Of a DNA stretch of 64,000 nucleotides, positions 1-64,000 are shown in pieces; position 1 is the first letter of the stretch; each line of letters starts with the position of its first letter. Both the position numbers and the translations under genes were made by a program. Under the pieces are notes generated by a model. It worked only from the letters and a program-made list of their open reading frames with translations, made no database searches and was not told the DNA's origin. Source of the DNA: Paraburkholderia aromaticivorans (GTDB taxonomy: Bacteria > Pseudomonadota > Gammaproteobacteria > Burkholderiales > Burkholderiaceae); NCBI RefSeq assembly GCF_012689525.1, contig NZ_CP051514.1:2418001-2482000 (forward strand), given 5' to 3'.

Positions 1-1
1 C

Positions 2-178
2 CTGCAGTCAAGTCCGCAGATCGGGCGACCTGTTAGTGACACGATGCGCGAGCTGGTCATTTCGAATGGAGCCTATGGCTATCTGGCGCTGTATCGGTTC
101 GTGGCCGAGCTGGACGTCGTATTGGTGGCCGCTGTTCGCAGCCAAAGGGAGTTGCGGTATCGGCGTACTGGCGACTGA
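2..178 (+). CDS. RelE/ParE-family toxin, C-terminal part (gene starts before window)
   Basis: The reading frame is open from the window edge to a TGA at 176-178 and gives 58 residues. They include RELVIS, GAYGYLALYRF and AVRSQRE, the conserved end of RelE/ParE-type toxins of toxin-antitoxin systems (mRNA interferase or gyrase-poison fold). The start codon and any antitoxin lie outside the window, so completeness cannot be judged. The next gene on the opposite strand is a broken SRAP gene, so this edge is already decayed sequence. The family call rests on pattern recognition only. Confidence 0.55.
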   Translation: MQSSPQIGRPVSDTMRELVISNGAYGYLALYRFVAELDVVLVAAVRSQRELRYRRTGD

Positions 179-204
179 GGAGCTCCGGCGCTGGATCAAC
201 CGCG

Positions 205-790
205 CCTGCGTATATCCGAAGCACGGCTTCCAGAAGCCCGTGAGGTTGTCTCGACGAGCGTTGTAAGGTGCCAGGGTACTTCACATCATAGCTCGCAGGC
301 TTGCCAGCAATGCGGCACTGATATCGCATTGGCCTGACAACGCGCTGCCCATCTTCCATGACCATCACAGGCGCGTAGTAACCCGGAAAAATGCGCGAGT
401 CGCGTGGCTTGGGCACGGTTCGCTGCATGTCCTCAAGCTTGCCGAGACTCCGGGCAATCCTGTCGGTTGCGATTCGCTGATTTTCTGTGGCGGCCTTCGT
501 GACCTTAGTTTGAAGCGCGCAATCCGCGTCGGCCAGCCGCTTACGTTGCCTGAACAGATCCTGCTCAAGCTTCGCGCTCTGAACTGCATTGAACCGTTCG
601 ATGGCGGCTTTTATTTTTCCCTCTGCCTCAGTCTGCGGTTCGGCAAACGCATCCTCGCCTTGGCACCTTCGCCTTGCTAATACCTTCAGCACGCGAAAAA
701 TAGCCGCGCGAATTCGCCTATGTCGATGATGGCGCCGAAGGTACGCACGAATTTCCGGTAGTCAGCTTGAATCTGGGCCGAGTAGCACAT
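205..790 (-). pseudogene. SRAP-family (YedK/HMCES-like) SOS-associated peptidase, frameshifted
   Basis: SRAP proteins use an N-terminal Cys2 to crosslink abasic sites in single-stranded DNA. From ATG 790 the protein starts MCYSAQIQADYRKFVRTFGA, with Cys2 in place. The frame breaks near 685-690. Homology resumes in another frame (QTEAEGKIKAAIERFNAVQ, then FPGYYAPVMVMEDGQRVVRP). A further extra T near 270 shifts it again (KYPGT, then YNARRDN and GFWKPCFGYTQ). Recognisable sequence ends near 205, so the C-terminal third with the active-site His is missing. At least two frameshifts plus a truncation make this a pseudogene. Confidence 0.7.
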
Positions 791-836
791 GCATCCTCCG
801 TTTTGTGTTCCGATGATACGCAGTTCTTTTGTCTGA

Positions 837-2076
837 TTAGCAAAAGTCCCTGCTTGCCGTGATCAGACCGCCCAGAAGGTGTGACATATCCACAAGCCGT
901 TGTGCCACGAGATGCCGGACCTCTCCCTGACACGGCCATGTTTCATAAACGGCAAGCAGTGAGGCCCCGAGTGCCTCCTTTCGCTGCTTCTCAAGCGGAC
1001 CCGGCCAGATGATGACGTTGACGTTGCCAGTCTCATCTTCCAGCGTCACAAATATGACGCCCTTGGCCGTTCCAGGACGCTGACGGACCGTCACCAGTCC
1101 GCAGCCTCGGGCAAGTCGCTCATCGCGATAGGTGCGCAATGTCGACGCCGGCATCAGCCGGTTCGAGTTTAACTGAGGCCTGAGCAGTTCCAGCGGGTGT
1201 CGGCCAAGCGTTAGCCCGACCGAACGGTCGTCGGCGACGATGTCGTGTGCTTCAGTCGGCGCGCCAAGCTCGGGCGTTTCGTCCTGGATAGCCGCTTTCG
1301 CAAGCATGTCCCTGTCGGGTACGGCTGCGACAGAGTGCCAGAGTGCTTGCCGGCGGTTCCCCGCGAGTGACACCAGCGCGTTGGCATCCTCCCGTACCTG
1401 CAGATCTTTCCTGTCGAGTTGTGCCCGACGTGCGAGATCATTGACGCTATCGAACTGCCGCACGGCCCGGGCGTTCTCGATCCTTTCCGCGGCACCATCC
1501 TTCATGCCGCGAAGCAGTGATAGCCCCAGACGGACGGCGGGTCGCGGCGCACCGGTGCTCCGTTCAAGTGCTGAATCCCATCCGTTGATGGTCACATCGA
1601 GGGGCAATACCTTGACATCGTGCCGCGTCGCGTCCTGCACCAGTTGCGAGGGCGAATAAAAACCCATTGACTGGCTGTTGAGCATCGCCGCCAGGAACGC
1701 CTCGGGCTCGTGACATTTGAGCCAGCTGCTGGCGTAGACGAGCAGTGCGAAACTGGCCGCGTGGCTTTCCGGAAAGCCATATTCGCCGAAGCCCTTGATC
1801 TGCTGAAGATGGCCTCTGCGAACGACAGATCGTAGCCACGCTCCTGCATGCCGAGCACGATGCGGTCGTAGTATTTCTCAAGACCGCCTTTGCGCTTCCA
1901 TGCGGCCATGGCCCGCCGTAGCTGATCTGCTTCGCCGGCAGTGAATCCGGCGGCGAGGATAGCCACCTGCATCACCTGCTCCTGGAAGATCGGCACACCC
2001 AGCGTTCGTCCCAAGGCCGTTCTGAGTGCGTCGCTCGGGTAGGTCACCGGTTCGAATCCCTGCCGACGTTGCAGAT
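837..2076 (-). pseudogene. dnaE2: Error-prone DNA polymerase DnaE2 (ImuC), C-terminal part, frameshifted and truncated
   Basis: DnaE2 is the alpha-subunit-like polymerase of the ImuA-ImuB-DnaE2 SOS mutagenesis cassette. Visible in order: RRQGFEPVTYPSDALR, LGVPIFQEQVMQVAI, a GEADQLRRAMAAWKRKGGLE block, then LNSQSMGFYSPSQLVQDA, and at the C-terminus an OB-like segment (GVIFVTLEDETGNVNVIIW) ending HLLGGL. One base is missing near 1800 (ATCTTCAGCAGATC where ATCTTCCAGCAG is expected), which separates the two frames. The 5' side stops exactly at 2076, where an IS4-type left end begins, so the N-terminal half and polymerase core are gone. No imuA or imuB is visible. Confidence 0.85.
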
Positions 2077-2353
2077 CTCAGGATTCCCACATCTTCGTGA
2101 GCGAAGTGATGAATGGTCGCCTGTAAACAGTCGTCGTCGATGTCAACTTTGGCCCATTCTGTTCGCACCGGTAGTCGCGATTGGTCGACGAGAACGAGAC
2201 GGATGACTGGGCAAGTGCCGAATTCGGCGAGGCGAATCTGGGTGATGCACGCCTGGCGCAGCGTCTTGTTGCGCTAGCTCGCCGACTCGCGTGCAGTCCG
2301 CAAGGTTCGTTTCCACAATCGCTCAAGCTAGCCGAACTGAAGGCAGCCTACCG
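2077..2353 (+). mobile_element. IS4-family element, left-end fragment
   Basis: This is a near copy of 5896-6174. It begins with the same terminal sequence (CTCAGGATTCCCACATCTTC) and carries the first part of the transposase frame from a TTG at 2181. Similarity stops abruptly at 2353, in the codons for the KAAYRF region. It truncates dnaE2 on its left and abuts a group II intron fragment on its right. Fragment only, no active transposase. Confidence 0.8.
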
Positions 2354-2375
2354 GTAAATTTCAAGCTAGATGTCG

Positions 2376-2725
2376 GTGTGCCAAGAAGGAAAGCGACAGT
2401 AAGTCGCTGTACATGCTGTATCCGTGATGAGGGCCGGCCCCTCGGTGTCGCCGATCAGGCGGTGATACCAAACCACCCAGAGCTGCACTCGGTAAGAGCG
2501 GGTGTGGTGAGCGTCTGTGGAAAAGGCGGGATGAATCCCGTCAGGTGTGCAGTAAGGAGGCGAACGAAAGTGAATCATCGAAGAAGTGTCGATAATTGCA
2601 ATGATGTCAAAACCGAGGACTCGACAACGCCTCGGGATCAGTCAAACGGCAACCTGAAGGTGGGTTTGACAGCATCCGGCACAGAGGGGGCGCGACCTTT
2701 CTGCAGGCGTGGATATGGAACTTGA
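2376..2725 (+). mobile_element. Group II intron 5' fragment (domain I-like), no ORF
   Basis: The segment starts with GTGTG, matching the group II 5' consensus GUGYG. It contains a stretch typical of domain I (GAATCCCGTCAGGTGTGCAG followed by AAGGAGGCGAACGAAAGTG), comparable to the GTCAGGTGTGTGGTGAAGG of the intron at 11523. No reverse transcriptase and no domain V/VI are present. It ends where an acetolactate synthase fragment begins. Boundaries are approximate; a covariance-model search for group II RNA would settle it. Confidence 0.5.
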
Positions 2726-2730
2726 GAACC

Positions 2731-2970
2731 TATTCGCGTGCGACGGGCAAAGTAGGGGTCGCACTTGTCACGTCCGGACCTGGCGTGACCAATGCGGTGA
2801 CTGGCATCGCGACTGCGTATTTCGATTCGATCCCGCTGGTCGTCATTTCGGGTAACGTGCCCACGGACGCAATTGGCAAAGACGCTTTCCAGGAATGCGA
2901 CACGATCGGCATCACCCGGCCGATCGTCAAGCACAACTTTCTGGTAACCGATGTCGCACTGCTCGCCACT
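2731..2970 (+). pseudogene. Acetolactate synthase large subunit, internal fragment
   Basis: About 80 residues match the N-terminal thiamine-diphosphate domain of acetolactate synthase (IlvB/IlvI): [38 protein letters not shown], then [20 protein letters not shown]. The catalytic Glu-containing N-terminus and everything after about residue 150 are absent. It is a leftover piece between an intron fragment and an IS110-type element. The roughly 270 bases after it, up to 3244, show no gene and may belong to the IS110 flank. Confidence 0.75.
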
Positions 2971-3244
2971 ACCTTGACATCCTTATATGAACACCTCCCG
3001 TTCCGCAAGGCAGGGGGTTGATGTTTTGGCTAGCAGAAGCGGTTGCAGTCTTATATCCGACCTTCATTGCGAGACGGTGCCCGCTGGCCTTGATGGAATC
3101 TGCTGGAAACGACCTCATCTCCCACGGCGGGCTTCACGCCCATGGACGTCATCAGGTTTGCGTTTCCACGGTCCGACCTGGTTTGCCATCACACGTTACC
3201 CTTGCTCTGCGCAACTCCTGTGTTCAAAGACTCATCGTTTCAAT

Positions 3245-4276
3245 CTATACCGCGACGGCTGGTCGCTCGCTCACAAATTCCCGCTCATAAGACCGGTTAT
3301 GCGCGAGCAACGCCCACGCCGTTCGTGCCATCTTGTTGGCCAACGCGACCACCACCACATTGACCGGACGCCGTTTCAGCAACGCTTCTACCCACTGGGG
3401 ACGTTGTTTGGAATGGGTCACGACCATTCGCGCGCCATGGATCAATAGCTGTCTCAGATAGGGGTCACCCCTTTTGCTGATGCCGCCGAGTCTGACGTTG
3501 CCCCCAGTCCCACTCTGACGGGGTACCAGGCCGATACTCGCCGCAAATGCGCGTCCGGAGCGAAATGCCTTTGGCGAGCCCATGACCGCAACAGTGGCTG
3601 TGGCTGTCAATGGACCCACGCCGGCTATGTCATCGAGCGTTTTTGCCTGGGGACTGGATTTCAGCCACTGCAGATTTTCCCGCTCGGCTTCGTCAATCCC
3701 CTGCTCGACCTGCTGGAGCTGTTCGAGCTGACGCAACAACGCCCGCCAGACAAGCTGCGGCACGACCTCTTCTATCTCGGCCATACGTGCCTTGAGCTCA
3801 TTCATGAGCGCCTTGCGGCCATATCGGAAGTACAGTCCATATTCCGCAAGCAACCCGCGAATCTGATTGGTTTCGCGGGTTCGTGTCGCCACCAGGCCCG
3901 ACCGGATGCGGTGCAGGCTCAGGATGGCTTGCTGGTCTACGCTCTTGATCGCCACAGTTCGCATCCCGGGTTGCTGGGCCGCCGTCCAGATCGCCTGGGC
4001 GTCTGCCGCATCCGTCTTGTTGGTTTTGACGAACGGACGCACGTATTTCGCATGCAACAACACCACCTGATGTCCGAGACTCTGGATTTTTCGCGCCCAC
4101 CAGTGCGCCCCTCCGCATGCCTCCAGCGCCACCTTTCCTGGTGCCCGGGTTGCGAGAAACCGGATCAGCTGTTCACGACGGAATTTTCGACTACAGATCT
4201 CGCCACTTTGTCCATCTACCCAGTACATTTGAAACACGGCCTTTGCGATATCCAGACCATATGTCGTAGCATTCAT
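3245..4276 (-). CDS. IS110-family transposase (DEDD/Tnp20)
   Basis: 343 residues, the usual size. The N-terminal DEDD RuvC-like domain shows YGLDIAKAVFQMY (first Asp), ALEACGGAHWWAR (Glu) and KTNKTDAADAQAIW (the DAxDA motif). The C-terminal Tnp20 domain has the helix-hairpin sequence IAGVGPLTATATVAVMGSP and the conserved region around SIGLVPRQSGTGG with its serine nucleophile. IS110 elements recombine using an element-encoded bridge RNA in a flanking noncoding end and lack long inverted repeats, so the element's ends are not defined here. The frame looks intact. Confidence 0.9.
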   Translation of the reverse strand: MNATTYGLDIAKAVFQMYWVDGQSGEICSRKFRREQLIRFLATRAPGKVALEACGGAHWWARKIQSLGHQVVLLHAKYVRPFVKTNKTDAADAQAIWTAAQQPGMRTVAIKSVDQQAILSLHRIRSGLVATRTRETNQIRGLLAEYGLYFRYGRKALMNELKARMAEIEEVVPQLVWRALLRQLEQLQQVEQGIDEAERENLQWLKSSPQAKTLDDIAGVGPLTATATVAVMGSPKAFRSGRAFAASIGLVPRQSGTGGNVRLGGISKRGDPYLRQLLIHGARMVVTHSKQRPQWVEALLKRRPVNVVVVALANKMARTAWALLAHNRSYEREFVSERPAVAV

Positions 4277-4338
4277 TTGGGCTCTCCTTACCTCAAGTGA
4301 CTCGTGGAACTTTCACTTTGGCACATCGATGCCATCGG

Positions 4339-4450
4339 TCAAGCGAGAGCCCCTTTCGGCCCTGGCACTTCCCCGAGGGGAGGGAGGTGTTCATACCATC
4401 TCCCCGCCGTGAACGGCGGGGATTCTACAGCGCTCAGGCCGCGATGGCCT
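4339..4450 (-). ncRNA. Candidate omega RNA / right-end hairpin of the TnpB element
   Basis: A perfect stem CCCCGCCGT-ga-ACGGCGGGG lies at 4402-4421 inside the last codons of tnpB. Guide (omega) RNAs of IS200/IS605 elements typically overlap the 3' end of tnpB and run into the flanking target, so the guide would come from sequence just below 4339. This is inferred from position and hairpin; the RNA itself is not demonstrated. Confidence 0.35.
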
Positions 4451-5649
4451 GAGTCACTTCGGCGGGTTCCTGCTTCTTCGAGCGGCCCGACTGCACCGTC
4501 TCCACAGGCTAACAAGCGCTGTCCGCGCTCTAAAACATTGATCGCGCCGACGTGATCGGCGTTTGCTTCGTGTGCGCAGCGAACGCACGCGAACAGGGCT
4601 TGCGTCTTGCGGTTCCCGGCTGAAATATGCCCGCATGACGGGCACGTGCGGCTCGTGTTGGCAGCAGGGACGGCGACAAAGAATCCGCCGCGCCACGCCG
4701 TTTTGTACTCCAACTGGCGACGAAACTCGAACCAGCCCTGGTCCAGAATCGCCTTGTTGAGGCCCGACTTGGCGCGGACATTGCATCCCGGCGCTTCTGC
4801 GCTGCCCTTTGCTGACCTGGACACGTTGCGCACCTGCAAGTCTTCGACGGCGATCATTGCGTGGTTTTTGCTGATCGTGTTTGATGCCTTGTGCAGGAAG
4901 TCGTAGCGGGCGTTCGCGATACGCGCGTGGATGCGGTTCACGCGGGCCTTCGCCTTTTTCCAGTTCGAGGAGCTTTTGACCTTTCGGGCCATGCGCCGCT
5001 GATACTTTGCGAGCCGCTGTTCGTGCTTTTTGAAACTTGCGAGCGGCGCGATGAACGTGCCGTCACTCAGGGTTGCAAAGCGGGCGATACCGACATCGAC
5101 GCCAACGGCAGACCCCTGCGGAACCGGCTGCTCTACCTCGCGGCGCGTCAGGATCGAGACATGCCACTTTGCGCACCTGCTCGATACCGTGACACTGCGC
5201 ACGTCGCCGAGCACCATGCGGCTGTTGCGATAGCGGATGAAGCCGGGCTTCGGCAGCGATATGCGGCCGTTCTCGCGGTCCAGCCTGATTTGTTTGGGGT
5301 CGGGATAGCGGAAGCTGTCAGCCGACTTCCCCTTGCGCTTGAACTTCGGAAAGTCCGCGCGCTTGGCGAAGAAGTTTTGAAACGCGCGATCGAGGTCGAG
5401 AATCGCCTCGTCTACCGGATGACGCGGAGATTCCGCAAGCCACGGGGTTTCCGCGCTGTTACGCCATTCCGTGAAGCACTTCTTCATCGCAAACTTGCCG
5501 ATGAACTTTCCGCCCGCCTCGTGGTTTTCCCTCTGGAACGCCAGCGCCTTGTTATAGACGAACCGGCACGCGCCTGCGAACTGGCGCATCTTGCGCGCCT
5601 GTTCGCCGGTCGGCATGAGTTCGAATCGGAAGGCTTGAAGTCGTTCCAT
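4339..5649 (-). CDS. tnpB: TnpB (IS200/IS605 accessory RNA-guided nuclease)
   Basis: 436 residues from ATG 5649. TnpB proteins are RNA-guided DNA endonucleases ancestral to Cas12. Visible parts: N-terminal helix-turn-helix beginning MERLQAFRFELMPT; RuvC-like acidic residues in GVDVGIARFATLSDG, AVEDLQVRNVS and NADHVGAINVLERG; and the zinc finger TCPSCGH...CVRCAH. The frame extends upstream of 5649 without homology, so the ATG at the MERLQ start is preferred. The associated tnpA, diverging on the other strand, is truncated, so the element cannot transpose on its own, but the nuclease appears intact. Confidence 0.9.
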   Translation of the reverse strand: MERLQAFRFELMPTGEQARKMRQFAGACRFVYNKALAFQRENHEAGGKFIGKFAMKKCFTEWRNSAETPWLAESPRHPVDEAILDLDRAFQNFFAKRADFPKFKRKGKSADSFRYPDPKQIRLDRENGRISLPKPGFIRYRNSRMVLGDVRSVTVSSRCAKWHVSILTRREVEQPVPQGSAVGVDVGIARFATLSDGTFIAPLASFKKHEQRLAKYQRRMARKVKSSSNWKKAKARVNRIHARIANARYDFLHKASNTISKNHAMIAVEDLQVRNVSRSAKGSAEAPGCNVRAKSGLNKAILDQGWFEFRRQLEYKTAWRGGFFVAVPAANTSRTCPSCGHISAGNRKTQALFACVRCAHEANADHVGAINVLERGQRLLACGDGAVGPLEEAGTRRSDSGHRGLSAVESPPFTAGRWYEHLPPLGEVPGPKGALA

Positions 5650-5680
5650 AGCCAGAAGTATATTTTGGTACCTGGCTGCT

Positions 5681-5895
5681 AACAATGACCTTCGACACGG
5701 ACGCCACTGCGTTTTCTTAATGCACGTCCATTTGGTCTTCGTGAACAAGTGCCAGCGCGGCGTCTTCACGAAAGGGATACTGGACGACATGCGCGTCGTG
5801 TTTGCGAGTGTGTGCGCCGACTTCGAAGCCGAGCTAGCGGAGTTCGACGGAGAGGACGACCATGTGCAGCTTCTGGTGAACGACCCGCCCAAGGT
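5681..5895 (+). pseudogene. IS200-type TnpA (Y1 HUH transposase), 5' fragment
   Basis: Residues NNDLRHGRHCVFLMHVHLVF, followed by the FTKGILDDMRVVFASVCADF region and EFDGEDDHVQLLVNDPPKV, are the first half of an IS200/IS605 TnpA. The catalytic HUH motif, normally DHVHLLV, reads DHVQLLV, so the second metal-binding His is lost. The gene is cut at 5895 by the IS4-family element, removing the catalytic Tyr. Transcribed divergently from tnpB, as usual for this family. Confidence 0.75.
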
Positions 5896-7415
5896 CTCAG
5901 GATTCCCCACATCTTCGTGAGCGAAGTGATGAATGGCCGCTTTGTAAACAGTCGGTGTCGATGTTAACTTTGTCCCATTCTGTTCGCAACGGTAGTCGGG
6001 ATTGGTCGACGAGAACGAGACAGATGACTGGGCAAGTGGCGAATTTGGCGAGGCGAATCTTGGTGATGCGCGCCTGGCGCAGCGTCTCGTTGCGCTGGCT
6101 CGCCGACTCGCGTGCAGTCCGCAAGGTTCGTTTCCACAATCGCTCAAGCCTGCCGAACTGAAGGCTGCCTACCGTTTCTTCGATAATACGCAGGTCGACA
6201 CGAACGGCATCCTCGCGCCCCACATTGCGCAAACGCTCGATCGCATGAGACAGGTGCCGATCGTGCTGGCGGTTCAGGACACAACGGAGTTCAACCTGTC
6301 GCATCTGCACGCGACGGAAGGTCTGGGTCGCGGCACCGGCAACAATGAGCAGGGCTTCATGTTGCACAGTCTGCTGGCAGTCACGCCTGAGGGCTTGCCG
6401 CCAGGCGTGCTTGGCATGAAGACCTGGGTGCGCCCCGAAGAGGTGTTCGGCAAGAGGGCTCCCGCAGTTACGCGCCCCATCGAACAGAAAGAAAGCATCA
6501 AATGGCTTGAAGGGATCGACCATCTCGCGGCACTCAGGTTACGTTGTGCAAAGACGCGGTTTGTCTGTGTTGGAGACCGCGAGAGCGACCTGTACGAACT
6601 GTTTTCTGCCGAACGCCCCGCCGGGGTGGATTGGTTGATCCGCGCAGTACACAACCGTGTAGCGCGTCATCCGCAAGGCTACCTTTGGGAAGCTGTTCTG
6701 GCCACCACGCCCCGTGGCCACACTGAGCTGCGGATGCCAACCCGAGGCAAAGTTCCTCAGCGCACAGCGCGGCTGACGTTGCGTTGTGCGAGCGTGCGGC
6801 TGCATTCTCCAAGAGCGCGCGCGAGCCGCCGCAGCCTGCCTGAGGTGGACGTCTTTGCGATTCATGCTATTGAGGATAATCCACCGCACGGCGTTGAACC
6901 GCTTGAATGGATGCTGCTGAGTTCGGTACCCACGACCTCGCTTGAAGAGGCTCTCGAACGGCTGGCCTGGTACGCGCGGCGCTGGACCATTGAGACGTGG
7001 CACCGTGTGCTCAAAAGCGGCTGCCGAATCGAGGCGCGCCAGTTCGGCACGCTCGACCGGTTTGTGAGAGCGACTGCTCTGTTTGCCGTCATCGCGTGGC
7101 ACATCCTGTATGCAACACTGCTTGCGCGAACTGATACGGAGCTGTGCTGCGAAGTACTGCTGCAACCCGTTGAATGGCAGGCGCTGTATTGCCATACCCA
7201 CCGAACGACGCAACTGCCAGCGCAGGTCCCAACGCTGCAGCAAACCATCGTTTGGATAGGCATGCGCGGCGGCTACCTGAATCGCAAGCATGACCGGCCG
7301 CCAGGACCGACCGTCATATGGCGTGGATTTCTCGTCCTGCACGAAATTACGAAGATGTATCAGCTCTTCAGGCAAAGCGGATAGCAAGCTCAGTAAAAAT
7401 GTGGGTAAACCTGAG
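5896..7415 (+). mobile_element. IS4-family insertion sequence, complete (1,520 bp)
   Basis: Ends are imperfect inverted repeats: left CTCAGGATTCCCCACAT at 5896, right (complement) CTCAGGTTTACCCACAT ending at 7415. It carries one long transposase gene. No matching target duplication is visible next to the ends. It truncates tnpA on the left and a Rieske oxygenase remnant on the right. Related partial ends occur at 2077 and at 63978 on the window edge. Confidence 0.85.
6002..7384 (+). CDS. IS4-family (Tn5/IS50-like) DDE transposase
   Basis: 460 residues from a TTG start at 6002 (protein begins VDENETDDWASGEFGEANLG after the initiator). The Tn5-type N-terminal DNA-binding domain is followed by VLAVQDTTEFNLSH (first Asp), FVCVGDRESDLYELF (second Asp) and the YREK-like signature YARRWTIETWHRVLKSGC with the catalytic Glu. 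Length is close to other Tn5-like transposases (about 450-480). No lesion was seen. The C-terminal fragment near 63.6 kb belongs to a relative, not to this copy. Confidence 0.9.
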   Translation: MVDENETDDWASGEFGEANLGDARLAQRLVALARRLACSPQGSFPQSLKPAELKAAYRFFDNTQVDTNGILAPHIAQTLDRMRQVPIVLAVQDTTEFNLSHLHATEGLGRGTGNNEQGFMLHSLLAVTPEGLPPGVLGMKTWVRPEEVFGKRAPAVTRPIEQKESIKWLEGIDHLAALRLRCAKTRFVCVGDRESDLYELFSAERPAGVDWLIRAVHNRVARHPQGYLWEAVLATTPRGHTELRMPTRGKVPQRTARLTLRCASVRLHSPRARASRRSLPEVDVFAIHAIEDNPPHGVEPLEWMLLSSVPTTSLEEALERLAWYARRWTIETWHRVLKSGCRIEARQFGTLDRFVRATALFAVIAWHILYATLLARTDTELCCEVLLQPVEWQALYCHTHRTTQLPAQVPTLQQTIVWIGMRGGYLNRKHDRPPGPTVIWRGFLVLHEITKMYQLFRQSG

Positions 7416-7439
7416 GTTTGCAGGGGGGGCGACGCCGCG

Positions 7440-7621
7440 CCGCAGTCGCTCGCTGAAGCGGTCTCGCAAATCGATGCCGTTCGCGTGAGGCTTGCTCAGC
7501 GAAGACTTCGTCGCATTTCGCAATAGCGACAGTGAGGTCGGCTTGCTCGAAGAGCAATGTCCGCACCGCCGCGCACCTCTCGCGCTCGGTGACGATACCG
7601 GGTCGGCCTGCGTTGCCTCTT
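7440..7621 (+). pseudogene. Rieske oxygenase alpha-subunit, N-terminal remnant
   Basis: The translated piece DFVAFRNSDSEVGLLEEQ, then CPHRRAPLALGDD and, after a frameshift, GLRCL, matches residues about 50-95 of the intact oxygenase at 24277 (LVAFRDSHGKVGLLEEQ, CPHRRASLALGDN, GLRCLYHGW). The first Rieske Cys/His pair is recognisable. Upstream residues (AEAVSQIDAVRVRL) fit the same protein in another frame, so there are at least two frameshifts. It starts just after the IS4 right end and stops at 7621, so it is a paralogue fragment left by rearrangement. Confidence 0.7.
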
Positions 7622-7735
7622 CGATCTATCGCGATCTTCACTATTCCGGCTTTCTATCGCCCCAGATGGGTCTTTGGAATTCCAGGTCCTAGCTGTGCCC
7701 ACGATGGCTTCGCCGATTTTAGGTGAATGGTGAGA

Positions 7736-7766
7736 GCCTGCGGACCGGGTAGTCCCGCGGGCTTTT
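7736..7766 (+). terminator. Rho-independent terminator-like hairpin
   Basis: An imperfect stem formed by GCCTGCGGAC and GTCCCGCGGGC with a CGGGTA loop, followed by TTTTTG. It lies between the Rieske remnant and the GntR gene, so it may be the leftover terminator of the lost oxygenase operon. Confidence 0.55.
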
Positions 7767-7891
7767 TGTGTCTAGTACCTCGCGGATTCGACACATGCGC
7801 CGCTTTTGGGGATGGGTTCGCGAATCGCATACAATATGGTCGAAATTCGAACTGACGAAACCGACGAGCTGCGTCGGACACGGCGAACTAT

Positions 7892-8569
7892 ATGACTACA
7901 CACGTGGGCAAAATCGAACTCATTGATATCGATCTTCCGGCGCAGATTGCTGATGAGGTGCGCAAGCTGATCAACAGAGGCGTCTTGTCGCCAGGGCAAC
8001 AAATGCGCCAATCGGAACTGGCGGACCGCTTCGGCGTCAGTCGGGTGCCTATACGCGAGGCATTGAATCTGCTCGCAGCGTGGGGCGTGATCGTGCATGA
8101 TCCAAACCGGGGTTTTTTTGTGGGGCCGCTATCGTCGGATGAGGCGGCGCAGCTCTACCGCTACCGCTATTTGGTAGAGCGCGATTTGTTTCAATCCATA
8201 GAGTGGCCCGATCGAACTCAAATGGCCGAGCTCAATGGAATGCTTGCCAAGCTCGACGAGTACCTGGCAAGCCATCAGCGCGCCGAATGGCTCGATGAAT
8301 ACTACGCATTCTACGGGCTGCTCTTTGATCTTTCACCCGACAAGATTATACGCCGCGAGGCCCTGCGCTTGATTCGACTGACCGACCGGTACCGCGCACT
8401 AGCGACCGAAGCGCATCGGCCGGGCGAACGTCCGAAGGCGCACCTCGAACACCGGCTCATGACTGCAATTCGCACTCGCGAGCGTGAAAAAGTCATGCGA
8501 GTCTACGAACTCGAGCGAGAAAAAATAAATCAGTCGATACTGGCCGTGCTTGCCGGGCGCGGGCTCTAA
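7892..8569 (+). CDS. GntR-family (FadR/FCD-type) transcriptional regulator
   Basis: 225 residues. The N-terminal winged helix-turn-helix spans about residues 12-75 (ELADRFGVSRVPIREALNLL, then VIVHDPNRGFFVGPL). The C-terminal all-helical part (about 85-220) resembles FCD-type effector domains that bind small organic acids. It is a close paralogue of the regulator at 13549 and of the fragment at 52327 (shared RVPIREALxLLA and HDPNRGFFV). Regulators of this kind often control aromatic or organic-acid catabolism, and one of the two intact copies may control the 14-35 kb cluster. The effector is unknown. Confidence 0.85.
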   Translation: MTTHVGKIELIDIDLPAQIADEVRKLINRGVLSPGQQMRQSELADRFGVSRVPIREALNLLAAWGVIVHDPNRGFFVGPLSSDEAAQLYRYRYLVERDLFQSIEWPDRTQMAELNGMLAKLDEYLASHQRAEWLDEYYAFYGLLFDLSPDKIIRREALRLIRLTDRYRALATEAHRPGERPKAHLEHRLMTAIRTREREKVMRVYELEREKINQSILAVLAGRGL

Positions 8570-8823
8570 GCGTTACGTGGTTCGCCTGCAGCCAGAGCTG
8601 TTTCATGGGCGGCATCGTCGATCCGCGCAGGCAGGCGGATGCTGGTGCGGGCGCTCAGGCTTACACCGCATTCGAGCAGAAAGCCGGGAAGCCGATTGGT
8701 GGTAACCCTGCGTTCGGCCACCAGTGTATCGCGCAGACTGTGAAGCGAGCAGTGTTCGCTGTTCGGGCATTGACGGCCGTGAAGCGCATGGACGATCGCG
8801 ACGCCGCCTCGCAGATAGCCCAC
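8566..8823 (-). CDS. Hypothetical protein, 85 residues
   Basis: An open frame with plausible codon use, converging with and overlapping the last bases of the GntR gene. It contains CPNSEHCSLHSLRDTLVAER and ends in ARIDDAAHETALAAGEPRNA. No domain is recognised, and an overlapping forward frame also exists, so coding is uncertain. No clear ribosome site was identified. Confidence 0.3.
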   Translation of the reverse strand: MGYLRGGVAIVHALHGRQCPNSEHCSLHSLRDTLVAERRVTTNRLPGFLLECGVSLSARTSIRLPARIDDAAHETALAAGEPRNA

Positions 8824-8886
8824 GAGGAAACGGTCCGATCAGCGGACGGCGATCGGGCCGTTTGGTCAGGCTGACCATCTCATTAG

Positions 8887-8909
8887 CGCCGCTTGAGAAG
8901 CGGCGTTTT
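8887..8909 (+). terminator. Rho-independent terminator
   Basis: Perfect 8-bp stem CGCCGCTT-gag-AAGCGGCG followed by TTTT. Placed to stop forward transcription coming from the GntR gene before it enters the convergent chemoreceptor pseudogene. Confidence 0.7.
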
Positions 8910-8948
8910 CCGGGGTCACGTTAAGCAGCCGTCCTGGGACGCGCTAGA

Positions 8949-10696
8949 TCATATGCAGCGTGGGATCTTGAAGTTTTCGACCAACGTCTGCAGGCGTTCG
9001 ACTTCCGAGTGAACACCACGCGCAGCTGCCGCCGCTTCCTCGACGAGGGCCGCGTTGTGTTGCGCCACCTGATCGATTTCGGCGATAGCCTTGTTGTTCT
9101 CGATGATGGCTTGGTGGCCGTCGTTGGAAGCGCTGGTGGTCTCGTCCATCAGGGCGGAAACGTGGGCGAATTCGCGCACCACATCGTTGATTTTCGACCC
9201 CGCATCGTTCACCAGATGGGATCCTTCATCAATGCGTTCCACCGAGTGACTCACCAGCTCCCTGATCTCTTTGGCGGCTAAAGCAGAGCGCTGAGCTAAC
9301 GTCCGGACTTCTTGTGCAACAACGGCAAAGCCACGTCCCTCGTTGCCTGCTCGAGCGGCCTCAACCGCTGCGTTCAGGGCGAGAATATTGGTCTGAAACG
9401 CGATGCCCTCGATCGTCATGATGATGTTGGCGACTTTCTTAGACTGCCCCGCAATGCCGGACATCGTCTGGACGACCTGTCCCATGACCTGACCGCCGCT
9501 GTTTGCGAGATCGGACGTGTTTTGCGCGAGTTTAAGGCCCTGCTGTGCGTTCGTTGCATTGTTCTGTACCATCGCCGTCATTTGAGCCATGCTGGCTACC
9601 GTCTGTTCGAGCGATGCTGCCTGTTCCTCGGTACGCTGACTCAGGTTCTCATCGCCGGCGGCGATTTCGGCAGCGCCCGTGAGAACAGCTTCACTTCCGG
9701 CGCGTACCTGCCTGACGATATCGATGAGATTCCTGTTCAGTTGCGAAGCGCGCGCATCAGCAGGTCAAGCTCAGTGTGAGTGTATGCGGTGACCTGCGAG
9801 GTCAAATCTCCCGCCGCAACAGCCTCTGCAATCTTCGCGGCAACATTCAGCGGATGAGTGATCGACGTCGCGACAGCAGTGCAGATATATATTGCTACGA
9901 GCACTGCGATCAGCATCACTGAGAACGTCAACATCAGCAGGCGGATAACGCCGGAGCCATCGTCGTTCGTGAATATCGCGTCGCTCTGAGCACTGAGTGC
10001 TTCCCCCGCTATTTTGAACAGTGCGAAGCTCTTGTTGCTGCTCGGAACCCGCTCGGCATCAAGGTCCGGGATATCCGACGTCGCGAGATTGTAGAGTTCG
10101 TCGTACACCACCAGAAACGCAGCAATCGTTTTCTTGTCGTTTTCAGAATACTGACGATCTTCACACGGAAGATGGAGTCTCTCATAGGTGTCGATGTCCT
10201 TTTTGAGTCGCTCTGCCGCCATTGCCCGAATCGCGATGTTGGTATCTGTGGACTGCTAGTTGTCCGACAGGACCACCCCCAATGTAGCGCGCTGAGCACC
10301 ATCGAAATTTCGACGTAGATCGCTGATCGTTTCGACCGAAGCCATCCAGGTGTCTTTAATGTCCAGCAGATGCGACTGAATCTGGTGGGCCTGGTAGTGC
10401 GCGAAGCCAGCGGAAGCGCACAGGAGCACGATGACGATTGAAAAGCTGAAAACAACCGATCGCGTATTTTGATGCCACACAGAGGTAGGATCATGTGTTC
10501 TTACTGTAGGGATTGGCTGAGGTCTGGATATCAGCGCGATTCCACCAGCGGCGAATGGACGTAAGGCGCGACGGTAGGCTCGCGCTTTTTTGCGGGGTTC
10601 AGATTCTTCGTATGGATTGCGCCGCCGCGCATTCGGCGGTCTTTCAGTATGCGCTTGGAAATATATGCTAGGACTACAGATGAGCCATCGAAACAT
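8949..10696 (-). pseudogene. Methyl-accepting chemotaxis protein, two lesions
   Basis: The pieces line up as a standard chemoreceptor: TM1 (SVVFSFSIVIVLLCASAGFA), a four-helix-like periplasmic sensor, TM2 (LLMLTFSVMLIAVLVAIYI), HAMP, and the signalling domain with its hairpin tip (NILALNAAVEAARAGNEGRG, then FAVVAQEVRTLAQRSA). An in-frame TAG at 10256-10258 interrupts the sensor, and a frameshift near 9740 separates HAMP from the methylation/signalling helices (QLNRNLIDIVRQVRAG reads on in another frame). With two breaks the receptor is almost certainly not made. The exact start is unclear. Confidence 0.8.
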
Positions 10697-10817
10697 CAGT
10701 CTCGAAGCGGGTTGTGTCGATTCCCCGAACCGGAGTTCTGTTTAACCGGGAGTGTTCAGTCGCTCTCTCTTTTGCTCAACGAGACCAGTGCATGATATCA
10801 CGCAACGGCAACGTAGA

Positions 10818-10846
10818 TTGACATATAATACAAAACAGTATTACAT
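10818..10846 (+). promoter_or_regulatory. Sigma-70-like promoter with palindromic operator
   Basis: TTGACA at 10818-10823 and TTACAT at 10841-10846 are 17 bp apart. The spacer and -10 contain the palindrome TAATAC-aaaaca-GTATTA at 10826-10843, a size and form suited to a dimeric GntR/FadR-type repressor. It precedes the small binding-protein gene at 10908. Binding by either neighbouring GntR protein is inference. Confidence 0.45.
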
Positions 10847-10907
10847 TGATGTGGTCGAACAGACCCGCCTCTCAGTCGTCATTTCGAATACGTGGAGACA
10901 ATCGATC

Positions 10908-11441
10908 TTGAAACTCAACCGGAAACTCTTCTTCTCGGCAGTCCTCGCAGTAGGCGCACTGAACTCGGGCGTCGCCCTCGCGGGTACACCTGCTAAAGCG
11001 GCACCTGCTTCTGCGGCTAAACCGGCAGCGCCTGCGCCGGTTGTTGCGCCCACGGGTGTTGTCTTGGTCGCTGAAACAGGCAAAGGCGTGTCCGGAACCG
11101 ACATCAAGGACTACGCGGATCTGATTAGCCGCCTGAAAGACAATCCGGATTGCTATACCTTCGGTACGACGGTTGACGGTGCGCGCGACCTGGCCGCGAT
11201 GACCACATTGCAAAAGCGTAACGGCGTTCGCATGGTTAAGTTGTCCTACAAAGACACAGCGACAGAAATCGAAGGCTTGATGAAAGCGAAGGTGCAAGTG
11301 ATCCCGGTTCCGTACGATGTCGCAGCCCCGTACATCAAGAATGGTCAGATGCGTCCCCTGGTGGTCTTCGGTTCGGCGCGTATCCCAGCAATCAAGGACA
11401 TCCCCACCGCTAGCGAAGTGATGCCCGGCTTCGTGTACTGA
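10908..11441 (+). CDS. Bug/TctC-like periplasmic solute-binding protein, short form
   Basis: 177 residues from a TTG at 10908 whose product begins with a good signal peptide (KLNRKLFFSAVLAVGALNS) cut near ALAGTPA. An Ala/Pro-rich linker follows. The rest resembles the C-terminal lobe of Bug/TctC receptors (DLISRLKDNPDCYTFGTT, VQVIPVPYDVAAPYIKNGQ, then PLVVFGSARIPAIKDIPT). Typical family members are about 320 residues, so the N-terminal lobe is missing or replaced by the linker. It could be a natural mini-receptor or a truncated gene that kept an export signal. No partner permease is adjacent. Confidence 0.6.
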   Translation: MKLNRKLFFSAVLAVGALNSGVALAGTPAKAAPASAAKPAAPAPVVAPTGVVLVAETGKGVSGTDIKDYADLISRLKDNPDCYTFGTTVDGARDLAAMTTLQKRNGVRMVKLSYKDTATEIEGLMKAKVQVIPVPYDVAAPYIKNGQMRPLVVFGSARIPAIKDIPTASEVMPGFVY

Positions 11442-11466
11442 TTTGCATCCCGGTAGCGAGGAGGGA

Positions 11467-11490
11467 AAGCCCGCATCGTGCAGGCTTTTT
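11467..11490 (+). terminator. Rho-independent terminator
   Basis: Stem AGCCCGCA-tcg-TGCAGGCT (one mismatch) followed by TTTTT, 25 bp after the binding-protein stop codon. The group II intron begins about 33 bp further on. Confidence 0.65.
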
Positions 11491-11522
11491 CTTGTGTGCC
11501 GAGCATGCGCAACAGCTTGGGG

Positions 11523-13365
11523 GTGCGAGTCTCCTGTCCAACCTGATGGTGGTGAGGGGCTAGCGAAACACGAGGGTGTCGCCGGGAGGCGGGGTCTGAA
11601 AGAAGCGTGTAGCAAAGCCACGACCTGACGAACAGAAACCAGATATGATGCCTACCCGGACGGACGAGCAAGCAAGTGATTGCGAAGTCCATAGCCATCA
11701 AGGGCCGGGGTGGTAAATCTGTCAGGTGTGTGGTGAAGGCGGTTCAGCTTACCTCGGGAGACCTGCCCGACGTCCTGGAATCAGGACTGAACGGACGGCG
11801 AGGGACGTCGACCACTGTGCAGGAGTCAGCAGCGGGCATAGTAGGTAGGGCGCACACGCCTGACGGCCCAAACGGAGAGGAGCGGCAATTAAGCCGGAGA
11901 ACCCGACATGGGAGCGCAGCAGAAAACGCATCGCGTCCTTGACAGCGGAGGCAGGGGTGAAGCCCTGAGCGCCGCTGATCGAGGGGCTGAACCTATGGCG
12001 GCGAACCCGGAGTCTGAAAGTCCGTCAGCTTGTGACCGACTGATGGAAGCGTTCTGTGAACGGGAGAACCTGAAGCAGGCGTTGAAGCGTGTGAAAGCGA
12101 ACAAGGGTGCACCGGGCGTGGACGGTATGACGGTTCATGCACTGCCGGCGTACCTGCGGGAGCACTGGCCGTCGATACGGGCCACGCTGCTGAATGGCAT
12201 GTACAGGCCGCAGCCTGTGAGACGGGTCGAGATACCCAAGCCGGATGGAGGTGGCGTGCGCAAGCTCGGCATTCCCTCTGCGCTTTACTGGTTTGTTCAG
12301 CAGGCGGTGTTGCAGCAGGTGCTGCAAAGGCAGTGGGACCCGACGTTCTCGGATTACAGTTACGGCTTCCGTCCGGGACGCTCGGCACATCAGGCAGTGG
12401 GACGCGTACAGGGTTACATTCAGGCGGGGTATCGCTGGGTTGTAGACCTGGATTTGGAGAAATTCTTCGATCGCGTGAGCCACGATATTCTGATGAGTCG
12501 AGTCGCAAAGCGGGTTGGCGACAGCCGTGTCCTGAAACTGATCCGCTGCTTCCTGACGGCAGGTGTGCTGGAAAACGGGCTAGTTGGCGCAACGGACAAA
12601 GGGACGTCGCAGTGGTCCGCTGTCACCGTTGTTATCCAATCTGATGCTCGACGACCTCGACCGTGAGCATGAGCGACGCGGCTTGCACTTCGTGAGGTAC
12701 GCCGACGACAGTAACGTCTACGTACGCAGCGAACGCGCAGGCAAGCGGGTGACGGCGGGGCTGAAGGCCTTCCTCACCGGCAGGCTAAAGCTGAAGGTCA
12801 ATGAGGCGAAGAGCGCGGTCGCGCTTCCACACACGCGTAAATTGCTTGGATTCACCTTCTCGAACCGGGATCAGGCCACACGGCGCATTGCGCCCAAGGC
12901 GCTGGCCCGCTTCAAGGATCGAATCCGGGAGCTGACTCAGCGCACGCGCGGAATCAGCGTCGACCAGATGATCGGCATGCTGAAGGGATATCTGACGGGC
13001 TGGCGTGGTTACTTTGGATACTGCGAGACACCTGGCGTGCTTCGGAAACTGGATGAGTGGATCAGACGGCGCATGCGCTGCTTCTTCTGGAAGCAGTGGA
13101 AACACAGTCCTGCCCGATTCCAGGGACTGACGGCGCGCGGCGGTAGCCGTAATCTTGTTGCCCAGACGGTGGGTTCACCTCACGGGGGATGGCGACTCAG
13201 GTGCAGCCCTGCGCTGAGCATCGCCCTGTCCAATCACTACTTCGCTCGCTTGGGCTTCCATCGGTCGGTTCATAGTCGATCAACTGATCCGAACCGCCGT
13301 GTACGGACCCGTACGCACGGAGTTGTGTGGAGGGGTCTGGCCGTGAGGCTCGCCCCTATCCCGAT
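11523..13365 (+). mobile_element. Group II intron, full length, with broken reverse transcriptase
   Basis: The 5' end GTGCG at 11523 follows the group II consensus. Domain I sequence (GTCAGGTGTGTGGTGAAGG) precedes the intron-encoded protein. Domain V is seen as the hairpin CCGTGTACG...CGTACGCACGG at about 13293-13320, and the 3' end lies near 13365 (CCCCTATCCCGAT). It sits just downstream of an intrinsic terminator in otherwise intergenic DNA. Ends are estimated to within a few bases. Confidence 0.75.
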
Positions 13366-13396
13366 TTTGGAAACCCGGATCGGGAAACTCGTTTGA
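11908..13396 (+). pseudogene. ltrA: Group II intron reverse transcriptase/maturase, frameshifted
   Basis: First frame (11908-12666): RT motifs NKGAPGVDGM, SYGFRPGRSAHQAV and VVDLDLEKFFDRVSHDIL. Second frame (from about 12590): GPLSPLLSNLMLDDLD, the catalytic FVRYADDSNVYV (YADD), maturase domain X and a C-terminal SPHGGWRLRCSPALS block. The break falls in the conserved PQGGPLSP motif: CGCAGTGGTCCGCTG has lost two bases relative to CCGCAGGGTGGTCCG. The enzyme is therefore split before the YADD site and inactive unless frameshifting occurs. The second frame runs past the intron end, so its original stop may also be lost. Confidence 0.85.
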
Positions 13397-13548
13397 CTCG
13401 CTCACTCAACAAGAACAGGCTGGCATAGCAGGATCAGTCACATGACTAGGATGGCAGAAAGATGTTGACTCATTAATTGAGGGAGATTAACGAATCGCCT
13501 TGACAACCTGCTTGCGAACGTTGTCGGACAAAAATTCTGCGATATAAT

Positions 13549-14253
13549 ATGAAAATGAATACGATCGTGACGCAAAGCCGAGCGCCTGCCGCTACCCTCC
13601 CCGAACTGGATGGCATTGACTTTCCAGCTCAGGTGGCGTCAGAGACGCGGAAACTGATCAATAGGGGAACGCTCGCACCCGGCTTTCAATTGCGACAGTC
13701 GGACCTCGCTGAACGATTCGGCATCAGTCGTGTACCGGTGCGTGAGGCGTTGAAGCTGCTGGCGGCAGAAGGCATAATCGAACACGATCCGAACCGTGGA
13801 TTCTTCGTCGCTCAGTTGTCAAGCGATGAGGCCCGACAATTGTATCGGATGCGCCAACTCCTCGAAGCGGAGGTGCTCATGACGGTCCAATGGCCGACAT
13901 CCGCGCAGATCAGGGAATTCAAGATCTTGCTCGCCCGGCTTGAAGAATTGATTCAAGCGGGTAATCGTGAGGGCTGGATTGAATTACACCGTGAACTTCA
14001 CGACAAGATTTTCGACCTCTCGCCTAATAAGGTGTTTAAACGGGAAGTCCTACGATTGATGCGACTCACCGATCGTTATCGGGCGCTAGCTGCTGATATT
14101 TCAGCGCATCCGCAACATCGTAGCGCTAATATCGAAGCAAGACTCGTGAAGGCTTTGGAGAGCAAAGACCGGGGATTGCTGCTTGCAACTTATGAGAAAG
14201 GGCGGACGGTGGTTCTTGAGGGATTGATGAGAGTGCTTGCGGCCCGGGAATAA
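13549..14253 (+). CDS. GntR-family (FadR/FCD-type) transcriptional regulator
   Basis: 234 residues, paralogous to the gene at 7892. The winged helix lies at about residues 20-85 (RQSDLAERFGISRVPVREAL, then IEHDPNRGFFVAQLS). The FCD-like ligand domain follows, ending TYEKGRTVVLEGLMRVLAAR, a tail also present in the fragment at 52327. It lies immediately before the leftward porin-aldolase-dioxygenase run, making it the nearest intact candidate regulator of that cluster. An A/T-rich stretch (GATATAATATG) overlaps the start region. Effector and operator are unknown. Confidence 0.85.
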   Translation: MKMNTIVTQSRAPAATLPELDGIDFPAQVASETRKLINRGTLAPGFQLRQSDLAERFGISRVPVREALKLLAAEGIIEHDPNRGFFVAQLSSDEARQLYRMRQLLEAEVLMTVQWPTSAQIREFKILLARLEELIQAGNREGWIELHRELHDKIFDLSPNKVFKREVLRLMRLTDRYRALAADISAHPQHRSANIEARLVKALESKDRGLLLATYEKGRTVVLEGLMRVLAARE

Positions 14254-14260
14254 ACGAAGA

Positions 14261-14285
14261 AGGACACCCCGAGGGTATCCTTTTT
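14261..14285 (+). terminator. Rho-independent terminator between GntR and porin
   Basis: Stem AGGACACCC-cga-GGGTATCCT (one mismatch) with TTTTT on the forward strand. A possible bidirectional stop, because the porin gene ends at 14301 on the other strand. Confidence 0.65.
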
Positions 14286-14300
14286 AATGTACAGCCCGCG

Positions 14301-15443
14301 TTAGAACGACGTCAGCAGTCCGAGTTCGGTTACGCTCTGAACCTTGCCGCTGGAAACGATGTTGCCGATTTCAGCAGCATAGGCGCCATTCGTATGCTGG
14401 TACACACTGGTCAGATAGACCCTCGTGCGCCTCGACAGTGTGTGCGTGCCCTGAACGGCGACTTGATTGACGCGAACGTTCTTCAGCAGGTTGTTGCCAA
14501 ATTCGTACGTATACGCCACACCGACATTCACCGCCGACGTCAGATCGTAGCCAGCGCCGGTCGCCAGTGCCGAGATACGCGCACCCGACTCCGTATTGCG
14601 TGCTTGAGCGTATAAGCCCGTTACGGACAGGCCGCCGAACCTGGTACGGGCGCCTGCCGTCAGGTTGGCCAGTCCGCCGTGGCCGGCGTTGATCAATGGC
14701 CAGTTCTGTACCGTGTAAACGACGGTAGCGCGGGTGTCGCCATGACAATACATCAGGGACGCACTCTTGCCCGAGCTATTGTTAAAGTCACCGGCCACAC
14801 CACCCATACTGTACATGACGCCGCCAGAGAATCCGCCGAAGTCATCGCTCATGAACTTGATGGCACTGCTCATGCGCTTGCCGCCGACGCGATCCCAATC
14901 GATGGCGCCCATGCCGTTGGGGATGCCCTGTGCATTGGTAATTGGCGCGAACGGACCGCCGCTGGCATAACCGGGGTGGCCGACGAGATCGGAGCCGAAC
15001 GAACCCGTGCGGAAGTTCAGCATACCGCCTGCGATGCCCGTTGCCGGATCGATGCCAGTGATCAAGAAGTCATCGAAATTGAAATCGTTCTGACGGCCGA
15101 AGCGGACGTCACCGATACCGGCCTTGCCCAAAGCGACCCACGCGGAGTTTTCGAACAACGCGCCGCCCGACTGCGGATCCAGCTCACCCGTGCTGATGCT
15201 GATCATCGAGTCGAGACTGAACGTCGCACGCAGGCCGTTGCCGAGGTCTTCACGACCACGGAAGAAGAACTTCGACGGAAAGATTGCTGAGTCCTACATC
15301 TGGACCAAGCGCTTGCCATTCGAGTTCCCATACACCGCGATGCCTTCATCGAGAAGGCCGCCGATCGTAACACTGCTTTGTGCCTGAGCACCGCTCACGG
15401 CGAGAGCACAAAGACTGAGAGCCATACCAAAACTTTTTCTCAT
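14301..15443 (-). pseudogene. Burkholderia-type outer-membrane porin with in-frame nonsense codon
   Basis: From ATG 15443 the frame gives a signal peptide (MRKSFGMALSLCALAVSGAQ) and the porin start QSSVTIGGLLDEG. It then meets TAG at 15294-15296 (codon 50) and continues in the same frame through FFFRGREDLGNGLRATFSLD to the C-terminal porin strands ending LGLLTSF. Full length would be 380 codons, normal for the 16-stranded general porin family. A single base explains the lesion, so this is either a recent pseudogene or a sequencing error. It is the last gene of the leftward catabolic run and would admit the substrate. Confidence 0.8.
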
Positions 15444-15542
15444 AACCAGATTCATCTCCGCCTTATTGTTTTTTATTAGTATAACTGTTTTTCTATTGCG
15501 TGCAGTATGATGCGTGCCGTACCGCCTTCCGAAATTGTTAAA

Positions 15543-16088
15543 TTAGTTTGCCCCCCAGTTGGAGATCCACAGCAAATCATGGAAATCGATGGCCTTATTC
15601 GTCTGAAATTCGCCGTAGGATCCTTGGGAATACAGCAGCGGCGCCGTTGTGTGGCCATTGATGGCCGTGCCTTCGACATGCCCAAAAATCACGGCGTGCG
15701 TACCTATCTCGATGATGCGTTCGACGCTGCAATCTAAATTGACCATAGCACTGGCCAAAGCCGGGGCACCCGTCTTAATACGATTCCACGTCCCTGCCTG
15801 AAACTTTTCCTGCGGCGAAATCGGTCTCGAGAAACGCTGTGCCAATTCCTGCTCGCTGCGCGCCAGAACGTTGACGACGAAGTTGCCAGTGGCCTGCACG
15901 TGCGCCAGAGACGAGTTCGCACGATTGATACAGACCAGCAGGATAGGGGGCACCGCGCTAACAGACGTCACAGCGGTCGCGGTCATGCCGGCAAGCGGGC
16001 CGTCCGTGTCAGAACCAGTGGTGATCAAACACACGTGCCCGGTCAAACAGCGCATGGCGCGTTTGAATTCAGATTCTTCTACGCTCAC
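15543..16088 (-). CDS. Flavin reductase (HpaC/DIM6-NTAB family)
   Basis: 181 residues. The family fold is indicated by the start (FKRAMRCLTGHVCLITTGSD) and by GMTATAVTSVSAVPPILLVC and FVVNVLARSEQELAQRFS. Such enzymes reduce FMN/FAD with NAD(P)H and hand it to a partner monooxygenase. The obvious partner is the acyl-CoA-dehydrogenase-like monooxygenase at 22712 on the divergent arm. Transcribed leftward with the aldolase genes, 98 bp after the first of them; start ATG 16088. Confidence 0.85.
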   Translation of the reverse strand: MSVEESEFKRAMRCLTGHVCLITTGSDTDGPLAGMTATAVTSVSAVPPILLVCINRANSSLAHVQATGNFVVNVLARSEQELAQRFSRPISPQEKFQAGTWNRIKTGAPALASAMVNLDCSVERIIEIGTHAVIFGHVEGTAINGHTTAPLLYSQGSYGEFQTNKAIDFHDLLWISNWGAN

Positions 16089-16186
16089 TTCACCTTCCTA
16101 ATCATAAAAACTAGACGGACAAGATGATAGGGTGGTTATCTTTACTGACACCACCTCATGCGATAGACCCGCAAGTCTCAGCCGGT

Positions 16187-16858
16187 TTACTGGTCCCAAC
16201 CGAAGATACTGAGCGTGCTCACGCCCGCCTCTAGTCGCTTCATCTGATGTGCTTCTGCAGCTTCGCGTGCTTCCGATGCTGTGATCGCCTCGGCGATTCG
16301 CTCCCGCGGAATGCACACGACACCGTCTTCATCACCCACGATCAGGTCACCTGCATTTACCGTCACGTCGTCGAACCGAGTCGGGGCGTTGATCCAACCT
16401 CTGGCACCGAAATCTTTTCCCGTGCCACGGATACAAAGTCCGCGAGCGAAAACCGGAAAACCGATCTCGGACAACAGTCGCTGATCGCGAACACAGCCGT
16501 TAATGACGAGACCGGCAAGCCCGCGAACTTTTGCGGCCGTTGACATGATCTCGCCCCAGTACCCATGCTCATACGCTTCGCTTACAGAGACGACCAGAAC
16601 ATCTCCCGGTTCGGCTGAGTAAATCGCACGGTGAAGCCAGAGGTTATCGCCACCGGGCGAATGGACGGTCACGGCGGGTCCGCAAATCTTGAATCCTGGC
16701 GCGACGGGCTTAATTTCATAAGGAAGGACTCCGATCTTTCCGGCAGCCTCGTGAAGCGTTGCTGCCGGCAGTTTTGCGGCGGCGTTAATCAGAGTGATGT
16801 CCGGTCGCCGGATATCGAGGCGCGTGGTCTCGTGACGATTGAAAAGCGGTCCCGTCAT
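16187..16858 (-). CDS. RraA/LigK-like aldolase (4-carboxy-4-hydroxy-2-oxoadipate aldolase type), copy 1
   Basis: 223 residues. LigK/GalC-type class II aldolases cleave 4-carboxy-4-hydroxy-2-oxoadipate (or 4-hydroxy-4-methyl-2-oxoglutarate) to pyruvate plus oxaloacetate or pyruvate. The active-site motif is present as LAGLVINGCVRDQR, keeping the metal/substrate Arg-Asp pair but with Asn where many members have Asp before Gly. The C-terminal GDEDGVVCIPRERI block is typical. Its ATG overlaps the stop of copy 2 (ATGA), implying translational coupling. Of the three copies, this one looks most like a ring-cleavage-pathway aldolase. Confidence 0.8.
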   Translation of the reverse strand: MTGPLFNRHETTRLDIRRPDITLINAAAKLPAATLHEAAGKIGVLPYEIKPVAPGFKICGPAVTVHSPGGDNLWLHRAIYSAEPGDVLVVSVSEAYEHGYWGEIMSTAAKVRGLAGLVINGCVRDQRLLSEIGFPVFARGLCIRGTGKDFGARGWINAPTRFDDVTVNAGDLIVGDEDGVVCIPRERIAEAITASEAREAAEAHQMKRLEAGVSTLSIFGWDQ

Positions 16859-17532
16859 GCTTTTTCTCCGATCCGGCGTGTTTGCAGTTGGTGGTACTTG
16901 AACTGCTTGCGAGCCTCGTCCAGGCGCATACCTGTTGCAACAGCCTCACGGATTGCCTTCTCGGCGGCATCGATTTCTTCAGCAGCAGCAAGCACGCGCT
17001 CTTCGTGTTCCTTCGGAATCGAGATCACGCCGTCAGCGTCACCGCGTAGCAGATCGCCAGGAGCAACACGCACGTTACCGATATTCACCGGAACGTTGGT
17101 GGCTTCGACCTGAACGCGATCCTTGCCCGTTCGCATCCAGTTGTCCTTGGAGAAAACCGGGTAGCCGAGCGACAGGCAGAGGTGTACGTCGCGGTTGACG
17201 CCGTCGATCACGGTACCGGCGATACCACGGCGATGAGCGATCTCGGTCAGGATGTCGCCCCATACCGTTGCGTCTTCGCGACCGCCGTTGTCGAGGACGA
17301 TGACCGAGCCGGGCGGAACGTCGTCGATGAAGTCACCCACGGTGCCTGCGGGCGATGCGGCCGGGCCGTAGAGAATTGTGAAGGCCCGACCGGCCATACG
17401 GAACGACGAATCATGCGGCTTGATCTTGTAGCACTGACCGTTCAGGCCGATGCGGTCCAGTGCGTCGCTCAGGGTAGCCGTTTCGAGTTTCGCTGCGCGC
17501 GCAACGTTCGTGTCTTGTTCGATTTCCGACAT
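16855..17532 (-). CDS. RraA/LigK-like family protein, copy 2
   Basis: 225 residues, same fold as its neighbours. Motifs: ETATLSDALDRIGL near the start, GIAGTVIDGVNRDVHLCLSL (Asp-Gly...Arg-Asp active site) and LRGDADGVISIPKEHEE. Sequence identity to copies 1 and 3 is clearly low, so this is not a recent duplication; the copies probably act on different 2-oxo acids or form hetero-oligomers. A decarboxylase or aldolase role is inferred from the family. It lies 2 bp after copy 3. Confidence 0.75.
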   Translation of the reverse strand: MSEIEQDTNVARAAKLETATLSDALDRIGLNGQCYKIKPHDSSFRMAGRAFTILYGPAASPAGTVGDFIDDVPPGSVIVLDNGGREDATVWGDILTEIAHRRGIAGTVIDGVNRDVHLCLSLGYPVFSKDNWMRTGKDRVQVEATNVPVNIGNVRVAPGDLLRGDADGVISIPKEHEERVLAAAEEIDAAEKAIREAVATGMRLDEARKQFKYHQLQTRRIGEKA

Positions 17533-17534
17533 GG

Positions 17535-18197
17535 TTAATCCTTAAGCATAAGTTCGTAGTTTCCGCCCATGACTTCATGGATCGGCGTGCCCGCCAATAC
17601 GGCCTTCGCCATCAAGGCTTCGCGTGCCACGATCGATTCGGCAGTCTCGATCACCTTGGCGATGTTTACGTGGCTGATGAAGATCACGGCGCTGCTATCC
17701 GCGATCACGTAGTCGCCGGCTTCTACCGAGACCCTGAACACTTCAACCGGAACGTTCACACCTTTTTCGACGATACGACCACGAGCGGTGAGGGCGGTGA
17801 ACTCATTCGCGAACACCGGCAGTCCCATCTCGCGGGATTCATCGATGTCGCGAACCGGACCGTCCGCGATCACGCCAGCGATCCCGCGAACCTTGGCGCC
17901 CAACGACAGGATGCCGCCCCACGAACCGGCTTCAATACCGGTACGCTGCTCGACAACGATCACATCGTCGGAGCCGCCGAGTTCGATGGCCGTGGTGCCC
18001 AGATGACGCGGCGCCCCCGGAGGCGGATCGCCAACACCGAGTTTCATCGTGATAACGCGACCGGCAATGCGCTTCGTGCCTGAGGCTTGGGCGACGCCGC
18101 TCACGACGCCGGACAAGCCGAGTTTGTCCAGTGCGTCCGATACAGCGCAGCAGTCCAACCGACGAAGGCGGTGGACATATTCGTCTTTGGTTGCCAT
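17535..18197 (-). CDS. RraA/LigK-like family protein, copy 3
   Basis: 220 residues, first of the three in the transcript. Motifs: CCAVSDALDKLGLSGVVSG, GIAGVIADGPVRDIDESREM with the Asp-Gly-x-x-Arg-Asp pattern, and YVIADSSAVIFISHVNI, where the usual DxDGV tail motif is altered to DSSAV. That change may affect metal or oligomer contacts. It follows the LigB-type dioxygenase gene by 15 bp. Family membership is firm; the exact reaction is not. Confidence 0.75.
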   Translation of the reverse strand: MATKDEYVHRLRRLDCCAVSDALDKLGLSGVVSGVAQASGTKRIAGRVITMKLGVGDPPPGAPRHLGTTAIELGGSDDVIVVEQRTGIEAGSWGGILSLGAKVRGIAGVIADGPVRDIDESREMGLPVFANEFTALTARGRIVEKGVNVPVEVFRVSVEAGDYVIADSSAVIFISHVNIAKVIETAESIVAREALMAKAVLAGTPIHEVMGGNYELMLKD

Positions 18198-18212
18198 ATA
18201 TTTGATATTTCC

Positions 18213-19214
18213 TTATTCGGGCTGGGGCTTCCAGTACACAAAGCCCATCGCGTTGCCAGTACCGGCCTCGCTGCGATAGCAGGGCACGTAATCGACCACC
18301 GTCATGTTGAAGCCAAGTTCATCCATCATGCCGGCGACGGGAATCCAGTTCTTGATTTCCGAAGTGCCCGCCTGGAAGATCTCTTCGCCCAACGCGAACA
18401 CCGGCGTGAGATCGTGCTTTTTCATCGCGTCGAGTACCAGATTGTCAACGCGCTCATCGATGACAAAGTGCGTAAGACCACCGGAGGCGATGACAGCCAC
18501 TCGTGCGTCCGAATCCCACGATTCGATTGCGCGAGCAATCGATGCACCGAAGGCGTGGCAGCGTGCGAGTGTCGGCTGATTCGGCGGATAGAACGTATTG
18601 ACGAACACCGGCACGGTCGGAACGACCTGGTCTTTCATCAACTGGCGGAACACGAAGCCGTATGCATGCGGTGTTTCCGTTTCCGACAAGCGGCTGAGTG
18701 CGGCCACGTCGAAGTTGTCGACGATCGCGCTCTTGATGATGTGCTTTGCAAGTTCGGGAACGCCTTCATGCGTGGCAGCTTCCGGCTTGTAACCCGGCAT
18801 CGAATGACGCACGCCCGGAGGCATTTGCATCAATTTATCGTGGCTGATCATGTTGTTCACGATCGTCGGGCCGTGCATCACGCCAAATGCGGGAATGCAA
18901 TCCGTGGTGAAGATTTCCATCTGATCGTTGCCGACAATGACAACGAAGTCAGGTTTGACTTCAGCCAGCACGCGCGCCATTTCCTCGATAGCCGCCCGGC
19001 ACTGAGCGTGCCGCTCCTTCCACTTCTCGGGCGTGATCTGGTCCGCGAGGTTTTCGTTACGCCGATATTCGACGAGTTCATCGAAGGCCCATTCGCGGCC
19101 CTCGAAGTCATGCTTGGTCAGTCGATCATCGGGTACGCGAGCGCCCCAGGTCTCAGGTGGCGTGATGAGCATGGGGCCGTGCGACGTTCCCATTCCCAAT
19201 ACGATTTTTGCCAT
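18213..19214 (-). CDS. LigB-type (class III) extradiol ring-cleavage dioxygenase
   Basis: 333 residues from ATG 19214. The LigB superfamily opens catecholic rings next to a hydroxyl using non-heme Fe(II). Key features: the N-terminal iron-ligand segment IVLGMGTSHGPML, the VVIVGNDQMEIF strand, and the catalytic-His segment VAVIASGGLTHFVID near residue 245. No separate LigA-like small subunit is fused, and no obvious one is adjacent. The neighbours (LigJ-like hydratase and LigK-like aldolases) support meta-cleavage of a carboxylated dihydroxybenzene such as protocatechuate, gallate or a methoxy derivative. The substrate is inferred only. Confidence 0.85.
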   Translation of the reverse strand: MAKIVLGMGTSHGPMLITPPETWGARVPDDRLTKHDFEGREWAFDELVEYRRNENLADQITPEKWKERHAQCRAAIEEMARVLAEVKPDFVVIVGNDQMEIFTTDCIPAFGVMHGPTIVNNMISHDKLMQMPPGVRHSMPGYKPEAATHEGVPELAKHIIKSAIVDNFDVAALSRLSETETPHAYGFVFRQLMKDQVVPTVPVFVNTFYPPNQPTLARCHAFGASIARAIESWDSDARVAVIASGGLTHFVIDERVDNLVLDAMKKHDLTPVFALGEEIFQAGTSEIKNWIPVAGMMDELGFNMTVVDYVPCYRSEAGTGNAMGFVYWKPQPE

Positions 19215-19240
19215 GATATAAAGTCCTGTGGCCGCCGGGA

Positions 19241-20254
19241 TTATTCGTAATCCGCAAGGTTGAGCTTGAAGAAGTCGCGAGCGTTGCCGAAGAAAATCGC
19301 ATTCTTCTCTGCCTGCGAGAGCCAGTCGAAGCCTTCGATGTACGGCTTGATGTCGTCGAAGGTGCGGCCGGTGTCCGGGTTGATAGCCGAACCCACGCCC
19401 GGGCACTCGGCGCCGAACATGCAGCGGTCAGCGCCAACCGTCTTGATCAGCAGACGCAGCGATTCTTCCGAGTAGAGGACGGTGTCGTAGTACAGGTTAC
19501 GCATGCCGTCGAGGAAGTTGCGGCCGGCGCGCGAAGCGCCTGACTGGAAACGGCCGATCTGGTAGGGAATCGAACCGCCGCCGTGCGACACCATGATCTT
19601 CAGATTCGGGAAGTCCTTGAAGACGTTCGAGTTGACGAGGTTGAACACCGCGATGGTTTCTTCGTTGATGAAGTGAACGGTGTACGGCGAACGTGCCGAG
19701 TGCGAGCCGGTAGCGTGGATGTGGGCCGGCACGTCGAGTTCACACAGCTTTTCGTACAGCGGGTACCAGTAACGGTCACCGAGGCCCGGGGCCTCGACAC
19801 CGCTGTTTTCGAACGGGTCCGGATTCAGCATCACGCCCTTGAAGCCGAGTTCCTTGATGCAGCGTTCGAGTTCCGGCAGCACGACTTCGATCGGGTCGCC
19901 CGACACTTGCGGCAGGCCGCCGATACCGATGAACCGCTTCGGCAGCAACTTGACCGTGCGCGAGATAATGTTGTTGGTTTCTTCCGTGAACCAGTGCACG
20001 AGTTTGCCCGGCTTCTGGCTGTGCATCATCTGGAACGGACGCGGCGACATCAGCTGGACGTTCGTGCCGACGCGGTCGAGCATGTCGAGGTGGCCGACGG
20101 GTGCCATTTCCTTCTTGTTGGCGTAGTGCAGAATTTCTTCGTCGGTCACTTCCGGCATCTTGCGACCGTGTTCGCCGCGATGCGACAGAATGTGTGCCTT
20201 GTATACCCACAATTCTGCGGGTGCGCTGACGTGACCGTGGCAATCGATAATCAC
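19241..20254 (-). CDS. Amidohydrolase-2 family, LigJ-like 4-oxalomesaconate hydratase
   Basis: 337 residues. The zinc-binding HxH is in MIIDCHGHVSAP; a further His and Asp follow in VSHGGGSIPYQIGRF and MFGAECPGVGSAINP. The opening MIIDCHGH, the NPDPFENSG segment, and the tail GRTFDDIKPYIEGFDWL with NARDFFKL closely resemble LigJ, which hydrates 4-oxalomesaconate to 4-carboxy-4-hydroxy-2-oxoadipate, the aldolase substrate. The gene lies between the extradiol dioxygenase (26 bp) and the ferredoxin reductase (48 bp). A decarboxylase of the ACMSD type is the main alternative. Confidence 0.8.
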   Translation of the reverse strand: MIIDCHGHVSAPAELWVYKAHILSHRGEHGRKMPEVTDEEILHYANKKEMAPVGHLDMLDRVGTNVQLMSPRPFQMMHSQKPGKLVHWFTEETNNIISRTVKLLPKRFIGIGGLPQVSGDPIEVVLPELERCIKELGFKGVMLNPDPFENSGVEAPGLGDRYWYPLYEKLCELDVPAHIHATGSHSARSPYTVHFINEETIAVFNLVNSNVFKDFPNLKIMVSHGGGSIPYQIGRFQSGASRAGRNFLDGMRNLYYDTVLYSEESLRLLIKTVGADRCMFGAECPGVGSAINPDTGRTFDDIKPYIEGFDWLSQAEKNAIFFGNARDFFKLNLADYE

Positions 20255-20302
20255 TTACTTGTCTCCTAAACTAACGTGTGCCGATAGGCACGCCTATGTT
20301 TC

Positions 20303-21259
20303 TTAAAGATCGAGGACGAGACGATCGCCCTTGCAGCCGGAACAGCAGATAATCATCGTCTTGTTCGAAGCCTTCTCGGGCTCCGAGAGAATGGCGTCGC
20401 GGTGGTCCGGCTCGCCTTGCAGCACGCGGACTTCACATGCGCCGCATACGCCTTCTTCACACGAATACGAAATCGGTACACCGGCATCACGCACGACGTT
20501 GAGAATCGTTTTGCCCTGCGGGACGGTCAGCGTCTTGCCGCTCTTGCGCAGTTCAACGACGAAGTTGCCATCGAGTGCGGCTTCGTGCTTGGCACTGAAG
20601 TACTCGACGTGGACTTGTTCCGGGGGCAACCTGTTGCAGGCCTTTTCGAATGCTTCAAGCATCGGGCCGGGGCCGCAGCAGTAGAAGTGGGCCGACCCCG
20701 GCTCCTGCTTCACGACGTCCGCGATATTGAGGAATGCGCCGACTTCGGCATCGACGTGAACGACCGAACCTTCGAACGTCTTCAATTCTTCGGCGTAGGC
20801 GACGTCGACCCGGTCTCGGCACGAATAATAGATACGCGGCGACTTTCCGATTTCCTTCAGGCGACGCGCCATACACAGAATAGGCGTGATCCCGATACCA
20901 CCGGCAACCAGAACCGTGTGCTCAGCGTCTTCGTCGAGAGGGAAGTTGTTGCGCGGGGTTTCGACCTGCACGAGGTCGCCGACACGCATCGTTTCGTGGA
21001 TGTAGCGGGAGCCACCACGCGACCGCGGGTCGAGTTTGACGCCGATGACGTACGAACGCTGCGTCAGGCTATTGCTGGACTGAAGGAGGGAGTACTGACG
21101 CGTCAATCCGTTCGGCAGGAACAGTGCGACGTGCGAACCCGCGTCGGCCGCGGGCAGACGCTCGCCTTCGGGGTCTTCAAATGTCAGAGCCAGCGTGTTG
21201 CGCGCCAAATATTGACTCGCTGTTAAGCGCAGAGTCATCACATCATGAACTTCGGTCAT
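20303..21259 (-). CDS. Phthalate dioxygenase reductase-type oxidoreductase (FMN/NADH plus plant-type 2Fe-2S)
   Basis: 318 residues. The start is ATG 21259, preceded by GGAGGTGAC; an upstream in-frame extension lacks homology. Order: flavin domain with RQYSLLQSS, NAD(P)H domain with VAGGIGITPILCMARRL, and a C-terminal [2Fe-2S] domain with CEEGVCGACE and a final Cys near ICCSGC. This is the VanB/PDR class that passes electrons directly to a Rieske oxygenase. It is the first gene of the leftward run and the only such reductase in the window, so it probably serves both Rieske oxygenases on the rightward arm. Confidence 0.9.
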   Translation of the reverse strand: MTEVHDVMTLRLTASQYLARNTLALTFEDPEGERLPAADAGSHVALFLPNGLTRQYSLLQSSNSLTQRSYVIGVKLDPRSRGGSRYIHETMRVGDLVQVETPRNNFPLDEDAEHTVLVAGGIGITPILCMARRLKEIGKSPRIYYSCRDRVDVAYAEELKTFEGSVVHVDAEVGAFLNIADVVKQEPGSAHFYCCGPGPMLEAFEKACNRLPPEQVHVEYFSAKHEAALDGNFVVELRKSGKTLTVPQGKTILNVVRDAGVPISYSCEEGVCGACEVRVLQGEPDHRDAILSEPEKASNKTMIICCSGCKGDRLVLDL

Positions 21260-21386
21260 GTCACCTCCAAAATCGTAGAACGCACGGAACCCCGTCAATG
21301 GTGCGCAAGCATTACACATCACGTTTTCTCAGGTACCGGCTTGTTGCATCGCAATCACCAATCATCGAAAGTCTCTCTCAACCCAT

Positions 21387-21415
21387 TTGACGAAGAATTC
21401 TTTTTTGCATATTAT
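21387..21415 (+). promoter_or_regulatory. Sigma-70-like promoter for the rightward catabolic run
   Basis: TTGACG at 21387 and TATTAT at 21410 with a 17-bp spacer, 80 bp before the beta-propeller gene, whose ATG at 21497 follows a strong ribosome site (AAGGAGGAGAA). The 237-bp region 21260-21496 separates the two divergent runs and must hold both promoters and any operator; no second clear promoter or palindrome was found on the leftward side. Confidence 0.5.
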
Positions 21416-21496
21416 TTGGGCTAGACAGAAAAAAGTCAAAGGCTCTTCAGAGCAAAACAGGCGACATCAGATAGGGTATTCCCTTAAGGAGGAGAA

Positions 21497-22639
21497 ATGA
21501 TCGCAGTTCTGACCACCAACGGTGGGACCGTTACGCACGGTGATGGCGCGGCAACGACGCTGCTGGTTGCTACGATTCGCGGCATGCTCGTGTTCGAGCG
21601 TGCAGATACCAGTGCCCCGTGGAATCTCACGCGTAAGACGCTGGAAGATCGCCACGTGAGCGCATTGCTCTATGTTCCGAATGCCGGCCTGCTGTTCGCG
21701 GGCGCACACGGCCACGGCGGTCTCGTGATCTCGAAGGATCTGGGCGTGACGTGGGAACCGGCCAACAATGGCCTGAACAGCACGCATATCTATACGATGG
21801 CGCAGCAGGAGCGCGAGGGGAAGACCGTCCTGTTCCTGGGCACCGAGCCGTCCGCGCTCTATCGCAGCGGCGATCTGGGTGCTTCGTGGGTCGAAATCCC
21901 CGAAATGATGACGGTACCGGACCAGGACAAGTGGACGTTTCCGCCGCCCCCGCATATTGCACACGTCAAGAACATTTCGTTTCACCCGGCCGAACCGGAA
22001 ACGCTCTATGTCTGTATTGAACAGGGCGCACTTCTCAAGACTACCGACGACGGCAAGACGTGGACCGAGCCGCGTTCGTACGAATCAGAAAACGACAAGT
22101 TCTACCACGACAACCACCGCGTGCTGATTCGCCCGTCGAACCCGAAGCAGATGTTCATGTGCGGCGGCGAAGGCCTGCATTACAGCGCAGACGCTGGCGA
22201 AACGTGGGTTCACCTGATGACGCGTCAAGACCTTATCGGCTATCCCGACGCCATGTTCATCGACCCGCGCGACGAAAACGTTCTGTATCTCGGCGGGCCG
22301 GGCAACGCACCGCGTGATTGGGGCGCCCGTAAGTCGGCGAACGCAACTGTTCTCAAGAGCACCGATGGTGGTGTTACCTGGGGACATATGCGCAATGGTC
22401 TGCCCGAGGAAGTGATCGGCAACATCGAGGGCATGGGGCTGCACCATTGGGATGACAAGATCATGCTCATCGCCGGTACCGCAACGGGCGAAATCTATGC
22501 GACGGAAAACGATGGCGAAAGCTGGTACCTCGTTTCCGACGATGTCCCGCCGATCTCGAAGGGCGGGCACTATCGCTGGTTCCTCGACGCCAAGGAGCGT
22601 ATGAACGTCGAGGGTCGTTACGGTCGCAACGAACACTGA
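21497..22639 (+). CDS. BNR/Asp-box beta-propeller protein
   Basis: 380 residues with six Asp-box repeats (S/T-x-D-x-G-x-T/S-W): SKDLGVTW, SGDLGASW, TTDDGKTW, SADAGETW, STDGGVTW and a degenerate ENDGESW. They are spaced as expected for a sialidase/Ycf48-like propeller. No signal peptide or membrane segment, so probably cytoplasmic. No glycosidase catalytic residues can be assigned. It is the first gene of the rightward run, which is unusual: related propellers act as hydrolases, lactonases or assembly scaffolds. A lactonase or isomerase step, or a scaffold role, is possible; no function is claimed. Confidence 0.75.
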   Translation: MIAVLTTNGGTVTHGDGAATTLLVATIRGMLVFERADTSAPWNLTRKTLEDRHVSALLYVPNAGLLFAGAHGHGGLVISKDLGVTWEPANNGLNSTHIYTMAQQEREGKTVLFLGTEPSALYRSGDLGASWVEIPEMMTVPDQDKWTFPPPPHIAHVKNISFHPAEPETLYVCIEQGALLKTTDDGKTWTEPRSYESENDKFYHDNHRVLIRPSNPKQMFMCGGEGLHYSADAGETWVHLMTRQDLIGYPDAMFIDPRDENVLYLGGPGNAPRDWGARKSANATVLKSTDGGVTWGHMRNGLPEEVIGNIEGMGLHHWDDKIMLIAGTATGEIYATENDGESWYLVSDDVPPISKGGHYRWFLDAKERMNVEGRYGRNEH

Positions 22640-22711
22640 CCGATTTATAAACAGAACTATTCTGCGCGCCGGGCCCTGTTCCACGGCAGCAAGTCCCACC
22701 AGGAGAATGTC

Positions 22712-23896
22712 TTGAGCCGTATTAACAGTCGCGAGGAAGCCCTTGATATCGCTCGTGGTTTGCATGATGCGATTCGTTCGCGCGTCAAAGAGACCGAAAG
22801 CGATCGCGTAGTGCCTAAAGAGACGATCGATGCACTGCGCAATTCGGGTCTCTTCAACATCATTACGCCGAAATCGTTTGGCGGTTCCGAATTGGGCTTT
22901 ACGACGCTCGTCGAAGCTACGGCAGAAATCGCTTCGGCCTGTGGCTCGACAGGCTGGGTGTTCGGCGTTCTGGCCGGTCATAGCTGGATGTTGAATCTGT
23001 TTCCTCTGCGAGCACAGCAAGATGTGCTTGGCGAAGGCCACGCGCTGACGGCGACTGTGTTCCGCTTGGGCGGCACGATTACCGAAGTTGAAGGCGGCTA
23101 CAAACTCGTGAACGGCGACGGTCGCTTCTGTTCGGGTATCGACCATGTGCAATGGGTCATCATCGGAAACGCCGTGCAGCTTCCGGACGGCACGCCTGAA
23201 CCGCGCTTCTTCGTGATCCCCCGTTCCGATATCGAAATTGTCGATGACTGGCACACGGCAGGCCTGCGTGGCACCGGTAGCCGCACGATCAAGGTCGCGG
23301 AAGCGTTCATTCCGAAGCATCGTTCGGTGTCGGTCAAAGACATGATGACGGGCAACGTCGAAGGCGCTGACGCAATGCGTGCCCCGATCTACCGGATGCC
23401 GTTCCAGAACGTCACGCCGTTCTCGCTCATCGGTGCACCGCTGGGCATGGCACGCGCAGCACTCCGGTCGTTCGGCGAGGGTTTGGCACCGCGTCTCCAG
23501 GCAATGCCGGCCGATCAGATGGCAGAACAGTCGGCGACGATCGAACGCCTGGCACATGCGACGGCAGATCTCGACGCGGCCTATGCGTTGATTCTCGAAG
23601 ACACGCGCCGCATCGATACGGCAGAAAGTGCAGAGTCACTGACGGCACTCGAATGGTCGCGTATTCCGCGCGATTGGGCGTATTCGGCTCAAACCGCTCG
23701 TCGCGCGGCCAACAGTGCGTTCGAAGCTGCAGGCGGCACCAGTATTTACAACGCTTCGGACCTCCAACGTATCTGGCGCGACGTCAATTCCGCCGCACAG
23801 CACTTCGCTTTCACGTGGGATTCGGCGCTGACGGCCTTTGGTCGCCATGCGCTCGGCCTCCCGCCTTCGCAGTTCGGTCCTGGTCTCAAGAAATAA
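22712..23896 (+). CDS. Acyl-CoA-dehydrogenase-fold flavin monooxygenase (HpaB/HsaA/IacA-like)
   Basis: 394 residues. A TTG start at 22712 fits, with AGGAGA just upstream. The N-terminal helical domain contains VPKETIDALRNSGLFNIITP, then the segment ASACGSTGWVFGVLAGHSWM. The C-terminal helical bundle has AFEAAGGTSIYNASDLQRIW. This pattern is typical of group D two-component monooxygenases that hydroxylate aromatic rings using externally supplied reduced flavin, rather than true acyl-CoA dehydrogenases. The flavin reductase at 15543 is the likely partner. It would add a hydroxyl to an aromatic substrate before ring cleavage; the substrate is unknown. Confidence 0.8.
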   Translation: MSRINSREEALDIARGLHDAIRSRVKETESDRVVPKETIDALRNSGLFNIITPKSFGGSELGFTTLVEATAEIASACGSTGWVFGVLAGHSWMLNLFPLRAQQDVLGEGHALTATVFRLGGTITEVEGGYKLVNGDGRFCSGIDHVQWVIIGNAVQLPDGTPEPRFFVIPRSDIEIVDDWHTAGLRGTGSRTIKVAEAFIPKHRSVSVKDMMTGNVEGADAMRAPIYRMPFQNVTPFSLIGAPLGMARAALRSFGEGLAPRLQAMPADQMAEQSATIERLAHATADLDAAYALILEDTRRIDTAESAESLTALEWSRIPRDWAYSAQTARRAANSAFEAAGGTSIYNASDLQRIWRDVNSAAQHFAFTWDSALTAFGRHALGLPPSQFGPGLKK

Positions 23897-23905
23897 GGAT
23901 TAGCT

Positions 23906-24211
23906 ATGAACGTGGATGATATTCACTCGATCGAAGATTACTCGCCGGAAACGCTGCGTGAACTGATCGGGCGCGTGGACAAGTCGAGTACGTTCGAACA
24001 CATGATTTACCGCGAATCCGAGCTGGATGAAGTCTGGCGGCTGCTCGATAACGATATCGTGGCCGCTGCACGGCAGGGCTCGAATGCGCGGGAGGTGCAG
24101 AACCTTGTTGCCCTGCGCAAACTGATTGTCGACGCGCACGATTTCATTGGCAACGACAGCAACACCGTAGACGCGCGTGATCGACTGCTGAAGTCCGTCG
24201 AACTCGTTTAA
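23906..24211 (+). CDS. Small acidic protein of unknown function, 101 residues
   Basis: No family is recognised. The protein is charged, probably all-helical, with no signal or membrane segment. It starts MNVDDIHSIEDYSPETLREL and has a central YRESELDEVWRLLDNDIVAA helix. It sits 9 bp after the flavin monooxygenase and 65 bp before a Rieske oxygenase in a tightly packed run, with codon use like its neighbours, so it is very likely expressed. By position it could be an accessory or coupling protein for one of the two oxygenases; this is inference. Confidence 0.7.
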   Translation: MNVDDIHSIEDYSPETLRELIGRVDKSSTFEHMIYRESELDEVWRLLDNDIVAAARQGSNAREVQNLVALRKLIVDAHDFIGNDSNTVDARDRLLKSVELV

Positions 24212-24276
24212 GGCTAGCGGGAGAGCAAATATCTCCCACGTGTATTCACAGATAAAGAAAATCTAGGAGCAAACCC

Positions 24277-25530
24277 ATGCTTTCCCGCGAAGATAACGAC
24301 GTCCTGACCCAAGTTGGTAAAGGCACGCCGACCGGCGATATGATCCGTCAATTCTGGATTCCGGCGATGCTGGCATCGGAAATCAGCGAGCCAGGCGGTA
24401 AGCCCGTGCGTCTGCGTCTGATGGGCGAGGACCTCGTGGCATTTCGCGACAGCCACGGCAAGGTTGGCCTGCTCGAAGAACAGTGCCCGCACCGTCGTGC
24501 GTCGCTCGCACTGGGCGACAACTCGGACGGCGGTCTGCGTTGCCTCTACCACGGCTGGAAGTTCGGCGTCGATGGCCAGTGCATGGACACCCCGACGGAG
24601 CCGGAAGATTCGAAGCTGTGCTCGCGTATCAAGGCAGTGGCCTATCCGATTCGTGAAGTCGCTGGCGTGATCTGGACGTACATGGGCGATCCGGCGAGGG
24701 TTCCGCAATTCCCCGACTTCGACTTCCTGTCGTACCCGGTAGAAAAGGTTGCTGCGTTCAAGGTACTCGAAGACTGCAACTACGCTCAAGCCGTCGAAGG
24801 CACGATCGACTCCGCACACGCAGGAGTCCTGCACCGCGAACAACCGTGGTCGGAGCCGGCCAAGTACGAACACGAACGCGATCTGCGTCCGAAGATCGAA
24901 GTCGAATACACCCTGTACGGCCTGCGCTACGCCGGCGTCCGCAATTTCCGTGAAGAAGGCAAGTTGCACGCCCGTGTCACGGAAGTTATCCTGCCGTTCT
25001 TCACGCTGATCCCGCCCGATGGCTTCGGCGTCCGCAAGAACCGTCGCATGGCCAATGCATTCGTTCCGCGCGATGACGAATCGACGTGGCACATCCAGTG
25101 GTTCTTCGACGAAACGCAGCCTGTCGATATCGAATATCGTATTCAGGAAGGCGGTCACTGGGTCAATGAAAACTTCCGCAAGGGACTCAACATCGACAAC
25201 TGGTACAAACAGGACCGCGAAGCCATGAAGACGTCGTCGATGTCGGGCATCAAGGGCATCCTGACGCAGGACCACGCAGTCAGCGAAACGCAGGGGCGTA
25301 TTCTCGACCGCACGAAGGAACACCTCGGCACGTCGGACGTCGCGGTTGTTGCATGGCGTCGTCAGATGATCCGTTCGGCTCGTACTTACGCAGAAAGCGG
25401 CGAACTGCCGAGCGTGCTGACGAACACAATCCCGTGGAATCAGATTCACGCTTCGACGGTGATCTTCGCGAACGATCGTACGTGGAAGGAAGAAGTGCCC
25501 CTCAATCCGGACGTCGCCCTGAAGGCCTGA
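24277..25530 (+). CDS. Rieske non-heme iron oxygenase, phthalate 4,5-dioxygenase-like alpha subunit
   Basis: 417 residues. The Rieske centre is CPHRRA...LRCLYHGWKF (Cys-x-His and Cys-x2-His, about residues 70-95). The mononuclear iron site is in EGTIDSAHAGVLHREQPW, giving the D-x2-H-x4-H arrangement. The N-terminus (MLSREDNDVLTQVGKGTPTG) is characteristic of the phthalate dioxygenase/VanA group, which works without a beta subunit and takes electrons from a PDR-type reductase such as that at 20303. A ring dioxygenase or O-demethylase role is possible. A broken paralogue is at 7440. Confidence 0.9.
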   Translation: MLSREDNDVLTQVGKGTPTGDMIRQFWIPAMLASEISEPGGKPVRLRLMGEDLVAFRDSHGKVGLLEEQCPHRRASLALGDNSDGGLRCLYHGWKFGVDGQCMDTPTEPEDSKLCSRIKAVAYPIREVAGVIWTYMGDPARVPQFPDFDFLSYPVEKVAAFKVLEDCNYAQAVEGTIDSAHAGVLHREQPWSEPAKYEHERDLRPKIEVEYTLYGLRYAGVRNFREEGKLHARVTEVILPFFTLIPPDGFGVRKNRRMANAFVPRDDESTWHIQWFFDETQPVDIEYRIQEGGHWVNENFRKGLNIDNWYKQDREAMKTSSMSGIKGILTQDHAVSETQGRILDRTKEHLGTSDVAVVAWRRQMIRSARTYAESGELPSVLTNTIPWNQIHASTVIFANDRTWKEEVPLNPDVALKA

Positions 25531-25537
25531 GTTCCAC

Positions 25538-26332
25538 ATGATCGTCGATAGTCACGCGCACGTTTCGCCTTATTGGTACGAGCCTGTCGGGACGTTGCTC
25601 GATCAAATGAATGAATATGGTGTCGATATGGCCATTCTCACTCAGATGATCGGACAGACAGATAACCGATATCAGCAAGACTGCGTCAAGCGATATCCAG
25701 GCCGTCTATCGAGCGTGGCTTGGGTCGATGTCGAAGCCCCGGACGTTGCAATGACGATCGAAAGCTTGGCACGCGAAGGCGTGTCCGGTATTCGGCTTCG
25801 CCCCTCCTCGTGTCTTCCGGACGGCCGTCTTCCGGAAGCGTGGCGTGCAGTTCAGGAAACTGGACTGCCCGTCAGCTGTGTGGGGTCGGCCGAAGCATTC
25901 AACGCGCCGGGGTTTATCGAACTGGTTGCGAAGTTGGCAGGGACGACTGTCGTCCTCGAACACTTAGGCGGCAACAGCACCCCCGTCACGACGGATGAGC
26001 AGTTGGCTATTCGTCGCCAGGTGTTCAAACTCGCGGCCTATCCGAATGTCATGCTAAAAGTTCCGGGGCTCGGCGAATTGATGCCTCGCGACCCGAAAAC
26101 ATGTCATTTGGACCGCCCCTTCGGGGACGCGACGTCGCCGCTTGTCCACGAGGCGGTAACTACATTCGGCGCAAATCGCCTGATGTGGGGTTCCGATTTC
26201 CCCGTCGTGAGTTCTCGCGAAGGCTACGGGAATGCATTGAAACTCACCCGTATTGCACTCAACGGATTACCTAATGAGGATCTCAATGCGATCTTTGGCG
26301 CTACCGCACGTCGCGTATTTTCGAAACTCTGA
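25538..26332 (+). CDS. Amidohydrolase-2 family hydrolase (LigI-like lactonase candidate)
   Basis: 264 residues. The metal-binding HxH is in MIVDSHAHVSPYW, a later His in VVLEHLGGNST, and the catalytic Asp in LMWGSDFPVVSS. The length and layout match the 2-pyrone-4,6-dicarboxylate lactonase/fuconolactonase branch. In a 4,5-cleavage route such an enzyme opens a pyrone lactone upstream of the LigJ step. It follows the Rieske gene by 7 bp. The specific lactone cannot be read from sequence, and the related gene at 27508 is an equal candidate. Confidence 0.75.
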   Translation: MIVDSHAHVSPYWYEPVGTLLDQMNEYGVDMAILTQMIGQTDNRYQQDCVKRYPGRLSSVAWVDVEAPDVAMTIESLAREGVSGIRLRPSSCLPDGRLPEAWRAVQETGLPVSCVGSAEAFNAPGFIELVAKLAGTTVVLEHLGGNSTPVTTDEQLAIRRQVFKLAAYPNVMLKVPGLGELMPRDPKTCHLDRPFGDATSPLVHEAVTTFGANRLMWGSDFPVVSSREGYGNALKLTRIALNGLPNEDLNAIFGATARRVFSKL

Positions 26333-26359
26333 GATCGAAAACGAGCAGGAGACAAACAC

Positions 26360-27463
26360 ATGACGAAAAAGGTACTGGCCGCAGTCAAGACAGATGTCGA
26401 AACCACGGAAATCCGTGAATTTGATTATCCGACTGTCAGGCCTGAAACCGGAATTCTGCGCATCGAAGCCAGCGGAGTCGGCGGCAGCGATCCTGAGTTG
26501 TACCGTAAGGCCGGTCACGTTCCTGTCATTATGGGCCACGAAAACGTCGGAACCATCGAGGAAGTCGGGGAAGTCGCGGCCAAGCGTTGGGGCGTCAAGT
26601 CTGGCGACCGCGTTGCTCTCCACGAATATCTCCCGTGCTGGAACTGCGAATGGTGCATGAAGGGCGATTTCCGTCTGTGTATGGAGGTCGATTTCTTCAA
26701 TGTGAAGGACCGCCTGAATACCGATCGTTTCGGTATGTCGACTGCCAACAAGGCACCGCACCTGTGGGGTGGCTACGCGCAATATATGCATATGCCGCTC
26801 AACACGGTGATGCACAAGATTCCGCAAGACATGCCGGCCACGCACGCAACGCTGGCGGTGCCGTTCGGTAACGGCGTGCAGTGGGCGTGTCTCGACGGCG
26901 GCGCAGGTCCCGGTAAGGTCGTACTCGTGTGGGGACCGGGCCAGCAGGGCTTGGGCTGCGTGCTGGCGGCAAAGGCCGCAGGCTCATATACGGTGATTCT
27001 GGCCGGCATGACACGCGATCAAAGCCGTCTCGATCTGTCGCTGCGCGTTGGCGCGGACTACGCAATCAACGTCGAAACGCAAGACCTCGAGACCGAAGTG
27101 ATGCGTATCACCAAGGGTCGGGGCGTCGACGTCGTGGTTGATACGACCGGCGACCCCAAGGGCGAGATCGTCAAGCAGTCGATCGCTCTGGCGGCAAAGG
27201 GCGCCTATTTGAGCCTGAACGGCCTGGAGCAGCAGGTACCCATCGGCGAGATCAAGAAGCGCTATCTGACCGTTCGTGCACCGCGTGGTCGTAGCTACGC
27301 AGCGGTCGAACTGGCACTGCGCTATGTTGGCTCCGGCCGCTATCCGATCGACGAAGTGTGCTCGCACACATTCGGCCTGTCGCAGGTTCACGAAGCGATT
27401 CTGGCCACCGCGGGTCGGGGGGTTCAAGGTGCGATCCACGTGTGCGTGGACCCTTGGAAGTAA
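26360..27463 (+). CDS. Zinc-dependent medium-chain alcohol dehydrogenase
   Basis: 367 residues. The catalytic-zinc segment is GHENVGTIEEVGEVA. The structural zinc lobe shows CWNCEWCMKGDFRLC. The nucleotide-binding loop is VWGPGQQGLGCVLAAKAAG. In the protocatechuate 4,5-cleavage analogy this step (oxidation of a cyclised semialdehyde to a pyrone) is done by LigC, an unrelated dehydrogenase, so this enzyme could replace it or oxidise a side-chain alcohol. It is flanked by two amidohydrolases in the same run. Family call firm, substrate unknown. Confidence 0.85.
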   Translation: MTKKVLAAVKTDVETTEIREFDYPTVRPETGILRIEASGVGGSDPELYRKAGHVPVIMGHENVGTIEEVGEVAAKRWGVKSGDRVALHEYLPCWNCEWCMKGDFRLCMEVDFFNVKDRLNTDRFGMSTANKAPHLWGGYAQYMHMPLNTVMHKIPQDMPATHATLAVPFGNGVQWACLDGGAGPGKVVLVWGPGQQGLGCVLAAKAAGSYTVILAGMTRDQSRLDLSLRVGADYAINVETQDLETEVMRITKGRGVDVVVDTTGDPKGEIVKQSIALAAKGAYLSLNGLEQQVPIGEIKKRYLTVRAPRGRSYAAVELALRYVGSGRYPIDEVCSHTFGLSQVHEAILATAGRGVQGAIHVCVDPWK

Positions 27464-27507
27464 CGCCGCACATCGTTGGCTAAACTGAATTTGATAAAGG
27501 TAACTTC

Positions 27508-28353
27508 ATGATCGACAGCCACGCACACCTGATTTCGACCGACCGTGAGAAGTATCCGCCGTCGCCGCTGAGCGGTGTTCTCGAAGAAAACGCATTCGAC
27601 AACCCCGTGACGGCCGAGCGCCTGATCGACCTGCTCGACGCATTGGGTATCGATAAGGCGCTCGCGGTCCAACGTGCGCACCTCTACGGCTTCCACAACG
27701 ACTACGTCGTGGATTCGGCACAGAAATACCCGAATCGTCTGCGTTCGCTGTGTATGCTCGACGCACTGGCACCGAACGTCGAAGAAACGGTGAAATACTG
27801 GGTCGGCGAGCGCAAGTCTGTCGGCATCCGTCTGACGGAACCGAAGAAAGGTGCAGACAGCAGCTGGTTCGCATCGACGGAAGCGCGTCGTGCCTGGGCA
27901 GCAGTGACGGATCTCGGCGGCTCGGTGCGTCTGCACTTCTACCGCTGGAATCGTCTGGCAGCACTCGAAGCACTCCAGGACGTCGTGAAGAAGTTCCCGG
28001 ATACGCCGGTCATTCTCGATCACTTCTCGAATATCGTCGGCGAAGACCCGGGACCGGACTACGGTGTGGACGAAGCATTGCTGAAGTTCGTGGACAGCCC
28101 GAACGTCTTCCTGCTGTACTCCATGATCAACCTCGGCAAGTTGAAGGCGCTCGACCTGCCGTCCGCGCCGGTTGTTGAGCGCGTGGTGCGTTCGTTCGGT
28201 GCCGATCGTGTGATGTGGGGTTCCGACATCGCTCAGTCGAAGGGCGAGTACAAGGACATGGTTCAGATGGCTAAGGACTCCGTGTCCACACTGTCGGCTG
28301 AAGATCAGCAGAAGGTCCTGCATACGACAGCTGAACGCGTCTACTTTAGCTAA
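27508..28353 (+). CDS. Amidohydrolase-2 family hydrolase, second copy
   Basis: 281 residues. HxH in MIDSHAHLISTDREKY, a His in PVILDHFSNIVG and the catalytic Asp in VMWGSDIAQSKGEY. It is clearly related to, but not a recent duplicate of, the gene at 25538. It ends the first transcription block of the rightward arm, since a strong hairpin follows at 28367. Lactonase, hydratase or decarboxylase activity is possible within the superfamily. Confidence 0.75.
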   Translation: MIDSHAHLISTDREKYPPSPLSGVLEENAFDNPVTAERLIDLLDALGIDKALAVQRAHLYGFHNDYVVDSAQKYPNRLRSLCMLDALAPNVEETVKYWVGERKSVGIRLTEPKKGADSSWFASTEARRAWAAVTDLGGSVRLHFYRWNRLAALEALQDVVKKFPDTPVILDHFSNIVGEDPGPDYGVDEALLKFVDSPNVFLLYSMINLGKLKALDLPSAPVVERVVRSFGADRVMWGSDIAQSKGEYKDMVQMAKDSVSTLSAEDQQKVLHTTAERVYFS

Positions 28354-28366
28354 CGAATTTGTAGAC

Positions 28367-28402
28367 ATAAACGGCGTTCTAGTTACTGAGAACGCCGTTT
28401 AT
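28367..28402 (+). terminator. Strong Rho-independent terminator-like hairpin
   Basis: Perfect 14-bp stem ATAAACGGCGTTCT-agttactg-AGAACGCCGTTTAT. Only a weak T tract follows (ATGTGCATTT). It splits the rightward arm into a proximal block (21497-28353) and a distal block starting at the second Rieske gene, so the latter probably has its own promoter in 28403-28597. Confidence 0.7.
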
Positions 28403-28597
28403 GTGCATTTCAGGGTTATCCCGAGTCATGTCGCGGGGGGTAACGCGATAAGATTCGAAGAATACTTAATTGAATACTATATGAGATGCTGATCCGGTTA
28501 GGTCAAGGAGGTCGGATGCGCAAACTGGCAGGTCCGTTGTGTGTCGCACCTTGTTCTCGATTTATCCGTTCTCGATTCCTTTCTCAGGAGACTGAAA

Positions 28598-29662
28598 ATG
28601 AAGTTCCTCCGGAATTGCTGGTATATGGTTGGATGGTCGAGCGAGTTGTCGGCTACTGATATCGTCCCGTTCACGCTGATGAACGAGGCACTGGCGCTCT
28701 ATCGCAAAGAAGACGGCACGCTGGTAGCACTCGAAGATCTGTGTCCGCACCGCCTGGTTCCGCTGTCGGTCGGCCGTAAGGAAGGTGATGAACTGCGCTG
28801 CATGTACCACGGCCTGAAATTCGCCGCAGATGGACGCTGCACTGAAATCCCGGGCACCGATCGTATCTCGTCGAAGGTCTGCGTTCGTAGCTACCCGATC
28901 GAAGAAAAGCATGGTGCTGCATGGGTCTGGATGGGTGACGCTGCAAAGGCCGATCCCGCACTGATTCCGCCGATCGAAGGTCCGGACAGCGCTATCTTCG
29001 CGATGAAATGCTCGAAGAAAGTATGGAAGGGCAATGCGGAAATTGTCGCTGATAACTTGCTCGACCTGTCACACGCACCTTATGTTCACGAAGCGACGTT
29101 CGGTGCCAACAACAAGGTGTCGATCAAGATTCAGAAGGAAGGCGAAGCAAAACGCGGTATCGATACGATCGAGCGTGGCGTCGTTGCTGACCGCTGGCAC
29201 CTGGGCCGTCCGTCAAATCCTTACTTCGGTGAAATCCCCTCCGACGATAACGTGGTCAGCACGTTCCTCGTACCGGGCGTCTTCATCCTAAAGATCCATT
29301 CGTACGCACCGGGCGTTCAGGATCGTCTCGTCGATGGCAAGCCTGCAGAAGAGCCGATCTTTCGCCGTTGCACATGCCAGATGATCACGCCGATCAACGA
29401 TACGGAATCGATGTTCTTCTACAACTTCGGTCCGGATCACGAGCATGCCGATTTGGCAGATCACGCTTTCGCGATCGCCGAAGCAGCATTCGCCGAAGAC
29501 AGGGCAATCATCGAGACGCAGCAGGCAACGATCTCGAAAACGCCGGCTCGCAAGATGATTATGTTGGTGATGGATCAGCCGGTGCTGCGTTACAACGAAA
29601 TCTACAACCGTCTTCGCTCGGCGGAGGAGACTGAGCAAGCCGCGGCTGCGCCCTCAGCGTAA
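28598..29662 (+). CDS. Rieske non-heme iron oxygenase, VanA-like (aromatic O-demethylase type)
   Basis: 354 residues. ATG 28598 follows CAGGAGACTGAAA and gives the typical VanA start MKFLRNCWYMVGWSSEL; a longer upstream frame has no homology. Rieske motif CPHRLVPLS...LRCMYHGLKF at about residues 46-72; mononuclear iron site DNLLDLSHAPYVHEATFG. VanA enzymes demethylate vanillate-type methoxy aromatics with a VanB-type reductase. This supports a methoxylated or ether-bearing aromatic acid as substrate. No separate reductase is adjacent, so the PDR-type protein at 20303 is the likely electron donor. Confidence 0.88.
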   Translation: MKFLRNCWYMVGWSSELSATDIVPFTLMNEALALYRKEDGTLVALEDLCPHRLVPLSVGRKEGDELRCMYHGLKFAADGRCTEIPGTDRISSKVCVRSYPIEEKHGAAWVWMGDAAKADPALIPPIEGPDSAIFAMKCSKKVWKGNAEIVADNLLDLSHAPYVHEATFGANNKVSIKIQKEGEAKRGIDTIERGVVADRWHLGRPSNPYFGEIPSDDNVVSTFLVPGVFILKIHSYAPGVQDRLVDGKPAEEPIFRRCTCQMITPINDTESMFFYNFGPDHEHADLADHAFAIAEAAFAEDRAIIETQQATISKTPARKMIMLVMDQPVLRYNEIYNRLRSAEETEQAAAAPSA

Positions 29663-29682
29663 GTAGATCGCACGGCGCTGGT

Positions 29683-31275
29683 ATGTTTTCTGAGACACAG
29701 GGAATGACGAAAATGGAATTGAACTGGACCGAGCCCCAATGGGATGAGCAAGCCGATATGGTTGTTGTCGGCTATGGCGGCGCAGGCGCGGTGTTTGCAT
29801 TCGAAGCCGCTGAACAGGGCGCCGACGTGCTCATTCTCGAAAAGGGTGTGCAGGGCGGCGGCAACTCGGTCTGTGTCGCGGGTGGTCTGATCATGACCTC
29901 CGTGGATGAAGACGAGTCGTTCAAATATCTGGATTGGCTGTGCGGAGGCCAAACAGATGAAAGCGTTCTTCGCCATTTCGTTTCGAGTCTCAAGAACATA
30001 CCGTCGTGGCAGCACAAACTCGAATTGCCGCTCAAGGATAACCCGCAGCCGTTCTCGGCACCGGGGTTTTTTCCCGAGTTCCCGGGCGCTCCGGGCGGGG
30101 AAAGCATCAAGGGTATGAGCGTCGTAGCCGCACCGGGCGGTGCAGGCCTCTGGAATGCGATCTCCGCACAAGCGGAGAAGGCGGGTGCCCGCGTTCAGTG
30201 CAATACACGGGTCACCAGGTTGGTTCAGCACCCGGTGACGAAACGGATCCTTGGCGTTCAAGCCGAACATGATGGCAAGACGATCGCAGTTCGTGCTCGC
30301 AAGGCAGTAGTGTTGGCCAGCGGCGGCTTTGAAGCCAACGATGCCATGTGCAAACAGTTCCTGACTGCATGCCCGATCTACTTCCTTGGTAGCCCGAATC
30401 TGACCGGCGACGGCATCCGCATGGCGCAGGAAGTTGGTGCGCAACTATGGCACATGAACGCCGTAGCGGGCCCGCTAAACATGGGCATCAAGACGAAGGA
30501 AGGCTACGTCTACGTGACGTACGATCTGAACAAGGTCGCGGGCTTCGGCTACAAAAACGGTGCCTTTAAGGACGGCGGCAGTCTGTTGTGGGTGAACCGA
30601 CAGGCGAAGCGCTTCCATAACGAAACCGTGGATACATCGGTTGTTCAACACGGATTGGCAAACCGCGATACATGGTTGGCAACGACGCCGGGCACCCCGG
30701 AATTCACGAACGTGCCGGCATTTCACATCTTCGATGAGAAGGTCCGTTCCGGTGGCGCGGCAATGACGACGCTGAATTCGCGCGTGCCGCCGTGGTCGCA
30801 AGACAACGTCAAGGAACTCGAAGAAGGTCTGATCATCAAGGCCGATACGCTCGAAGAACTGGCGTTGAAGTGCCAGTGGCCGGAAATCAAGGGTGTGTGC
30901 AAGGCAGGCCACCTCGATCCGGCCGCACTTCGCGAGACGGTCGAGCGTTACAACGATCAATGCCGCAACAACGTCGATCGAGATTGCGGTCGCGAAACGT
31001 TCCTCGTGCCGCTCAACGATGAAGGCCCGTTTTACGCGATTGGGCCGATGCTACCGACATATCTGAACACGCACGGCGGTCCGAAGCACGATGCCGGTCA
31101 GCGTGTTCTCGATCACCAGAACAAGCCGATTGCCGGTCTTTATGCAATCGGGGAGTGTGGATCGCTATGGGGTCCGTATTACAACTCGATGGGCGATATC
31201 GCCGAATTCATCGTGTCTGGCGTGACTGCGGCAAGAACCGCACTTGCCGACAGTGAGGCGCGGGAAAGTCGCTAA
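29683..31275 (+). CDS. FAD-dependent oxidoreductase, fumarate reductase/3-ketosteroid dehydrogenase type
   Basis: 530 residues, with alternative starts at 29704 and 29713. The ADP-binding fold is MVVVGYGGAGAVFAFEAAEQ with EKG at the strand end. A second FAD contact is KAVVLASGGFEAN, and the C-terminal FAD site is YAIGECGSLWGPYYNSMGDI. Such enzymes reduce or desaturate bonds alpha-beta to a carbonyl. In a ring-cleavage pathway the closest precedent is maleylacetate-like or enone reduction, but no direct match can be claimed. No export signal, so cytoplasmic. Confidence 0.8.
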   Translation: MFSETQGMTKMELNWTEPQWDEQADMVVVGYGGAGAVFAFEAAEQGADVLILEKGVQGGGNSVCVAGGLIMTSVDEDESFKYLDWLCGGQTDESVLRHFVSSLKNIPSWQHKLELPLKDNPQPFSAPGFFPEFPGAPGGESIKGMSVVAAPGGAGLWNAISAQAEKAGARVQCNTRVTRLVQHPVTKRILGVQAEHDGKTIAVRARKAVVLASGGFEANDAMCKQFLTACPIYFLGSPNLTGDGIRMAQEVGAQLWHMNAVAGPLNMGIKTKEGYVYVTYDLNKVAGFGYKNGAFKDGGSLLWVNRQAKRFHNETVDTSVVQHGLANRDTWLATTPGTPEFTNVPAFHIFDEKVRSGGAAMTTLNSRVPPWSQDNVKELEEGLIIKADTLEELALKCQWPEIKGVCKAGHLDPAALRETVERYNDQCRNNVDRDCGRETFLVPLNDEGPFYAIGPMLPTYLNTHGGPKHDAGQRVLDHQNKPIAGLYAIGECGSLWGPYYNSMGDIAEFIVSGVTAARTALADSEARESR

Positions 31276-31309
31276 TAGTTGTACGGATAATTAACAAGGA
31301 GACACCGTA

Positions 31310-32647
31310 GTGAGTGAGACCGCAGAAGTACAAACGAAGTCGGCGCCCGCCGACAACGTGGAAGATTCAAAGACGTCCAAAGGTGCATGGTGGATGCTCA
31401 TCGTCTTGACGGCCACGTATGTCATCTCGTTTATCGATCGGGGCGCGCTGGCTCTCGTCGTCGGGCCGATCAAGGAAGACCTCGGAATTTCCGATCTTCA
31501 GGTCAGTTTGTTGCTTGGCCTTTCTTTCATGTTGCTGTATAGCGTGCTCAGTATTCCAATGGGCATACTGGTCGATAAGTACCAGCGTAAGACGCTCCTC
31601 GGCGGCGCGATCATGGCATGGTCGGTGGTGCAGATGCTGTGTGGTCTGAGCACGACCTATATCCATTTGTTCTTGACGCGCGTTGGTCTCGGTGTCGGTG
31701 AATCGGCGCTGGCTCCCGGTTCTCAGTCGATGATTCGTGACGCATTTCCGCCGCATCGTCGCAGTATTGCCTTCGGTATCTACAATATCGGCCCGATGTT
31801 GGGTACGGGTTTGTCGATGGCTCTCGGTGCCGTCCTGTTGAAGGCAGCATCGGCAGGCGCATTCGATAGTCTACCCCTCGTCGGCGGCATGAAGCCGTGG
31901 CACTATGTGCTGCTGGTGCCCGGCATCATTGGGATTCCGTTCGCGATTCTCCTTTTGCTGCTGCGTGAGCCGGCCCGTCGCTTTCAGACCGATACTTCCG
32001 AGGTGACGTACAAGCAGACCATGTGCTTCGTATGGAAGAATCGTGGCGTGTACATTCCGCTCTGGACTGCGATTTGTCTATACGGTATTGCCATCGGCTC
32101 GCAGATGGCATGGCTTCCGGAAATCATCGCTCGTACGCTACATGTTGCGCGTCCGGAAATCGGTAAGGCAATCGGTGGCGTTGCACTGCTCGCTTCCCCG
32201 CTCGGTCTTCTGATCTGCGGCAGTATCGCGGACCGGCTGCGCAAGCGCGGTATGGTCGATGCGCCTGTTCGGGTGGCGGCGGTAACAACGGCAATCGCGG
32301 CAGTCGCTACGGCATGCTTCCCGCTTGTCCATACGATGAGCGCGGGTATCGTCCTCTACTTCATCCAAATGTTCATGTTTGCGATGTTCGCGGTGGCAGG
32401 CGGTGCAACGAATGCCAACTTCACGCCCGGTAACATGATGGGCAAGATCACCGCCATCTATTACTTGATCACGAATCTCGTCGGTTTGGCACTCGGCCCT
32501 ACAGTGGTGGCGCTCGTCGCTAAATTCTTCGACGGTCCGAATGCACTCGGCGCCTCGTTCGTCATCTGCTACGTGGTCTCCGTGACATTGGCGGTGATTC
32601 TGCTGATCCGCGTCTGCGGTGCATTGCGTGGGCCGGTTGTGCAATAA
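31310..32647 (+). CDS. MFS transporter, spinster/organic-anion type
   Basis: 445 residues from a GTG with AAGGAGACACC upstream. About 12 membrane segments. The first helix VISFIDRGALALVVGPIKED is typical of spinster-like and aromatic-acid:H+ symporter MFS proteins, and motif A is present as GILVDKYQRKTLLGG. Placed among catabolic genes, it is the likely inner-membrane uptake carrier for the substrate. Direction of transport is inferred. Confidence 0.85.
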   Translation: MSETAEVQTKSAPADNVEDSKTSKGAWWMLIVLTATYVISFIDRGALALVVGPIKEDLGISDLQVSLLLGLSFMLLYSVLSIPMGILVDKYQRKTLLGGAIMAWSVVQMLCGLSTTYIHLFLTRVGLGVGESALAPGSQSMIRDAFPPHRRSIAFGIYNIGPMLGTGLSMALGAVLLKAASAGAFDSLPLVGGMKPWHYVLLVPGIIGIPFAILLLLLREPARRFQTDTSEVTYKQTMCFVWKNRGVYIPLWTAICLYGIAIGSQMAWLPEIIARTLHVARPEIGKAIGGVALLASPLGLLICGSIADRLRKRGMVDAPVRVAAVTTAIAAVATACFPLVHTMSAGIVLYFIQMFMFAMFAVAGGATNANFTPGNMMGKITAIYYLITNLVGLALGPTVVALVAKFFDGPNALGASFVICYVVSVTLAVILLIRVCGALRGPVVQ

Positions 32648-32713
32648 CTGGTAGTCGTCTCGGGGCATCATGTCTGACGTCCCTTTCTACGAATTCATAT
32701 AGGTTTAAATCAG

Positions 32714-33889
32714 GTGAAGATTACCCGCGTTGAGTGCATTCCGATTTCGATGCCGCTGAAGAAGCCGATTAAGCTTCCGAATGTCACAATCACTTGCCTG
32801 AATACGCTTTTCTTGGCTATTACAGCCGACGACGGTCTCGTCGGCTATGCGGAATCGGGTGACACATCATCGTGGTATCGCGGTGAAAGCCAGGCATCCA
32901 TGACGGCGATGATTTCCGATATTTTCGCGCCGCGAATCCTGCTTGGTGAAGATCCGAGCAATATCGAGAAGATCGTCGGCATGATGGATCAACTCGCACG
33001 CGACAACAATCAGGCGAAGGCGTTGGTTGACTGTGCGCTCCATGACCTGAAGGGCAAAGCTTTGGGCGTGCCAGTCTACAGCCTGTTGGGTGGCCGCACT
33101 CGCGAGAAGATACCGCTCGGTTGGGTATTGTCGGCGGGTGAGCCCGAAAAGGTCGCAGAACTGGCGATCCAGGTCCGCGATAATGGCTTCTCGGCGGTCA
33201 AGCTCAAAGTCGGCCGTCATACGTTCAACACCGACGTGGCTACGGTCCGCGAAGTGCGAGCGGCGCTCGGGCCGGAAGCCAAGATCATCTTGGACGCGAA
33301 TGGCTCATGGAACTATGAACAGGCGTTGACGACGATGAAACGCCTCGATCAATACAACCTTTCGTTCATGGAACAGCCTCTGGCGCATCAATACCGCGAC
33401 AGCCTGGCGAAACTGCGTGAGCGTGTCAACACGCCAATATACGCAGACGAGGGGGCGCAAGAGTTGGGCGATCTGCGTGAAATCGCAGAGCGTCGTTCGG
33501 CCGATGGCGTCGTTCTCAAGATTCAAAAGGTAGGCGGACTGGTCAAGGCACAGCGATTCCTAGCTGCATGTCGCATGTACGACATTCCTGTGTTTTGCAG
33601 CACTCTGATCGGATCGGGCGTCGAATCCGGGCCGAGCACGCATCTCATGGTCGCAAACGATTGGGCATGCCAGTTCATGAGCGAAAGTATGGGGCCGCTC
33701 GCGATTCACGCGGCTTGGAACAGTGGCGATATCCGGGTAGATCAGGACTTGGCTTTCGGTGGCCAGCGCTTTAGCGGCGGCTTTGCATATCCGAGTGAAG
33801 GCGTCGGATTCGGCTTCGAATTGAATCAAGAACTACTGGCCAAGATTCATTCGCCGGGACAGCAGCATCGGGTCGCCGAAGCGCAATAG
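32714..33889 (+). CDS. Enolase superfamily enzyme, muconate cycloisomerase/mandelate racemase-like
   Basis: 391 residues from a GTG. N-terminal capping domain MKITRVECIPISMP, then the barrel with the general-base KxK in FSAVKLKVGRHTF, metal ligands in IILDANGSWNYEQ, FMEQPL and YADEGAQELGD, and the opposite-face Lys in DGVVLKIQKVGG. The KxK/Lys arrangement places it in the muconate lactonising enzyme subgroup (cycloisomerase, epimerase or o-succinylbenzoate-synthase-like). A lactone-forming or isomerising step in the pathway is possible; the substrate is unknown. Confidence 0.8.
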   Translation: MKITRVECIPISMPLKKPIKLPNVTITCLNTLFLAITADDGLVGYAESGDTSSWYRGESQASMTAMISDIFAPRILLGEDPSNIEKIVGMMDQLARDNNQAKALVDCALHDLKGKALGVPVYSLLGGRTREKIPLGWVLSAGEPEKVAELAIQVRDNGFSAVKLKVGRHTFNTDVATVREVRAALGPEAKIILDANGSWNYEQALTTMKRLDQYNLSFMEQPLAHQYRDSLAKLRERVNTPIYADEGAQELGDLREIAERRSADGVVLKIQKVGGLVKAQRFLAACRMYDIPVFCSTLIGSGVESGPSTHLMVANDWACQFMSESMGPLAIHAAWNSGDIRVDQDLAFGGQRFSGGFAYPSEGVGFGFELNQELLAKIHSPGQQHRVAEAQ

Positions 33890-33958
33890 CAGAGCACACA
33901 GCGGCGGACACGATTCGGCCGCGTCGCATAAACGTAATCCGACAGAGGAGATAATTCG

Positions 33959-34471
33959 ATGCAAGGACTTGCTTCGCCACCGTGGAAATACGCGGTACTT
34001 TGGCTCCGGGTCTATTTCGGCGCCGATCTTTTGTGGTCTGGTTTCCGCTATCTCTCCACAGGCTGGGTTCCGTTTATTCCCGGCATCGCAGGTCAATACG
34101 TGCAGGCACTTGATGCCATTCACATGTTCTATGCCGTGAAGGCAATGGAAATGCTGGCTGGTATCCTGCTGCTGACGAACCGATACGTGTTGCTCGGCGC
34201 GATTCTCGAATTCCCGACATCGATCTCGATTTTCTGGATCAATACCTTCATCGTTGGAACCCCACGTCAATTGTTCTCTGGCCCGAATCAGCTGCTGATG
34301 AATGGCCTCATTCTGCTGGCGTATGGCGGATATATGGCGAGCGTGTTCAAGCCAAACAAGCCGCTCGCGGTATGGGAAGGCTTCAAGGTCGATGTCTGGA
34401 AAGAGCACCTGAGGCTGAGTAAAGGTGCTAAACCGGCCGCGACAGTTGAAGTATCGGGCGACGTCGCGTAA
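33959..34471 (+). CDS. DoxX-like integral membrane protein, module copy 1
   Basis: 170 residues, about four membrane segments. It begins with a sequence shared by the later copies (PPWKYAVLWLRVYFGADLLW) and has the DoxX-family Glu/Gly helix VKAMEMLAGILLLTNRYVL. It also carries TFIVGTPRQLFSGPNQLLMN. A gene for a 65-residue membrane protein follows by 12 bp. DoxX-like proteins are known with quinone-linked and redox-stress systems, but this subgroup has no recognised function. Its place at the end of a catabolic run suggests a membrane step tied to the pathway. Confidence 0.7.
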   Translation: MQGLASPPWKYAVLWLRVYFGADLLWSGFRYLSTGWVPFIPGIAGQYVQALDAIHMFYAVKAMEMLAGILLLTNRYVLLGAILEFPTSISIFWINTFIVGTPRQLFSGPNQLLMNGLILLAYGGYMASVFKPNKPLAVWEGFKVDVWKEHLRLSKGAKPAATVEVSGDVA

Positions 34472-34483
34472 AGGAGTGCGCAA

Positions 34484-34681
34484 ATGAAAAAAAGTAATCG
34501 GAATCTTTATATCGGCCTCGCCTGCTGTGTGATCATGACGTGCTGGGTATTCTTCGGGTCCACAGGACTGGGCTATACCGAATATCGAGCATTGCGCGCA
34601 CGCGATATGTTCGGCCTGGCAATTCCATGGATATGCGTCGTCATCGTCTTGATTCGCGATCGTCGCAGAGGCATTGTATAA
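34484..34681 (+). CDS. Small two-helix membrane protein, DoxX module partner 1
   Basis: 65 residues beginning MKKSNRNLYIGLACCVIMTC. It has two hydrophobic segments separated by a conserved loop (GLGYTEYRALRARDMFGLAI) and a basic tail (IRDRRRG). The same layout recurs at 35310 and, more distantly, at 45836, each time directly after a DoxX-like gene, which argues strongly that this is a real protein acting with it. An RBS (AAGGAGTGCGC) precedes the ATG. Confidence 0.65.
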   Translation: MKKSNRNLYIGLACCVIMTCWVFFGSTGLGYTEYRALRARDMFGLAIPWICVVIVLIRDRRRGIV

Positions 34682-34779
34682 CCGGCTCTCCGGTGGTAGC
34701 GGCTGTGCCACTACCTTTGGGATATGCTCTCGGCATATTTCGTCGCTGTACTGCAGTAACTTCTTGGAATTATTTCACT

Positions 34780-35298
34780 ATGCAAAGCGCTAATTCTTCC
34801 CCTTGGAAGTACGTCATTACGTGGCTTCGTCTTTATTTCGGCGCACACCTTTTCTTTTCCGGCATTCGATTCGTGATCGACGGTTATGTACCGATGGTTC
34901 CAGGTCTCGCTGGTGAATATCTGGCCGGTGCCGACGCAATCGGTATGTATCACTGGGTCAAATATATGGAAGCGATTTATGGTCTCCTGCTTCTGACAAA
35001 CCGTTTTGTCTTCCTGACGCTGATTCTCGAAATGCCGACCACCGTCACGATTTTTTGGCTGAATACGTTCATTTCGGCAACACCGCGTCAATTGTTTTCG
35101 GGCCCGCAAGAACTACTGATGAACGGTTTGCTGCTGCTCGCGTATAGCGGCTACATGGCGGCATGCTTCCGTCCGAGCCTGAATCCGATGTGGTTGTGGG
35201 ACGGTTGGAAGGGGTTCCACCTGAAGGGCAAAGGTGGTCTGGTGAACACCAACCCGAGCTTGGTCGGCGTTTCTATCGAAGAAAAAGAATCGGCTTAA
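34780..35298 (+). CDS. DoxX-like integral membrane protein, module copy 2
   Basis: 172 residues from ATG 34780. Shares with copy 1 the start SSPWKYVITWLRLYFGAHLF, the helix VKYMEAIYGLLLLTNRFVFL and the segment TPRQLFSGPQELLMNGLLLL. A hydrophilic tail of about 30 residues is longer than in copy 1. The gene follows the first mini-protein by about 100 bp containing a GGTAGCGGC...GCCACTACC hairpin. Confidence 0.7.
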   Translation: MQSANSSPWKYVITWLRLYFGAHLFFSGIRFVIDGYVPMVPGLAGEYLAGADAIGMYHWVKYMEAIYGLLLLTNRFVFLTLILEMPTTVTIFWLNTFISATPRQLFSGPQELLMNGLLLLAYSGYMAACFRPSLNPMWLWDGWKGFHLKGKGGLVNTNPSLVGVSIEEKESA

Positions 35299-35309
35299 GG
35301 AGCATTCGC

Positions 35310-35498
35310 ATGAAAAAGAATACCTGGATCGCAACCGCCATCTGTATCGCTCTGACGCTGCTGGCCATCGACGGCTCGACGGGTTGGGGTTGGGCGGACT
35401 ACCGTCCGCTGCGCAACTTCGACTACTTTGGTCTCGGCATTTCCTGGCTGCTTTTCATCTTCGTGCTCATCCGCGACAAGATCAAGGGCGAAGCCTGA
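35310..35498 (+). CDS. Small two-helix membrane protein, DoxX module partner 2
   Basis: 62 residues: MKKNTWIATAICIALTLLAI, a loop GWGWADYRPLRNFDYFGLGI and a second helix ending in VLIRDKIKGEA. Clear homologue of the 34484 product (same MKK start, YRPLR/YRALR loop and IRDxxxG tail). It begins 11 bp after DoxX copy 2 with an AAGGAGCATTCGC ribosome site. The IS6 element starts 17 bp after its stop, so the operon may once have continued. Confidence 0.7.
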   Translation: MKKNTWIATAICIALTLLAIDGSTGWGWADYRPLRNFDYFGLGISWLLFIFVLIRDKIKGEA

Positions 35499-35515
35499 GT
35501 CACCATAGTTAAAAA

Positions 35516-36334
35516 GGTTTTGTCGCGATAAGGGCGAGATGACGAAACATGCATCGTTATGGTAAGGATTATTTATGCAGCGAGGAGGTGGAACTGCTCG
35601 GCACGAGTGCATCCAATTCCTCGCTCCTCCATTTGACCCTTGGCGATCATGTGCATGAGTTCGATGCCGCTCAGCAATATGCGGGCACAACGAAAATTCT
35701 TGAAGCCCAGCATGGGCCGTGTGCGCCGCTTTATCGCCCGGTGATCTTGCTCTATAACGTTGTTCAGATACTTGTTTTGGCGGATCTTGATCGGTATTTC
35801 CCGCTCCGCGTTAAGAGCATCCAGCGCGGCCAGGTTCGCACCGCTTTTATCGTTTGTCACCGTCTCGGGTTCGCCGTTTTGTTCAATCGACTTTTCGAAG
35901 TAGCGACGCGCCGCAGCCTTGTCACGATGGGCACGCAGCAGAAAGTCGACAGTGTTGCCCTCCTTGTCGACTGCGCGATACAAATACTTCCACTGGCCTC
36001 GGACCTTGATATACGTCTCATCCATTCGCCAGCTCCGGCCGACCGTTTTCTTGTGGCGGCGAAACGCCTTCTCCAGAACCGGCAACACCTTGATAGCCCA
36101 GCGGTGCACGGTCGAATGGTCGACCGAAATTCCGCGCTCCGCCATCATCTCTTCCAGGTGTCGAAGACTCAGCGGATAGGCCACATACCAGCGCACGCAC
36201 GTGAGGATGACATCGAGGGGATAATGCAAACGCTTGAGCACCCGTGCCACGGCTGGATTCAGAGTCTTCATCAAGTGCCCGATCGTTCGCATTGTTACGA
36301 CACATGATACCCGACGCGTTACTGCGACAGATCC
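35516..36334 (-). mobile_element. IS6-family insertion sequence, 819 bp
   Basis: Ends are imperfect 16-bp inverted repeats: GGTTTTGTCGCGATAA on the left and (complement) GGATCTGTCGCAGTAA on the right. One intact transposase. No 8-bp target duplication is visible, so the flanks probably come from recombination between IS6 copies. It marks the right edge of the catabolic block. Confidence 0.85.
35573..36292 (-). CDS. IS6-family transposase, intact
   Basis: 239 residues. DDE catalytic residues lie in RMDETYIKVRGQWKYLYRAV (first Asp), NDKSGANLAALDAL (second Asp) and NNVIEQDHRAIKRRTRPMLG (Glu). N-terminal helix-turn-helix: SLRHLEEMMAERGISVDHST. It is an uninterrupted relative of the intron-split copies at 38616 and 49017 and shows what their spliced product should look like at the TYIKV junction. 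Confidence 0.92.
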   Translation of the reverse strand: MRTIGHLMKTLNPAVARVLKRLHYPLDVILTCVRWYVAYPLSLRHLEEMMAERGISVDHSTVHRWAIKVLPVLEKAFRRHKKTVGRSWRMDETYIKVRGQWKYLYRAVDKEGNTVDFLLRAHRDKAAARRYFEKSIEQNGEPETVTNDKSGANLAALDALNAEREIPIKIRQNKYLNNVIEQDHRAIKRRTRPMLGFKNFRCARILLSGIELMHMIAKGQMEERGIGCTRAEQFHLLAA

Positions 36335-36444
36335 AGATGAATTGCCGGTGAGAGTGCGGTTTATGCAGACACAAATAAACCCTAAGGGGCAGCGGGGAAT
36401 AGTGGATCAGTGTGTAGTGGTCGACGCGCCGAGGCCGGCAGTTA

Positions 36445-37547
36445 CTCATAAGTCAGAAATTTAGCGGACATATAGTCTATGCTTGAGCGAGTGTTACTGA
36501 CAGGATCGCTCATGAAACGAGACGGCCGGGGCCTGACTCACAACACTCTAGAGGAGATGCGCATCCTGGCAGTTCGGCGCATGGCTGAGGGAGAACATCC
36601 GGACGACGTTGCAGCCTCGTTTGGGATGCATCGTTCCTGGGCATATAAGATCCGGGCTCAGGCGCGTGGTCGCGGCCGGGGGGTGCGTGTGCTGCTCTCG
36701 ACCAAAGGCACGGGCCGCCCTCGCAAGCTTACGCAAGCACAGGAACGGCAGGTGCTACGCTGGATCAACGGCAAGAATCCAATGCAGTATGGATTTGAAT
36801 TCGGGCTGTGGACGCGCAACCTGGTTCGCGAACTGGTTCAGCGGGAGTTCGGTGTCACGTTGAGCCTTGCATCGGTCGGCGCGATGCTCGCGCGCTTGGA
36901 CCTGACGCCACAAAAGCCGTTGCAGCGCGCTTACCAGCGAGATCCGGAGGCGATCGAGCGCTGGCAGCGCGACACGTATCCGGCCATTGTCAGACAGGCT
37001 CGCGAGGAAAGTGCTGACATCTTCTTCTGGGACGAATCTGGGTTTCGGGCCGACTCGGTGCACGGCAGGACTTGGGCGCAACGCGGCGAAACGCCAGTCG
37101 TTGAACGCCCGGGCCAGAGGCAAAGCATGAGCGCGGCGTCCGCCGTTAACTCGAAAGGGGCCTTCTGGTTTGCAACGTACGAAGGCGGCCTCAGCGGTGA
37201 GTTGTTCGTGACGCTACTCAGGAAGTTGATGTTCAATCGCAAGAAGCCGGTCCATCTGATTGTCGACGGATTGCCGGCGCATAAGAAAGCTATCGTCAAG
37301 GACTACGTCGCCAGCACCCAGGGCAAGCTGAGCTTGCATTTCCCGCCGGGTTACGCGCCTGACCTCAATCCGGATGAGCTGGTGTGGAGTCACGTCAAGC
37401 GCACCGGCGTTGCGCGACGCCCTCTGCAAAAAGGCGAAAAGCTGGGTCCGCGAATTCACGAGCAGCTTGCTCAAATTGGACGGGACCCAACACTCGTGCG
37501 CTCTTTCTTCAGACATCCATCTGTCCGCTATGTTTCTGACTTATGAG
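36445..37547 (+). mobile_element. IS630-family insertion sequence, 1,103 bp with TA target duplication
   Basis: Both ends carry CTCATAAGTCAGAAA as inverted repeat, bordered by TA (36443-36444 and 37548-37549), the standard IS630/Tc1 target. It contains one intact transposase and lies in the 5' part of an AraC-type regulator gene. Confidence 0.88.
36479..37546 (+). CDS. IS630-family transposase
   Basis: 355 residues. N-terminal helix-turn-helix DDVAASFGMHRSWAYKIRAQ. DDE domain: FFWDESGFRADS (first Asp), HLIVDGLPAHKKAIVKDYV (second Asp), FPPGYAPDLNPDELVWSHVK (Glu, with the family's LNPxE pattern). The stop lies in the terminal repeat. Intact. Confidence 0.92.
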   Translation: MLERVLLTGSLMKRDGRGLTHNTLEEMRILAVRRMAEGEHPDDVAASFGMHRSWAYKIRAQARGRGRGVRVLLSTKGTGRPRKLTQAQERQVLRWINGKNPMQYGFEFGLWTRNLVRELVQREFGVTLSLASVGAMLARLDLTPQKPLQRAYQRDPEAIERWQRDTYPAIVRQAREESADIFFWDESGFRADSVHGRTWAQRGETPVVERPGQRQSMSAASAVNSKGAFWFATYEGGLSGELFVTLLRKLMFNRKKPVHLIVDGLPAHKKAIVKDYVASTQGKLSLHFPPGYAPDLNPDELVWSHVKRTGVARRPLQKGEKLGPRIHEQLAQIGRDPTLVRSFFRHPSVRYVSDL

Positions 37548-38493
37548 TAATGTGGCAATCGTATTGTGCGACGGCTTCTCCCTGCTTGACGTTAGTCTTG
37601 TAGCTGAGGTGTTTCGGCAAGTAAATCAGGTTTCAGACATTGCACGCTCGATTGACAATCGTGCTTCAGTCACGATGCTTTCCTCGCGCGGAGGCTACGT
37701 TACAAATTCGCTATCGGTTCGTATCAAGACCGACGCAATCGACGAGCACTTATTCGAGCGTTTTGATGGGGTCTTCGTTTTTGGTGGGGACTCCGAGAAT
37801 GCCGCCTCGATCGACCCAGCGGATCTTCGGGCATTGCGTAAAGTGCTTTTGAACGCGGACCTGGTGAAGTGGAGCGAGCAGGGATGGGAGATCATCGCGG
37901 CTTCAGGTTACAACCCCCCTTCGGCAGGTGCGGGGGGCAGGTTCGAATCATGTCGTCGGGAACAAGGTTCCTCGGGAAATAAGAAGTCAATCGTTGGTTG
38001 CGGTATGAGCAGTTCGCTTGCCGCCGCACTATCCTTTATTCCAGGGAACCTTTGTATGGAGATCGCACACCGAATTAACCGGCATGTGGTTGTGCCCAGC
38101 CTCGATCTGTCCTGTGTCGATGAGGACGCGCTCAATGAGGTGAGCGTGACGGATAGAGTTCATTCGGCGGTGGAATGGCTTCGCAAGAATTGCAGGCGTT
38201 CAATCTCAATTGCGCGAGTGGCGGAGGTGGCTGGAACGAGTGAGCGAACTTTTCTGCGGCATTTCAAGCTCGTAACGGGCAAGACTCCATCTGAATATCT
38301 TCTGGATGTCCGTTTCGAAATGGTTTGTCGGCTTCTCCAGGAGACAACTCTTCCAGTCGATAAGATTGCACGGCGGTGCGGGATGGGCAGCGGCGAGCAT
38401 ATTTCGCGGGTTTTTCGCAGGCGCTTATCGCAGACGCCGACGGAATACCGGACGGCTCATCGTGCGAATGGGGACCGCCACCTAGAGTCCTGA
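37543..38493 (+). CDS. AraC-family regulator with DJ-1/GATase1-like sensor domain (FtrA/GlxA type)
   Basis: 316 residues. The N-terminal DJ-1/PfpI-like domain starts NVAIVLCDGFSLLDVSLVAE and includes DGVFVFGGDSENAAS. The C-terminal double helix-turn-helix is ISIARVAEVAGTSERTFLRH with GKTPSEYLLDVR, then DKIARRCGMGSGEHISRVFR. The ATG used here (37543) lies in the IS630 right end and overlaps its transposase stop, so present expression may depend on the IS. Proteins of this type often activate catabolic genes, and a role in controlling the neighbouring operons is possible. Confidence 0.75.
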   Translation: MSNVAIVLCDGFSLLDVSLVAEVFRQVNQVSDIARSIDNRASVTMLSSRGGYVTNSLSVRIKTDAIDEHLFERFDGVFVFGGDSENAASIDPADLRALRKVLLNADLVKWSEQGWEIIAASGYNPPSAGAGGRFESCRREQGSSGNKKSIVGCGMSSSLAAALSFIPGNLCMEIAHRINRHVVVPSLDLSCVDEDALNEVSVTDRVHSAVEWLRKNCRRSISIARVAEVAGTSERTFLRHFKLVTGKTPSEYLLDVRFEMVCRLLQETTLPVDKIARRCGMGSGEHISRVFRRRLSQTPTEYRTAHRANGDRHLES

Positions 38494-38615
38494 GTTAAAA
38501 ATTCATTGAATGATGCCGATCACGTACTAAAGTGTTCTGTGTAGCACTTGATACGGTTCTGTCGCAGTAAGCCGATCTGCTATGGTGGTCGGTCCCGAGA
38601 CGAACGAAGTAACGA

Positions 38616-40272
38616 ATGATCACGACCCCGAACGCCGCTGTGAGCAAGGCCCTCAAACGGCTGCACTACCCGCTGGACGTGATGTTGACATGCGTACGTT
38701 GGTACGTCGCCTACCCATTGAGCCTACGTCATCTTGAAGAAATGATGTCCGAGCGGGCAGTGTCGGTCGACCATTCGACGGTGCACCGCTGGGCAATCAG
38801 GCTTCTGCCTGTGCTCGGCAAGGCGTTTGGACCGCGAAAGCAGAGGGTCGGCAGAAGTTGGCGAATGGACGAGACCTATAGTACGCCCAGCCAACATAAC
38901 CCGCCCGCATGGGGGTGAAGTTGCTTGAGCATGTTTGGAATGCAAGACCCGGTGGAGTTGATGTTGCGGTACCGGGGCATGCCCTTTCTCTGCTGCGAGA
39001 GGAAGTGAGCCGAAGCGGCGGTGACTTGCCGACACTGGCAACGTGACGAAGTCCGTGGGAAACGCAGCTTGAGGCGAAGCGGTTACGCCAAGATGAGCTT
39101 CCAGGCTGAGCATGGGACGGTTGAGGGACACGAACCTGTTTGAACGCATCTGAGGGTTGAATCGTCACCCCTGCCTACACCGCTTAACAGGCAGGACGCG
39201 GATCGGCGTCGGTTATATGTAGGGACCGACGCCGCGAATACTGGCCGGAGATGTAAGCCGACCAGCAGGGCATCACGGAGAGCGCTCAGCTAGACCGTGA
39301 TATCTGCGACGACTTGCGGAAAGCAAGGATACCAGTCGCAGCCGGTAGATCGGGTGGTAGAGCTGATCAATCCGGTGTTACGCGGTTGGGTGAATTACTT
39401 CGCTGTTGGACATTCCAGCGAGTGCTTCAGCTTCATCAAAGACTGGGTAGAAAAGAAGATCAGGCGCCATATGGGGCGTTCCCGGAATCGGCGGGGCTTC
39501 GGCTGGAAGCGGTGGAGTAGGCGCTGGCTGTATGAGGAACTGAAGCTGTTCGATGGCTATCGTGTTCGTCGTGCTGCCGCACCGAAAGCGCGCCCAGCCT
39601 GATAGGTCGCATAAATCTTGGCATGAAGCACACAGGAGAGCGTAGTGCCGGAAATCGGCCCGCTGCGTTCGACGTGGCGGGAGCTGGAAACGTGACTACG
39701 GTTGCCGGATTGCGGCCATCGCGAAAGCGGTGGAATCACCACCGGCGCCTACCGGTGCGCGCGCCAGTTCTCGACCCTACCGGGGAGGAGAGGCGGGGAA
39801 ATAGTTCGACTACGCCCTGTCTCTTACTCCACTCAAGGTCAAGGGCGAATGGAAATACTTGTATCGGGCCGTCGATAAGGCCGGCGACACGGTTGACTTC
39901 CTGTTCCGCGCCAAGCGGGACAAGGCCGCCGCCCGGCGCTATTTCGGAAGGGTGATCGCTGGAAACGGCGTACCGGAGACGGTGACGATCGACAAGAGCG
40001 GGGCGAATCTTGCAGGGCTAAATGCGATCAATGCTGATCGCGAAGTGCCGATCAAAATTCGACAATCGAAGTATCTGAACAACGTGGTGGAGCAGGACCA
40101 TCGAGCGATCAAACGCATCGTACGACCAATGCTAGGATTCCAGAGCTTTCGTTGTGCCCGCATCATTTTAGGCGGTATCGAACTCATGCACATGATAGCA
40201 AAAGGGCAAATGAAGTGTGACAGTGGACGGCATCGTTCAGTCGCCGAGCAGTTCTACGATCTTGCCAAATAA
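38616..40272 (+). CDS. IS6-family transposase split by a group II intron (exons 38616-38880 and 39833-40272)
   Basis: Exon 1 (265 nt) ends in codons for RMDETY plus one base; exon 2 (440 nt) begins with two bases that complete Ile, giving MDETY-IKVKGEWKYLYRAVDK. Together they are exactly 705 nt: 234 residues plus stop, with all three catalytic residues (MDETY, TIDKSGAN, EQDHRAIKR). The uninterrupted homologue at 35573 has the same TYIKV sequence at this point. Without splicing only a 100-residue truncated protein is made. Confidence 0.8.
38881..39832 (+). mobile_element. Group II intron, ORF-deleted derivative (952 bp)
   Basis: Starts GTACGCCCAGCC and ends in TTACTCCAC (AY end), inserted in the IS6 transposase codon for Ile after MDETY. 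The first about 440 bp match 49306-49756 almost exactly. It then jumps, through a shared GATA, to sequence matching 51665 onward, so roughly 1.9 kb with most of the reverse transcriptase is missing. Only the last about 90 codons of the protein (PVDRVVELINPVLRGWVNYF...) and the 3' domains remain. Splicing, if any, would need maturase from the full copy at 49306. Confidence 0.8.
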
Positions 40273-40328
40273 GCATTCCTCTTCGTTTCACCCCGACTTT
40301 TCCTGTTTTTCCTTACTGCGACAGAACC

Positions 40329-40782
40329 GTTGCTCGCGTATGGCCGGCCACGCCGTCACCAGATGCCGCGCAGTCTGATCAACGTCTAGACCACCGACTC
40401 CCGGCGCACCCGTGTTGGCCCGCACCTCTTTGAACGCCTGCCACGGGTTCTCTCTAGTCAGCACCGCATCCAGCAGCGCCTACCCTGTGTGGTCCTCGTT
40501 TCACGCCGCGGGTCGCAGACTTCGTCACTCACGGCTTCACGCGCAGCTTCACCGCGCGCCGCTACCGCTCGGCCAGCTTGCGCGGGCATTTGACACCGGG
40601 CCTGTTGCGTCGGCATGTCGTTGAACACCTCTCTTCGTTTGGCCCTTCGTTCGCGGTTTCAGCCTCACCGGCTGCCCCGCTCACTACTATGGCCGCTGCT
40701 GACTCCTCGTTCCGGCTCGACGCCGTTGCCCTTTCAGGCGCAAGCCGAGTATCCCAGGTAAGAACGCTCTCCTTCATCGCAC
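40329..40782 (-). mobile_element. Group II intron remnant: 5' RNA part and RT N-terminus
   Basis: On the minus strand a GTGCG start lies at 40782 and typical intron sequence follows. The sequence then reads as the start of an intron-encoded RT: DAVLTRENPWQAFKEVRANT, GAPGVGGLDVDQ, HLVTAWPAIREQ. It is cut at 40329, exactly at the IS6 inverted repeat. The flank 40783-41041 shows no recognisable gene. This intron belongs to a different lineage from the ones at 38881 and 49306. Confidence 0.55.
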
Positions 40783-41077
40783 AACCGCCTCATCTACGCC
40801 ACTTTGCCTTGGTCACAAGAGTTTTGTGGTGTTTTGCCTGCTTGCGCTGCTTGCCCTGTCTTGGCAGCGCCTTCTCTGCGGTTCTTGTTCATTGGCTCGC
40901 GATTTACGCTCTGCGCTTCCTTCCCACACTCGGTCGCCCTCATGCATTTGCGCTTCACTTCATTCGCTATGACCAGCTTATGGCGGGACTTGCACCCGCA
41001 GGAGTGCGCCCATTCTGGGCGCACAAAAGAAAAAGCACCTATCTTGAACTGACCCCGCAAAGTTGGACAGTTTTCGG

Positions 41078-41914
41078 CTAGGGCCGGCAGGCCTGGGTCC
41101 TGTACATCACAGGACTCAGGCCGTTCAGTTTCAACGTGATGCGTTTGTGGTTGTAGTAACGGATGTACTGTCTGATACCCGCCTTTAACGCCTCAATACT
41201 CTCGAACCTGTTCAGAAGAAAGAACTCGGATTTGAGCGTGCCGAAGAAGCTTTCCATTGCCGCATTGTCGTAGCAGTTTGCCCTGCGCGACATACTCTGC
41301 GTCAGGCCGTGTTGATCCAGCAGCCTTCGATAAGCGCGCATCTGGTACTGCCAGCCCTGATCCGAATGCAGCAATGGCCTGTCCTCGTCTCCCAGTTTCG
41401 CCAGTGCTTTCCTGAGCATGCCGTTCACCATTTCAAAGACCGGACGCGTGTTCATCTGGTAAGCCACGATTTCGTTGTTATACAGATCCATGATCGGCGA
41501 GAGATACAGTTTCTGTCCGAGCACGTTGAACTCCGTCACGTCCGTCACCCATTTCTGATTGGGCTGCGACGCGCTGAACTCGCGGTTCAGCAGATTCGGT
41601 GCGATACGCCCGACTTCGCCGCGCCATGAGCGGTATTTCTTCGCGCGCACCAGCGATTTCAGGTTCAGTTTTCCCATCAGACATTGCACTGTCTTGTGGT
41701 TGACCAGCTGACCCGCCTTCCGGATCTCAAGGGTGATGCGCCGGTAGCCATAACGGCCCTTGTGGCGCTCATACACCGTCTTGATCCTGGCTTTGAGGTC
41801 CTTGTGCCGGTCGACGCCGTCCATCACCTTCAACTGATAGTAGAACGTGCTGCGCGCCAGACCCGCAGCCTTGAGCAAGGCCAGCGTCGCATGGTGCTGC
41901 CGCAGTTCCTGCAC
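41078..41914 (-). CDS. IS3-family transposase OrfB (DDE integrase domain)
   Basis: 278 residues. HTH_21-like start, then the integrase core: KWVTDVTEFNVLGQKLYLSP (first Asp), LLHSDQGWQYQMRAYR (second Asp) and NAAMESFFGTLKSEFF (Glu). It overlaps the end of OrfA, allowing the usual programmed frameshift near an A-rich KKKRK-coding stretch to make the OrfAB fusion. Confidence 0.92.
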   Translation of the reverse strand: MQELRQHHATLALLKAAGLARSTFYYQLKVMDGVDRHKDLKARIKTVYERHKGRYGYRRITLEIRKAGQLVNHKTVQCLMGKLNLKSLVRAKKYRSWRGEVGRIAPNLLNREFSASQPNQKWVTDVTEFNVLGQKLYLSPIMDLYNNEIVAYQMNTRPVFEMVNGMLRKALAKLGDEDRPLLHSDQGWQYQMRAYRRLLDQHGLTQSMSRRANCYDNAAMESFFGTLKSEFFLLNRFESIEALKAGIRQYIRYYNHKRITLKLNGLSPVMYRTQACRP

Positions 41915-42441
41915 TATTTGCGCTTTTTCTTTTGCGCGCCCTGCTTCTTCGCCTGAAGCAGGGCATCGAGCTTTTTTAGGTACGCCACCTCCGCGCGCAG
42001 GTACTCGTTTTCCTTGAGCAACTGCTCACGTGTGCGCTCATCCGGCGCACTCTCTCCGGTCGGCTGTTCGGGTGTCGGGTGGGTCATTGTTTTGGGGCGC
42101 CCTCGTGGGCGGGGCGCCAGAGCATCCATACCGCCCTCATGATACCGGCGTTCCCATTTCCCTACACAACTGGGGTTGCGAATGTCGAACACCACAGCCA
42201 CTTGCCGACACGACAGATCCTTGCGCCACATATGAGTGAGGACCGACATCCTGAACTGCGCGTCGTAGTGACTGAATTTCTTGCGTAATCCATCACGGCC
42301 ATGCTGCTCGTAAGTCGCCACCCAGTGCCGCAAAACAGAGGGACCCACACCGTACCGCTGTGCAATTACACCTGCACCGGCGACGCCAGCCAGGTATTGC
42401 TTAACCAGCTTCAGCTTTAACTGCTCACTGTACTTCGCCAT
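41914..42441 (-). CDS. IS3-family transposase OrfA (helix-turn-helix)
   Basis: 175 residues from ATG 42441 (MAKYSEQLKLKLVKQYLAGV). Helix-turn-helix in VIAQRYGVGPSVLRHWVATY, a second one near SCRQVAVVFDIRNPSCVGKW, and a C-terminal leucine-zipper region (ENEYLRAEVAYLKKLDALLQ). Ends in a lysine-rich run where frameshifting to OrfB is expected. Confidence 0.9.
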   Translation of the reverse strand: MAKYSEQLKLKLVKQYLAGVAGAGVIAQRYGVGPSVLRHWVATYEQHGRDGLRKKFSHYDAQFRMSVLTHMWRKDLSCRQVAVVFDIRNPSCVGKWERRYHEGGMDALAPRPRGRPKTMTHPTPEQPTGESAPDERTREQLLKENEYLRAEVAYLKKLDALLQAKKQGAQKKKRK

Positions 42442-42492
42442 GAAAAACACCCCAAAGGTTGGATTGGTGTCCAACTTTTGGGGTGCAGTTCA

Positions 42493-42516
42493 TCTTGATA
42501 GGTGCTTTTTTGATAC
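42493..42516 (-). terminator. Intrinsic terminator of the porin gene, split by IS3
   Basis: On the minus strand AAAAAAGCACCTATC lies just after the porin stop; the matching arm GATAGGTGCTTTTT is now at about 41030-41043, 1.45 kb away. Without the IS, the pre-insertion sequence is a 14-bp stem with a very short loop and T tract. One arm here cannot form the hairpin, so porin transcription may now run into the IS3. Confidence 0.7.
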
Positions 42517-42533
42517 TTCGGACAGCTGCGCTA

Positions 42534-43628
42534 TTAGAAACGCGTTGCCATGCCCAAGCCGATTGCCGTCACGTTGGTGTGCAGGCCAGTCGGCGCACCC
42601 AGACCACCCGGGGGATAGACTGCTTGGTTGGCGATGCCGCTGTTCCACAGTTTCTTGTAGAAGCCGTAAAGCATTGTCGATTTCGAGACGTAATACGTGT
42701 AGCCGATAGCCGCCGAGCGGATGATCCAGTTACCGTAGAAGTTGTTCGTGGTCAACTGCTTGCCATCAGGACCGATATTCTGATCGCTCAGGCCACCATA
42801 CGAGACGCGGATCGTGCCAGCGGGGCCGGTCGGCACCGTGAAACCGAATTGCCAACCCTTGTCCATTCGGCCCGGATCGTTCGTACGGATCTGACCCGTA
42901 GCGTACAGTTCCATAAAGTTCAGGTTGTAACGGATGCCGAGCACGTTTTCGTACGTGTTACGAGCAACGGCAGCAGATGGTTGCAAGCTGTGGCCGAAAC
43001 CGTATTCAGTCAGCAGCGGACCGTTCTGATAACGGACGGTGACCAACTGGAAATGCTGCGCAGTTTGCAGGCCTTGGTTGTCCCCCCACGAATACGTGGC
43101 GGTGCCGCTCAAACCGTGGAACTGAGGCGACGAGTATTGAATTGTGTTGTCCGAGCGTGCCGGGTCTTGCAGCATGTTGTATAGCCACGGACGGGGGTTT
43201 TCACCGCCCACCGAACCCAGCGGCGATCCCGGTGCGAGCAGCATCGGATCGAACGTGCCGCCCCAGTCATAACCCATCGTCTGCAGACGGCCGGCGATCA
43301 GTTGACCGTATTGCTTGCTGTCGAGGCCGACATAGGCGCGGCGACCGAACAGACGGCCGCCCTGGCCGGACGTGCCGTTGTTGATGTTGAAGCCGCTTTC
43401 GAGGGTGAAAATTGCGGAAAGACCGCCACCGAGGTCTTCATTGCCGCGCAAGCCCCAGCGTGAACCACCGCCACCGCCGCTGTTCAGGCTGACGACGTGC
43501 TGACCGGTCGAGTTAGCGAAGTAGCCGACAAACGTATCGGCAACGCCATACAGGGTCACGCTGTTCTGCGCGTGAGCCGCAGGCGCGAATGCTACGGCAA
43601 TAGCGCAGCTGACAAGAAGTTTACGCAA
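42534..43628 (-). CDS. Outer-membrane general porin (Burkholderia type), intact
   Basis: 364 residues. Signal peptide MRKLLVSCAIAVAFAPAAHA, mature start QNSVTLYGVADTFVGYFANS, RWGLRGNEDLGGGLSAIFTL, and a final beta strand ending in Phe (GLGMATRF), as needed for outer-membrane assembly. Family porins are trimeric 16-strand barrels that pass small solutes, often anions. This is the only intact porin in the window, compared with the nonsense copy at 14301 and the IS-split copy at 55111. Confidence 0.92.
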   Translation of the reverse strand: MRKLLVSCAIAVAFAPAAHAQNSVTLYGVADTFVGYFANSTGQHVVSLNSGGGGGSRWGLRGNEDLGGGLSAIFTLESGFNINNGTSGQGGRLFGRRAYVGLDSKQYGQLIAGRLQTMGYDWGGTFDPMLLAPGSPLGSVGGENPRPWLYNMLQDPARSDNTIQYSSPQFHGLSGTATYSWGDNQGLQTAQHFQLVTVRYQNGPLLTEYGFGHSLQPSAAVARNTYENVLGIRYNLNFMELYATGQIRTNDPGRMDKGWQFGFTVPTGPAGTIRVSYGGLSDQNIGPDGKQLTTNNFYGNWIIRSAAIGYTYYVSKSTMLYGFYKKLWNSGIANQAVYPPGGLGAPTGLHTNVTAIGLGMATRF

Positions 43629-43851
43629 TTCAAGTATCTCCTACGTATTGGATTTATTTTCGCAAAGTACGGACCACCCTGCAACAGGAGAGCAGTCCGG
43701 GCACGACGTTACGAATGCATAATAATATTCTTTTATGCCTACCGAATGACAGGTATTTCACAACTGTTGTGCACACGGGTATTCCCTAGATGCTGTATCA
43801 GGGCTATTTATGCATCTAGTTAACGTAGGATTCCGAAGTAAATCCAGAAAA

Positions 43852-43886
43852 AGGCGGGAGTGTGGCGATCCACACTCCCCGCCTCC
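43852..43886 (-). terminator. Rho-independent terminator
   Basis: Near-perfect hairpin GGCGGGAGTGTGG-cgat-CCACACTCCCCGCC, with TTTTTCTGG following on the minus strand. It lies 15 bp past the stop of the TfdA/TauD-like remnant and resembles in form and position the terminator of the second remnant at 54673. Confidence 0.75.
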
Positions 43887-43900
43887 AATTTCTTACAAGG

Positions 43901-44100
43901 TCAATCTACCAGAGGGTCGTACTCGCAATACTTGCGCAGCCCGCATTCACTGCCGATGCCAGCACAGAGTTGGCCAGCCCCGCCTCCCATACGTCGGCTT
44001 CAGGCTCACGTCAGTTCACGGGAATTCAGCATCGAGAGTCAGAGGCGGAACAGCCCCGGTCGCACGAGATGAGCCGGCATGAATTCGAATGGGGGTTTTC
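43901..44100 (-). pseudogene. TfdA/TauD-family dioxygenase, decayed C-terminal remnant
   Basis: Reading the minus strand: GLFRL, stop, LSMLNSREL, then after frameshifts PTYG and GIGSECGLRKYCEYDPLVD with a stop at 43901. This lines up with the remnant at 54720 (HLFRLWLSMPNSREL, LTPTYGEVRAG, GIGGECGLRKYRSYE). The arginine that binds 2-oxoglutarate/substrate in this family is near the RLWLS motif, whose Trp is now a stop. The gene is clearly dead and only its last about 60 codons remain. Confidence 0.65.
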
Positions 44101-44209
44101 CCGGCGTTTACATGATTCGCCAGCGTGCTATACCATTCGGTAGGCTAAATTGCATACAAAAATGCGAGCTACGTGTCCCTCTTTTCATAAATGCTCCCAA
44201 GGAGGCAGG

Positions 44210-44734
44210 ATGTCGGTTAACCAAGAGGATCTCTCCTCGAATAGCAGTGCTACGCGTGCAGATGCGTGGCTCGACAGTGTGCAGGGACGGGTCGCCACCG
44301 CGCTTCTGGGCGTCTTGTTCATTCTCCAGATCGCTCACGGACTCCACTCAGACCCGCGTTGGCACTGGCACGCTGGCACGGGTAAGCTCCCGCATGAAAT
44401 TGTTACGGAGTTCTTGGACGAAGCTTATGCAAAGGGTAAGGGCGTCGATGCATACAAGACATACTTTGCAGAGAAGGCTGTTGATAGCGCGCCGAACACA
44501 ATCGATCACCAAGACGGCGAACCGATCCCGCATACGGTGAAGAAACTGATCGTCGAAGGTAACGACGTCGCGGTCTTCCAAACGATCGGAGCCGCGCGCG
44601 GTCAGCCTGCGCAAGACGTCGTCGATGTCTACGAAATCAGCGGGTCGGGTTGGATCATCCGCCACGATCGCGTTGAACAGACGAGCGTCGCTACGCCGGC
44701 AAAGGCGGAAGCACCGGCCAAATCTGCGGAATAA
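44210..44734 (+). CDS. NTF2/SnoaL-like protein with N-terminal membrane anchor
   Basis: 174 residues from ATG 44210 behind AAGGAGGCAGG. A hydrophobic helix (VATALLGVLFILQIAHGL) follows a short polar N-terminus. The C-terminal domain looks like an NTF2-type cone (VDAYKTYFAEKAVDSAPNTI, VKKLIVEGNDVAVFQTIGAA, VVDVYEISGSGWIIRHDRVE), a fold used by small isomerases, dehydratases and binding proteins. Membrane anchoring of such a domain is unusual. It is the first gene of a run with two DoxX-like proteins. Confidence 0.65.
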   Translation: MSVNQEDLSSNSSATRADAWLDSVQGRVATALLGVLFILQIAHGLHSDPRWHWHAGTGKLPHEIVTEFLDEAYAKGKGVDAYKTYFAEKAVDSAPNTIDHQDGEPIPHTVKKLIVEGNDVAVFQTIGAARGQPAQDVVDVYEISGSGWIIRHDRVEQTSVATPAKAEAPAKSAE

Positions 44735-44753
44735 CCAATAAAGAGTGTAGATT

Positions 44754-45263
44754 ATGTATAACGATCAGAAAACGATGCCGCAACTCGTTGGCAAAGTCAT
44801 TCTCCTATTCTGTCGCCTGTATCTCGGTGGCTGGATGTGCGTCAGCGGCACAAGCTATTGGCTCGCGGCGACGGGCCATGCGCCGATCTTCCCGCAACCG
44901 TTCGGCACGTTGCACGCATCGAACGAACTGCTGGTCACGATGGTTCACACGCACTTCTTCCATATTGTGAAGACTTGCGAAATCGTGGGCGGTATTTGCC
45001 TGATTACCGGCTGCTTTGTGCCCGTGGGCTTGCTGATGCTGCTGCCGGTGTCGTTCGTGGTCTGGTACAACGCGATCGTGTTGAACCAACGCTTCGACAA
45101 GATGTTCACGCCTTACATGGGCGTCGGATGTCTGTACATGAATCTGATTTTGATGGTGTGGTACATGAAGTACTACTTTCCGATGATGACGTTCAAACCG
45201 ACGATCGGCCGTATCGCCGACTGGAGGAGGTTGCCGAACATCTTCAAGCAGGACGTCGCGTAA
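44754..45263 (+). CDS. DoxX-like integral membrane protein (divergent)
   Basis: 169 residues with about four membrane segments. The DoxX-type helix is IVKTCEIVGGICLITGCFVP. It lacks the SPWKY start and PRQLFSGP segment of the other copies, so it is a more distant member. It follows the NTF2-like gene by 19 bp and precedes the next DoxX-like gene by about 100 bp. Function unknown. Confidence 0.65.
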   Translation: MYNDQKTMPQLVGKVILLFCRLYLGGWMCVSGTSYWLAATGHAPIFPQPFGTLHASNELLVTMVHTHFFHIVKTCEIVGGICLITGCFVPVGLLMLLPVSFVVWYNAIVLNQRFDKMFTPYMGVGCLYMNLILMVWYMKYYFPMMTFKPTIGRIADWRRLPNIFKQDVA

Positions 45264-45368
45264 GTCCGGATATCGGATATACGAATTCGCAACTGATGTA
45301 CGCGAGTGAGGGTTGGCTACGTTGCATAGGTGACGTAGCCCTTTTTATCTGCGTCAAAGGAAAGCGCA

Positions 45369-45839
45369 ATGAGGATGGCACATGAATCACCGTGGAAATA
45401 CCTAGTCATGTGGGCGAGGTTGTACTTCGCATTCCACTATCTTGAGTCAGGCCTTTACTACGTAATTTTTCGATACGTGCCGGATTTCAGCCACGCGGGG
45501 AAAGTTGGCACTTATATCGGTGCGATGGCAGACGTGGGCTTCTATCAAATGGTCAAGTATCTTGAGACTATACTCGGTACGTTGCTGCTACTCGATATCG
45601 CGGTGCCGCTGGCGCTGATCGTCATGGCTGGTATCAGTGCAACGATCGTCTTTCTGAATCTTTTCGTCTCGCCTGATCCGCGTGAATTGTTCACCGGCCT
45701 TCAAGAGTTGCTTCTGAACGGCGCGCTCTTGCTGGCGTACGGCGGATACTACGCGAATTTTTGCCGTATAAAAGCGAAGCCGTTTTGGTTTTGGGATGGG
45801 ATGAAACGCGAAGGTCTTGAGCCGAGGAGTGAGTCATGA
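45369..45839 (+). CDS. DoxX-like integral membrane protein, module copy 3
   Basis: 156 residues (start 45369 with an AAAGGAAAGCG site; 45375 also possible). It carries the subgroup start ESPWKYLVMWARLYFAFHYL and the helix VKYLETILGTLLLLDIAVPL, then SPDPRELFTGLQELLLNGAL. The last codon overlaps the next gene (ATGA), tightly coupling it to a 58-residue membrane protein, as in the modules at 33959 and 34780. Confidence 0.7.
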   Translation: MRMAHESPWKYLVMWARLYFAFHYLESGLYYVIFRYVPDFSHAGKVGTYIGAMADVGFYQMVKYLETILGTLLLLDIAVPLALIVMAGISATIVFLNLFVSPDPRELFTGLQELLLNGALLLAYGGYYANFCRIKAKPFWFWDGMKREGLEPRSES

Positions 45840-46012
45840 AAAAGGATTTCATTGTGGTTTTTGCAGTCGTAGTGGCGGTCACGCTGATCGTGATTTCTAC
45901 TTCGACGATTTTCTTCGTGCGCCACCTGCGTCTTTATGATTATGGTCCGCCCCTAGGCGCCGGGATCATTACTTTGGCGATGATGATCCGGGCGGCGTTG
46001 TCTGAAGGATAA
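45836..46012 (+). CDS. Small two-helix membrane protein, DoxX module partner 3
   Basis: 58 residues: MKKDFIVVFAVVVAVTLIVI, a loop FFVRHLRLYDYGPPLGAGII and a second hydrophobic stretch ending MMIRAALSEG. The layout (MKK start, helix, Arg/Tyr loop, helix, basic end) matches partners 1 and 2 though the sequence has diverged. It overlaps the DoxX stop codon by 4 bp. Its C-terminal half is duplicated, in degraded form, at 58266. Confidence 0.6.
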   Translation: MKKDFIVVFAVVVAVTLIVISTSTIFFVRHLRLYDYGPPLGAGIITLAMMIRAALSEG

Positions 46013-46079
46013 TTGGATTGATACGCCGTCCGCAGCGCATCTGTACGCTCATTTCACCGCCTTGAGGGATGCTGGAAAC

Positions 46080-47141
46080 ATGATGAAGCGATGTGCACGT
46101 TTCAAATCAGGCTGGTCACTAAACAAAATTTGCCATGACGTTATCGGAGCGCTGTTCGGAACGCTTCTGATTGCGCAGCCGATATGGGCGCATGCTCAAC
46201 CGGTCCAAACGCTCACGATCATGGAATATCGGTCGCACCTGAACTCGGATCAACCGACAGTGCGCGGCATGATCAAGTTCGCGGAACTCGTGAACGAAGA
46301 ATCCAACGGACACTTGGCAGTGACAGTGAGTAGGGCGACGGTTCCGGGGTCGCCCGAAGATCAGATCAAGACGTTGCAAAACGGCGGTCATGGTGCCCCC
46401 GATATGATGCTGCTGGTCACACCGGCACTGCGTCATGTCGAACCCGAATTCGAAATCATGGACCTTCCGTTCGTGGTCCACAGCGATCGCCAAGCGCATG
46501 AACTTCTGGACGGTCCCTTCGGGCAGAAATTGATGTCGGGTCTCCAGGGCCATGGACTGGTAGGTCTCTCATGGTGGGAAAATGGATTCCGCCAGATCAC
46601 GACGTCCGGGCGGTCATTCAAACACGCTAATGATCTGACGGACCGTCCAGTTCGTGTAATTCCCGAACCGGCATTCGTCGAGACGTTTAAGGCTTTGGGT
46701 GCCAAGGTCATCGGTCTTCCGTATCCCGAGCTATATAAGGCTCTCAAGTCAGGACAAGTGGAGGCTCAAGACAACTTTTACTCACAAATCTTGGTCGGCC
46801 ACCTGTATGATGTTCAATCAGCCGTGACGGTCACGAATCATTCCTATAGTGCGATTGCAGTCGTTGTCAATTCCTCAGTATGGCAGGGGTTGTCGGTTCG
46901 GGACCGAAATGTTTTACGACACGCGGCTGTAGAAGCAGGACGCTATGAACGCGATCTGATTCGAGAACAGGCGAAGACGGACAGTGCCACACTTGCACAT
47001 CAAGGGATGATTGTTTATAGCCTCTCGCCAGAAGAGACTGCGAAGATGGAAGCGATGACAGAGCCTGTCAGGCAGCAATTCTTCCGCAACTACGATCCAA
47101 AAATTCTTGATATCTACCGGCGTCAGGTAGCAAAGCGCTAG
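46080..47141 (+). CDS. TRAP transporter solute receptor (DctP family), orphan
   Basis: 353 residues from ATG 46080; a longer TTG start at 46062 is possible. Signal peptide around ALFGTLLIAQPIWAHAQ. The receptor core shows IKFAELVNEESNGHLAVTVS, APDMMLLVTPALRHVEPEFE, the Arg-containing RPVRVIPEPAFVETFKALGA (carboxylate-binding Arg region) and LKSGQVEAQDNFYSQIL. TRAP receptors bind organic acids in the periplasm and need DctQ/DctM membrane proteins. None is present: an MFS gene follows 8 bp later. A truncated duplicate is at 58412. Confidence 0.85.
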   Translation: MMKRCARFKSGWSLNKICHDVIGALFGTLLIAQPIWAHAQPVQTLTIMEYRSHLNSDQPTVRGMIKFAELVNEESNGHLAVTVSRATVPGSPEDQIKTLQNGGHGAPDMMLLVTPALRHVEPEFEIMDLPFVVHSDRQAHELLDGPFGQKLMSGLQGHGLVGLSWWENGFRQITTSGRSFKHANDLTDRPVRVIPEPAFVETFKALGAKVIGLPYPELYKALKSGQVEAQDNFYSQILVGHLYDVQSAVTVTNHSYSAIAVVVNSSVWQGLSVRDRNVLRHAAVEAGRYERDLIREQAKTDSATLAHQGMIVYSLSPEETAKMEAMTEPVRQQFFRNYDPKILDIYRRQVAKR

Positions 47142-47149
47142 ATAATTCG

Positions 47150-48586
47150 GTGATTGACAAAAATATAAGCCTCGGGGCAAAACAAGGCGCCAAATTGGCG
47201 TCGTTCTCTCGGCACACGCGACTGATTCCTATGATCGTCGCTGTGCCGATGTTTTTGCAGGCTGTCGATACATCGATACTGGGGACGGCACTTCCGTCGA
47301 TTGCTGCGTCGTTGAACGTTGAGATACTTCACCTCAACTTTGCCATCACCGCGTATCTCTTGAGTTTGGCGCTGTTTCTGCCCGCGAGCGGCTGGCTCAT
47401 GGATCGCTTCGGTACCCGCCGCGTTTTCTGTTCGGCAGTCGCGATATTCTCGCTGGCGTCGGCACTGTGCGGAGCCGCAACCTCTATCACCCAAATCGTT
47501 CTGTTCCGGATATTGCAAGGCCTCGGCGGCGCGATGATGGTGCCGGTCGGACGGCTGATCCTCTTGCGTAGCATCCCGCCTGCGCAGTTGGTAATGGCGA
47601 TGGTGTGGTTTACCGTGCCGGGGACCATCGGTCGTGTCCTGGGACCACTTGTCGGTGGCTTCATCGTCACGCTGGCGTCATGGCGCTGGATATTCCTGCT
47701 CAACATCCCTTTTGGTGTCGCGGGAATATTGTTGTCACTAAAGTTCGTGCCGGATTCGCGATCAGAAAAAACAGAACGATTCGACCTCACAGGATGCGTT
47801 CTGATGGCGATCGGGCTTTCTGGAGTGATCTGCGGCCTGGAAACTATCGGGCACAATTTTGTTCCTCTCAGCGCTACAATTTGCGTCACGGGCATCGGTA
47901 TCGTGGCGTCGATCGCCTATTGGATCTATAGCCGAGATCGTACTGACGTGATCATTCCGCTCGGCCTTTTCCGATATAAAGCATTCAGTATCACAAATAT
48001 CGGTGGTATGCCGTTACGAATAGCGGTTGGTTCGTCTCCTATTTTCGTTCCGCTGCTTTTGCAAGTCGGGGTAGGATTTACGCCTATTCAATCCGGATTG
48101 ACGAGTGCTTGGCTTTCGGTTGGTGCCTTTGGAATTCGCCCAATCATGCGGCGGGCCATTAATAAATTCGGGTTTAAGCCTCTTATGATTACAGCGACCG
48201 TATTGTCGGGTGCTTCATTTGCAGCCTATGGTTTGTTTTCGCCGGGAACATCAATTTACTTCATGTGTGCTGTGCTCCTCATAGCGGGCATCGTCAACTC
48301 GCTTGGTATGATCACGATGAATACGGTCGGATTTTCGGGTGTTCCGAAGGCTATCATGAGTAAGGCAACAGCACTTTCGACTATGATGCAGCAGACGTCG
48401 ATGAGTTTTGGTGTCGCATTATGTGCTTCCTGCCTGACGATCACCGCACAGGCTCACGGGCATAGCGAGGAACATTTGACGATGAGCGATTTTCCGATGA
48501 CGTTCTTTATCGTCGGAGCCTTGAGCTGTCTGTCAGCGGCCGCGTTCATCCGTCTTCCGGCTGATGAAGGTGCTGAGCTGCGATAA
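47150..48586 (+). CDS. MFS transporter, DHA2 (drug:H+ antiporter 14-TM) family
   Basis: 478 residues from a GTG. DHA2 signatures: FLQAVDTSILGTALPSIAAS in the first helix, GWLMDRFGTRRVFC (motif A) and a motif-C-like VPGTIGRVLGPLVGGFIVT. Length and the number of hydrophobic segments suit 14 helices. It follows the TRAP receptor by 8 bp, an odd pairing; efflux of a toxic intermediate is more likely for this family than uptake. Confidence 0.85.
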   Translation: MIDKNISLGAKQGAKLASFSRHTRLIPMIVAVPMFLQAVDTSILGTALPSIAASLNVEILHLNFAITAYLLSLALFLPASGWLMDRFGTRRVFCSAVAIFSLASALCGAATSITQIVLFRILQGLGGAMMVPVGRLILLRSIPPAQLVMAMVWFTVPGTIGRVLGPLVGGFIVTLASWRWIFLLNIPFGVAGILLSLKFVPDSRSEKTERFDLTGCVLMAIGLSGVICGLETIGHNFVPLSATICVTGIGIVASIAYWIYSRDRTDVIIPLGLFRYKAFSITNIGGMPLRIAVGSSPIFVPLLLQVGVGFTPIQSGLTSAWLSVGAFGIRPIMRRAINKFGFKPLMITATVLSGASFAAYGLFSPGTSIYFMCAVLLIAGIVNSLGMITMNTVGFSGVPKAIMSKATALSTMMQQTSMSFGVALCASCLTITAQAHGHSEEHLTMSDFPMTFFIVGALSCLSAAAFIRLPADEGAELR

Positions 48587-48600
48587 TCGAGGATAAAACG

Positions 48601-48792
48601 ATGAATAAGGGAAATGCACCGTCAGTCAGCAACGATTACGGACGGGATTTAGCCGAGCATTTTGGTGGCGACGACGCTACAGTCACTTCCCATGCTTCAT
48701 ACTCGGCCCCATCGGATAGTCGAGTTGACGTTGCGGAGGATCACCTCGGACCTAATCGCTTAAAAAGAGGAATTCCCGTCACGACGGACTGA
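48601..48792 (+). CDS. Hypothetical protein, 63 residues
   Basis: ATG follows GAGGATAAAACG, 14 bp after the MFS stop. The product is polar and acidic in the middle (DYGRDLAEHFGGDDATVTSH) with no membrane segment and no recognised family. Probably expressed by coupling, but coding status is uncertain. Confidence 0.35.
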   Translation: MNKGNAPSVSNDYGRDLAEHFGGDDATVTSHASYSAPSDSRVDVAEDHLGPNRLKRGIPVTTD

Positions 48793-49016
48793 CCACATGA
48801 AGTTAGGCAAAGTCCAACTGCTGGGGCGCCGTTCACGACGGGGATTTTTCTGTCGCAGCGATACTTTAGGTCGTCGCCGCACGTACCGCTTGCGTCGAAA
48901 CACTGATATTGCCGGCGCTGTCTCGCGATAGGCAGACGTGTCGGACCCACCGCTGGTCGGTTTGGGGGAAGTCTGTGCGGTTCTGTCGCAACAAGACGAT
49001 CTGATATGCTGAGGTC

Positions 49017-49305
49017 ATGAAAGCAGAGGCGACAGGGACGATGATCAACGGGATGAATGCAGCGCTCGGGCGGGTGCTCAAGCGCTTGCATTATCCGCTG
49101 GACGTGATGCTGCTGTGCGTGCGCTGGTACGTGGCTTATCCGCTGGGCCTGCGAGATCTCGAAGAGATGATGTCGGAGCGCGGCATTTCGGTCGACCATT
49201 CAACCGTGCACCGATGGGCAGTGAAGTTGCTGCCGGTGATGGAGAAGCTCTTTCGGCGACGCAAACGCCCGGTGGGCAAGAGCTGGTGCATGGACGAAAC
49301 GTATA
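49017..49305 (+). pseudogene. IS6-family transposase, exon 1 (remainder degraded after the intron)
   Basis: Start at 49017 or, more like its relatives, 49041 (MINGMNAALGRVLKRLHYPL). Helix-turn-helix GLRDLEEMMSERGISVDHST and the first catalytic Asp in WCMDETY. The splice junction to 52172 would restore MDETY-IKINGQWRY, but exon 2 carries a stop after TVDFLL (52246) and is truncated, so no active transposase results. Confidence 0.8.
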
Positions 49306-52171
49306 GTACGCCCAGCCAACGAAGCCCGCCCGCATGGGGGTGAAGTTGCTTGAGCATGCTTGGAATGCAAGACCCGGTGGAGTTGATGTTGCGGTACCGG
49401 GGCATGCCCTTTCTCTGCTGCGAGAGGAAGTGAGCCGAAGCGGCGGTGACTTGCCGACACTGGCAACGTGACGAAGTCCGTGGGAAACGCAGCTTGAGGC
49501 GAAGCGGTTACGCCGAGATGAGCTTCCAGGCTGAGCATGGGACGGTTGAGGGACACGAACCTGTTTGAACGCATCTGAGGGTTGAATCGTCACCCCTGCC
49601 TACACCGCTTAACAGGCAGGACGCGGATCGGCGTTGGTCACATGTACGGACCGACGCCGCGAATGCTGGCCGGAGATGCAAGCCGGCCAGCAGGGCATCA
49701 CGGAGAGCGCGCAGCTAGACCGTGATATCTGCGACGACTTGCGGAAAGCAAGGATAAAGACTGCGACAGGCAACCTCGCCCGTGCGATTGAGTCCAGCAT
49801 GTGAACTGGGGAAGGCTTGCACAGATGTTAAGGGAGTGTGCCCCCAATGATGTGCAAGCTGGCGGAGCCTCCGTAGTAATCCGCGACCGGGAAAGCCGGC
49901 CACATGGCGAAGGGAGGCAGTCCGAGTGGTTTGCCTGGCAGATTAACTGACCGTAGTGAGGTGAAGACCTTTGATAATCAGTGAAATGCAAAGCAAACTG
50001 ATGAGATGCCGCGTGGAGATCAACGGATGCTCGCTGGCTCCAGCGGTAGATTGTCTTCGCTTTCCGCTTTGAGCGGCGTTTGGATGGAGAGCCGGATGCG
50101 CTGAGAGGTGCACGTCCGGATGTGCGTCCAGCTAAGGCTGGCGTGTTCAGCAGGGGATAGACCTGCCGGGGTAGAAGTCAGAAGCCCCGTAGCTTGGATA
50201 GCAGGGTGGCGGGAAACCAAGACCTTGAAGCCTATCGACAGGCATTTCCTTGGGGAATGCGCGAGTCATCGGGCCGTAACAAAAGTGAACGTAGATGTGG
50301 CCTCGAAAATGAAAATCTCCGAGGGCCGAGCCCGCAACCGTGAGGGTGAAGGCAGCATGGGTAGCCGAAATCTGACCGATACGGCTATTCCACTTCGGCG
50401 GGGTGGAAGCGACGGCACGATGACAAGGACATGCTAAGCAACTGGAGAAGCCCTCCTCGCCCCGGCGCGAAATCGCCGGAGCAAGGTAGGTCCTATAACC
50501 GGCGAACCCGGGAAGTGGGCTGAAGGCGAGAGGGTGGCGGATGGGTCCGTAGTAGCTGTGAAGCCGGGTAACGCTGGTGGAGCGAAGGGGCCCTGCTGTT
50601 TGTAGTTTCCTCGACAACATGGGAGGCAAGGACGAAATGACAAAGGCGTCCAGCAGTTTGCAGGACCTGAGGCGGGGAATATACGTCAAGGCGAAGGCTG
50701 AACCGTCCTGGCGTTTCTGGGGGTTGTACGTCCATGTCTGCAAGATGGACGCACTGCGCGAGGCGTATGCGCTGGCCAGAAAGAACAACGGCGCTCCGGG
50801 TATCGACGGGGTGACGTTCGAGGCCATCGAGGCGCAGGGCGTGGAGGCGTTTCTTGAGCAGATACAGGGCGAACTGATCGGGCGGACCTACGTGCCGTTA
50901 CGGGCGCGGCGGCAGGAGATACCGAAGGACGGGGGCAAGGTCCGTGTCCTTTCGATTCCGGCTATCCGTGACCGGGTGGTTCAAGGCGCGCTCAAGCTCA
51001 TATTGGAGCCGATCTTCGAGGCAGACTTCCAGCCGGGGTCGTACGGTTATCGCCCCAGGCGTACCGCGCATGAAGCGGTGCATCGGGTGGCGACGGCAAT
51101 TGTTCAGTGGAAGACCCGCGTCATAGATCTGGATTTACGCGCTTACTTTGACACAGTTCGGCATCACATACTGCTTGGAAAGGTTGCGCGTCGGGTCAAT
51201 GACGACGACGTAATGCATCTGCTGAAGCTGATGCTGACGGCGTCGGGCAAACAAGGCGTTCCGCAAGGCGGGGTGATTTCACCGTTGCTCAGTAACATCT
51301 ATCTCACTGAGGTAGACCGTATGCTGGAGCGGGCGAAAGAAGCCACGCGCAACGGGAAGTACACCTACGTCGAGTATGCCCGATTCGCTGACGATCTGGT
51401 GGTGCTGATCGATGCCCATCCGCGGCATGCGTGGCTGCTGAGGGCGGTGACCACGCGACTTCGGGAAGAGTTTGCCAAGCTGCAGGTCGAAGTAAATGAA
51501 GAGAAGAGCCGCACTGTGGATCTGGACCGCGCAGAGAGCTTCGGCTTTCTGGGATTCGACTTTCGTCGACTCCGCAGCGTAAAGAAGCACGTGTGGCGAG
51601 CGCACTACACGCCCAAGCTGAAGAAGCGGACGGCATTATTGCGTAAGCTCAAAGAGGTGTTCCGGCGATACCAGTCGCAGCCGGTAGATCGGGTGGTAGA
51701 ACTGATCAATCCGGTGTTACGCGGCTGGGTGAATTACTTCGCTGTAGGACATTCCAGCGAGTGCTTCAGCTTCATCAAAGACTGGGTGGAAAAGAAGATT
51801 CGCCGCCACATGGGTCGATCCCGGAATCGACGGGGCTTCGGTTGGAAGAGGTGGAGTAGGCGCTGGCTGTATGAAGAACTGAAGCTGTTCAATGGCTATC
51901 GGGTTCGTCAACGGTCGTCGTCGAAAGCGTCCCCAGCACGATAGGTCCCATAAACCTTGACATGAAGCAGGCAGGAAAGCGTAGTGCGGGAAAACCGCCT
52001 GCTGCGTTTGACGTGGCGGGAGCTGGAAACGTGACCATGGCAACCGGATTGAGGCCCACCGCGAAAGCGAGGGAGAAGCCACCGGGACCTACCGTGCGCG
52101 CGCCAGTTCTCGACCCTACCGGGGAGGAGAGGCAGGGAAATAGTTCGACTACGCCCTGTCTCTTACTCTAC
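49306..52171 (+). mobile_element. Group II intron, full length (2,866 bp)
   Basis: 5' end GTACGCCCAGCC, 3' end TTACTCTAC (AY). Inserted after the A of the TAT-A(TC) codons in an IS6 transposase, the identical site used by the intron at 38881. A long structured 5' region (about 1.3 kb, no genes) precedes the intact reverse transcriptase at 50577. After the RT, a GTGCGCGCGCCAGTTCTCGA stretch and flanking sequence are shared with the deleted copy and should contain domains V/VI. Confidence 0.82.
50577..51944 (+). CDS. ltrA: Group II intron-encoded reverse transcriptase/maturase, intact
   Basis: 455 residues; the translation start may be further in, at ATG 50638 (MTKASSSLQDLRRGIYVKAK). RT motifs in order: NNGAPGIDGVTFEAIE, PGSYGYRPRRTAHEAV, VIDLDLRAYFDTVRH, QGVPQGGVISPLLSNIYLTE, the active site YARFADDLVVLID (FADD rather than YADD) and FLGFDFRR. 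Maturase domain X follows (RVVELINPVLRGWVNYFAVG). No clear C-terminal HNH endonuclease. It could splice both its own RNA and the deleted copy at 38881. Confidence 0.9.
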   Translation: MERRGPAVCSFLDNMGGKDEMTKASSSLQDLRRGIYVKAKAEPSWRFWGLYVHVCKMDALREAYALARKNNGAPGIDGVTFEAIEAQGVEAFLEQIQGELIGRTYVPLRARRQEIPKDGGKVRVLSIPAIRDRVVQGALKLILEPIFEADFQPGSYGYRPRRTAHEAVHRVATAIVQWKTRVIDLDLRAYFDTVRHHILLGKVARRVNDDDVMHLLKLMLTASGKQGVPQGGVISPLLSNIYLTEVDRMLERAKEATRNGKYTYVEYARFADDLVVLIDAHPRHAWLLRAVTTRLREEFAKLQVEVNEEKSRTVDLDRAESFGFLGFDFRRLRSVKKHVWRAHYTPKLKKRTALLRKLKEVFRRYQSQPVDRVVELINPVLRGWVNYFAVGHSSECFSFIKDWVEKKIRRHMGRSRNRRGFGWKRWSRRWLYEELKLFNGYRVRQRSSSKASPAR

Positions 52172-52326
52172 TCAAGATCAACGGCCAGTGGCGATACCTG
52201 GGCCGGGCCATGGATAAGGACGGCGCCACCGTCGATTTCCTGTTGTGAGCCCACCGGGACAAGGTTGCGGCACGCCGGTACTTTAAGAAATCAGACACAA
52301 CGGCGAGCCCGGGACGGTACCCGCCA

Positions 52327-52474
52327 GGGAGCGCATCTCGACGAGCGCATCGAAGTGCATCTGGTCGAGGCCCTCGCTACGAAGAATCGTAAGCTACCGC
52401 TCGAGACCTGCGACAAGGGTCGCTCCATCGTGCTGGAAGGGCTGATGGCGGTGCTCGCGGCGCGCGGCATCTAA
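52327..52474 (+). pseudogene. GntR/FadR-type regulator, C-terminal fragment
   Basis: The last about 48 codons (AHLDERIEVHLVEALATKNR, then CDKGRSIVLEGLMAVLAARG) match the end of the regulator at 13549 (NIEARLVKALESKD, YEKGRTVVLEGLMRVLAAR). Everything N-terminal was removed at the junction with the IS6 remnant. It shows that a third member of this regulator family once stood upstream of the MmgE/PrpD region. Confidence 0.75.
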
Positions 52475-52885
52475 CGCGGTCGGAACCCATCCGTCATGCA
52501 TGTGACGAGCGCCCGATAACGCCTTGAGATCGGCAGAAAAAAGCGGATGGCCAACGTTTCGTGAAATCGTGAAACGCAGGTATGAATGATTTGGATTCCA
52601 TGGCGCTCTAACACGAGAGGGTTTTGTGATGCGGCTGCCAGGCTGGCATTGACCGCGTCGGTGTTTCGGAAGTGGCACGCCGGCTGTCGGTTTCGCTCTA
52701 GACGTTGCTGGGTACGTTCCGCAAAAGCAGGCAAACTGCAGAAAATTGGCCGCGACCAGAAGCCGATGGTGGTTGCCTTTCGACTGTCGACTTGATACCA
52801 GCTCGCAGTAGTAAGAAACCCCGCTCCGTTACGACAGTGGTTTTGGGGCGGATTAGTAAATCCGCCTACAGAATTTTGTGGGGAA
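52475..52885. other. Intergenic region without a recognisable gene
   Basis: 411 bp between the GntR fragment and the MmgE/PrpD stop codon. A short stretch near 52615-52660 (CDAAARLALTASVFRKW) faintly recalls a LysR helix-turn-helix but does not extend. A GC-rich hairpin-like stretch (GGGCGGATTAGTAAATCCGCC) near 52854-52872 may be a terminator for the leftward gene. Confidence 0.4.
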
Positions 52886-54409
52886 TCAGGGTTTCAAGAC
52901 CATGGCTGTGGTCAACTTTTTAGCGTTGGGCAGGGTCTCCAGTTGTTGGATATCGACCATCAGCGCTTGGGCCTGTGCACTACTCATTCCCGCCTTTTCC
53001 GTGCAATCGAGGAATTTCTGACGGAACTCGATGGGCGACATTGGATTCTTGGGTCCGCCTTTGGCATAGGCCGACGTCTTGGTGAACGTCCGGCCGTCCT
53101 TCAGGTGAACTTCAAGGCGCGTGGCACCAGGTCCACCGCCCGGACGTTCTAAGCTCTGATCTTCCACCGTGTTAATGCGTTTGACCATAGCCAAGAGATC
53201 AGGGCGCTTGATTGCCGTCGTAGTGAAATGTTCGAATCCCACCTTATGGTCCACCAACGCGCACGTCACAATCCAAGGATTGCTGAATTGTGCGTCCACG
53301 ACAGACGTGAGGTTCTGCTTTTTGCTCAACGGACTATCGAGCAGCGGATACTCGCCCGGCCCATTGTAGATGGTGATGCTTTCCACATCGGATGTTTCAA
53401 TTTTGTTCTCGGCGAACATAGTCAGTGCAGCATCCACCGCCGTATGACTACCACGGCACGACGGCCATGGTTTGAACGAGACATCAGTCGCGGCAAAGGT
53501 ACTTCCCAGTCCCTCGAAGAGGAAATCGCGCGAATACTTATTACCGTGATACTGATAATAAAAACCACGGGGACCTTCGAGAATATTTTTGGCGCCCTGG
53601 ACGCCACGCTTTGATAGACGCGCAGCCATTACGCCGGCATAGGAAGCGAAGCCAGCGCCCATACGCTTCGTCAATGCACCGTCCAAATGTGCCTGGGAAT
53701 TACCCGAAGCTTGGTGAAATGCAATGCCCAGTGCGGATACCATCTGATCACGCGTCAACCCCATCAGCTTACCTGCGACAAAAGTCGAAGCAAAATAGCC
53801 ATAGAGGCTGGTGTTGTGCCAGCCGACAATGAATGCATCGACGCCAGGCTGTGCCGAATTGGCCAAACGACAGGCAAGGTCCACGCCCAAAGCCGTAGCC
53901 GCAATTAGATCCTTGCCGCTGACATTGCCGAGCATATCAGTTACGGCCAATGCGGCGGGAACCGTGATGACTGAGGGGTGCAGGAAAGACCGCTCATAGG
54001 TATCGTCATAGTCGAGAGCGTCAGCCATGATTGCATTGACGCGAGCAGCATCTTGGGCGGGCACCTGAATATTGGTACCCCAGATTGCGGCTTCGCGCTT
54101 GCCGGCCATATCGATGGTGAACTCGCGTATCTCTTTGGCTCCGGGCTCATTGGTGCCCGCTAGAGCCGCGCCCACCGTGTCCAGAATCTGATTCTTTGTT
54201 ATGGCAACCACCGCACTCGGTAGGTTGTCGTAGGCGGTCTTTAAACAATAATCTGCAAGTACAACAATGTCATCCGGCACAGGGGACTCCTGTCCTGGGG
54301 ACTTCTGTGCCAACGTCCCATCAGCATGAGCGGACGCCGGAGTCAGCATCAATCCGCCGACTGATGCCATTGAGGTCTGGATAAACGATCTGCGATTTAA
54401 TTTGGCCAT
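52886..54409 (-). CDS. MmgE/PrpD-family protein with Tat signal
   Basis: 507 residues from ATG 54409 (AGGAGATGAA upstream). The N-terminus KLNRRSFIQTSMASVGGLML is a twin-arginine signal, cleaved near SAHA. The MmgE/PrpD core follows: ITKNQILDTVGAALAGTNEP, a DALDYDDTYERSFLHPSV block with conserved Asp/His, AFHQASGNSQAHLDGALTKR, and KPWPSCRGSHTAVDAALTMF. Family members are cytoplasmic 2-methylcitrate/aconitate-type dehydratases or isomerases of about 450-500 residues, so export is notable. Next to TfdA/TauD remnants and a lost porin, it may belong to an organic-acid locus partly deleted. Confidence 0.85.
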   Translation of the reverse strand: MAKLNRRSFIQTSMASVGGLMLTPASAHADGTLAQKSPGQESPVPDDIVVLADYCLKTAYDNLPSAVVAITKNQILDTVGAALAGTNEPGAKEIREFTIDMAGKREAAIWGTNIQVPAQDAARVNAIMADALDYDDTYERSFLHPSVITVPAALAVTDMLGNVSGKDLIAATALGVDLACRLANSAQPGVDAFIVGWHNTSLYGYFASTFVAGKLMGLTRDQMVSALGIAFHQASGNSQAHLDGALTKRMGAGFASYAGVMAARLSKRGVQGAKNILEGPRGFYYQYHGNKYSRDFLFEGLGSTFAATDVSFKPWPSCRGSHTAVDAALTMFAENKIETSDVESITIYNGPGEYPLLDSPLSKKQNLTSVVDAQFSNPWIVTCALVDHKVGFEHFTTTAIKRPDLLAMVKRINTVEDQSLERPGGGPGATRLEVHLKDGRTFTKTSAYAKGGPKNPMSPIEFRQKFLDCTEKAGMSSAQAQALMVDIQQLETLPNAKKLTTAMVLKP

Positions 54410-54672
54410 TTCATCTCCTAAAAGGACTAGTTCAACCATTGATCTTGCGTCTTCAGAGTCACAACTCGACCGGGCCGAACGGGCTGCTGAGCAGCATATC
54501 CGCCCTCTCGATCATTACGGACGATAAACGGCAGATTTAGCCCCCTGATTCAGGCTCAAGATGCCGGCATCGCAGGTATGACCAGCAGCGTCAGGTACGC
54601 GGAGCCATGCAAGGTTTTAATTTGCCAAACCGGCTACTTTGATATCATCCTCAACATCCAACGTCTGAAATA

Positions 54673-54715
54673 AAAAAGAGAGAGGCGGGAGCGTAGATTT
54701 CTACAGTCACGCCTC
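54673..54715 (-). terminator. Rho-independent terminator
   Basis: On the minus strand GAGGCGTGACTGTAGA pairs imperfectly with TCTACGCTCCCGCCTC, followed by TCTCTCTTTTTT. It directly follows the TfdA/TauD-like remnant's stop. Confidence 0.65.
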
Positions 54716-54719
54716 GTCT

Positions 54720-55110
54720 TTAGGAATCCATATTGTCAAGAAATTTACCCTGTTGGTCCGCCAAAGCCTCATATGACCGGTACTTTCTCAGACCACATTC
54801 GCCACCGATTCCACCGCGGACCATACCGGCGCGGACCTCACCATATGTAGGCGTTAGGCTTTCGTGTAGCTCTCGCGAGTTTGGCATGGAGAGCCAAAGC
54901 CGGAACAGGTGGCGCTTCAAGCCCTCGTCTTTGTAGTCCTCGAAGGCAGTCCGGCCATGAACGCATACGTAATTGTTGACGAATTGCATGTCACCCGGCT
55001 CGAACTTCATCGACACTGCGAATTCCTCGCTTTCTGCAAGTTGAGTGACCAGATCGATCGCCTCGCGCTGCTTGTCCGTCAAATCCTGAACCCCCGGCAT
55101 CCCTTTGGGC
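54720..55110 (-). pseudogene. TfdA/TauD-family 2-oxoglutarate dioxygenase, C-terminal fragment
   Basis: About 129 residues of open frame: LTDKQREAIDLVTQLAESEE, KFEPGDMQFVNNYVCVHGRT (third iron-ligand His in VHGRT) and KRHLFRLWLSMPNSRELHES, with the 2-oxoglutarate/substrate Arg region. The N-terminal two-thirds, with the HxD iron ligands, is missing. Its 5' side is fused at about 55110 to a porin fragment on the same strand. The family oxidatively cleaves taurine, phenoxyacetates and many other acids; this copy cannot be active. Confidence 0.75.
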
Positions 55111-55290
55111 CAGGTTGATCTTCACTGGAAGCCACGCGGTATTCAACTGGATACCGGATTCATACTTGAAGATCGCCGACAAACCGCTGTCGAGGTCCTC
55201 GGTTCCCGTCATACCCCAAAAGTTCGGCGAACGCTTTTGGCTTGCGAGGGACCAAATCGCGTGCCCCTTGGAATTCGAGTTGTAGCTTAG

Positions 55291-56455
55291 GGCTACGCTG
55301 AAAAAGGTCAACGGCATTGGTCGCTCAATCGTTAGATGTGCATGAAACAACAGACCCTTGCGATGGCGGCCGATCAAGGCGCCGGATTTGAACAGTACCG
55401 TCGGCCAACCAAACGCGATGTGTTCCTTGAGACGATGGAGCAGATCGTGCCGTGGGCGCAGTTGTGCGAGGTTGTCGAGCCGTACTATCCGAAGGGTCAG
55501 GGCGGTCGCCCGCCAGTGGGTCTGGAGCGCATGCTGCGCATGCACTTTCTGCAGCACTGGTTCAACCTGGCCGATGAAGCCTGCGAGGAAGCGCTGCTGG
55601 ATAGCACCGCATTGCGGCGATTCGTCGGCATTGACCTGGGGCGCGAGCGCGTTCCTGATGGTACGACGCTCTTGAAGTTCCGGCGGCTGCTGGAGCGCAA
55701 CAAGCTCGGCGAGCAATTGTTCGCCAAGGTCGGCGAGGTACTGCAAGGGCGCGGACTGAAGGTAGGCAGCGGCACCATCGTGGATGCCACCATCATCGGT
55801 GCGCCGAGTTCCACAAAGAATGCGGACAAGGCGCGAGATCCCGAAATGCATCAGACGAGGAAGGGCCAGCAGTGGTACTTCGGCATGAAGTTGCACATCG
55901 GTGTGGATAGCCAGACGGGTCTGGCACACAGCGCGGTAGTGACAGCGGCGAACGTGCACGACAAGCATCCGCTGCCGGCGCTGCTGCATGGCGGCGAGCA
56001 GCGTGTGTACGGTGACAGCGCCTATGCGAGCCAGAAGGAACTCATCGCCAGCAAGGCGCCGAAAGCCAAGGACTTCACCAACCAGCGTGTGCGCAATCGC
56101 AGTGGTGAAGTCGATGAAGCCAGGCGCTCGAAAAACCGCAGCAAGTCGAAGATTCGTGCCCGGGTCGAACACGTCTTTGCGGTGGTCAAGCGGCTGTGGG
56201 GGTTCGGCAAGGTGCGCTATCGCGGCCTCGCGAAGAACGCCACGCGCGCCTTTACCACACTCGCGCTGGCCAACATCTACATGAGCCGCACGCGGCTGAT
56301 GGCACAGCTGCGTCCATGAGTAGCCAAAGTGGGTCGAGAGACCCGCTTGCAAGGCCCTTCAGGGCCAGAAAATCGAACCAGTCGGGTCGCTGATCTCGCA
56401 TTCCGAAATTCAGCGACAAGCTGTTGGCGAAAACGCTGGCTTCTTCAGCGTAGCC
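55291..56455 (+). mobile_element. IS5-family insertion sequence, copy 1 (1,165 bp, TTAG duplication)
   Basis: Perfect 12-bp terminal repeats GGCTACGCTGAA / TTCAGCGTAGCC. The 4-bp target duplication TTAG is at 55287-55290 and 56456-56459, fitting the YTAR preference of the IS5 group. Inserted in phase-disrupting fashion in a porin codon. Confidence 0.92.
55336..56319 (+). CDS. IS5-family transposase, copy 1
   Basis: 327 residues. N-terminal DUF772-type domain GGRPPVGLERMLRMHFLQHW. DDE: GTIVDATIIGAPSSTKN (first Asp), RVYGDSAYASQKELI (second Asp) and RVEHVFAVVKRLWGFGKVRY (Glu). Same translation as copy 2 at 56705, so one copied very recently. Confidence 0.93.
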   Translation: MCMKQQTLAMAADQGAGFEQYRRPTKRDVFLETMEQIVPWAQLCEVVEPYYPKGQGGRPPVGLERMLRMHFLQHWFNLADEACEEALLDSTALRRFVGIDLGRERVPDGTTLLKFRRLLERNKLGEQLFAKVGEVLQGRGLKVGSGTIVDATIIGAPSSTKNADKARDPEMHQTRKGQQWYFGMKLHIGVDSQTGLAHSAVVTAANVHDKHPLPALLHGGEQRVYGDSAYASQKELIASKAPKAKDFTNQRVRNRSGEVDEARRSKNRSKSKIRARVEHVFAVVKRLWGFGKVRYRGLAKNATRAFTTLALANIYMSRTRLMAQLRP

Positions 56456-56659
56456 TTAGGCTGTCATCGACGACGCCATACAAGGTCACACTGGATTGGG
56501 CATAAGAATAGTTTGCGCCCGAGAAAAGCGTTGCCGCGCAAAGTGCCGCATAGACTAACTTCTTCATGCAAAGGTATCCTGATTACGTTTACTTTTTGGT
56601 GCCTTCTAAGAGCACTGAATTACAAAGTGAGCGTCTGGATAGCGCATCGATCGAATTAG

Positions 56660-57824
56660 GGCTACGCTGAAAAAGGTCAACGGCATTGGTCGCTCAATCG
56701 TTAGATGTGCATGAAACAACAGACCCTTGCGATGGCGGCCGATCAAGGCGCCGGATTTGAACAGTACCGTCGGCCAACCAAACGCGATGTGTTCCTTGAG
56801 ACGATGGAGCAGATCGTGCCGTGGGCGCAGTTGTGCGAGGTTGTCGAGCCGTACTATCCGAAGGGTCAGGGCGGTCGCCCGCCAGTGGGTCTGGAGCGCA
56901 TGCTGCGCATGCACTTTCTGCAGCACTGGTTCAACCTGGCCGATGAAGCCTGCGAGGAAGCGCTGCTGGATAGCACCGCATTGCGGCGATTCGTCGGCAT
57001 TGACCTGGGGCGCGAGCGCGTTCCTGATGGTACGACGCTCTTGAAGTTCCGGCGGCTGCTGGAGCGCAACAAGCTCGGCGAGCAATTGTTCGCCAAGGTC
57101 GGCGAGGTACTGCAAGGGCGCGGACTGAAGGTAGGCAGCGGCACCATCGTGGATGCCACCATCATCGGTGCGCCGAGTTCCACAAAGAATGCGGACAAGG
57201 CGCGAGATCCCGAAATGCATCAGACGAGGAAGGGCCAGCAGTGGTACTTCGGCATGAAGTTGCACATCGGTGTGGATAGCCAGACGGGTCTGGCACACAG
57301 CGCGGTAGTGACAGCGGCGAACGTGCACGACAAGCATCCGCTGCCGGCGCTGCTGCATGGCGGCGAGCAGCGTGTGTACGGTGACAGCGCCTATGCGAGC
57401 CAGAAGGAACTCATCGCCAGCAAGGCGCCGAAAGCCAAGGACTTCACCAACCAGCGTGTGCGCAATCGCAGTGGTGAAGTCGATGAAGCCAGGCGCTCGA
57501 AAAACCGCAGCAAGTCGAAGATTCGTGCCCGGGTCGAACACGTCTTTGCGGTGGTCAAGCGGCTGTGGGGGTTCGGCAAGGTGCGCTATCGCGGCCTCGC
57601 GAAGAACGCCACGCGCGCCTTTACCACACTCGCGCTGGCCAACATCTACATGAGCCGCACGCGGCTGATGGCACAGCTGCGTCCATGAGTAGCCAAAGTG
57701 GGTCGAGAGACCCGCTTGCAAGGCCCTTCAGGGCCAGAAAATCGAACCAGTCGGGTCGCTGATCTCGCATTCCGAAATTCAGCGACAAGCTGTTGGCGAA
57801 AACGCTGGCTTCTTCAGCGTAGCC
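56660..57824 (+). mobile_element. IS5-family insertion sequence, copy 2 (1,165 bp, TTAG duplication)
   Basis: Same length and ends as copy 1, TTAG duplicated at 56656-56659 and 57825-57828. It lies about 90 bp upstream of the broken porin start, in the same orientation as copy 1. The two copies with the 204 bp between them form a potential composite element. Confidence 0.92.
56705..57688 (+). CDS. IS5-family transposase, copy 2
   Basis: 327 residues with the same translation as copy 1, all DDE motifs intact (VDATIIGAPSSTKN, VYGDSAYASQ, RVEHVFAVVKR). Either copy could supply transposase for both. Confidence 0.93.
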   Translation: MCMKQQTLAMAADQGAGFEQYRRPTKRDVFLETMEQIVPWAQLCEVVEPYYPKGQGGRPPVGLERMLRMHFLQHWFNLADEACEEALLDSTALRRFVGIDLGRERVPDGTTLLKFRRLLERNKLGEQLFAKVGEVLQGRGLKVGSGTIVDATIIGAPSSTKNADKARDPEMHQTRKGQQWYFGMKLHIGVDSQTGLAHSAVVTAANVHDKHPLPALLHGGEQRVYGDSAYASQKELIASKAPKAKDFTNQRVRNRSGEVDEARRSKNRSKSKIRARVEHVFAVVKRLWGFGKVRYRGLAKNATRAFTTLALANIYMSRTRLMAQLRP

Positions 57825-57828
57825 TTAG

Positions 57829-58265
57829 ATAAAAAATCCATCCTATTCAATCCACTTAGGGACACTCACCCAGCTAACCAAAATCTGATCTTCCTTGCGT
57901 TATATTCATTTTAGACGGCGGTTTGGTATGCAATAAGTGTAGGCAATATAGGCGGCAATCGTGCACCGGTTCGCCACGGACGGAAATAGGGGAATCCCCG
58001 ATCTTCACTTCAGACGCGTTGAAAGTGGTCTTTGTAGGCTAAAATGAATACAAACAATGATGGGCGCTGAGATTCAAGAAGGTCCCGATCTTGTAACGCC
58101 AACTGCCCCGTGAATGCCGCGCTGTCCGACCTCATCAAGGACCGCACGTGGCATTCCGTCACGGCGCCCGCCCTCATCGATGGTCATCTGACGGCCGAAC
58201 GAGCGCTTCTTCGATGAGGGGGCATTCCGTGGCGACAGTCATGCCATGCGCGGCGCTGTGCGCTT
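57829..58265. other. Region without an intact gene
   Basis: 437 bp. The first 220 bp show nothing coding. At about 58105-58265 a short frameshifted stretch reads LIKDRTWHSVTAPALIDGHL and then EGAFRGDSHAMRGAVRF, apparently part of a once-real protein not recognised here. A TAGGCTAAAATGAATAC stretch at 58036 could be a promoter remnant. Confidence 0.3.
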
Positions 58266-58697
58266 CCGAAATTATAGTCCGCCCCTGGGCGCCGGGATCA
58301 TTACTTTGGCGATGATGTTCCGGGCCGGGTTGTCAGAGCGATAATTGGATAGATGCGCCGTCCACAGCTCATCTACGCCCTCACTTCATCGTCTAGAAGG
58401 ATGCTGGAAACATGATGAAGCGATTTGCACGGTTCAAATCAGGCTGGTCGCTGAACCAAGTTTGCCATGACGTTATCGGAGCGCTGTTCGGAACGCTTCT
58501 GATTGCGCAGCCGATATGGGCGCATGCTAAACCGGTACAAACGCTCACGATCATGGAATACCGGCCGCACCTGAACTCGGATCAACCGACAGTGCGCGGC
58601 ATGATCAAATTTGCGGACCTTGTGAACGAAGAATCCAACGGCCGCCTGGCAGTGACAGTGAGTGGGGCGACAGTTCCGGGATCGCCCCAAGACGCTT
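58266..58697 (+). repeat. Degraded duplicate of the 45.94-46.37 kb locus
   Basis: 58266-58411 repeats, at roughly 90% identity by eye, the 3' end of the third mini-membrane-protein gene and its spacer to the TRAP receptor. 58412-58697 repeats the receptor's first about 92 codons. It stops where the IS6 remnant begins. This indicates a second copy of the DoxX-module/TRAP locus that was later destroyed. Confidence 0.75.
58412..58697 (+). pseudogene. TRAP receptor (DctP), N-terminal fragment
   Basis: Starts MMKRFARFKSGWSLNQVCHD, with signal peptide ending WAHAKPVQ, and follows the 46080 gene through NEESNGRLAVTVSGATVPGS. After PQD the frame enters IS6 sequence (AFTNACFT...). About 26% of the receptor remains. 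Confidence 0.8.
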
Positions 58698-59178
58698 TCA
58701 CGAATGCATGTTTCACGCCGGCCAGTTTGGGGACCTCCGCCTTTGCTGCCGGATAGCTATGCAGTTGATCGGTGACGATCGTTCGGGGCACCGGGTGTGA
58801 GCGCAATACCTTCCTGAAGAAGTGTTTGGCCGCAGCCTTGTCGCACCGCTTTTGTAACAGCACGTCAAGTTCGGTGCCGTGTTCGTCCACCGCGCGCCAC
58901 AGCACGTACGGCTTGCCGCGCAGCTTCACGAACACTTCATCGAGGTGCCAGGTCGAACCCGCCCTGCCACGCACGCCCTTCGCGCAACGCGCAAACTGCG
59001 AATCGAACCGGTCGCACCAGTTGCGCACCGATTCGTATGTGACACTTACGCCGCGCTCGAGTAGTAATTCCTCGTGGCCCGCAGGCCCAGGTTGAAGCGT
59101 GTGGTACCACCGTACTGCGCAGCTGATGACCGATGCCGGGAAACGGAAACCGTAGTAAGGTGATTTGCTGTTCTTCAT
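58698..59178 (-). pseudogene. IS6-family (IS6100-like) transposase, truncated
   Basis: About 160 codons from ATG 59178: ISCAVRWYHTL..., GVSVTYESVRNWCDRFDSQF, STWHLDEVFVKLRGKPYVLW (first Asp), PRTIVTDQLHSYPAAKAEVP (second Asp), ending AFVKAS. The catalytic Glu and C-terminus are missing. A local shift near the SLRDxEELLL position (QPGPAGHEELLLERG) is a further lesion. Different IS6 lineage from the 35-52 kb copies. The 280 bp to the right (59179-59458) hold no recognisable gene. Confidence 0.8.
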
Positions 59179-59458
59179 CCCGCCATTTACCCGGCACAGT
59201 CGTCATCTTGACAAAGCCTGATACGGGCATCGGATATATATCGCAGGCCCAAACATTTGGCGTCTGCATCTCGCGCCCCACAATTGCAGTTAGCCTCTCT
59301 CGCTCTCGAATGGCACAAAGCATGGGTGGCCTCGCCGACAGGCTGAAGTCCCGATGCAGACAATAAACGTAGCTCGTCGGTCTGCGGAGCCTCGTCAATA
59401 ATTAGGACGATTACTTTTAGCCATAGATCTGGTTCAAGCGCGTCCACTGACTGAGCCC

Positions 59459-59932
59459 TCAAGCCAAATCCTCGCTATTCTCGAGGATCCGACGAAGCAT
59501 ATCTGTCAGAGACCGTTTTTCGTGCGCAGTAAACCCGTCCAGCGCACGGTCCATGATGACCGTGCAGAAGGCCGGCATGCGGGCAGCTACGGCCTGACCT
59601 TCCGGAGTCAGCGTCAAATGGGCGGTCCGCCGATCGCGTCCTCCGCGCTGGCGGGTAACTAGTCGGCGCTTTTCCAGCCGATCTATTAACCGTGTAGTAG
59701 AGCTTGCGTCAATGCCACATTCTCGGGCCAACTCGGACGCAAGTCGGAGCTTGCCACTACTCAACATACACAGGATGCCGCTTTGCGTGCCGGTGACGCC
59801 CAGCTCCCCTATCGTGTGATGGTTGACCATACTACTAAGGGTCGAGTGAACCCGAGGCAGAAGAAAGTTGAGGCAATCGCATAATTGAAACGTTTCGGCA
59901 TTGGACTGAACTGTGACCTGGAAATTCTTCAT
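59459..59932 (-). CDS. MarR-family transcriptional regulator
   Basis: 157 residues from ATG 59932 (MKNFQVTVQSNAETFQLCDC). The winged helix spans LASELARECGIDASSTTRLI and the wing LVTRQRGGRDRRTAHLTLTP. Longer upstream frames lack homology. The neighbouring gene to the right encodes a second MarR protein and then mobA, so one of the two probably controls mobA; mob-type 3-hydroxybenzoate operons are commonly under MarR or LysR control. Confidence 0.85.
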   Translation of the reverse strand: MKNFQVTVQSNAETFQLCDCLNFLLPRVHSTLSSMVNHHTIGELGVTGTQSGILCMLSSGKLRLASELARECGIDASSTTRLIDRLEKRRLVTRQRGGRDRRTAHLTLTPEGQAVAARMPAFCTVIMDRALDGFTAHEKRSLTDMLRRILENSEDLA

Positions 59933-60218
59933 TGTGGAAGAGTAGCTCGATGGGCTCGTGGGTAGAAGTAGGCCGATGTCCCTCAGGATGAGGGTCTGAC
60001 GGGCGCAGGACAAATCGATCAGCGAGTTGCGCCACATTGAATAAGTTCGGACATCCCTGAGCATATTCCGCCATCATCAGGGCGATGAAGACGGTCAGCA
60101 CAATTTAATCATGAACTTCCGAAACAGGGTACGCCGGCCGCTTGCATCCGGCGACAGACTGCATCGTCGTTACGCTCTTTGCGTGGCAGCAGCAACGTCT
60201 CCCCGAGCATCCCGCGCA

Positions 60219-60746
60219 CTATGTCCCTTGCGGCAGGAGTGCGAGCAACAGCCGCCGCAACTCAACAGACTCACGGGGCGTCAGCTTTGAAGTGAGGATG
60301 CGCTCCACTTCCTCGACGCGCGGGCGTAACGCAGCAAGCTGGTTGCTGCCTGCCGCCGCCAGTGACAGCACATAGCTGCGCCTGTCAACGGGATCGTCGC
60401 TCCGCTCGATCAGGCCATTACGAACCATGCGGGCGACCAGATCAGCGACCGTCGAGCGGTCCACGTCAAGTTCGTCGCCGAGTTGCCGCTGATTGACACC
60501 GGGTGTTCTCTGCAAGATCTCGAGCGCCGCGTACTGGACGCTCGTGATTTCAGCGGAGACTTCGCTGAGCCATACCGCTACGTGACGCTGTTGGGCCCGG
60601 CGCACGAGGCTGCCGGTAAATTTCACCAGCGTATCGTGATTGTGCTGTTTGATCGGTAATTTGTCAGTGTTGGGCTGTTTATTGCGTGAGAAATATGGGC
60701 CGGAAGAAGGCGCTGAGTTCCGGATAGGCATCGAGCGGAAGAACAT
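60219..60746 (-). CDS. MarR-family transcriptional regulator, downstream of mobA
   Basis: 175 residues if started at 60746, which overlaps the end of mobA by 68 bp; a GTG start near the VKFTGSLVRRAQQ sequence would give about 137 residues, closer to the family norm. Winged helix: QRQLGDELDVDRSTVADLVA, wing GLIERSDDPVDRRSYVLSLA. Co-transcribed with mobA, so likely its regulator, sensing 3-hydroxybenzoate or a product. Confidence 0.82.
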   Translation of the reverse strand: MFFRSMPIRNSAPSSGPYFSRNKQPNTDKLPIKQHNHDTLVKFTGSLVRRAQQRHVAVWLSEVSAEITSVQYAALEILQRTPGVNQRQLGDELDVDRSTVADLVARMVRNGLIERSDDPVDRRSYVLSLAAAGSNQLAALRPRVEEVERILTSKLTPRESVELRRLLLALLPQGT

Positions 60747-62574
60747 GCGCGATGTATTGATCCGGACGGACTACGACGAGCGCGCCCCGCTGTCGATCAA
60801 TTGCGCGTTCGTCGAAGATATCAGTCGCTGCTTCGCTCGTAAATGCCTTCTCGTAATCGATCAGGCCGTGGCGACCCTTGCGCGGAAGCAGGAGCGGAGG
60901 CAGGTCTTCCAGACGCACTTCGCGATGAGGCTGCTGCAGCACGCTGCGCAGATCGAGTACGCTGTCCGCATCGGCATCGTCTGGAGTGACGAGCCGCAAA
61001 ACGGATTCGGGCGATGTCGTCAGATGGTCACACAGTGCATGAAGGGCGCTTCGATCCGCGTCAGAGAACGCGTACAGACGCCAGCGACCGTCTGCCTGCG
61101 CCGCGTGTCCGAGTTGAAAGGGCTTTGCATCCGCAAGCCGGACTACGGGCGAGGAATGGAAGCGCGTACCGATCAGAAAGCCCTTTGCAAGCGCCTGATG
61201 CGCAACATCACCTGTCAGCATGCCGGGCCTGTAACGTGTCGCGACGCCTGCAGTATAACGACCCGCGCGAACGAAATATGCCTGAAGCTCCTCGGGATCG
61301 ACGCCGCCGGCTTCGGGGCGACCGGGATCCCTGGGCGGAGCAGCCATCATTGCCGACCATTCCTTGTCGAAGTCGATCAGCTCCTGCGCAATCGGCTGAC
61401 GCTCATCCGAATAGGTGCGCAACAGGCTCGGGCCGCTACGCCCTTGCAGCACCGCGCCCAGTTTCCAGCCGAGATTAAACCCGTCCTGCATCGACACGTT
61501 CATGCCCTGGCCGGCCTTCGCGCTGTGCGTGTGACACGCGTCGCCCGCGATGAAAACGCGAGGCTCGCGCGCTGTGCCGTTGGCGGCGAGTGCATCGTCG
61601 AAGCGGTCCGTCAGGCGCTGTCCAACTTCATAGACCGAGAACCATGCGACTTCTTTTACATCGAGGGTATAGGGATGCAGGATCTGTTGTGCGGTCTGAA
61701 TGATGCGATCGACCGTGGTCTGCCTGATGCTGTCACGGTTGTCGGGCGTGACGTCGCCGAGATCGACGTAAAAGCGCACCAGATATCCACCTTCGCGCGG
61801 AATGATGAGGAGGTTGCCCTTGCTCGCGGACTGAATGGCCGCTTTTAACCGGATATCGGGGAAGTCAGTAACGGCAAGCGCGTCCATTACGCCCCATGCG
61901 TGATTGGCCGCATCACCGCGTAGCGTTTGACCGATAGCGGTGCGCACGCAGCTGTGAGCGCCATCGCAACCCACGACATAACGGGCCCGCACGCTCACGG
62001 TCTGATCGAGACGCGCGACATCCATGCGGCGCATGGTGACGCACACCGGATAGTCGCCGGAATCGTCGCGTTGCACGTCGATCACCTCGAGGTCGTAGTC
62101 GGGCTCCAGTCGCTGCGACGAGCGGCGCATCACGTCCAGCAGATGGTCTTGCACACGCGCCTGATTGACAATCACATGCGGAAACTCAGACAACCCTGTT
62201 TCGGTATCCTGAACGCGTCCGGTACGCCTGATCGCACCGCGGTTAAGTGCGTCGGGCCGCCAGAACACTGTTTCATTGACCCAGTAAGCTTCGTGCAGCA
62301 GGCGGTCGGCGAGCCCGAATGCATCGAACATCTCGACTGTCCGGCACGCGACACCGTCGGCCTGTCCCATCTGCATTGGCCCGCTGCGACGTTCGACGAT
62401 GCGTGTCCTGATGGACGGAAATTGCGACAGTTGCGCCGCGAGCACGAGTCCCGCGGGACCGCTTCCGACGATAAGGACGTCAACTGTATCGGACATCGCG
62501 ACGCTCGGCGAGCTGTCAGCGGCTGGCTCAATCATCGGATCGCCGACGTGAAAGCCGTTCAGATGAAACTGCAT
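60679..62574 (-). CDS. mobA: 3-hydroxybenzoate 4-monooxygenase (MobA-like), phenol hydroxylase family
   Basis: 631 residues from ATG 62574, which gives the MobA-type start MQFHLNGFHVGDPMI; an upstream frame extension is unsupported. FAD-binding GxGxxG in VDVLIVGSGPAGLVLAAQLS, the QADGVACRTVEMFDAFGLAD segment, DG motif VVGCDGAHSCVRTAIG, GD motif RVFIAGDACHTHSAKAGQGM, and the C-terminal thioredoxin-like domain ending RQRGALVVVRPDQYIAHVLP. The enzyme converts 3-hydroxybenzoate to protocatechuate with NADPH and O2. Length agrees with the Comamonas enzyme (about 639). Protocatechuate would be a natural substrate for LigB-type 4,5-cleavage. Confidence 0.88.
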   Translation of the reverse strand: MQFHLNGFHVGDPMIEPAADSSPSVAMSDTVDVLIVGSGPAGLVLAAQLSQFPSIRTRIVERRSGPMQMGQADGVACRTVEMFDAFGLADRLLHEAYWVNETVFWRPDALNRGAIRRTGRVQDTETGLSEFPHVIVNQARVQDHLLDVMRRSSQRLEPDYDLEVIDVQRDDSGDYPVCVTMRRMDVARLDQTVSVRARYVVGCDGAHSCVRTAIGQTLRGDAANHAWGVMDALAVTDFPDIRLKAAIQSASKGNLLIIPREGGYLVRFYVDLGDVTPDNRDSIRQTTVDRIIQTAQQILHPYTLDVKEVAWFSVYEVGQRLTDRFDDALAANGTAREPRVFIAGDACHTHSAKAGQGMNVSMQDGFNLGWKLGAVLQGRSGPSLLRTYSDERQPIAQELIDFDKEWSAMMAAPPRDPGRPEAGGVDPEELQAYFVRAGRYTAGVATRYRPGMLTGDVAHQALAKGFLIGTRFHSSPVVRLADAKPFQLGHAAQADGRWRLYAFSDADRSALHALCDHLTTSPESVLRLVTPDDADADSVLDLRSVLQQPHREVRLEDLPPLLLPRKGRHGLIDYEKAFTSEAATDIFDERAIDRQRGALVVVRPDQYIAHVLPLDAYPELSAFFRPIFLTQ

Positions 62575-62751
62575 GAGGGTTCTCCAGGAGTGCATGTCAA
62601 TTTGGCCTGAATATACTCCGTACACCAACTATCTGGAAGCGCATACTTATGGATGTTTACCCTGGTCTTTTACGACAAACAGAAGTCAACACAGGACTTG
62701 CATCATGGTGGCCTCGATATAGATGGTGTTCCACAACACGATCATATTGAG

Positions 62752-63592
62752 GGCTCTGGTGCAAATAGCGCGGGGGGGAATCGGTTAGGTGTCGGTCTGA
62801 ACGAATTGAGAGCCGCCGATGAGCAAGCTGAAGAGTCTGGAGGAACTGTTCGCGGGCCGTCATTTTGACCGCGATGTGATCATTCTGTGTGTTCGCTGGT
62901 ACCTGCGCTACAAGCTTAGCCTGCGCGATCTGGTCGAGATGATGGCGGAACGGGGTCTGTCGCTGGCGCGCACGACGATCCTGCGCTGGGTGCGTCGCTT
63001 TGCGCCGGAATTCGTCAAACGGTGGAACCGCTTTTGCAGGCCCACCGGCCAGTCGTGGCGTGTCGACGAGACTTACCTCAAGCTGCGCGGCAAGTGGGTT
63101 TATCTTTATCGGGCGGTGGATCGGGCTGGTCAGACGGTCGACTTCATGCTCAGCGCCAGGCGCGACGTGAAGGCGGCAAAAGCGTTTTTCAGGAAGGCAA
63201 TCAAACATCAAGGCCAGCCACCGAAGACCATCACGCTTGATGGCTACGCCGCCTCGCACCGCGCCGTGCGCGAGATGAAGGCTGATGGCTTGCTGCCGGA
63301 GGACACGAAGGTCGGATCCTCGAAATATCTCAATAATCTGGTCGAGCAGGACCACCGCAACATCAAGTCCCGGACGAAAGTCATGCTTGGCTTCAAACGT
63401 TTCCGGAACGCAGCGATCACTCTCTCAGGTATTGAACTGGTACATCGCATTCGCAAGGGCCAATTCAGCCTCGCGAAACTCCGCCTCAAAGATACCGCTG
63501 CGCCCGCTAACTGGATGGCCGTCCTGTCTGTCTGATCAGGTATCCTTTATATAACAAAATATCTCGTCATATCGACTATTTGCACCAGAGCC
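62752..63592 (+). mobile_element. IS6-family insertion sequence, 841 bp
   Basis: Perfect 17-bp inverted repeats GGCTCTGGTGCAAATAG at 62752 and its complement ending at 63592. No 8-bp duplication (ATATTGAG versus GCGGGCGA), and the right flank starts inside a Tn5-like transposase remnant, so this end has recombined. Confidence 0.9.
62819..63535 (+). CDS. IS6-family transposase
   Basis: 238 residues. Helix-turn-helix [23 protein letters not shown] in [37 protein letters not shown] and [20 protein letters not shown]. Intact, and uninterrupted at the TYLKL position where the intron sits in the other lineage. Confidence 0.93.
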
Positions 63593-63599
63593 GCGGGCG

Positions 63600-63897
63600 A
63601 TGCGCATGCGCTCATCGAACTCGTTGACTGGTACCGCGCGAGGTGGGAAATAGAAATGTCTTCAACGTCCTGAAGAACGCCTGCCGGGTTGAGGCGCTGC
63701 AACTCTCACAGATGGAGCGGGTGGAGAAGGCGCTCGCGCTGTACATGGTCGTATCGTGGCGTATCGCGCGGCTCATCCGTGTGGGCAGAACCTGTCCGGA
63801 GCTGGACGCGTCGCTGTTCTTCGCAGCTGACGAGAACGCGCCATACGTCGATGTGGTCGTCGCGTTCAAAATAAAAAACGAGGTAGGGATAACGTGA
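63600..63897 (+). pseudogene. IS4/Tn5-like transposase, C-terminal remnant
   Basis: HALIELVDWYRARWEIEM, then after a one-base deletion FNVLKNACRVEALQLSQMER and VEKALALYMVVSWRIARLIR: the YREK region and tail of a Tn5-type transposase, with catalytic Glu in WEIEM. Preceded directly by the IS6 right end, so the N-terminal part is gone. Different from the copy at 6002. Confidence 0.75.
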
Positions 63898-63977
63898 AAG
63901 CGACCAGGACCGCAGGCCGGGGAGATCCAGCTCGTAGGCGTATTGGGTTGAGCCGGTTGCGGGACGCCGCCCTATGT

Positions 63978-64000
63978 CTCAGGATTACCCACACCTTGCG
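63978..64000 (+). mobile_element. IS4-family left terminal repeat at window edge
   Basis: CTCAGGATTACCCACACCTT matches the left ends at 2077 and 5896 (CTCAGGATTCCCCACATCTT) with a few differences. The element continues beyond the window. Confidence 0.6.

Follow-up and report, generated by a model that had tools for sequence, protein, structure and literature searches.

The gene island described here, found in a 64,000-nucleotide window of the Paraburkholderia aromaticivorans genome (the whole stretch of DNA that was analyzed), is read, with a modest leaning in favour, as encoding LigZ-LigY-type meta-cleavage of an aromatic acid which carries a carbon substituent (R) beside the diol. Its hydrolase is of the LigY type, it lies in a conserved cassette of the order LigY-LigB-RraA1-RraA2-RraA3, and in other bacteria LigY is often accompanied by RraA1 and RraA2. 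The original prediction of an aromatic meta-cleavage island built from mixed oxygenase modules was upheld, and its claim of a LigJ-like hydratase was not.

Organization and conservation of the island

The island consists of two divergent runs of genes, and every gene class which had been predicted was recovered near its expected place by Pfam and NCBIfam searches. The predicted tight packing is seen in both runs: neighbouring genes of the minus run are spaced by -4 to 102 bp, and those of the plus run by 7 to 72 bp, apart from two gaps of 380 and 187 bp. Most of the genes are intact, as had been claimed, but the Gram-negative porin (14301-15440, minus strand, the end at 15440 being approximate; Porin_4, 1e-22; listed open reading frame 14301-15206) has an in-frame stop near its N-terminus, which is crossed by the tblastn alignment with the porin of genome G204. 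A GntR/FCD regulator (13549-14253, plus strand; GntR 9e-17, FCD 7e-13) marks where the minus run ends, and is found at the same position in G204 (75%) and G231 (68%). The plus run is closed by two small proteins of 170 and 252 amino acids (33959-35298, plus strand), which have similar open reading frames in these two genomes; the first gives a DoxX score of 17.6 bits, under the cut-off of 23.6, and the second has no Pfam matches.

The full island is present with its order kept in these two other Burkholderiaceae genomes, which shows that its genes have not come together by chance, and its core occurs also in alphaproteobacteria, Sphingobium/Parasphingobium lignivorans SYK-6 included. In view of these copies and of the recurrent cassette, the set of genes is not unique. 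The word "undescribed" stands as far as the literature search reached; no paper found by this search, which covered few subscription papers, gives the island a name.

The LigY-type hydrolase and the LigB dioxygenase

The product of 19241-20254 (minus strand) is, from its sequence, a LigY-type C-C hydrolase and not LigJ. Its best solved match is LigY of SYK-6 (5VN5/6E6I, 2e-146) with 490 bits, against 217 bits for the homologous LigJ (2.6e-63), and among the best 80 of 560 matches it is 62% identical to SYK-6 LigY. In the tree, the window LigY falls within a 22-row clade (99/99) together with a second SYK-6 copy, and the LigY of the SYK-6 cluster for 5,5'-dehydrodivanillate (DDVA) lies outside it, in the sister clade. 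The earlier label of LigJ-like hydratase was therefore mistaken, and the logic of the island becomes that of the LigZ-LigY route, which is established for the lignin biphenyl DDVA, in place of the LigJ-LigK (oxalomesaconate) route.

Beside it is placed a LigB-family, LigZ-like extradiol dioxygenase (18213-19214, minus strand; LigB Pfam 7.5e-21 on the longer open reading frame 18213-19406), which shares the N-terminal region of SYK-6 LigZ and is 45% identical to it, 55% to the protein of a second SYK-6 cluster and 55-58% to the alphaproteobacterial island copies. Like LigY, it groups with the second SYK-6 copy; at 1e-10 SYK-6 has only two matches to it, LigZ and the second-cluster gene. The name DesZ (3-O-methylgallate dioxygenase), given by some sources to close LigB relatives, was rejected. 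The list of invariant residues from the LigB alignment is unusable because the alignment includes the outlier row Polymorph_B_28917.

The RraA trio and its co-occurrence with LigY

Three RraA-family genes follow on the minus strand. RraA1 (17535-18197; RraA-like, 3e-28) is of the type which we take to be G-X20-R-D-X2-E, and RraA2 (16855-17532; RraA-like, 3.5e-37) of the type which we take to be D-X20-R-D, a motif found in all 33 RraA2 sequences; RraA2 is 75% identical to the SYK-6 gene directly upstream of ligY. RraA3 (16187-16858; 3NOJ, 9e-38) is LigK/HMG-CHA-aldolase-like, with 188.1 bits for the HMG/CHA aldolase model NF006731, above its cut-off of 179, and 174.1 bits for TIGR02798, below the cut-off of 304.5; RraA1 and RraA2 score 75.7 and 94.7 bits against NF006731, both under its cut-off.

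Of the fetched loci, 11 show the cassette order LigY-LigB-RraA1-RraA2-RraA3, including four from actinobacteria. An alternative order, RraA1-RraA2-RraA3-LigB-LigY, occurs in five loci (two of them probably from one genome), the order LigB-RraA1-LigY without RraA2 in loci L032 and L045, and ligZ-RraA1-RraA2-ligY in the DDVA locus of SYK-6. RraA1 lies near 23 of 35 LigY-type loci (17/21 among those with full flanks) and near none of 45 LigJ-type loci (22 with full flanks); for RraA2 the counts are 18/35 and 0/45, whereas LigK-type genes lie near 5/35 and 30/45, respectively. RraA1 is missing near twelve LigY-type loci, of which L020, L025, L035 and L038 have full flanks, and RraA2 is missing near six loci, for the most part on short contigs, where RraA1 is present.

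In 249 genomes of the family Burkholderiaceae, LigY was found in 27 and RraA1 in those 27 and two others, these survey counts being drawn in many genomes from a part of the first-pass candidates. RraA1 and RraA2 lie within 15 kb of all 30 LigY copies, as computed from all 30 LigY, all 32 RraA1 and 30 of 56 RraA2 rows, the other 26 being 46-55% identical. RraA2-like proteins (46-55%) occur in 20 genomes without LigY, and two distant RraA1-like genes (40-41%; G119 and G235) adjoin LigJ-like genes. In a phylum-wide set of 378 genomes, where again a part of the first-pass candidates was scored in many genomes, RraA1 was found in two, each also with LigY-type copies, and in none of the 31 genomes that have LigJ-type matches alone. 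As the genomes share ancestry, no probability is drawn from the Fisher test on the co-occurrence of RraA1 and LigY.

RraA proteins are known as aldolases or decarboxylases, or as regulators of RNase E, and we know of no RraA hydratase. RraA1 tracks LigY and not LigJ, and hence RraA1, with RraA2, becomes a candidate for the missing hydratase of SYK-6, where the hydration of 4-carboxy-2-hydroxypenta-2,4-dienoate (CHPD) is entered as not identified in Table 2 of PMC12673573 (2025). We put forward tentatively, at somewhat under an even chance, that RraA1 may be the CHPD hydratase of LigY pathways, either by itself or in a heteromer with RraA2, and that the five genes may form a general plug-in cassette.

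Oxygenases and remaining genes

A PDR/VanB-type flavin-ferredoxin reductase (20303-21322, minus strand; Fer2 2.8e-14, NAD_binding_1 2e-7) presumably serves both Rieske oxygenases, which are encoded on the plus strand. The first of these has a LigXa_C domain (24277-25530; LigXa_C 6e-45) and is 35% identical to SYK-6 LigXa versus 60% to the Rieske protein of the second SYK-6 cluster; row L026 was out of frame and was ignored in this comparison. The other has a VanA_C domain (28541-29662; VanA_C 2.5e-27; 7QWT 3e-37) and matches dicamba O-demethylase at 4e-35. The group D flavin monooxygenase (22712-23896, plus strand; Acyl-CoA_dh_2), of acyl-CoA-dehydrogenase fold and HsaA/HPAH-like, has as its presumed partner a flavin reductase (15543-16088, minus strand; Flavin_Reduct 6e-38); they score 286 of the 450 bits and 97 of the 230 bits set as NCBIfam cut-offs for HsaA and HsaB. 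The island core holds a Rieske enzyme and a monooxygenase, either of which could make the catechol.

All the remaining genes are on the plus strand. The beta-propeller (BNR/Vps10/Ycf48-like in Pfam; 21497-22639) belongs to the conserved core, and its AlphaFold model (pLDDT 88) has 3B7F, a structure without known function, as best Foldseek match, which allows no conclusion on its role. Amidohydrolase-2 a (25538-26332; 2e-33) is distantly like PDC hydrolases and lactonases (2FFI, 2e-10), and the lactonase-like amidohydrolase-2 b (27508-28353; 2e-27) has no solved relatives at 1e-3. Between them lies a zinc alcohol dehydrogenase (26360-27463; ADH_N, ADH_zinc_N), 84-85% identical in G204 and G231 and 71% in SYK-6. 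These are followed by a FAD_binding_2 flavoprotein of the fumarate reductase/KstD superfamily (29683-31275; 1.5e-42), which reaches no cut-off among the 25 NCBIfam models listed, an MFS transporter (31310-32647; MFS_1 1.4e-45), presumably for uptake, and an enolase-superfamily (MR/MLE) enzyme (32714-33889; MR_MLE_C 9e-46), closest to 2QDE (1.3e-135). Reading the substrate from the neighbours of the cassette was given up, as the partners differ too much among loci.

Proposed pathway and comparison with known systems

The pathway proposed here is our inference from the sequences, as regards every reaction, the succession of the steps and what R is. In it, a 5-R-protocatechuate would be produced by the PDR reductase, paired with one Rieske enzyme or with both, and by the group D monooxygenase with its flavin reductase. 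LigB would cut the ring between the R-bearing carbon and the neighbouring hydroxylated carbon, and LigY would split the ring-fission product into R-COOH and CHPD. The RraA proteins would take this carboxylated dienoate to pyruvate, with RraA1 as the putative dienoate hydratase, and the alcohol dehydrogenase, the two lactonase-like amidohydrolases, the VanA-like Rieske enzyme, the flavoprotein and the MR/MLE enzyme may act on R-COOH or in early steps. A carboxylated aromatic substrate, as in the original prediction, is probable.

The steroid route HsaAB-HsaC-HsaD uses a group D monooxygenase with flavin reductase, an extradiol dioxygenase and a C-C hydrolase. The island resembles it by analogy in this order of enzyme kinds, but its dioxygenase is of the LigB family, its hydrolase is of the amidohydrolase family, and the HsaA and HsaB cut-offs are not reached. 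With the SYK-6 DDVA cluster (ligXa, ligZ, ligY) it shares the LigB-type and LigY-type genes together with the RraA1-RraA2 pair; unlike that cluster, it has RraA3 inside the cassette and a propeller gene. The closer counterpart is the second SYK-6 cluster at 2.084-2.107 Mb, apart from the ligZ-ligY cluster, which shares with the island (33-74%) the alcohol dehydrogenase, both amidohydrolases, the monooxygenase, flavin reductase, propeller, Rieske enzyme, LigY, LigB and RraA1-3. In the 47 kb examined there, the VanA-like Rieske match is weak (29%) and the window-type PDR reductase, FAD_binding_2, MFS and MR/MLE proteins have no match. This cluster is apparently uncharacterised so far, being unmentioned in the literature found, in which few subscription papers were covered.

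Alternative explanations

An ordinary DDVA pathway (LigX-type demethylation, LigZ, LigY and then decarboxylation of 5-carboxyvanillate) would explain the presence of both a LigXa_C and a VanA-like Rieske enzyme and the identity to the SYK-6 DDVA cluster (45% for LigZ, 62% for LigY, 55 and 75% for RraA1 and RraA2). We regard it as improbable, since the Rieske protein is far from LigXa, SYK-6 carries both the DDVA cluster and an island copy with which the window LigY and LigB cluster, and the search of the host genome with a SYK-6 Amidohydro_2 gene, presumed from its position to be ligW, gave 31% at best (3.4e-17), no close LigW-like match; the additional group D monooxygenase, lactonases, MR/MLE enzyme and flavoprotein also stand against it. 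A route of the protocatechuate-4,5 or gallate kind, with LigJ hydratase and LigK aldolase as its last enzymes, has homologous hydrolase/hydratase and aldolase families in common with the island, RraA3 being LigK-like, and is very improbable, as LigY is by far the better match and RraA1 and RraA2 were found beside none of the 45 LigJ-type loci. The substrate may instead be phthalate-like or another aromatic acid unrelated to lignin, in which case the LigXa_C Rieske enzyme would be a ring dioxygenase and the alcohol dehydrogenase or flavoprotein the dehydrogenase; the Rieske protein is indeed closest to 7FHR (5e-85) and 7FJL (4e-80), annotated as phthalate 4,5-dioxygenase and Rieske proteins. 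This is rather unlikely, for a LigY-type hydrolase implies a carbon-substituted ring and no phthalate-type decarboxylase was found among the scanned genes, and it overlaps with the LigZ-LigY reading, in which R is left free. The earlier statement that the island as such matches none of the protocatechuate 4,5, gallate and phthalate pathways agrees with these results.

For the RraA trio, it may be that all three are redundant or hetero-oligomeric aldolases and that CHPD is hydrated spontaneously, by LigY (itself related to a hydratase) or through some enzyme encoded elsewhere, which is a possibility on the unlikely side. All three proteins keep the aldolase R-D pair and the C-terminal Glu, RraA members are described in PMC5065237 as class II pyruvate aldolases with "one of two motifs", and UxuA is proposed for CHPD hydration in Paenibacillus in PMC12673573. 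On the other side, RraA1 and RraA2 follow LigY rather than LigJ-LigK, SYK-6 retains the pair beside ligY despite a separate LigK-like gene, and the five-gene cassette has no other hydratase candidate.

Significance

An unlabelled island is now placed as a testable LigZ-LigY pathway, and the pair of RraA genes lying between ligZ and ligY in SYK-6 become candidates for the unassigned hydration step, through which the carbon of the CHPD fragment reaches pyruvate in the funnelling of lignin dimers. If the cassette proposal is true, CHPD hydration would add a new activity to those of the RraA fold, and the cassette would turn any 5-substituted protocatechuate into R-COOH and two pyruvates. It would be joined to differing oxygenases across bacteria, the island being the version with a group D monooxygenase, which would have gone unnoticed in the model strain SYK-6. 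Judging from the distribution of these genes, LigY chemistry is spread widely across Burkholderiaceae and reaches into Actinomycetota.

Organization of the island

The island lies in a host genome of 10.84 Mb (four contigs) and consists of two tight gene runs which diverge at a 174-bp gap (21323-21496). The minus run carries a PDR reductase, LigY (19241-20254), LigB (18213-19214), RraA1, RraA2 and RraA3 (16187-18197), a flavin reductase and a porin. The plus run carries a beta-propeller (21497-22639), a group D monooxygenase, a LigXa_C Rieske oxygenase (24277-25530), amidohydrolase a (25538-26332), an ADH, amidohydrolase b (27508-28353), a second Rieske oxygenase (VanA_C; 28541-29662), a flavoprotein, an MFS carrier, an MR/MLE enzyme and two small proteins. 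The gene families named in the original prediction were all borne out by Pfam and NCBIfam scans of candidate reading frames, and its label of LigJ-like hydratase had to be replaced, since the product of 19241-20254 scores far better against the two SYK-6 LigY chains of the PDB (2e-146, 490 bits) than against the 4-oxalomesaconate hydratase LigJ (2.6e-63, 217 bits). The prediction stands as an observation, and its interpretation holds in part.

Close relatives of the LigB protein (83-84%) carry the names Paraburkholderia ferrariae, P. rhynchosiae and P. youngii. The beta-propeller is conserved in the island core, with 3B7F as nearest fold. The porin gene (14301-15440) has an in-frame stop near the N-terminus; its remaining frame is open and 64% identical to the porin of compared genome G204. 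The window is a mobile-element-rich stretch, judged from the four group II intron matches in its 64 kb that exceed the gathering score (2429-2546, 11578-11747, 40762-40943, 50148-50284). An intron reverse transcriptase/maturase is divided between two reading frames (11908-13396), and a DDE_3/HTH_33 transposase followed directly by an AraC-type regulator (36479-38493) adjoins the island end.

LigY and its RraA neighbours

The best 80 of 560 relatives from a genome-contig scan form two bands, 35 LigY-type loci of 49-77% identity, in which SYK-6 ligY sits (62% to the window protein), and 45 LigJ-type loci of 37-40%. A maximum-likelihood tree built from 61 rows, in which the program flagged some long branches, puts the window LigY in a 22-row clade (99/99) together with a paralogue encoded elsewhere in the host genome and the second copy of SYK-6; the DDVA LigY of SYK-6 falls outside. 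By this placement the window protein is a LigY relative but not the orthologue of the DDVA LigY.

RraA1 and RraA2 follow LigY, and the reverse genome check agrees. Neighbours were counted in stored flanks of up to 10 kb at identity thresholds chosen by us; the genomes are related, so co-occurrence counts are not independent events. Among these best 80 of 560 relatives, an RraA1-type gene adjoins 23/35 LigY-type versus 0/45 LigJ-type loci, RraA2 is near 18/35 versus 0/45 and a LigK-type gene near 5/35 versus 30/45. With full flanks only (22 of the 45 LigJ-type loci have them), RraA1 lies by 17/21 LigY-type loci and was not found at the other four.

In the family-wide reverse check of 249 genomes (LigY E<=1e-90, RraA1 E<=1e-40), LigY occurred in 27 and RraA1 in the same 27 and a further two, and each of the 30 LigY copies shared its contig with an RraA1 and an RraA2 gene no more than 15 kb away. 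The exclusiveness of RraA1 to LigY is weakened by the two extra genomes (G119 and G235, about 2 Mb each; loci L176 and L177), where a distant RraA1-like gene (40-41%) directly follows a LigJ-like gene (34%). RraA2 is broader as a family, because 20 family genomes without LigY carry RraA2-like proteins (46-55%). Among 378 phylum-wide genomes, RraA1 was found in two, both with LigY-type copies, and not in the 31 with LigJ-type matches only.

Distribution of the cassette

Compared genomes G204 and G231 keep the gene order of the window (51-89% identity), but an additional GntR gene separates amidohydrolase b from the second Rieske gene and the small proteins differ. SYK-6 has a second LigY-LigB-RraA1-2-3 cluster at 2.084-2.107 Mb (G253:C1; loci L150, L139, L151), the core of the window's island, with identities to the window of 72% (LigY), 51% (LigB), 65/74/63% (RraA1-3), 44% (flavin reductase), 59-60% (Rieske), 42% (amidohydrolase a), 71% (ADH), 33% (amidohydrolase b), 61% (monooxygenase) and 57% (propeller). 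Similar sets in other gene orders occur in Novosphingobium MD-1, Sphingomonas canadensis, a Sphingomonas MAG and a Hyphomonadaceae MAG. In mainly open literature, the second cluster was not found under estimated tags SLG_187-SLG_192 and SLG_195-SLG_204, nor did anything on it come up under the two ligZ-ligY spacer genes of SYK-6; a single match in a review agrees with its table entry for desZ.

LigY-LigB-RraA1-RraA2-RraA3/LigK is unbroken in 11 of the fetched loci. These are the window, compared genomes G204, G231 and G085, the second cluster of SYK-6, one locus each from Aminobacter and Polymorphobacter, and four from Actinomycetota. RraA1-RraA2-RraA3-LigB-LigY is the order in five loci, of which two are probably one genome. 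The Polymorphobacter (lichen) and Aminobacter cassettes (L148, L149) are on plasmids; they adjoin other oxygenases and a succinate-semialdehyde-type dehydrogenase. The SYK-6 DDVA cluster runs ligZ-RraA1-RraA2-ligY, and the tags tabulated in PMC12997858 (ligZ SLG_07720, ligY SLG_07750) leave two intervening tags available for the RraA pair.

Two paralogous sites occur in the same genome (loci L009, L010, L129). At C1:1.108-1.124 Mb, RraA1-3, LigB, LigY (73%) and a LigXa_C Rieske lie among genes for acyl-CoA ligase, enoyl-CoA hydratase, thiolase and acyl-CoA dehydrogenase. The site at C1:1.137-1.152 Mb combines LigB-RraA1-3 and a LigY relative (45-48%) with genes for a Rieske enzyme, a PDR reductase, a CoA-transferase and a thiolase. 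The two sites support one cassette that may be fitted to several side chains.

Pathway comparison and predicted function

A plain DDVA pathway is unlikely, since the LigXa_C Rieske of the island is 35% identical to LigXa versus 59-60% to the second-cluster Rieske and the window core has an additional group D monooxygenase. The closest solved relatives of this Rieske are annotated as phthalate dioxygenase or are unnamed Rieske proteins, and the SYK-6 gene taken for ligW by position and Amidohydro_2 membership has best matches of 31% in the window genome. The monooxygenase is nearest to the HsaA and p-hydroxyphenylacetate hydroxylase models, under both cut-offs. The steroid HsaAB-C-D system has the same logic of monooxygenase with reductase, extradiol dioxygenase and C-C hydrolase; the ring-opening parts of the island are Lig-type.

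Twenty residues before the R-D pair, Gly stands in all RraA1 sequences and Asp in 33/33 RraA2 sequences, which we take to be the two kinds of motif known from RraA relatives with catalytic activity. PMC5065237 mentions the existence of two motifs. In 35/38 RraA1 sequences a Glu lies three residues after the Asp of this pair, and RraA3 scores above the NF006731 aldolase cut-off (188.1 versus 179) and below that of TIGR02798.

CHPD has to be hydrated to HMG before aldol cleavage can follow. According to PMC6874591, CHPD is formed with 5-carboxyvanillate on DDVA cleavage. Its hydratase is entered as not identified in SYK-6 in Table 2 of PMC12673573, a paper that puts forward UxuA for Paenibacillus. 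On the simplest reading of the gene context, RraA1, with or without RraA2, would be the CHPD hydratase and RraA3 the HMG aldolase. We know of no RraA hydratase, and the prediction for RraA1 and RraA2 is directly testable in the model strain.
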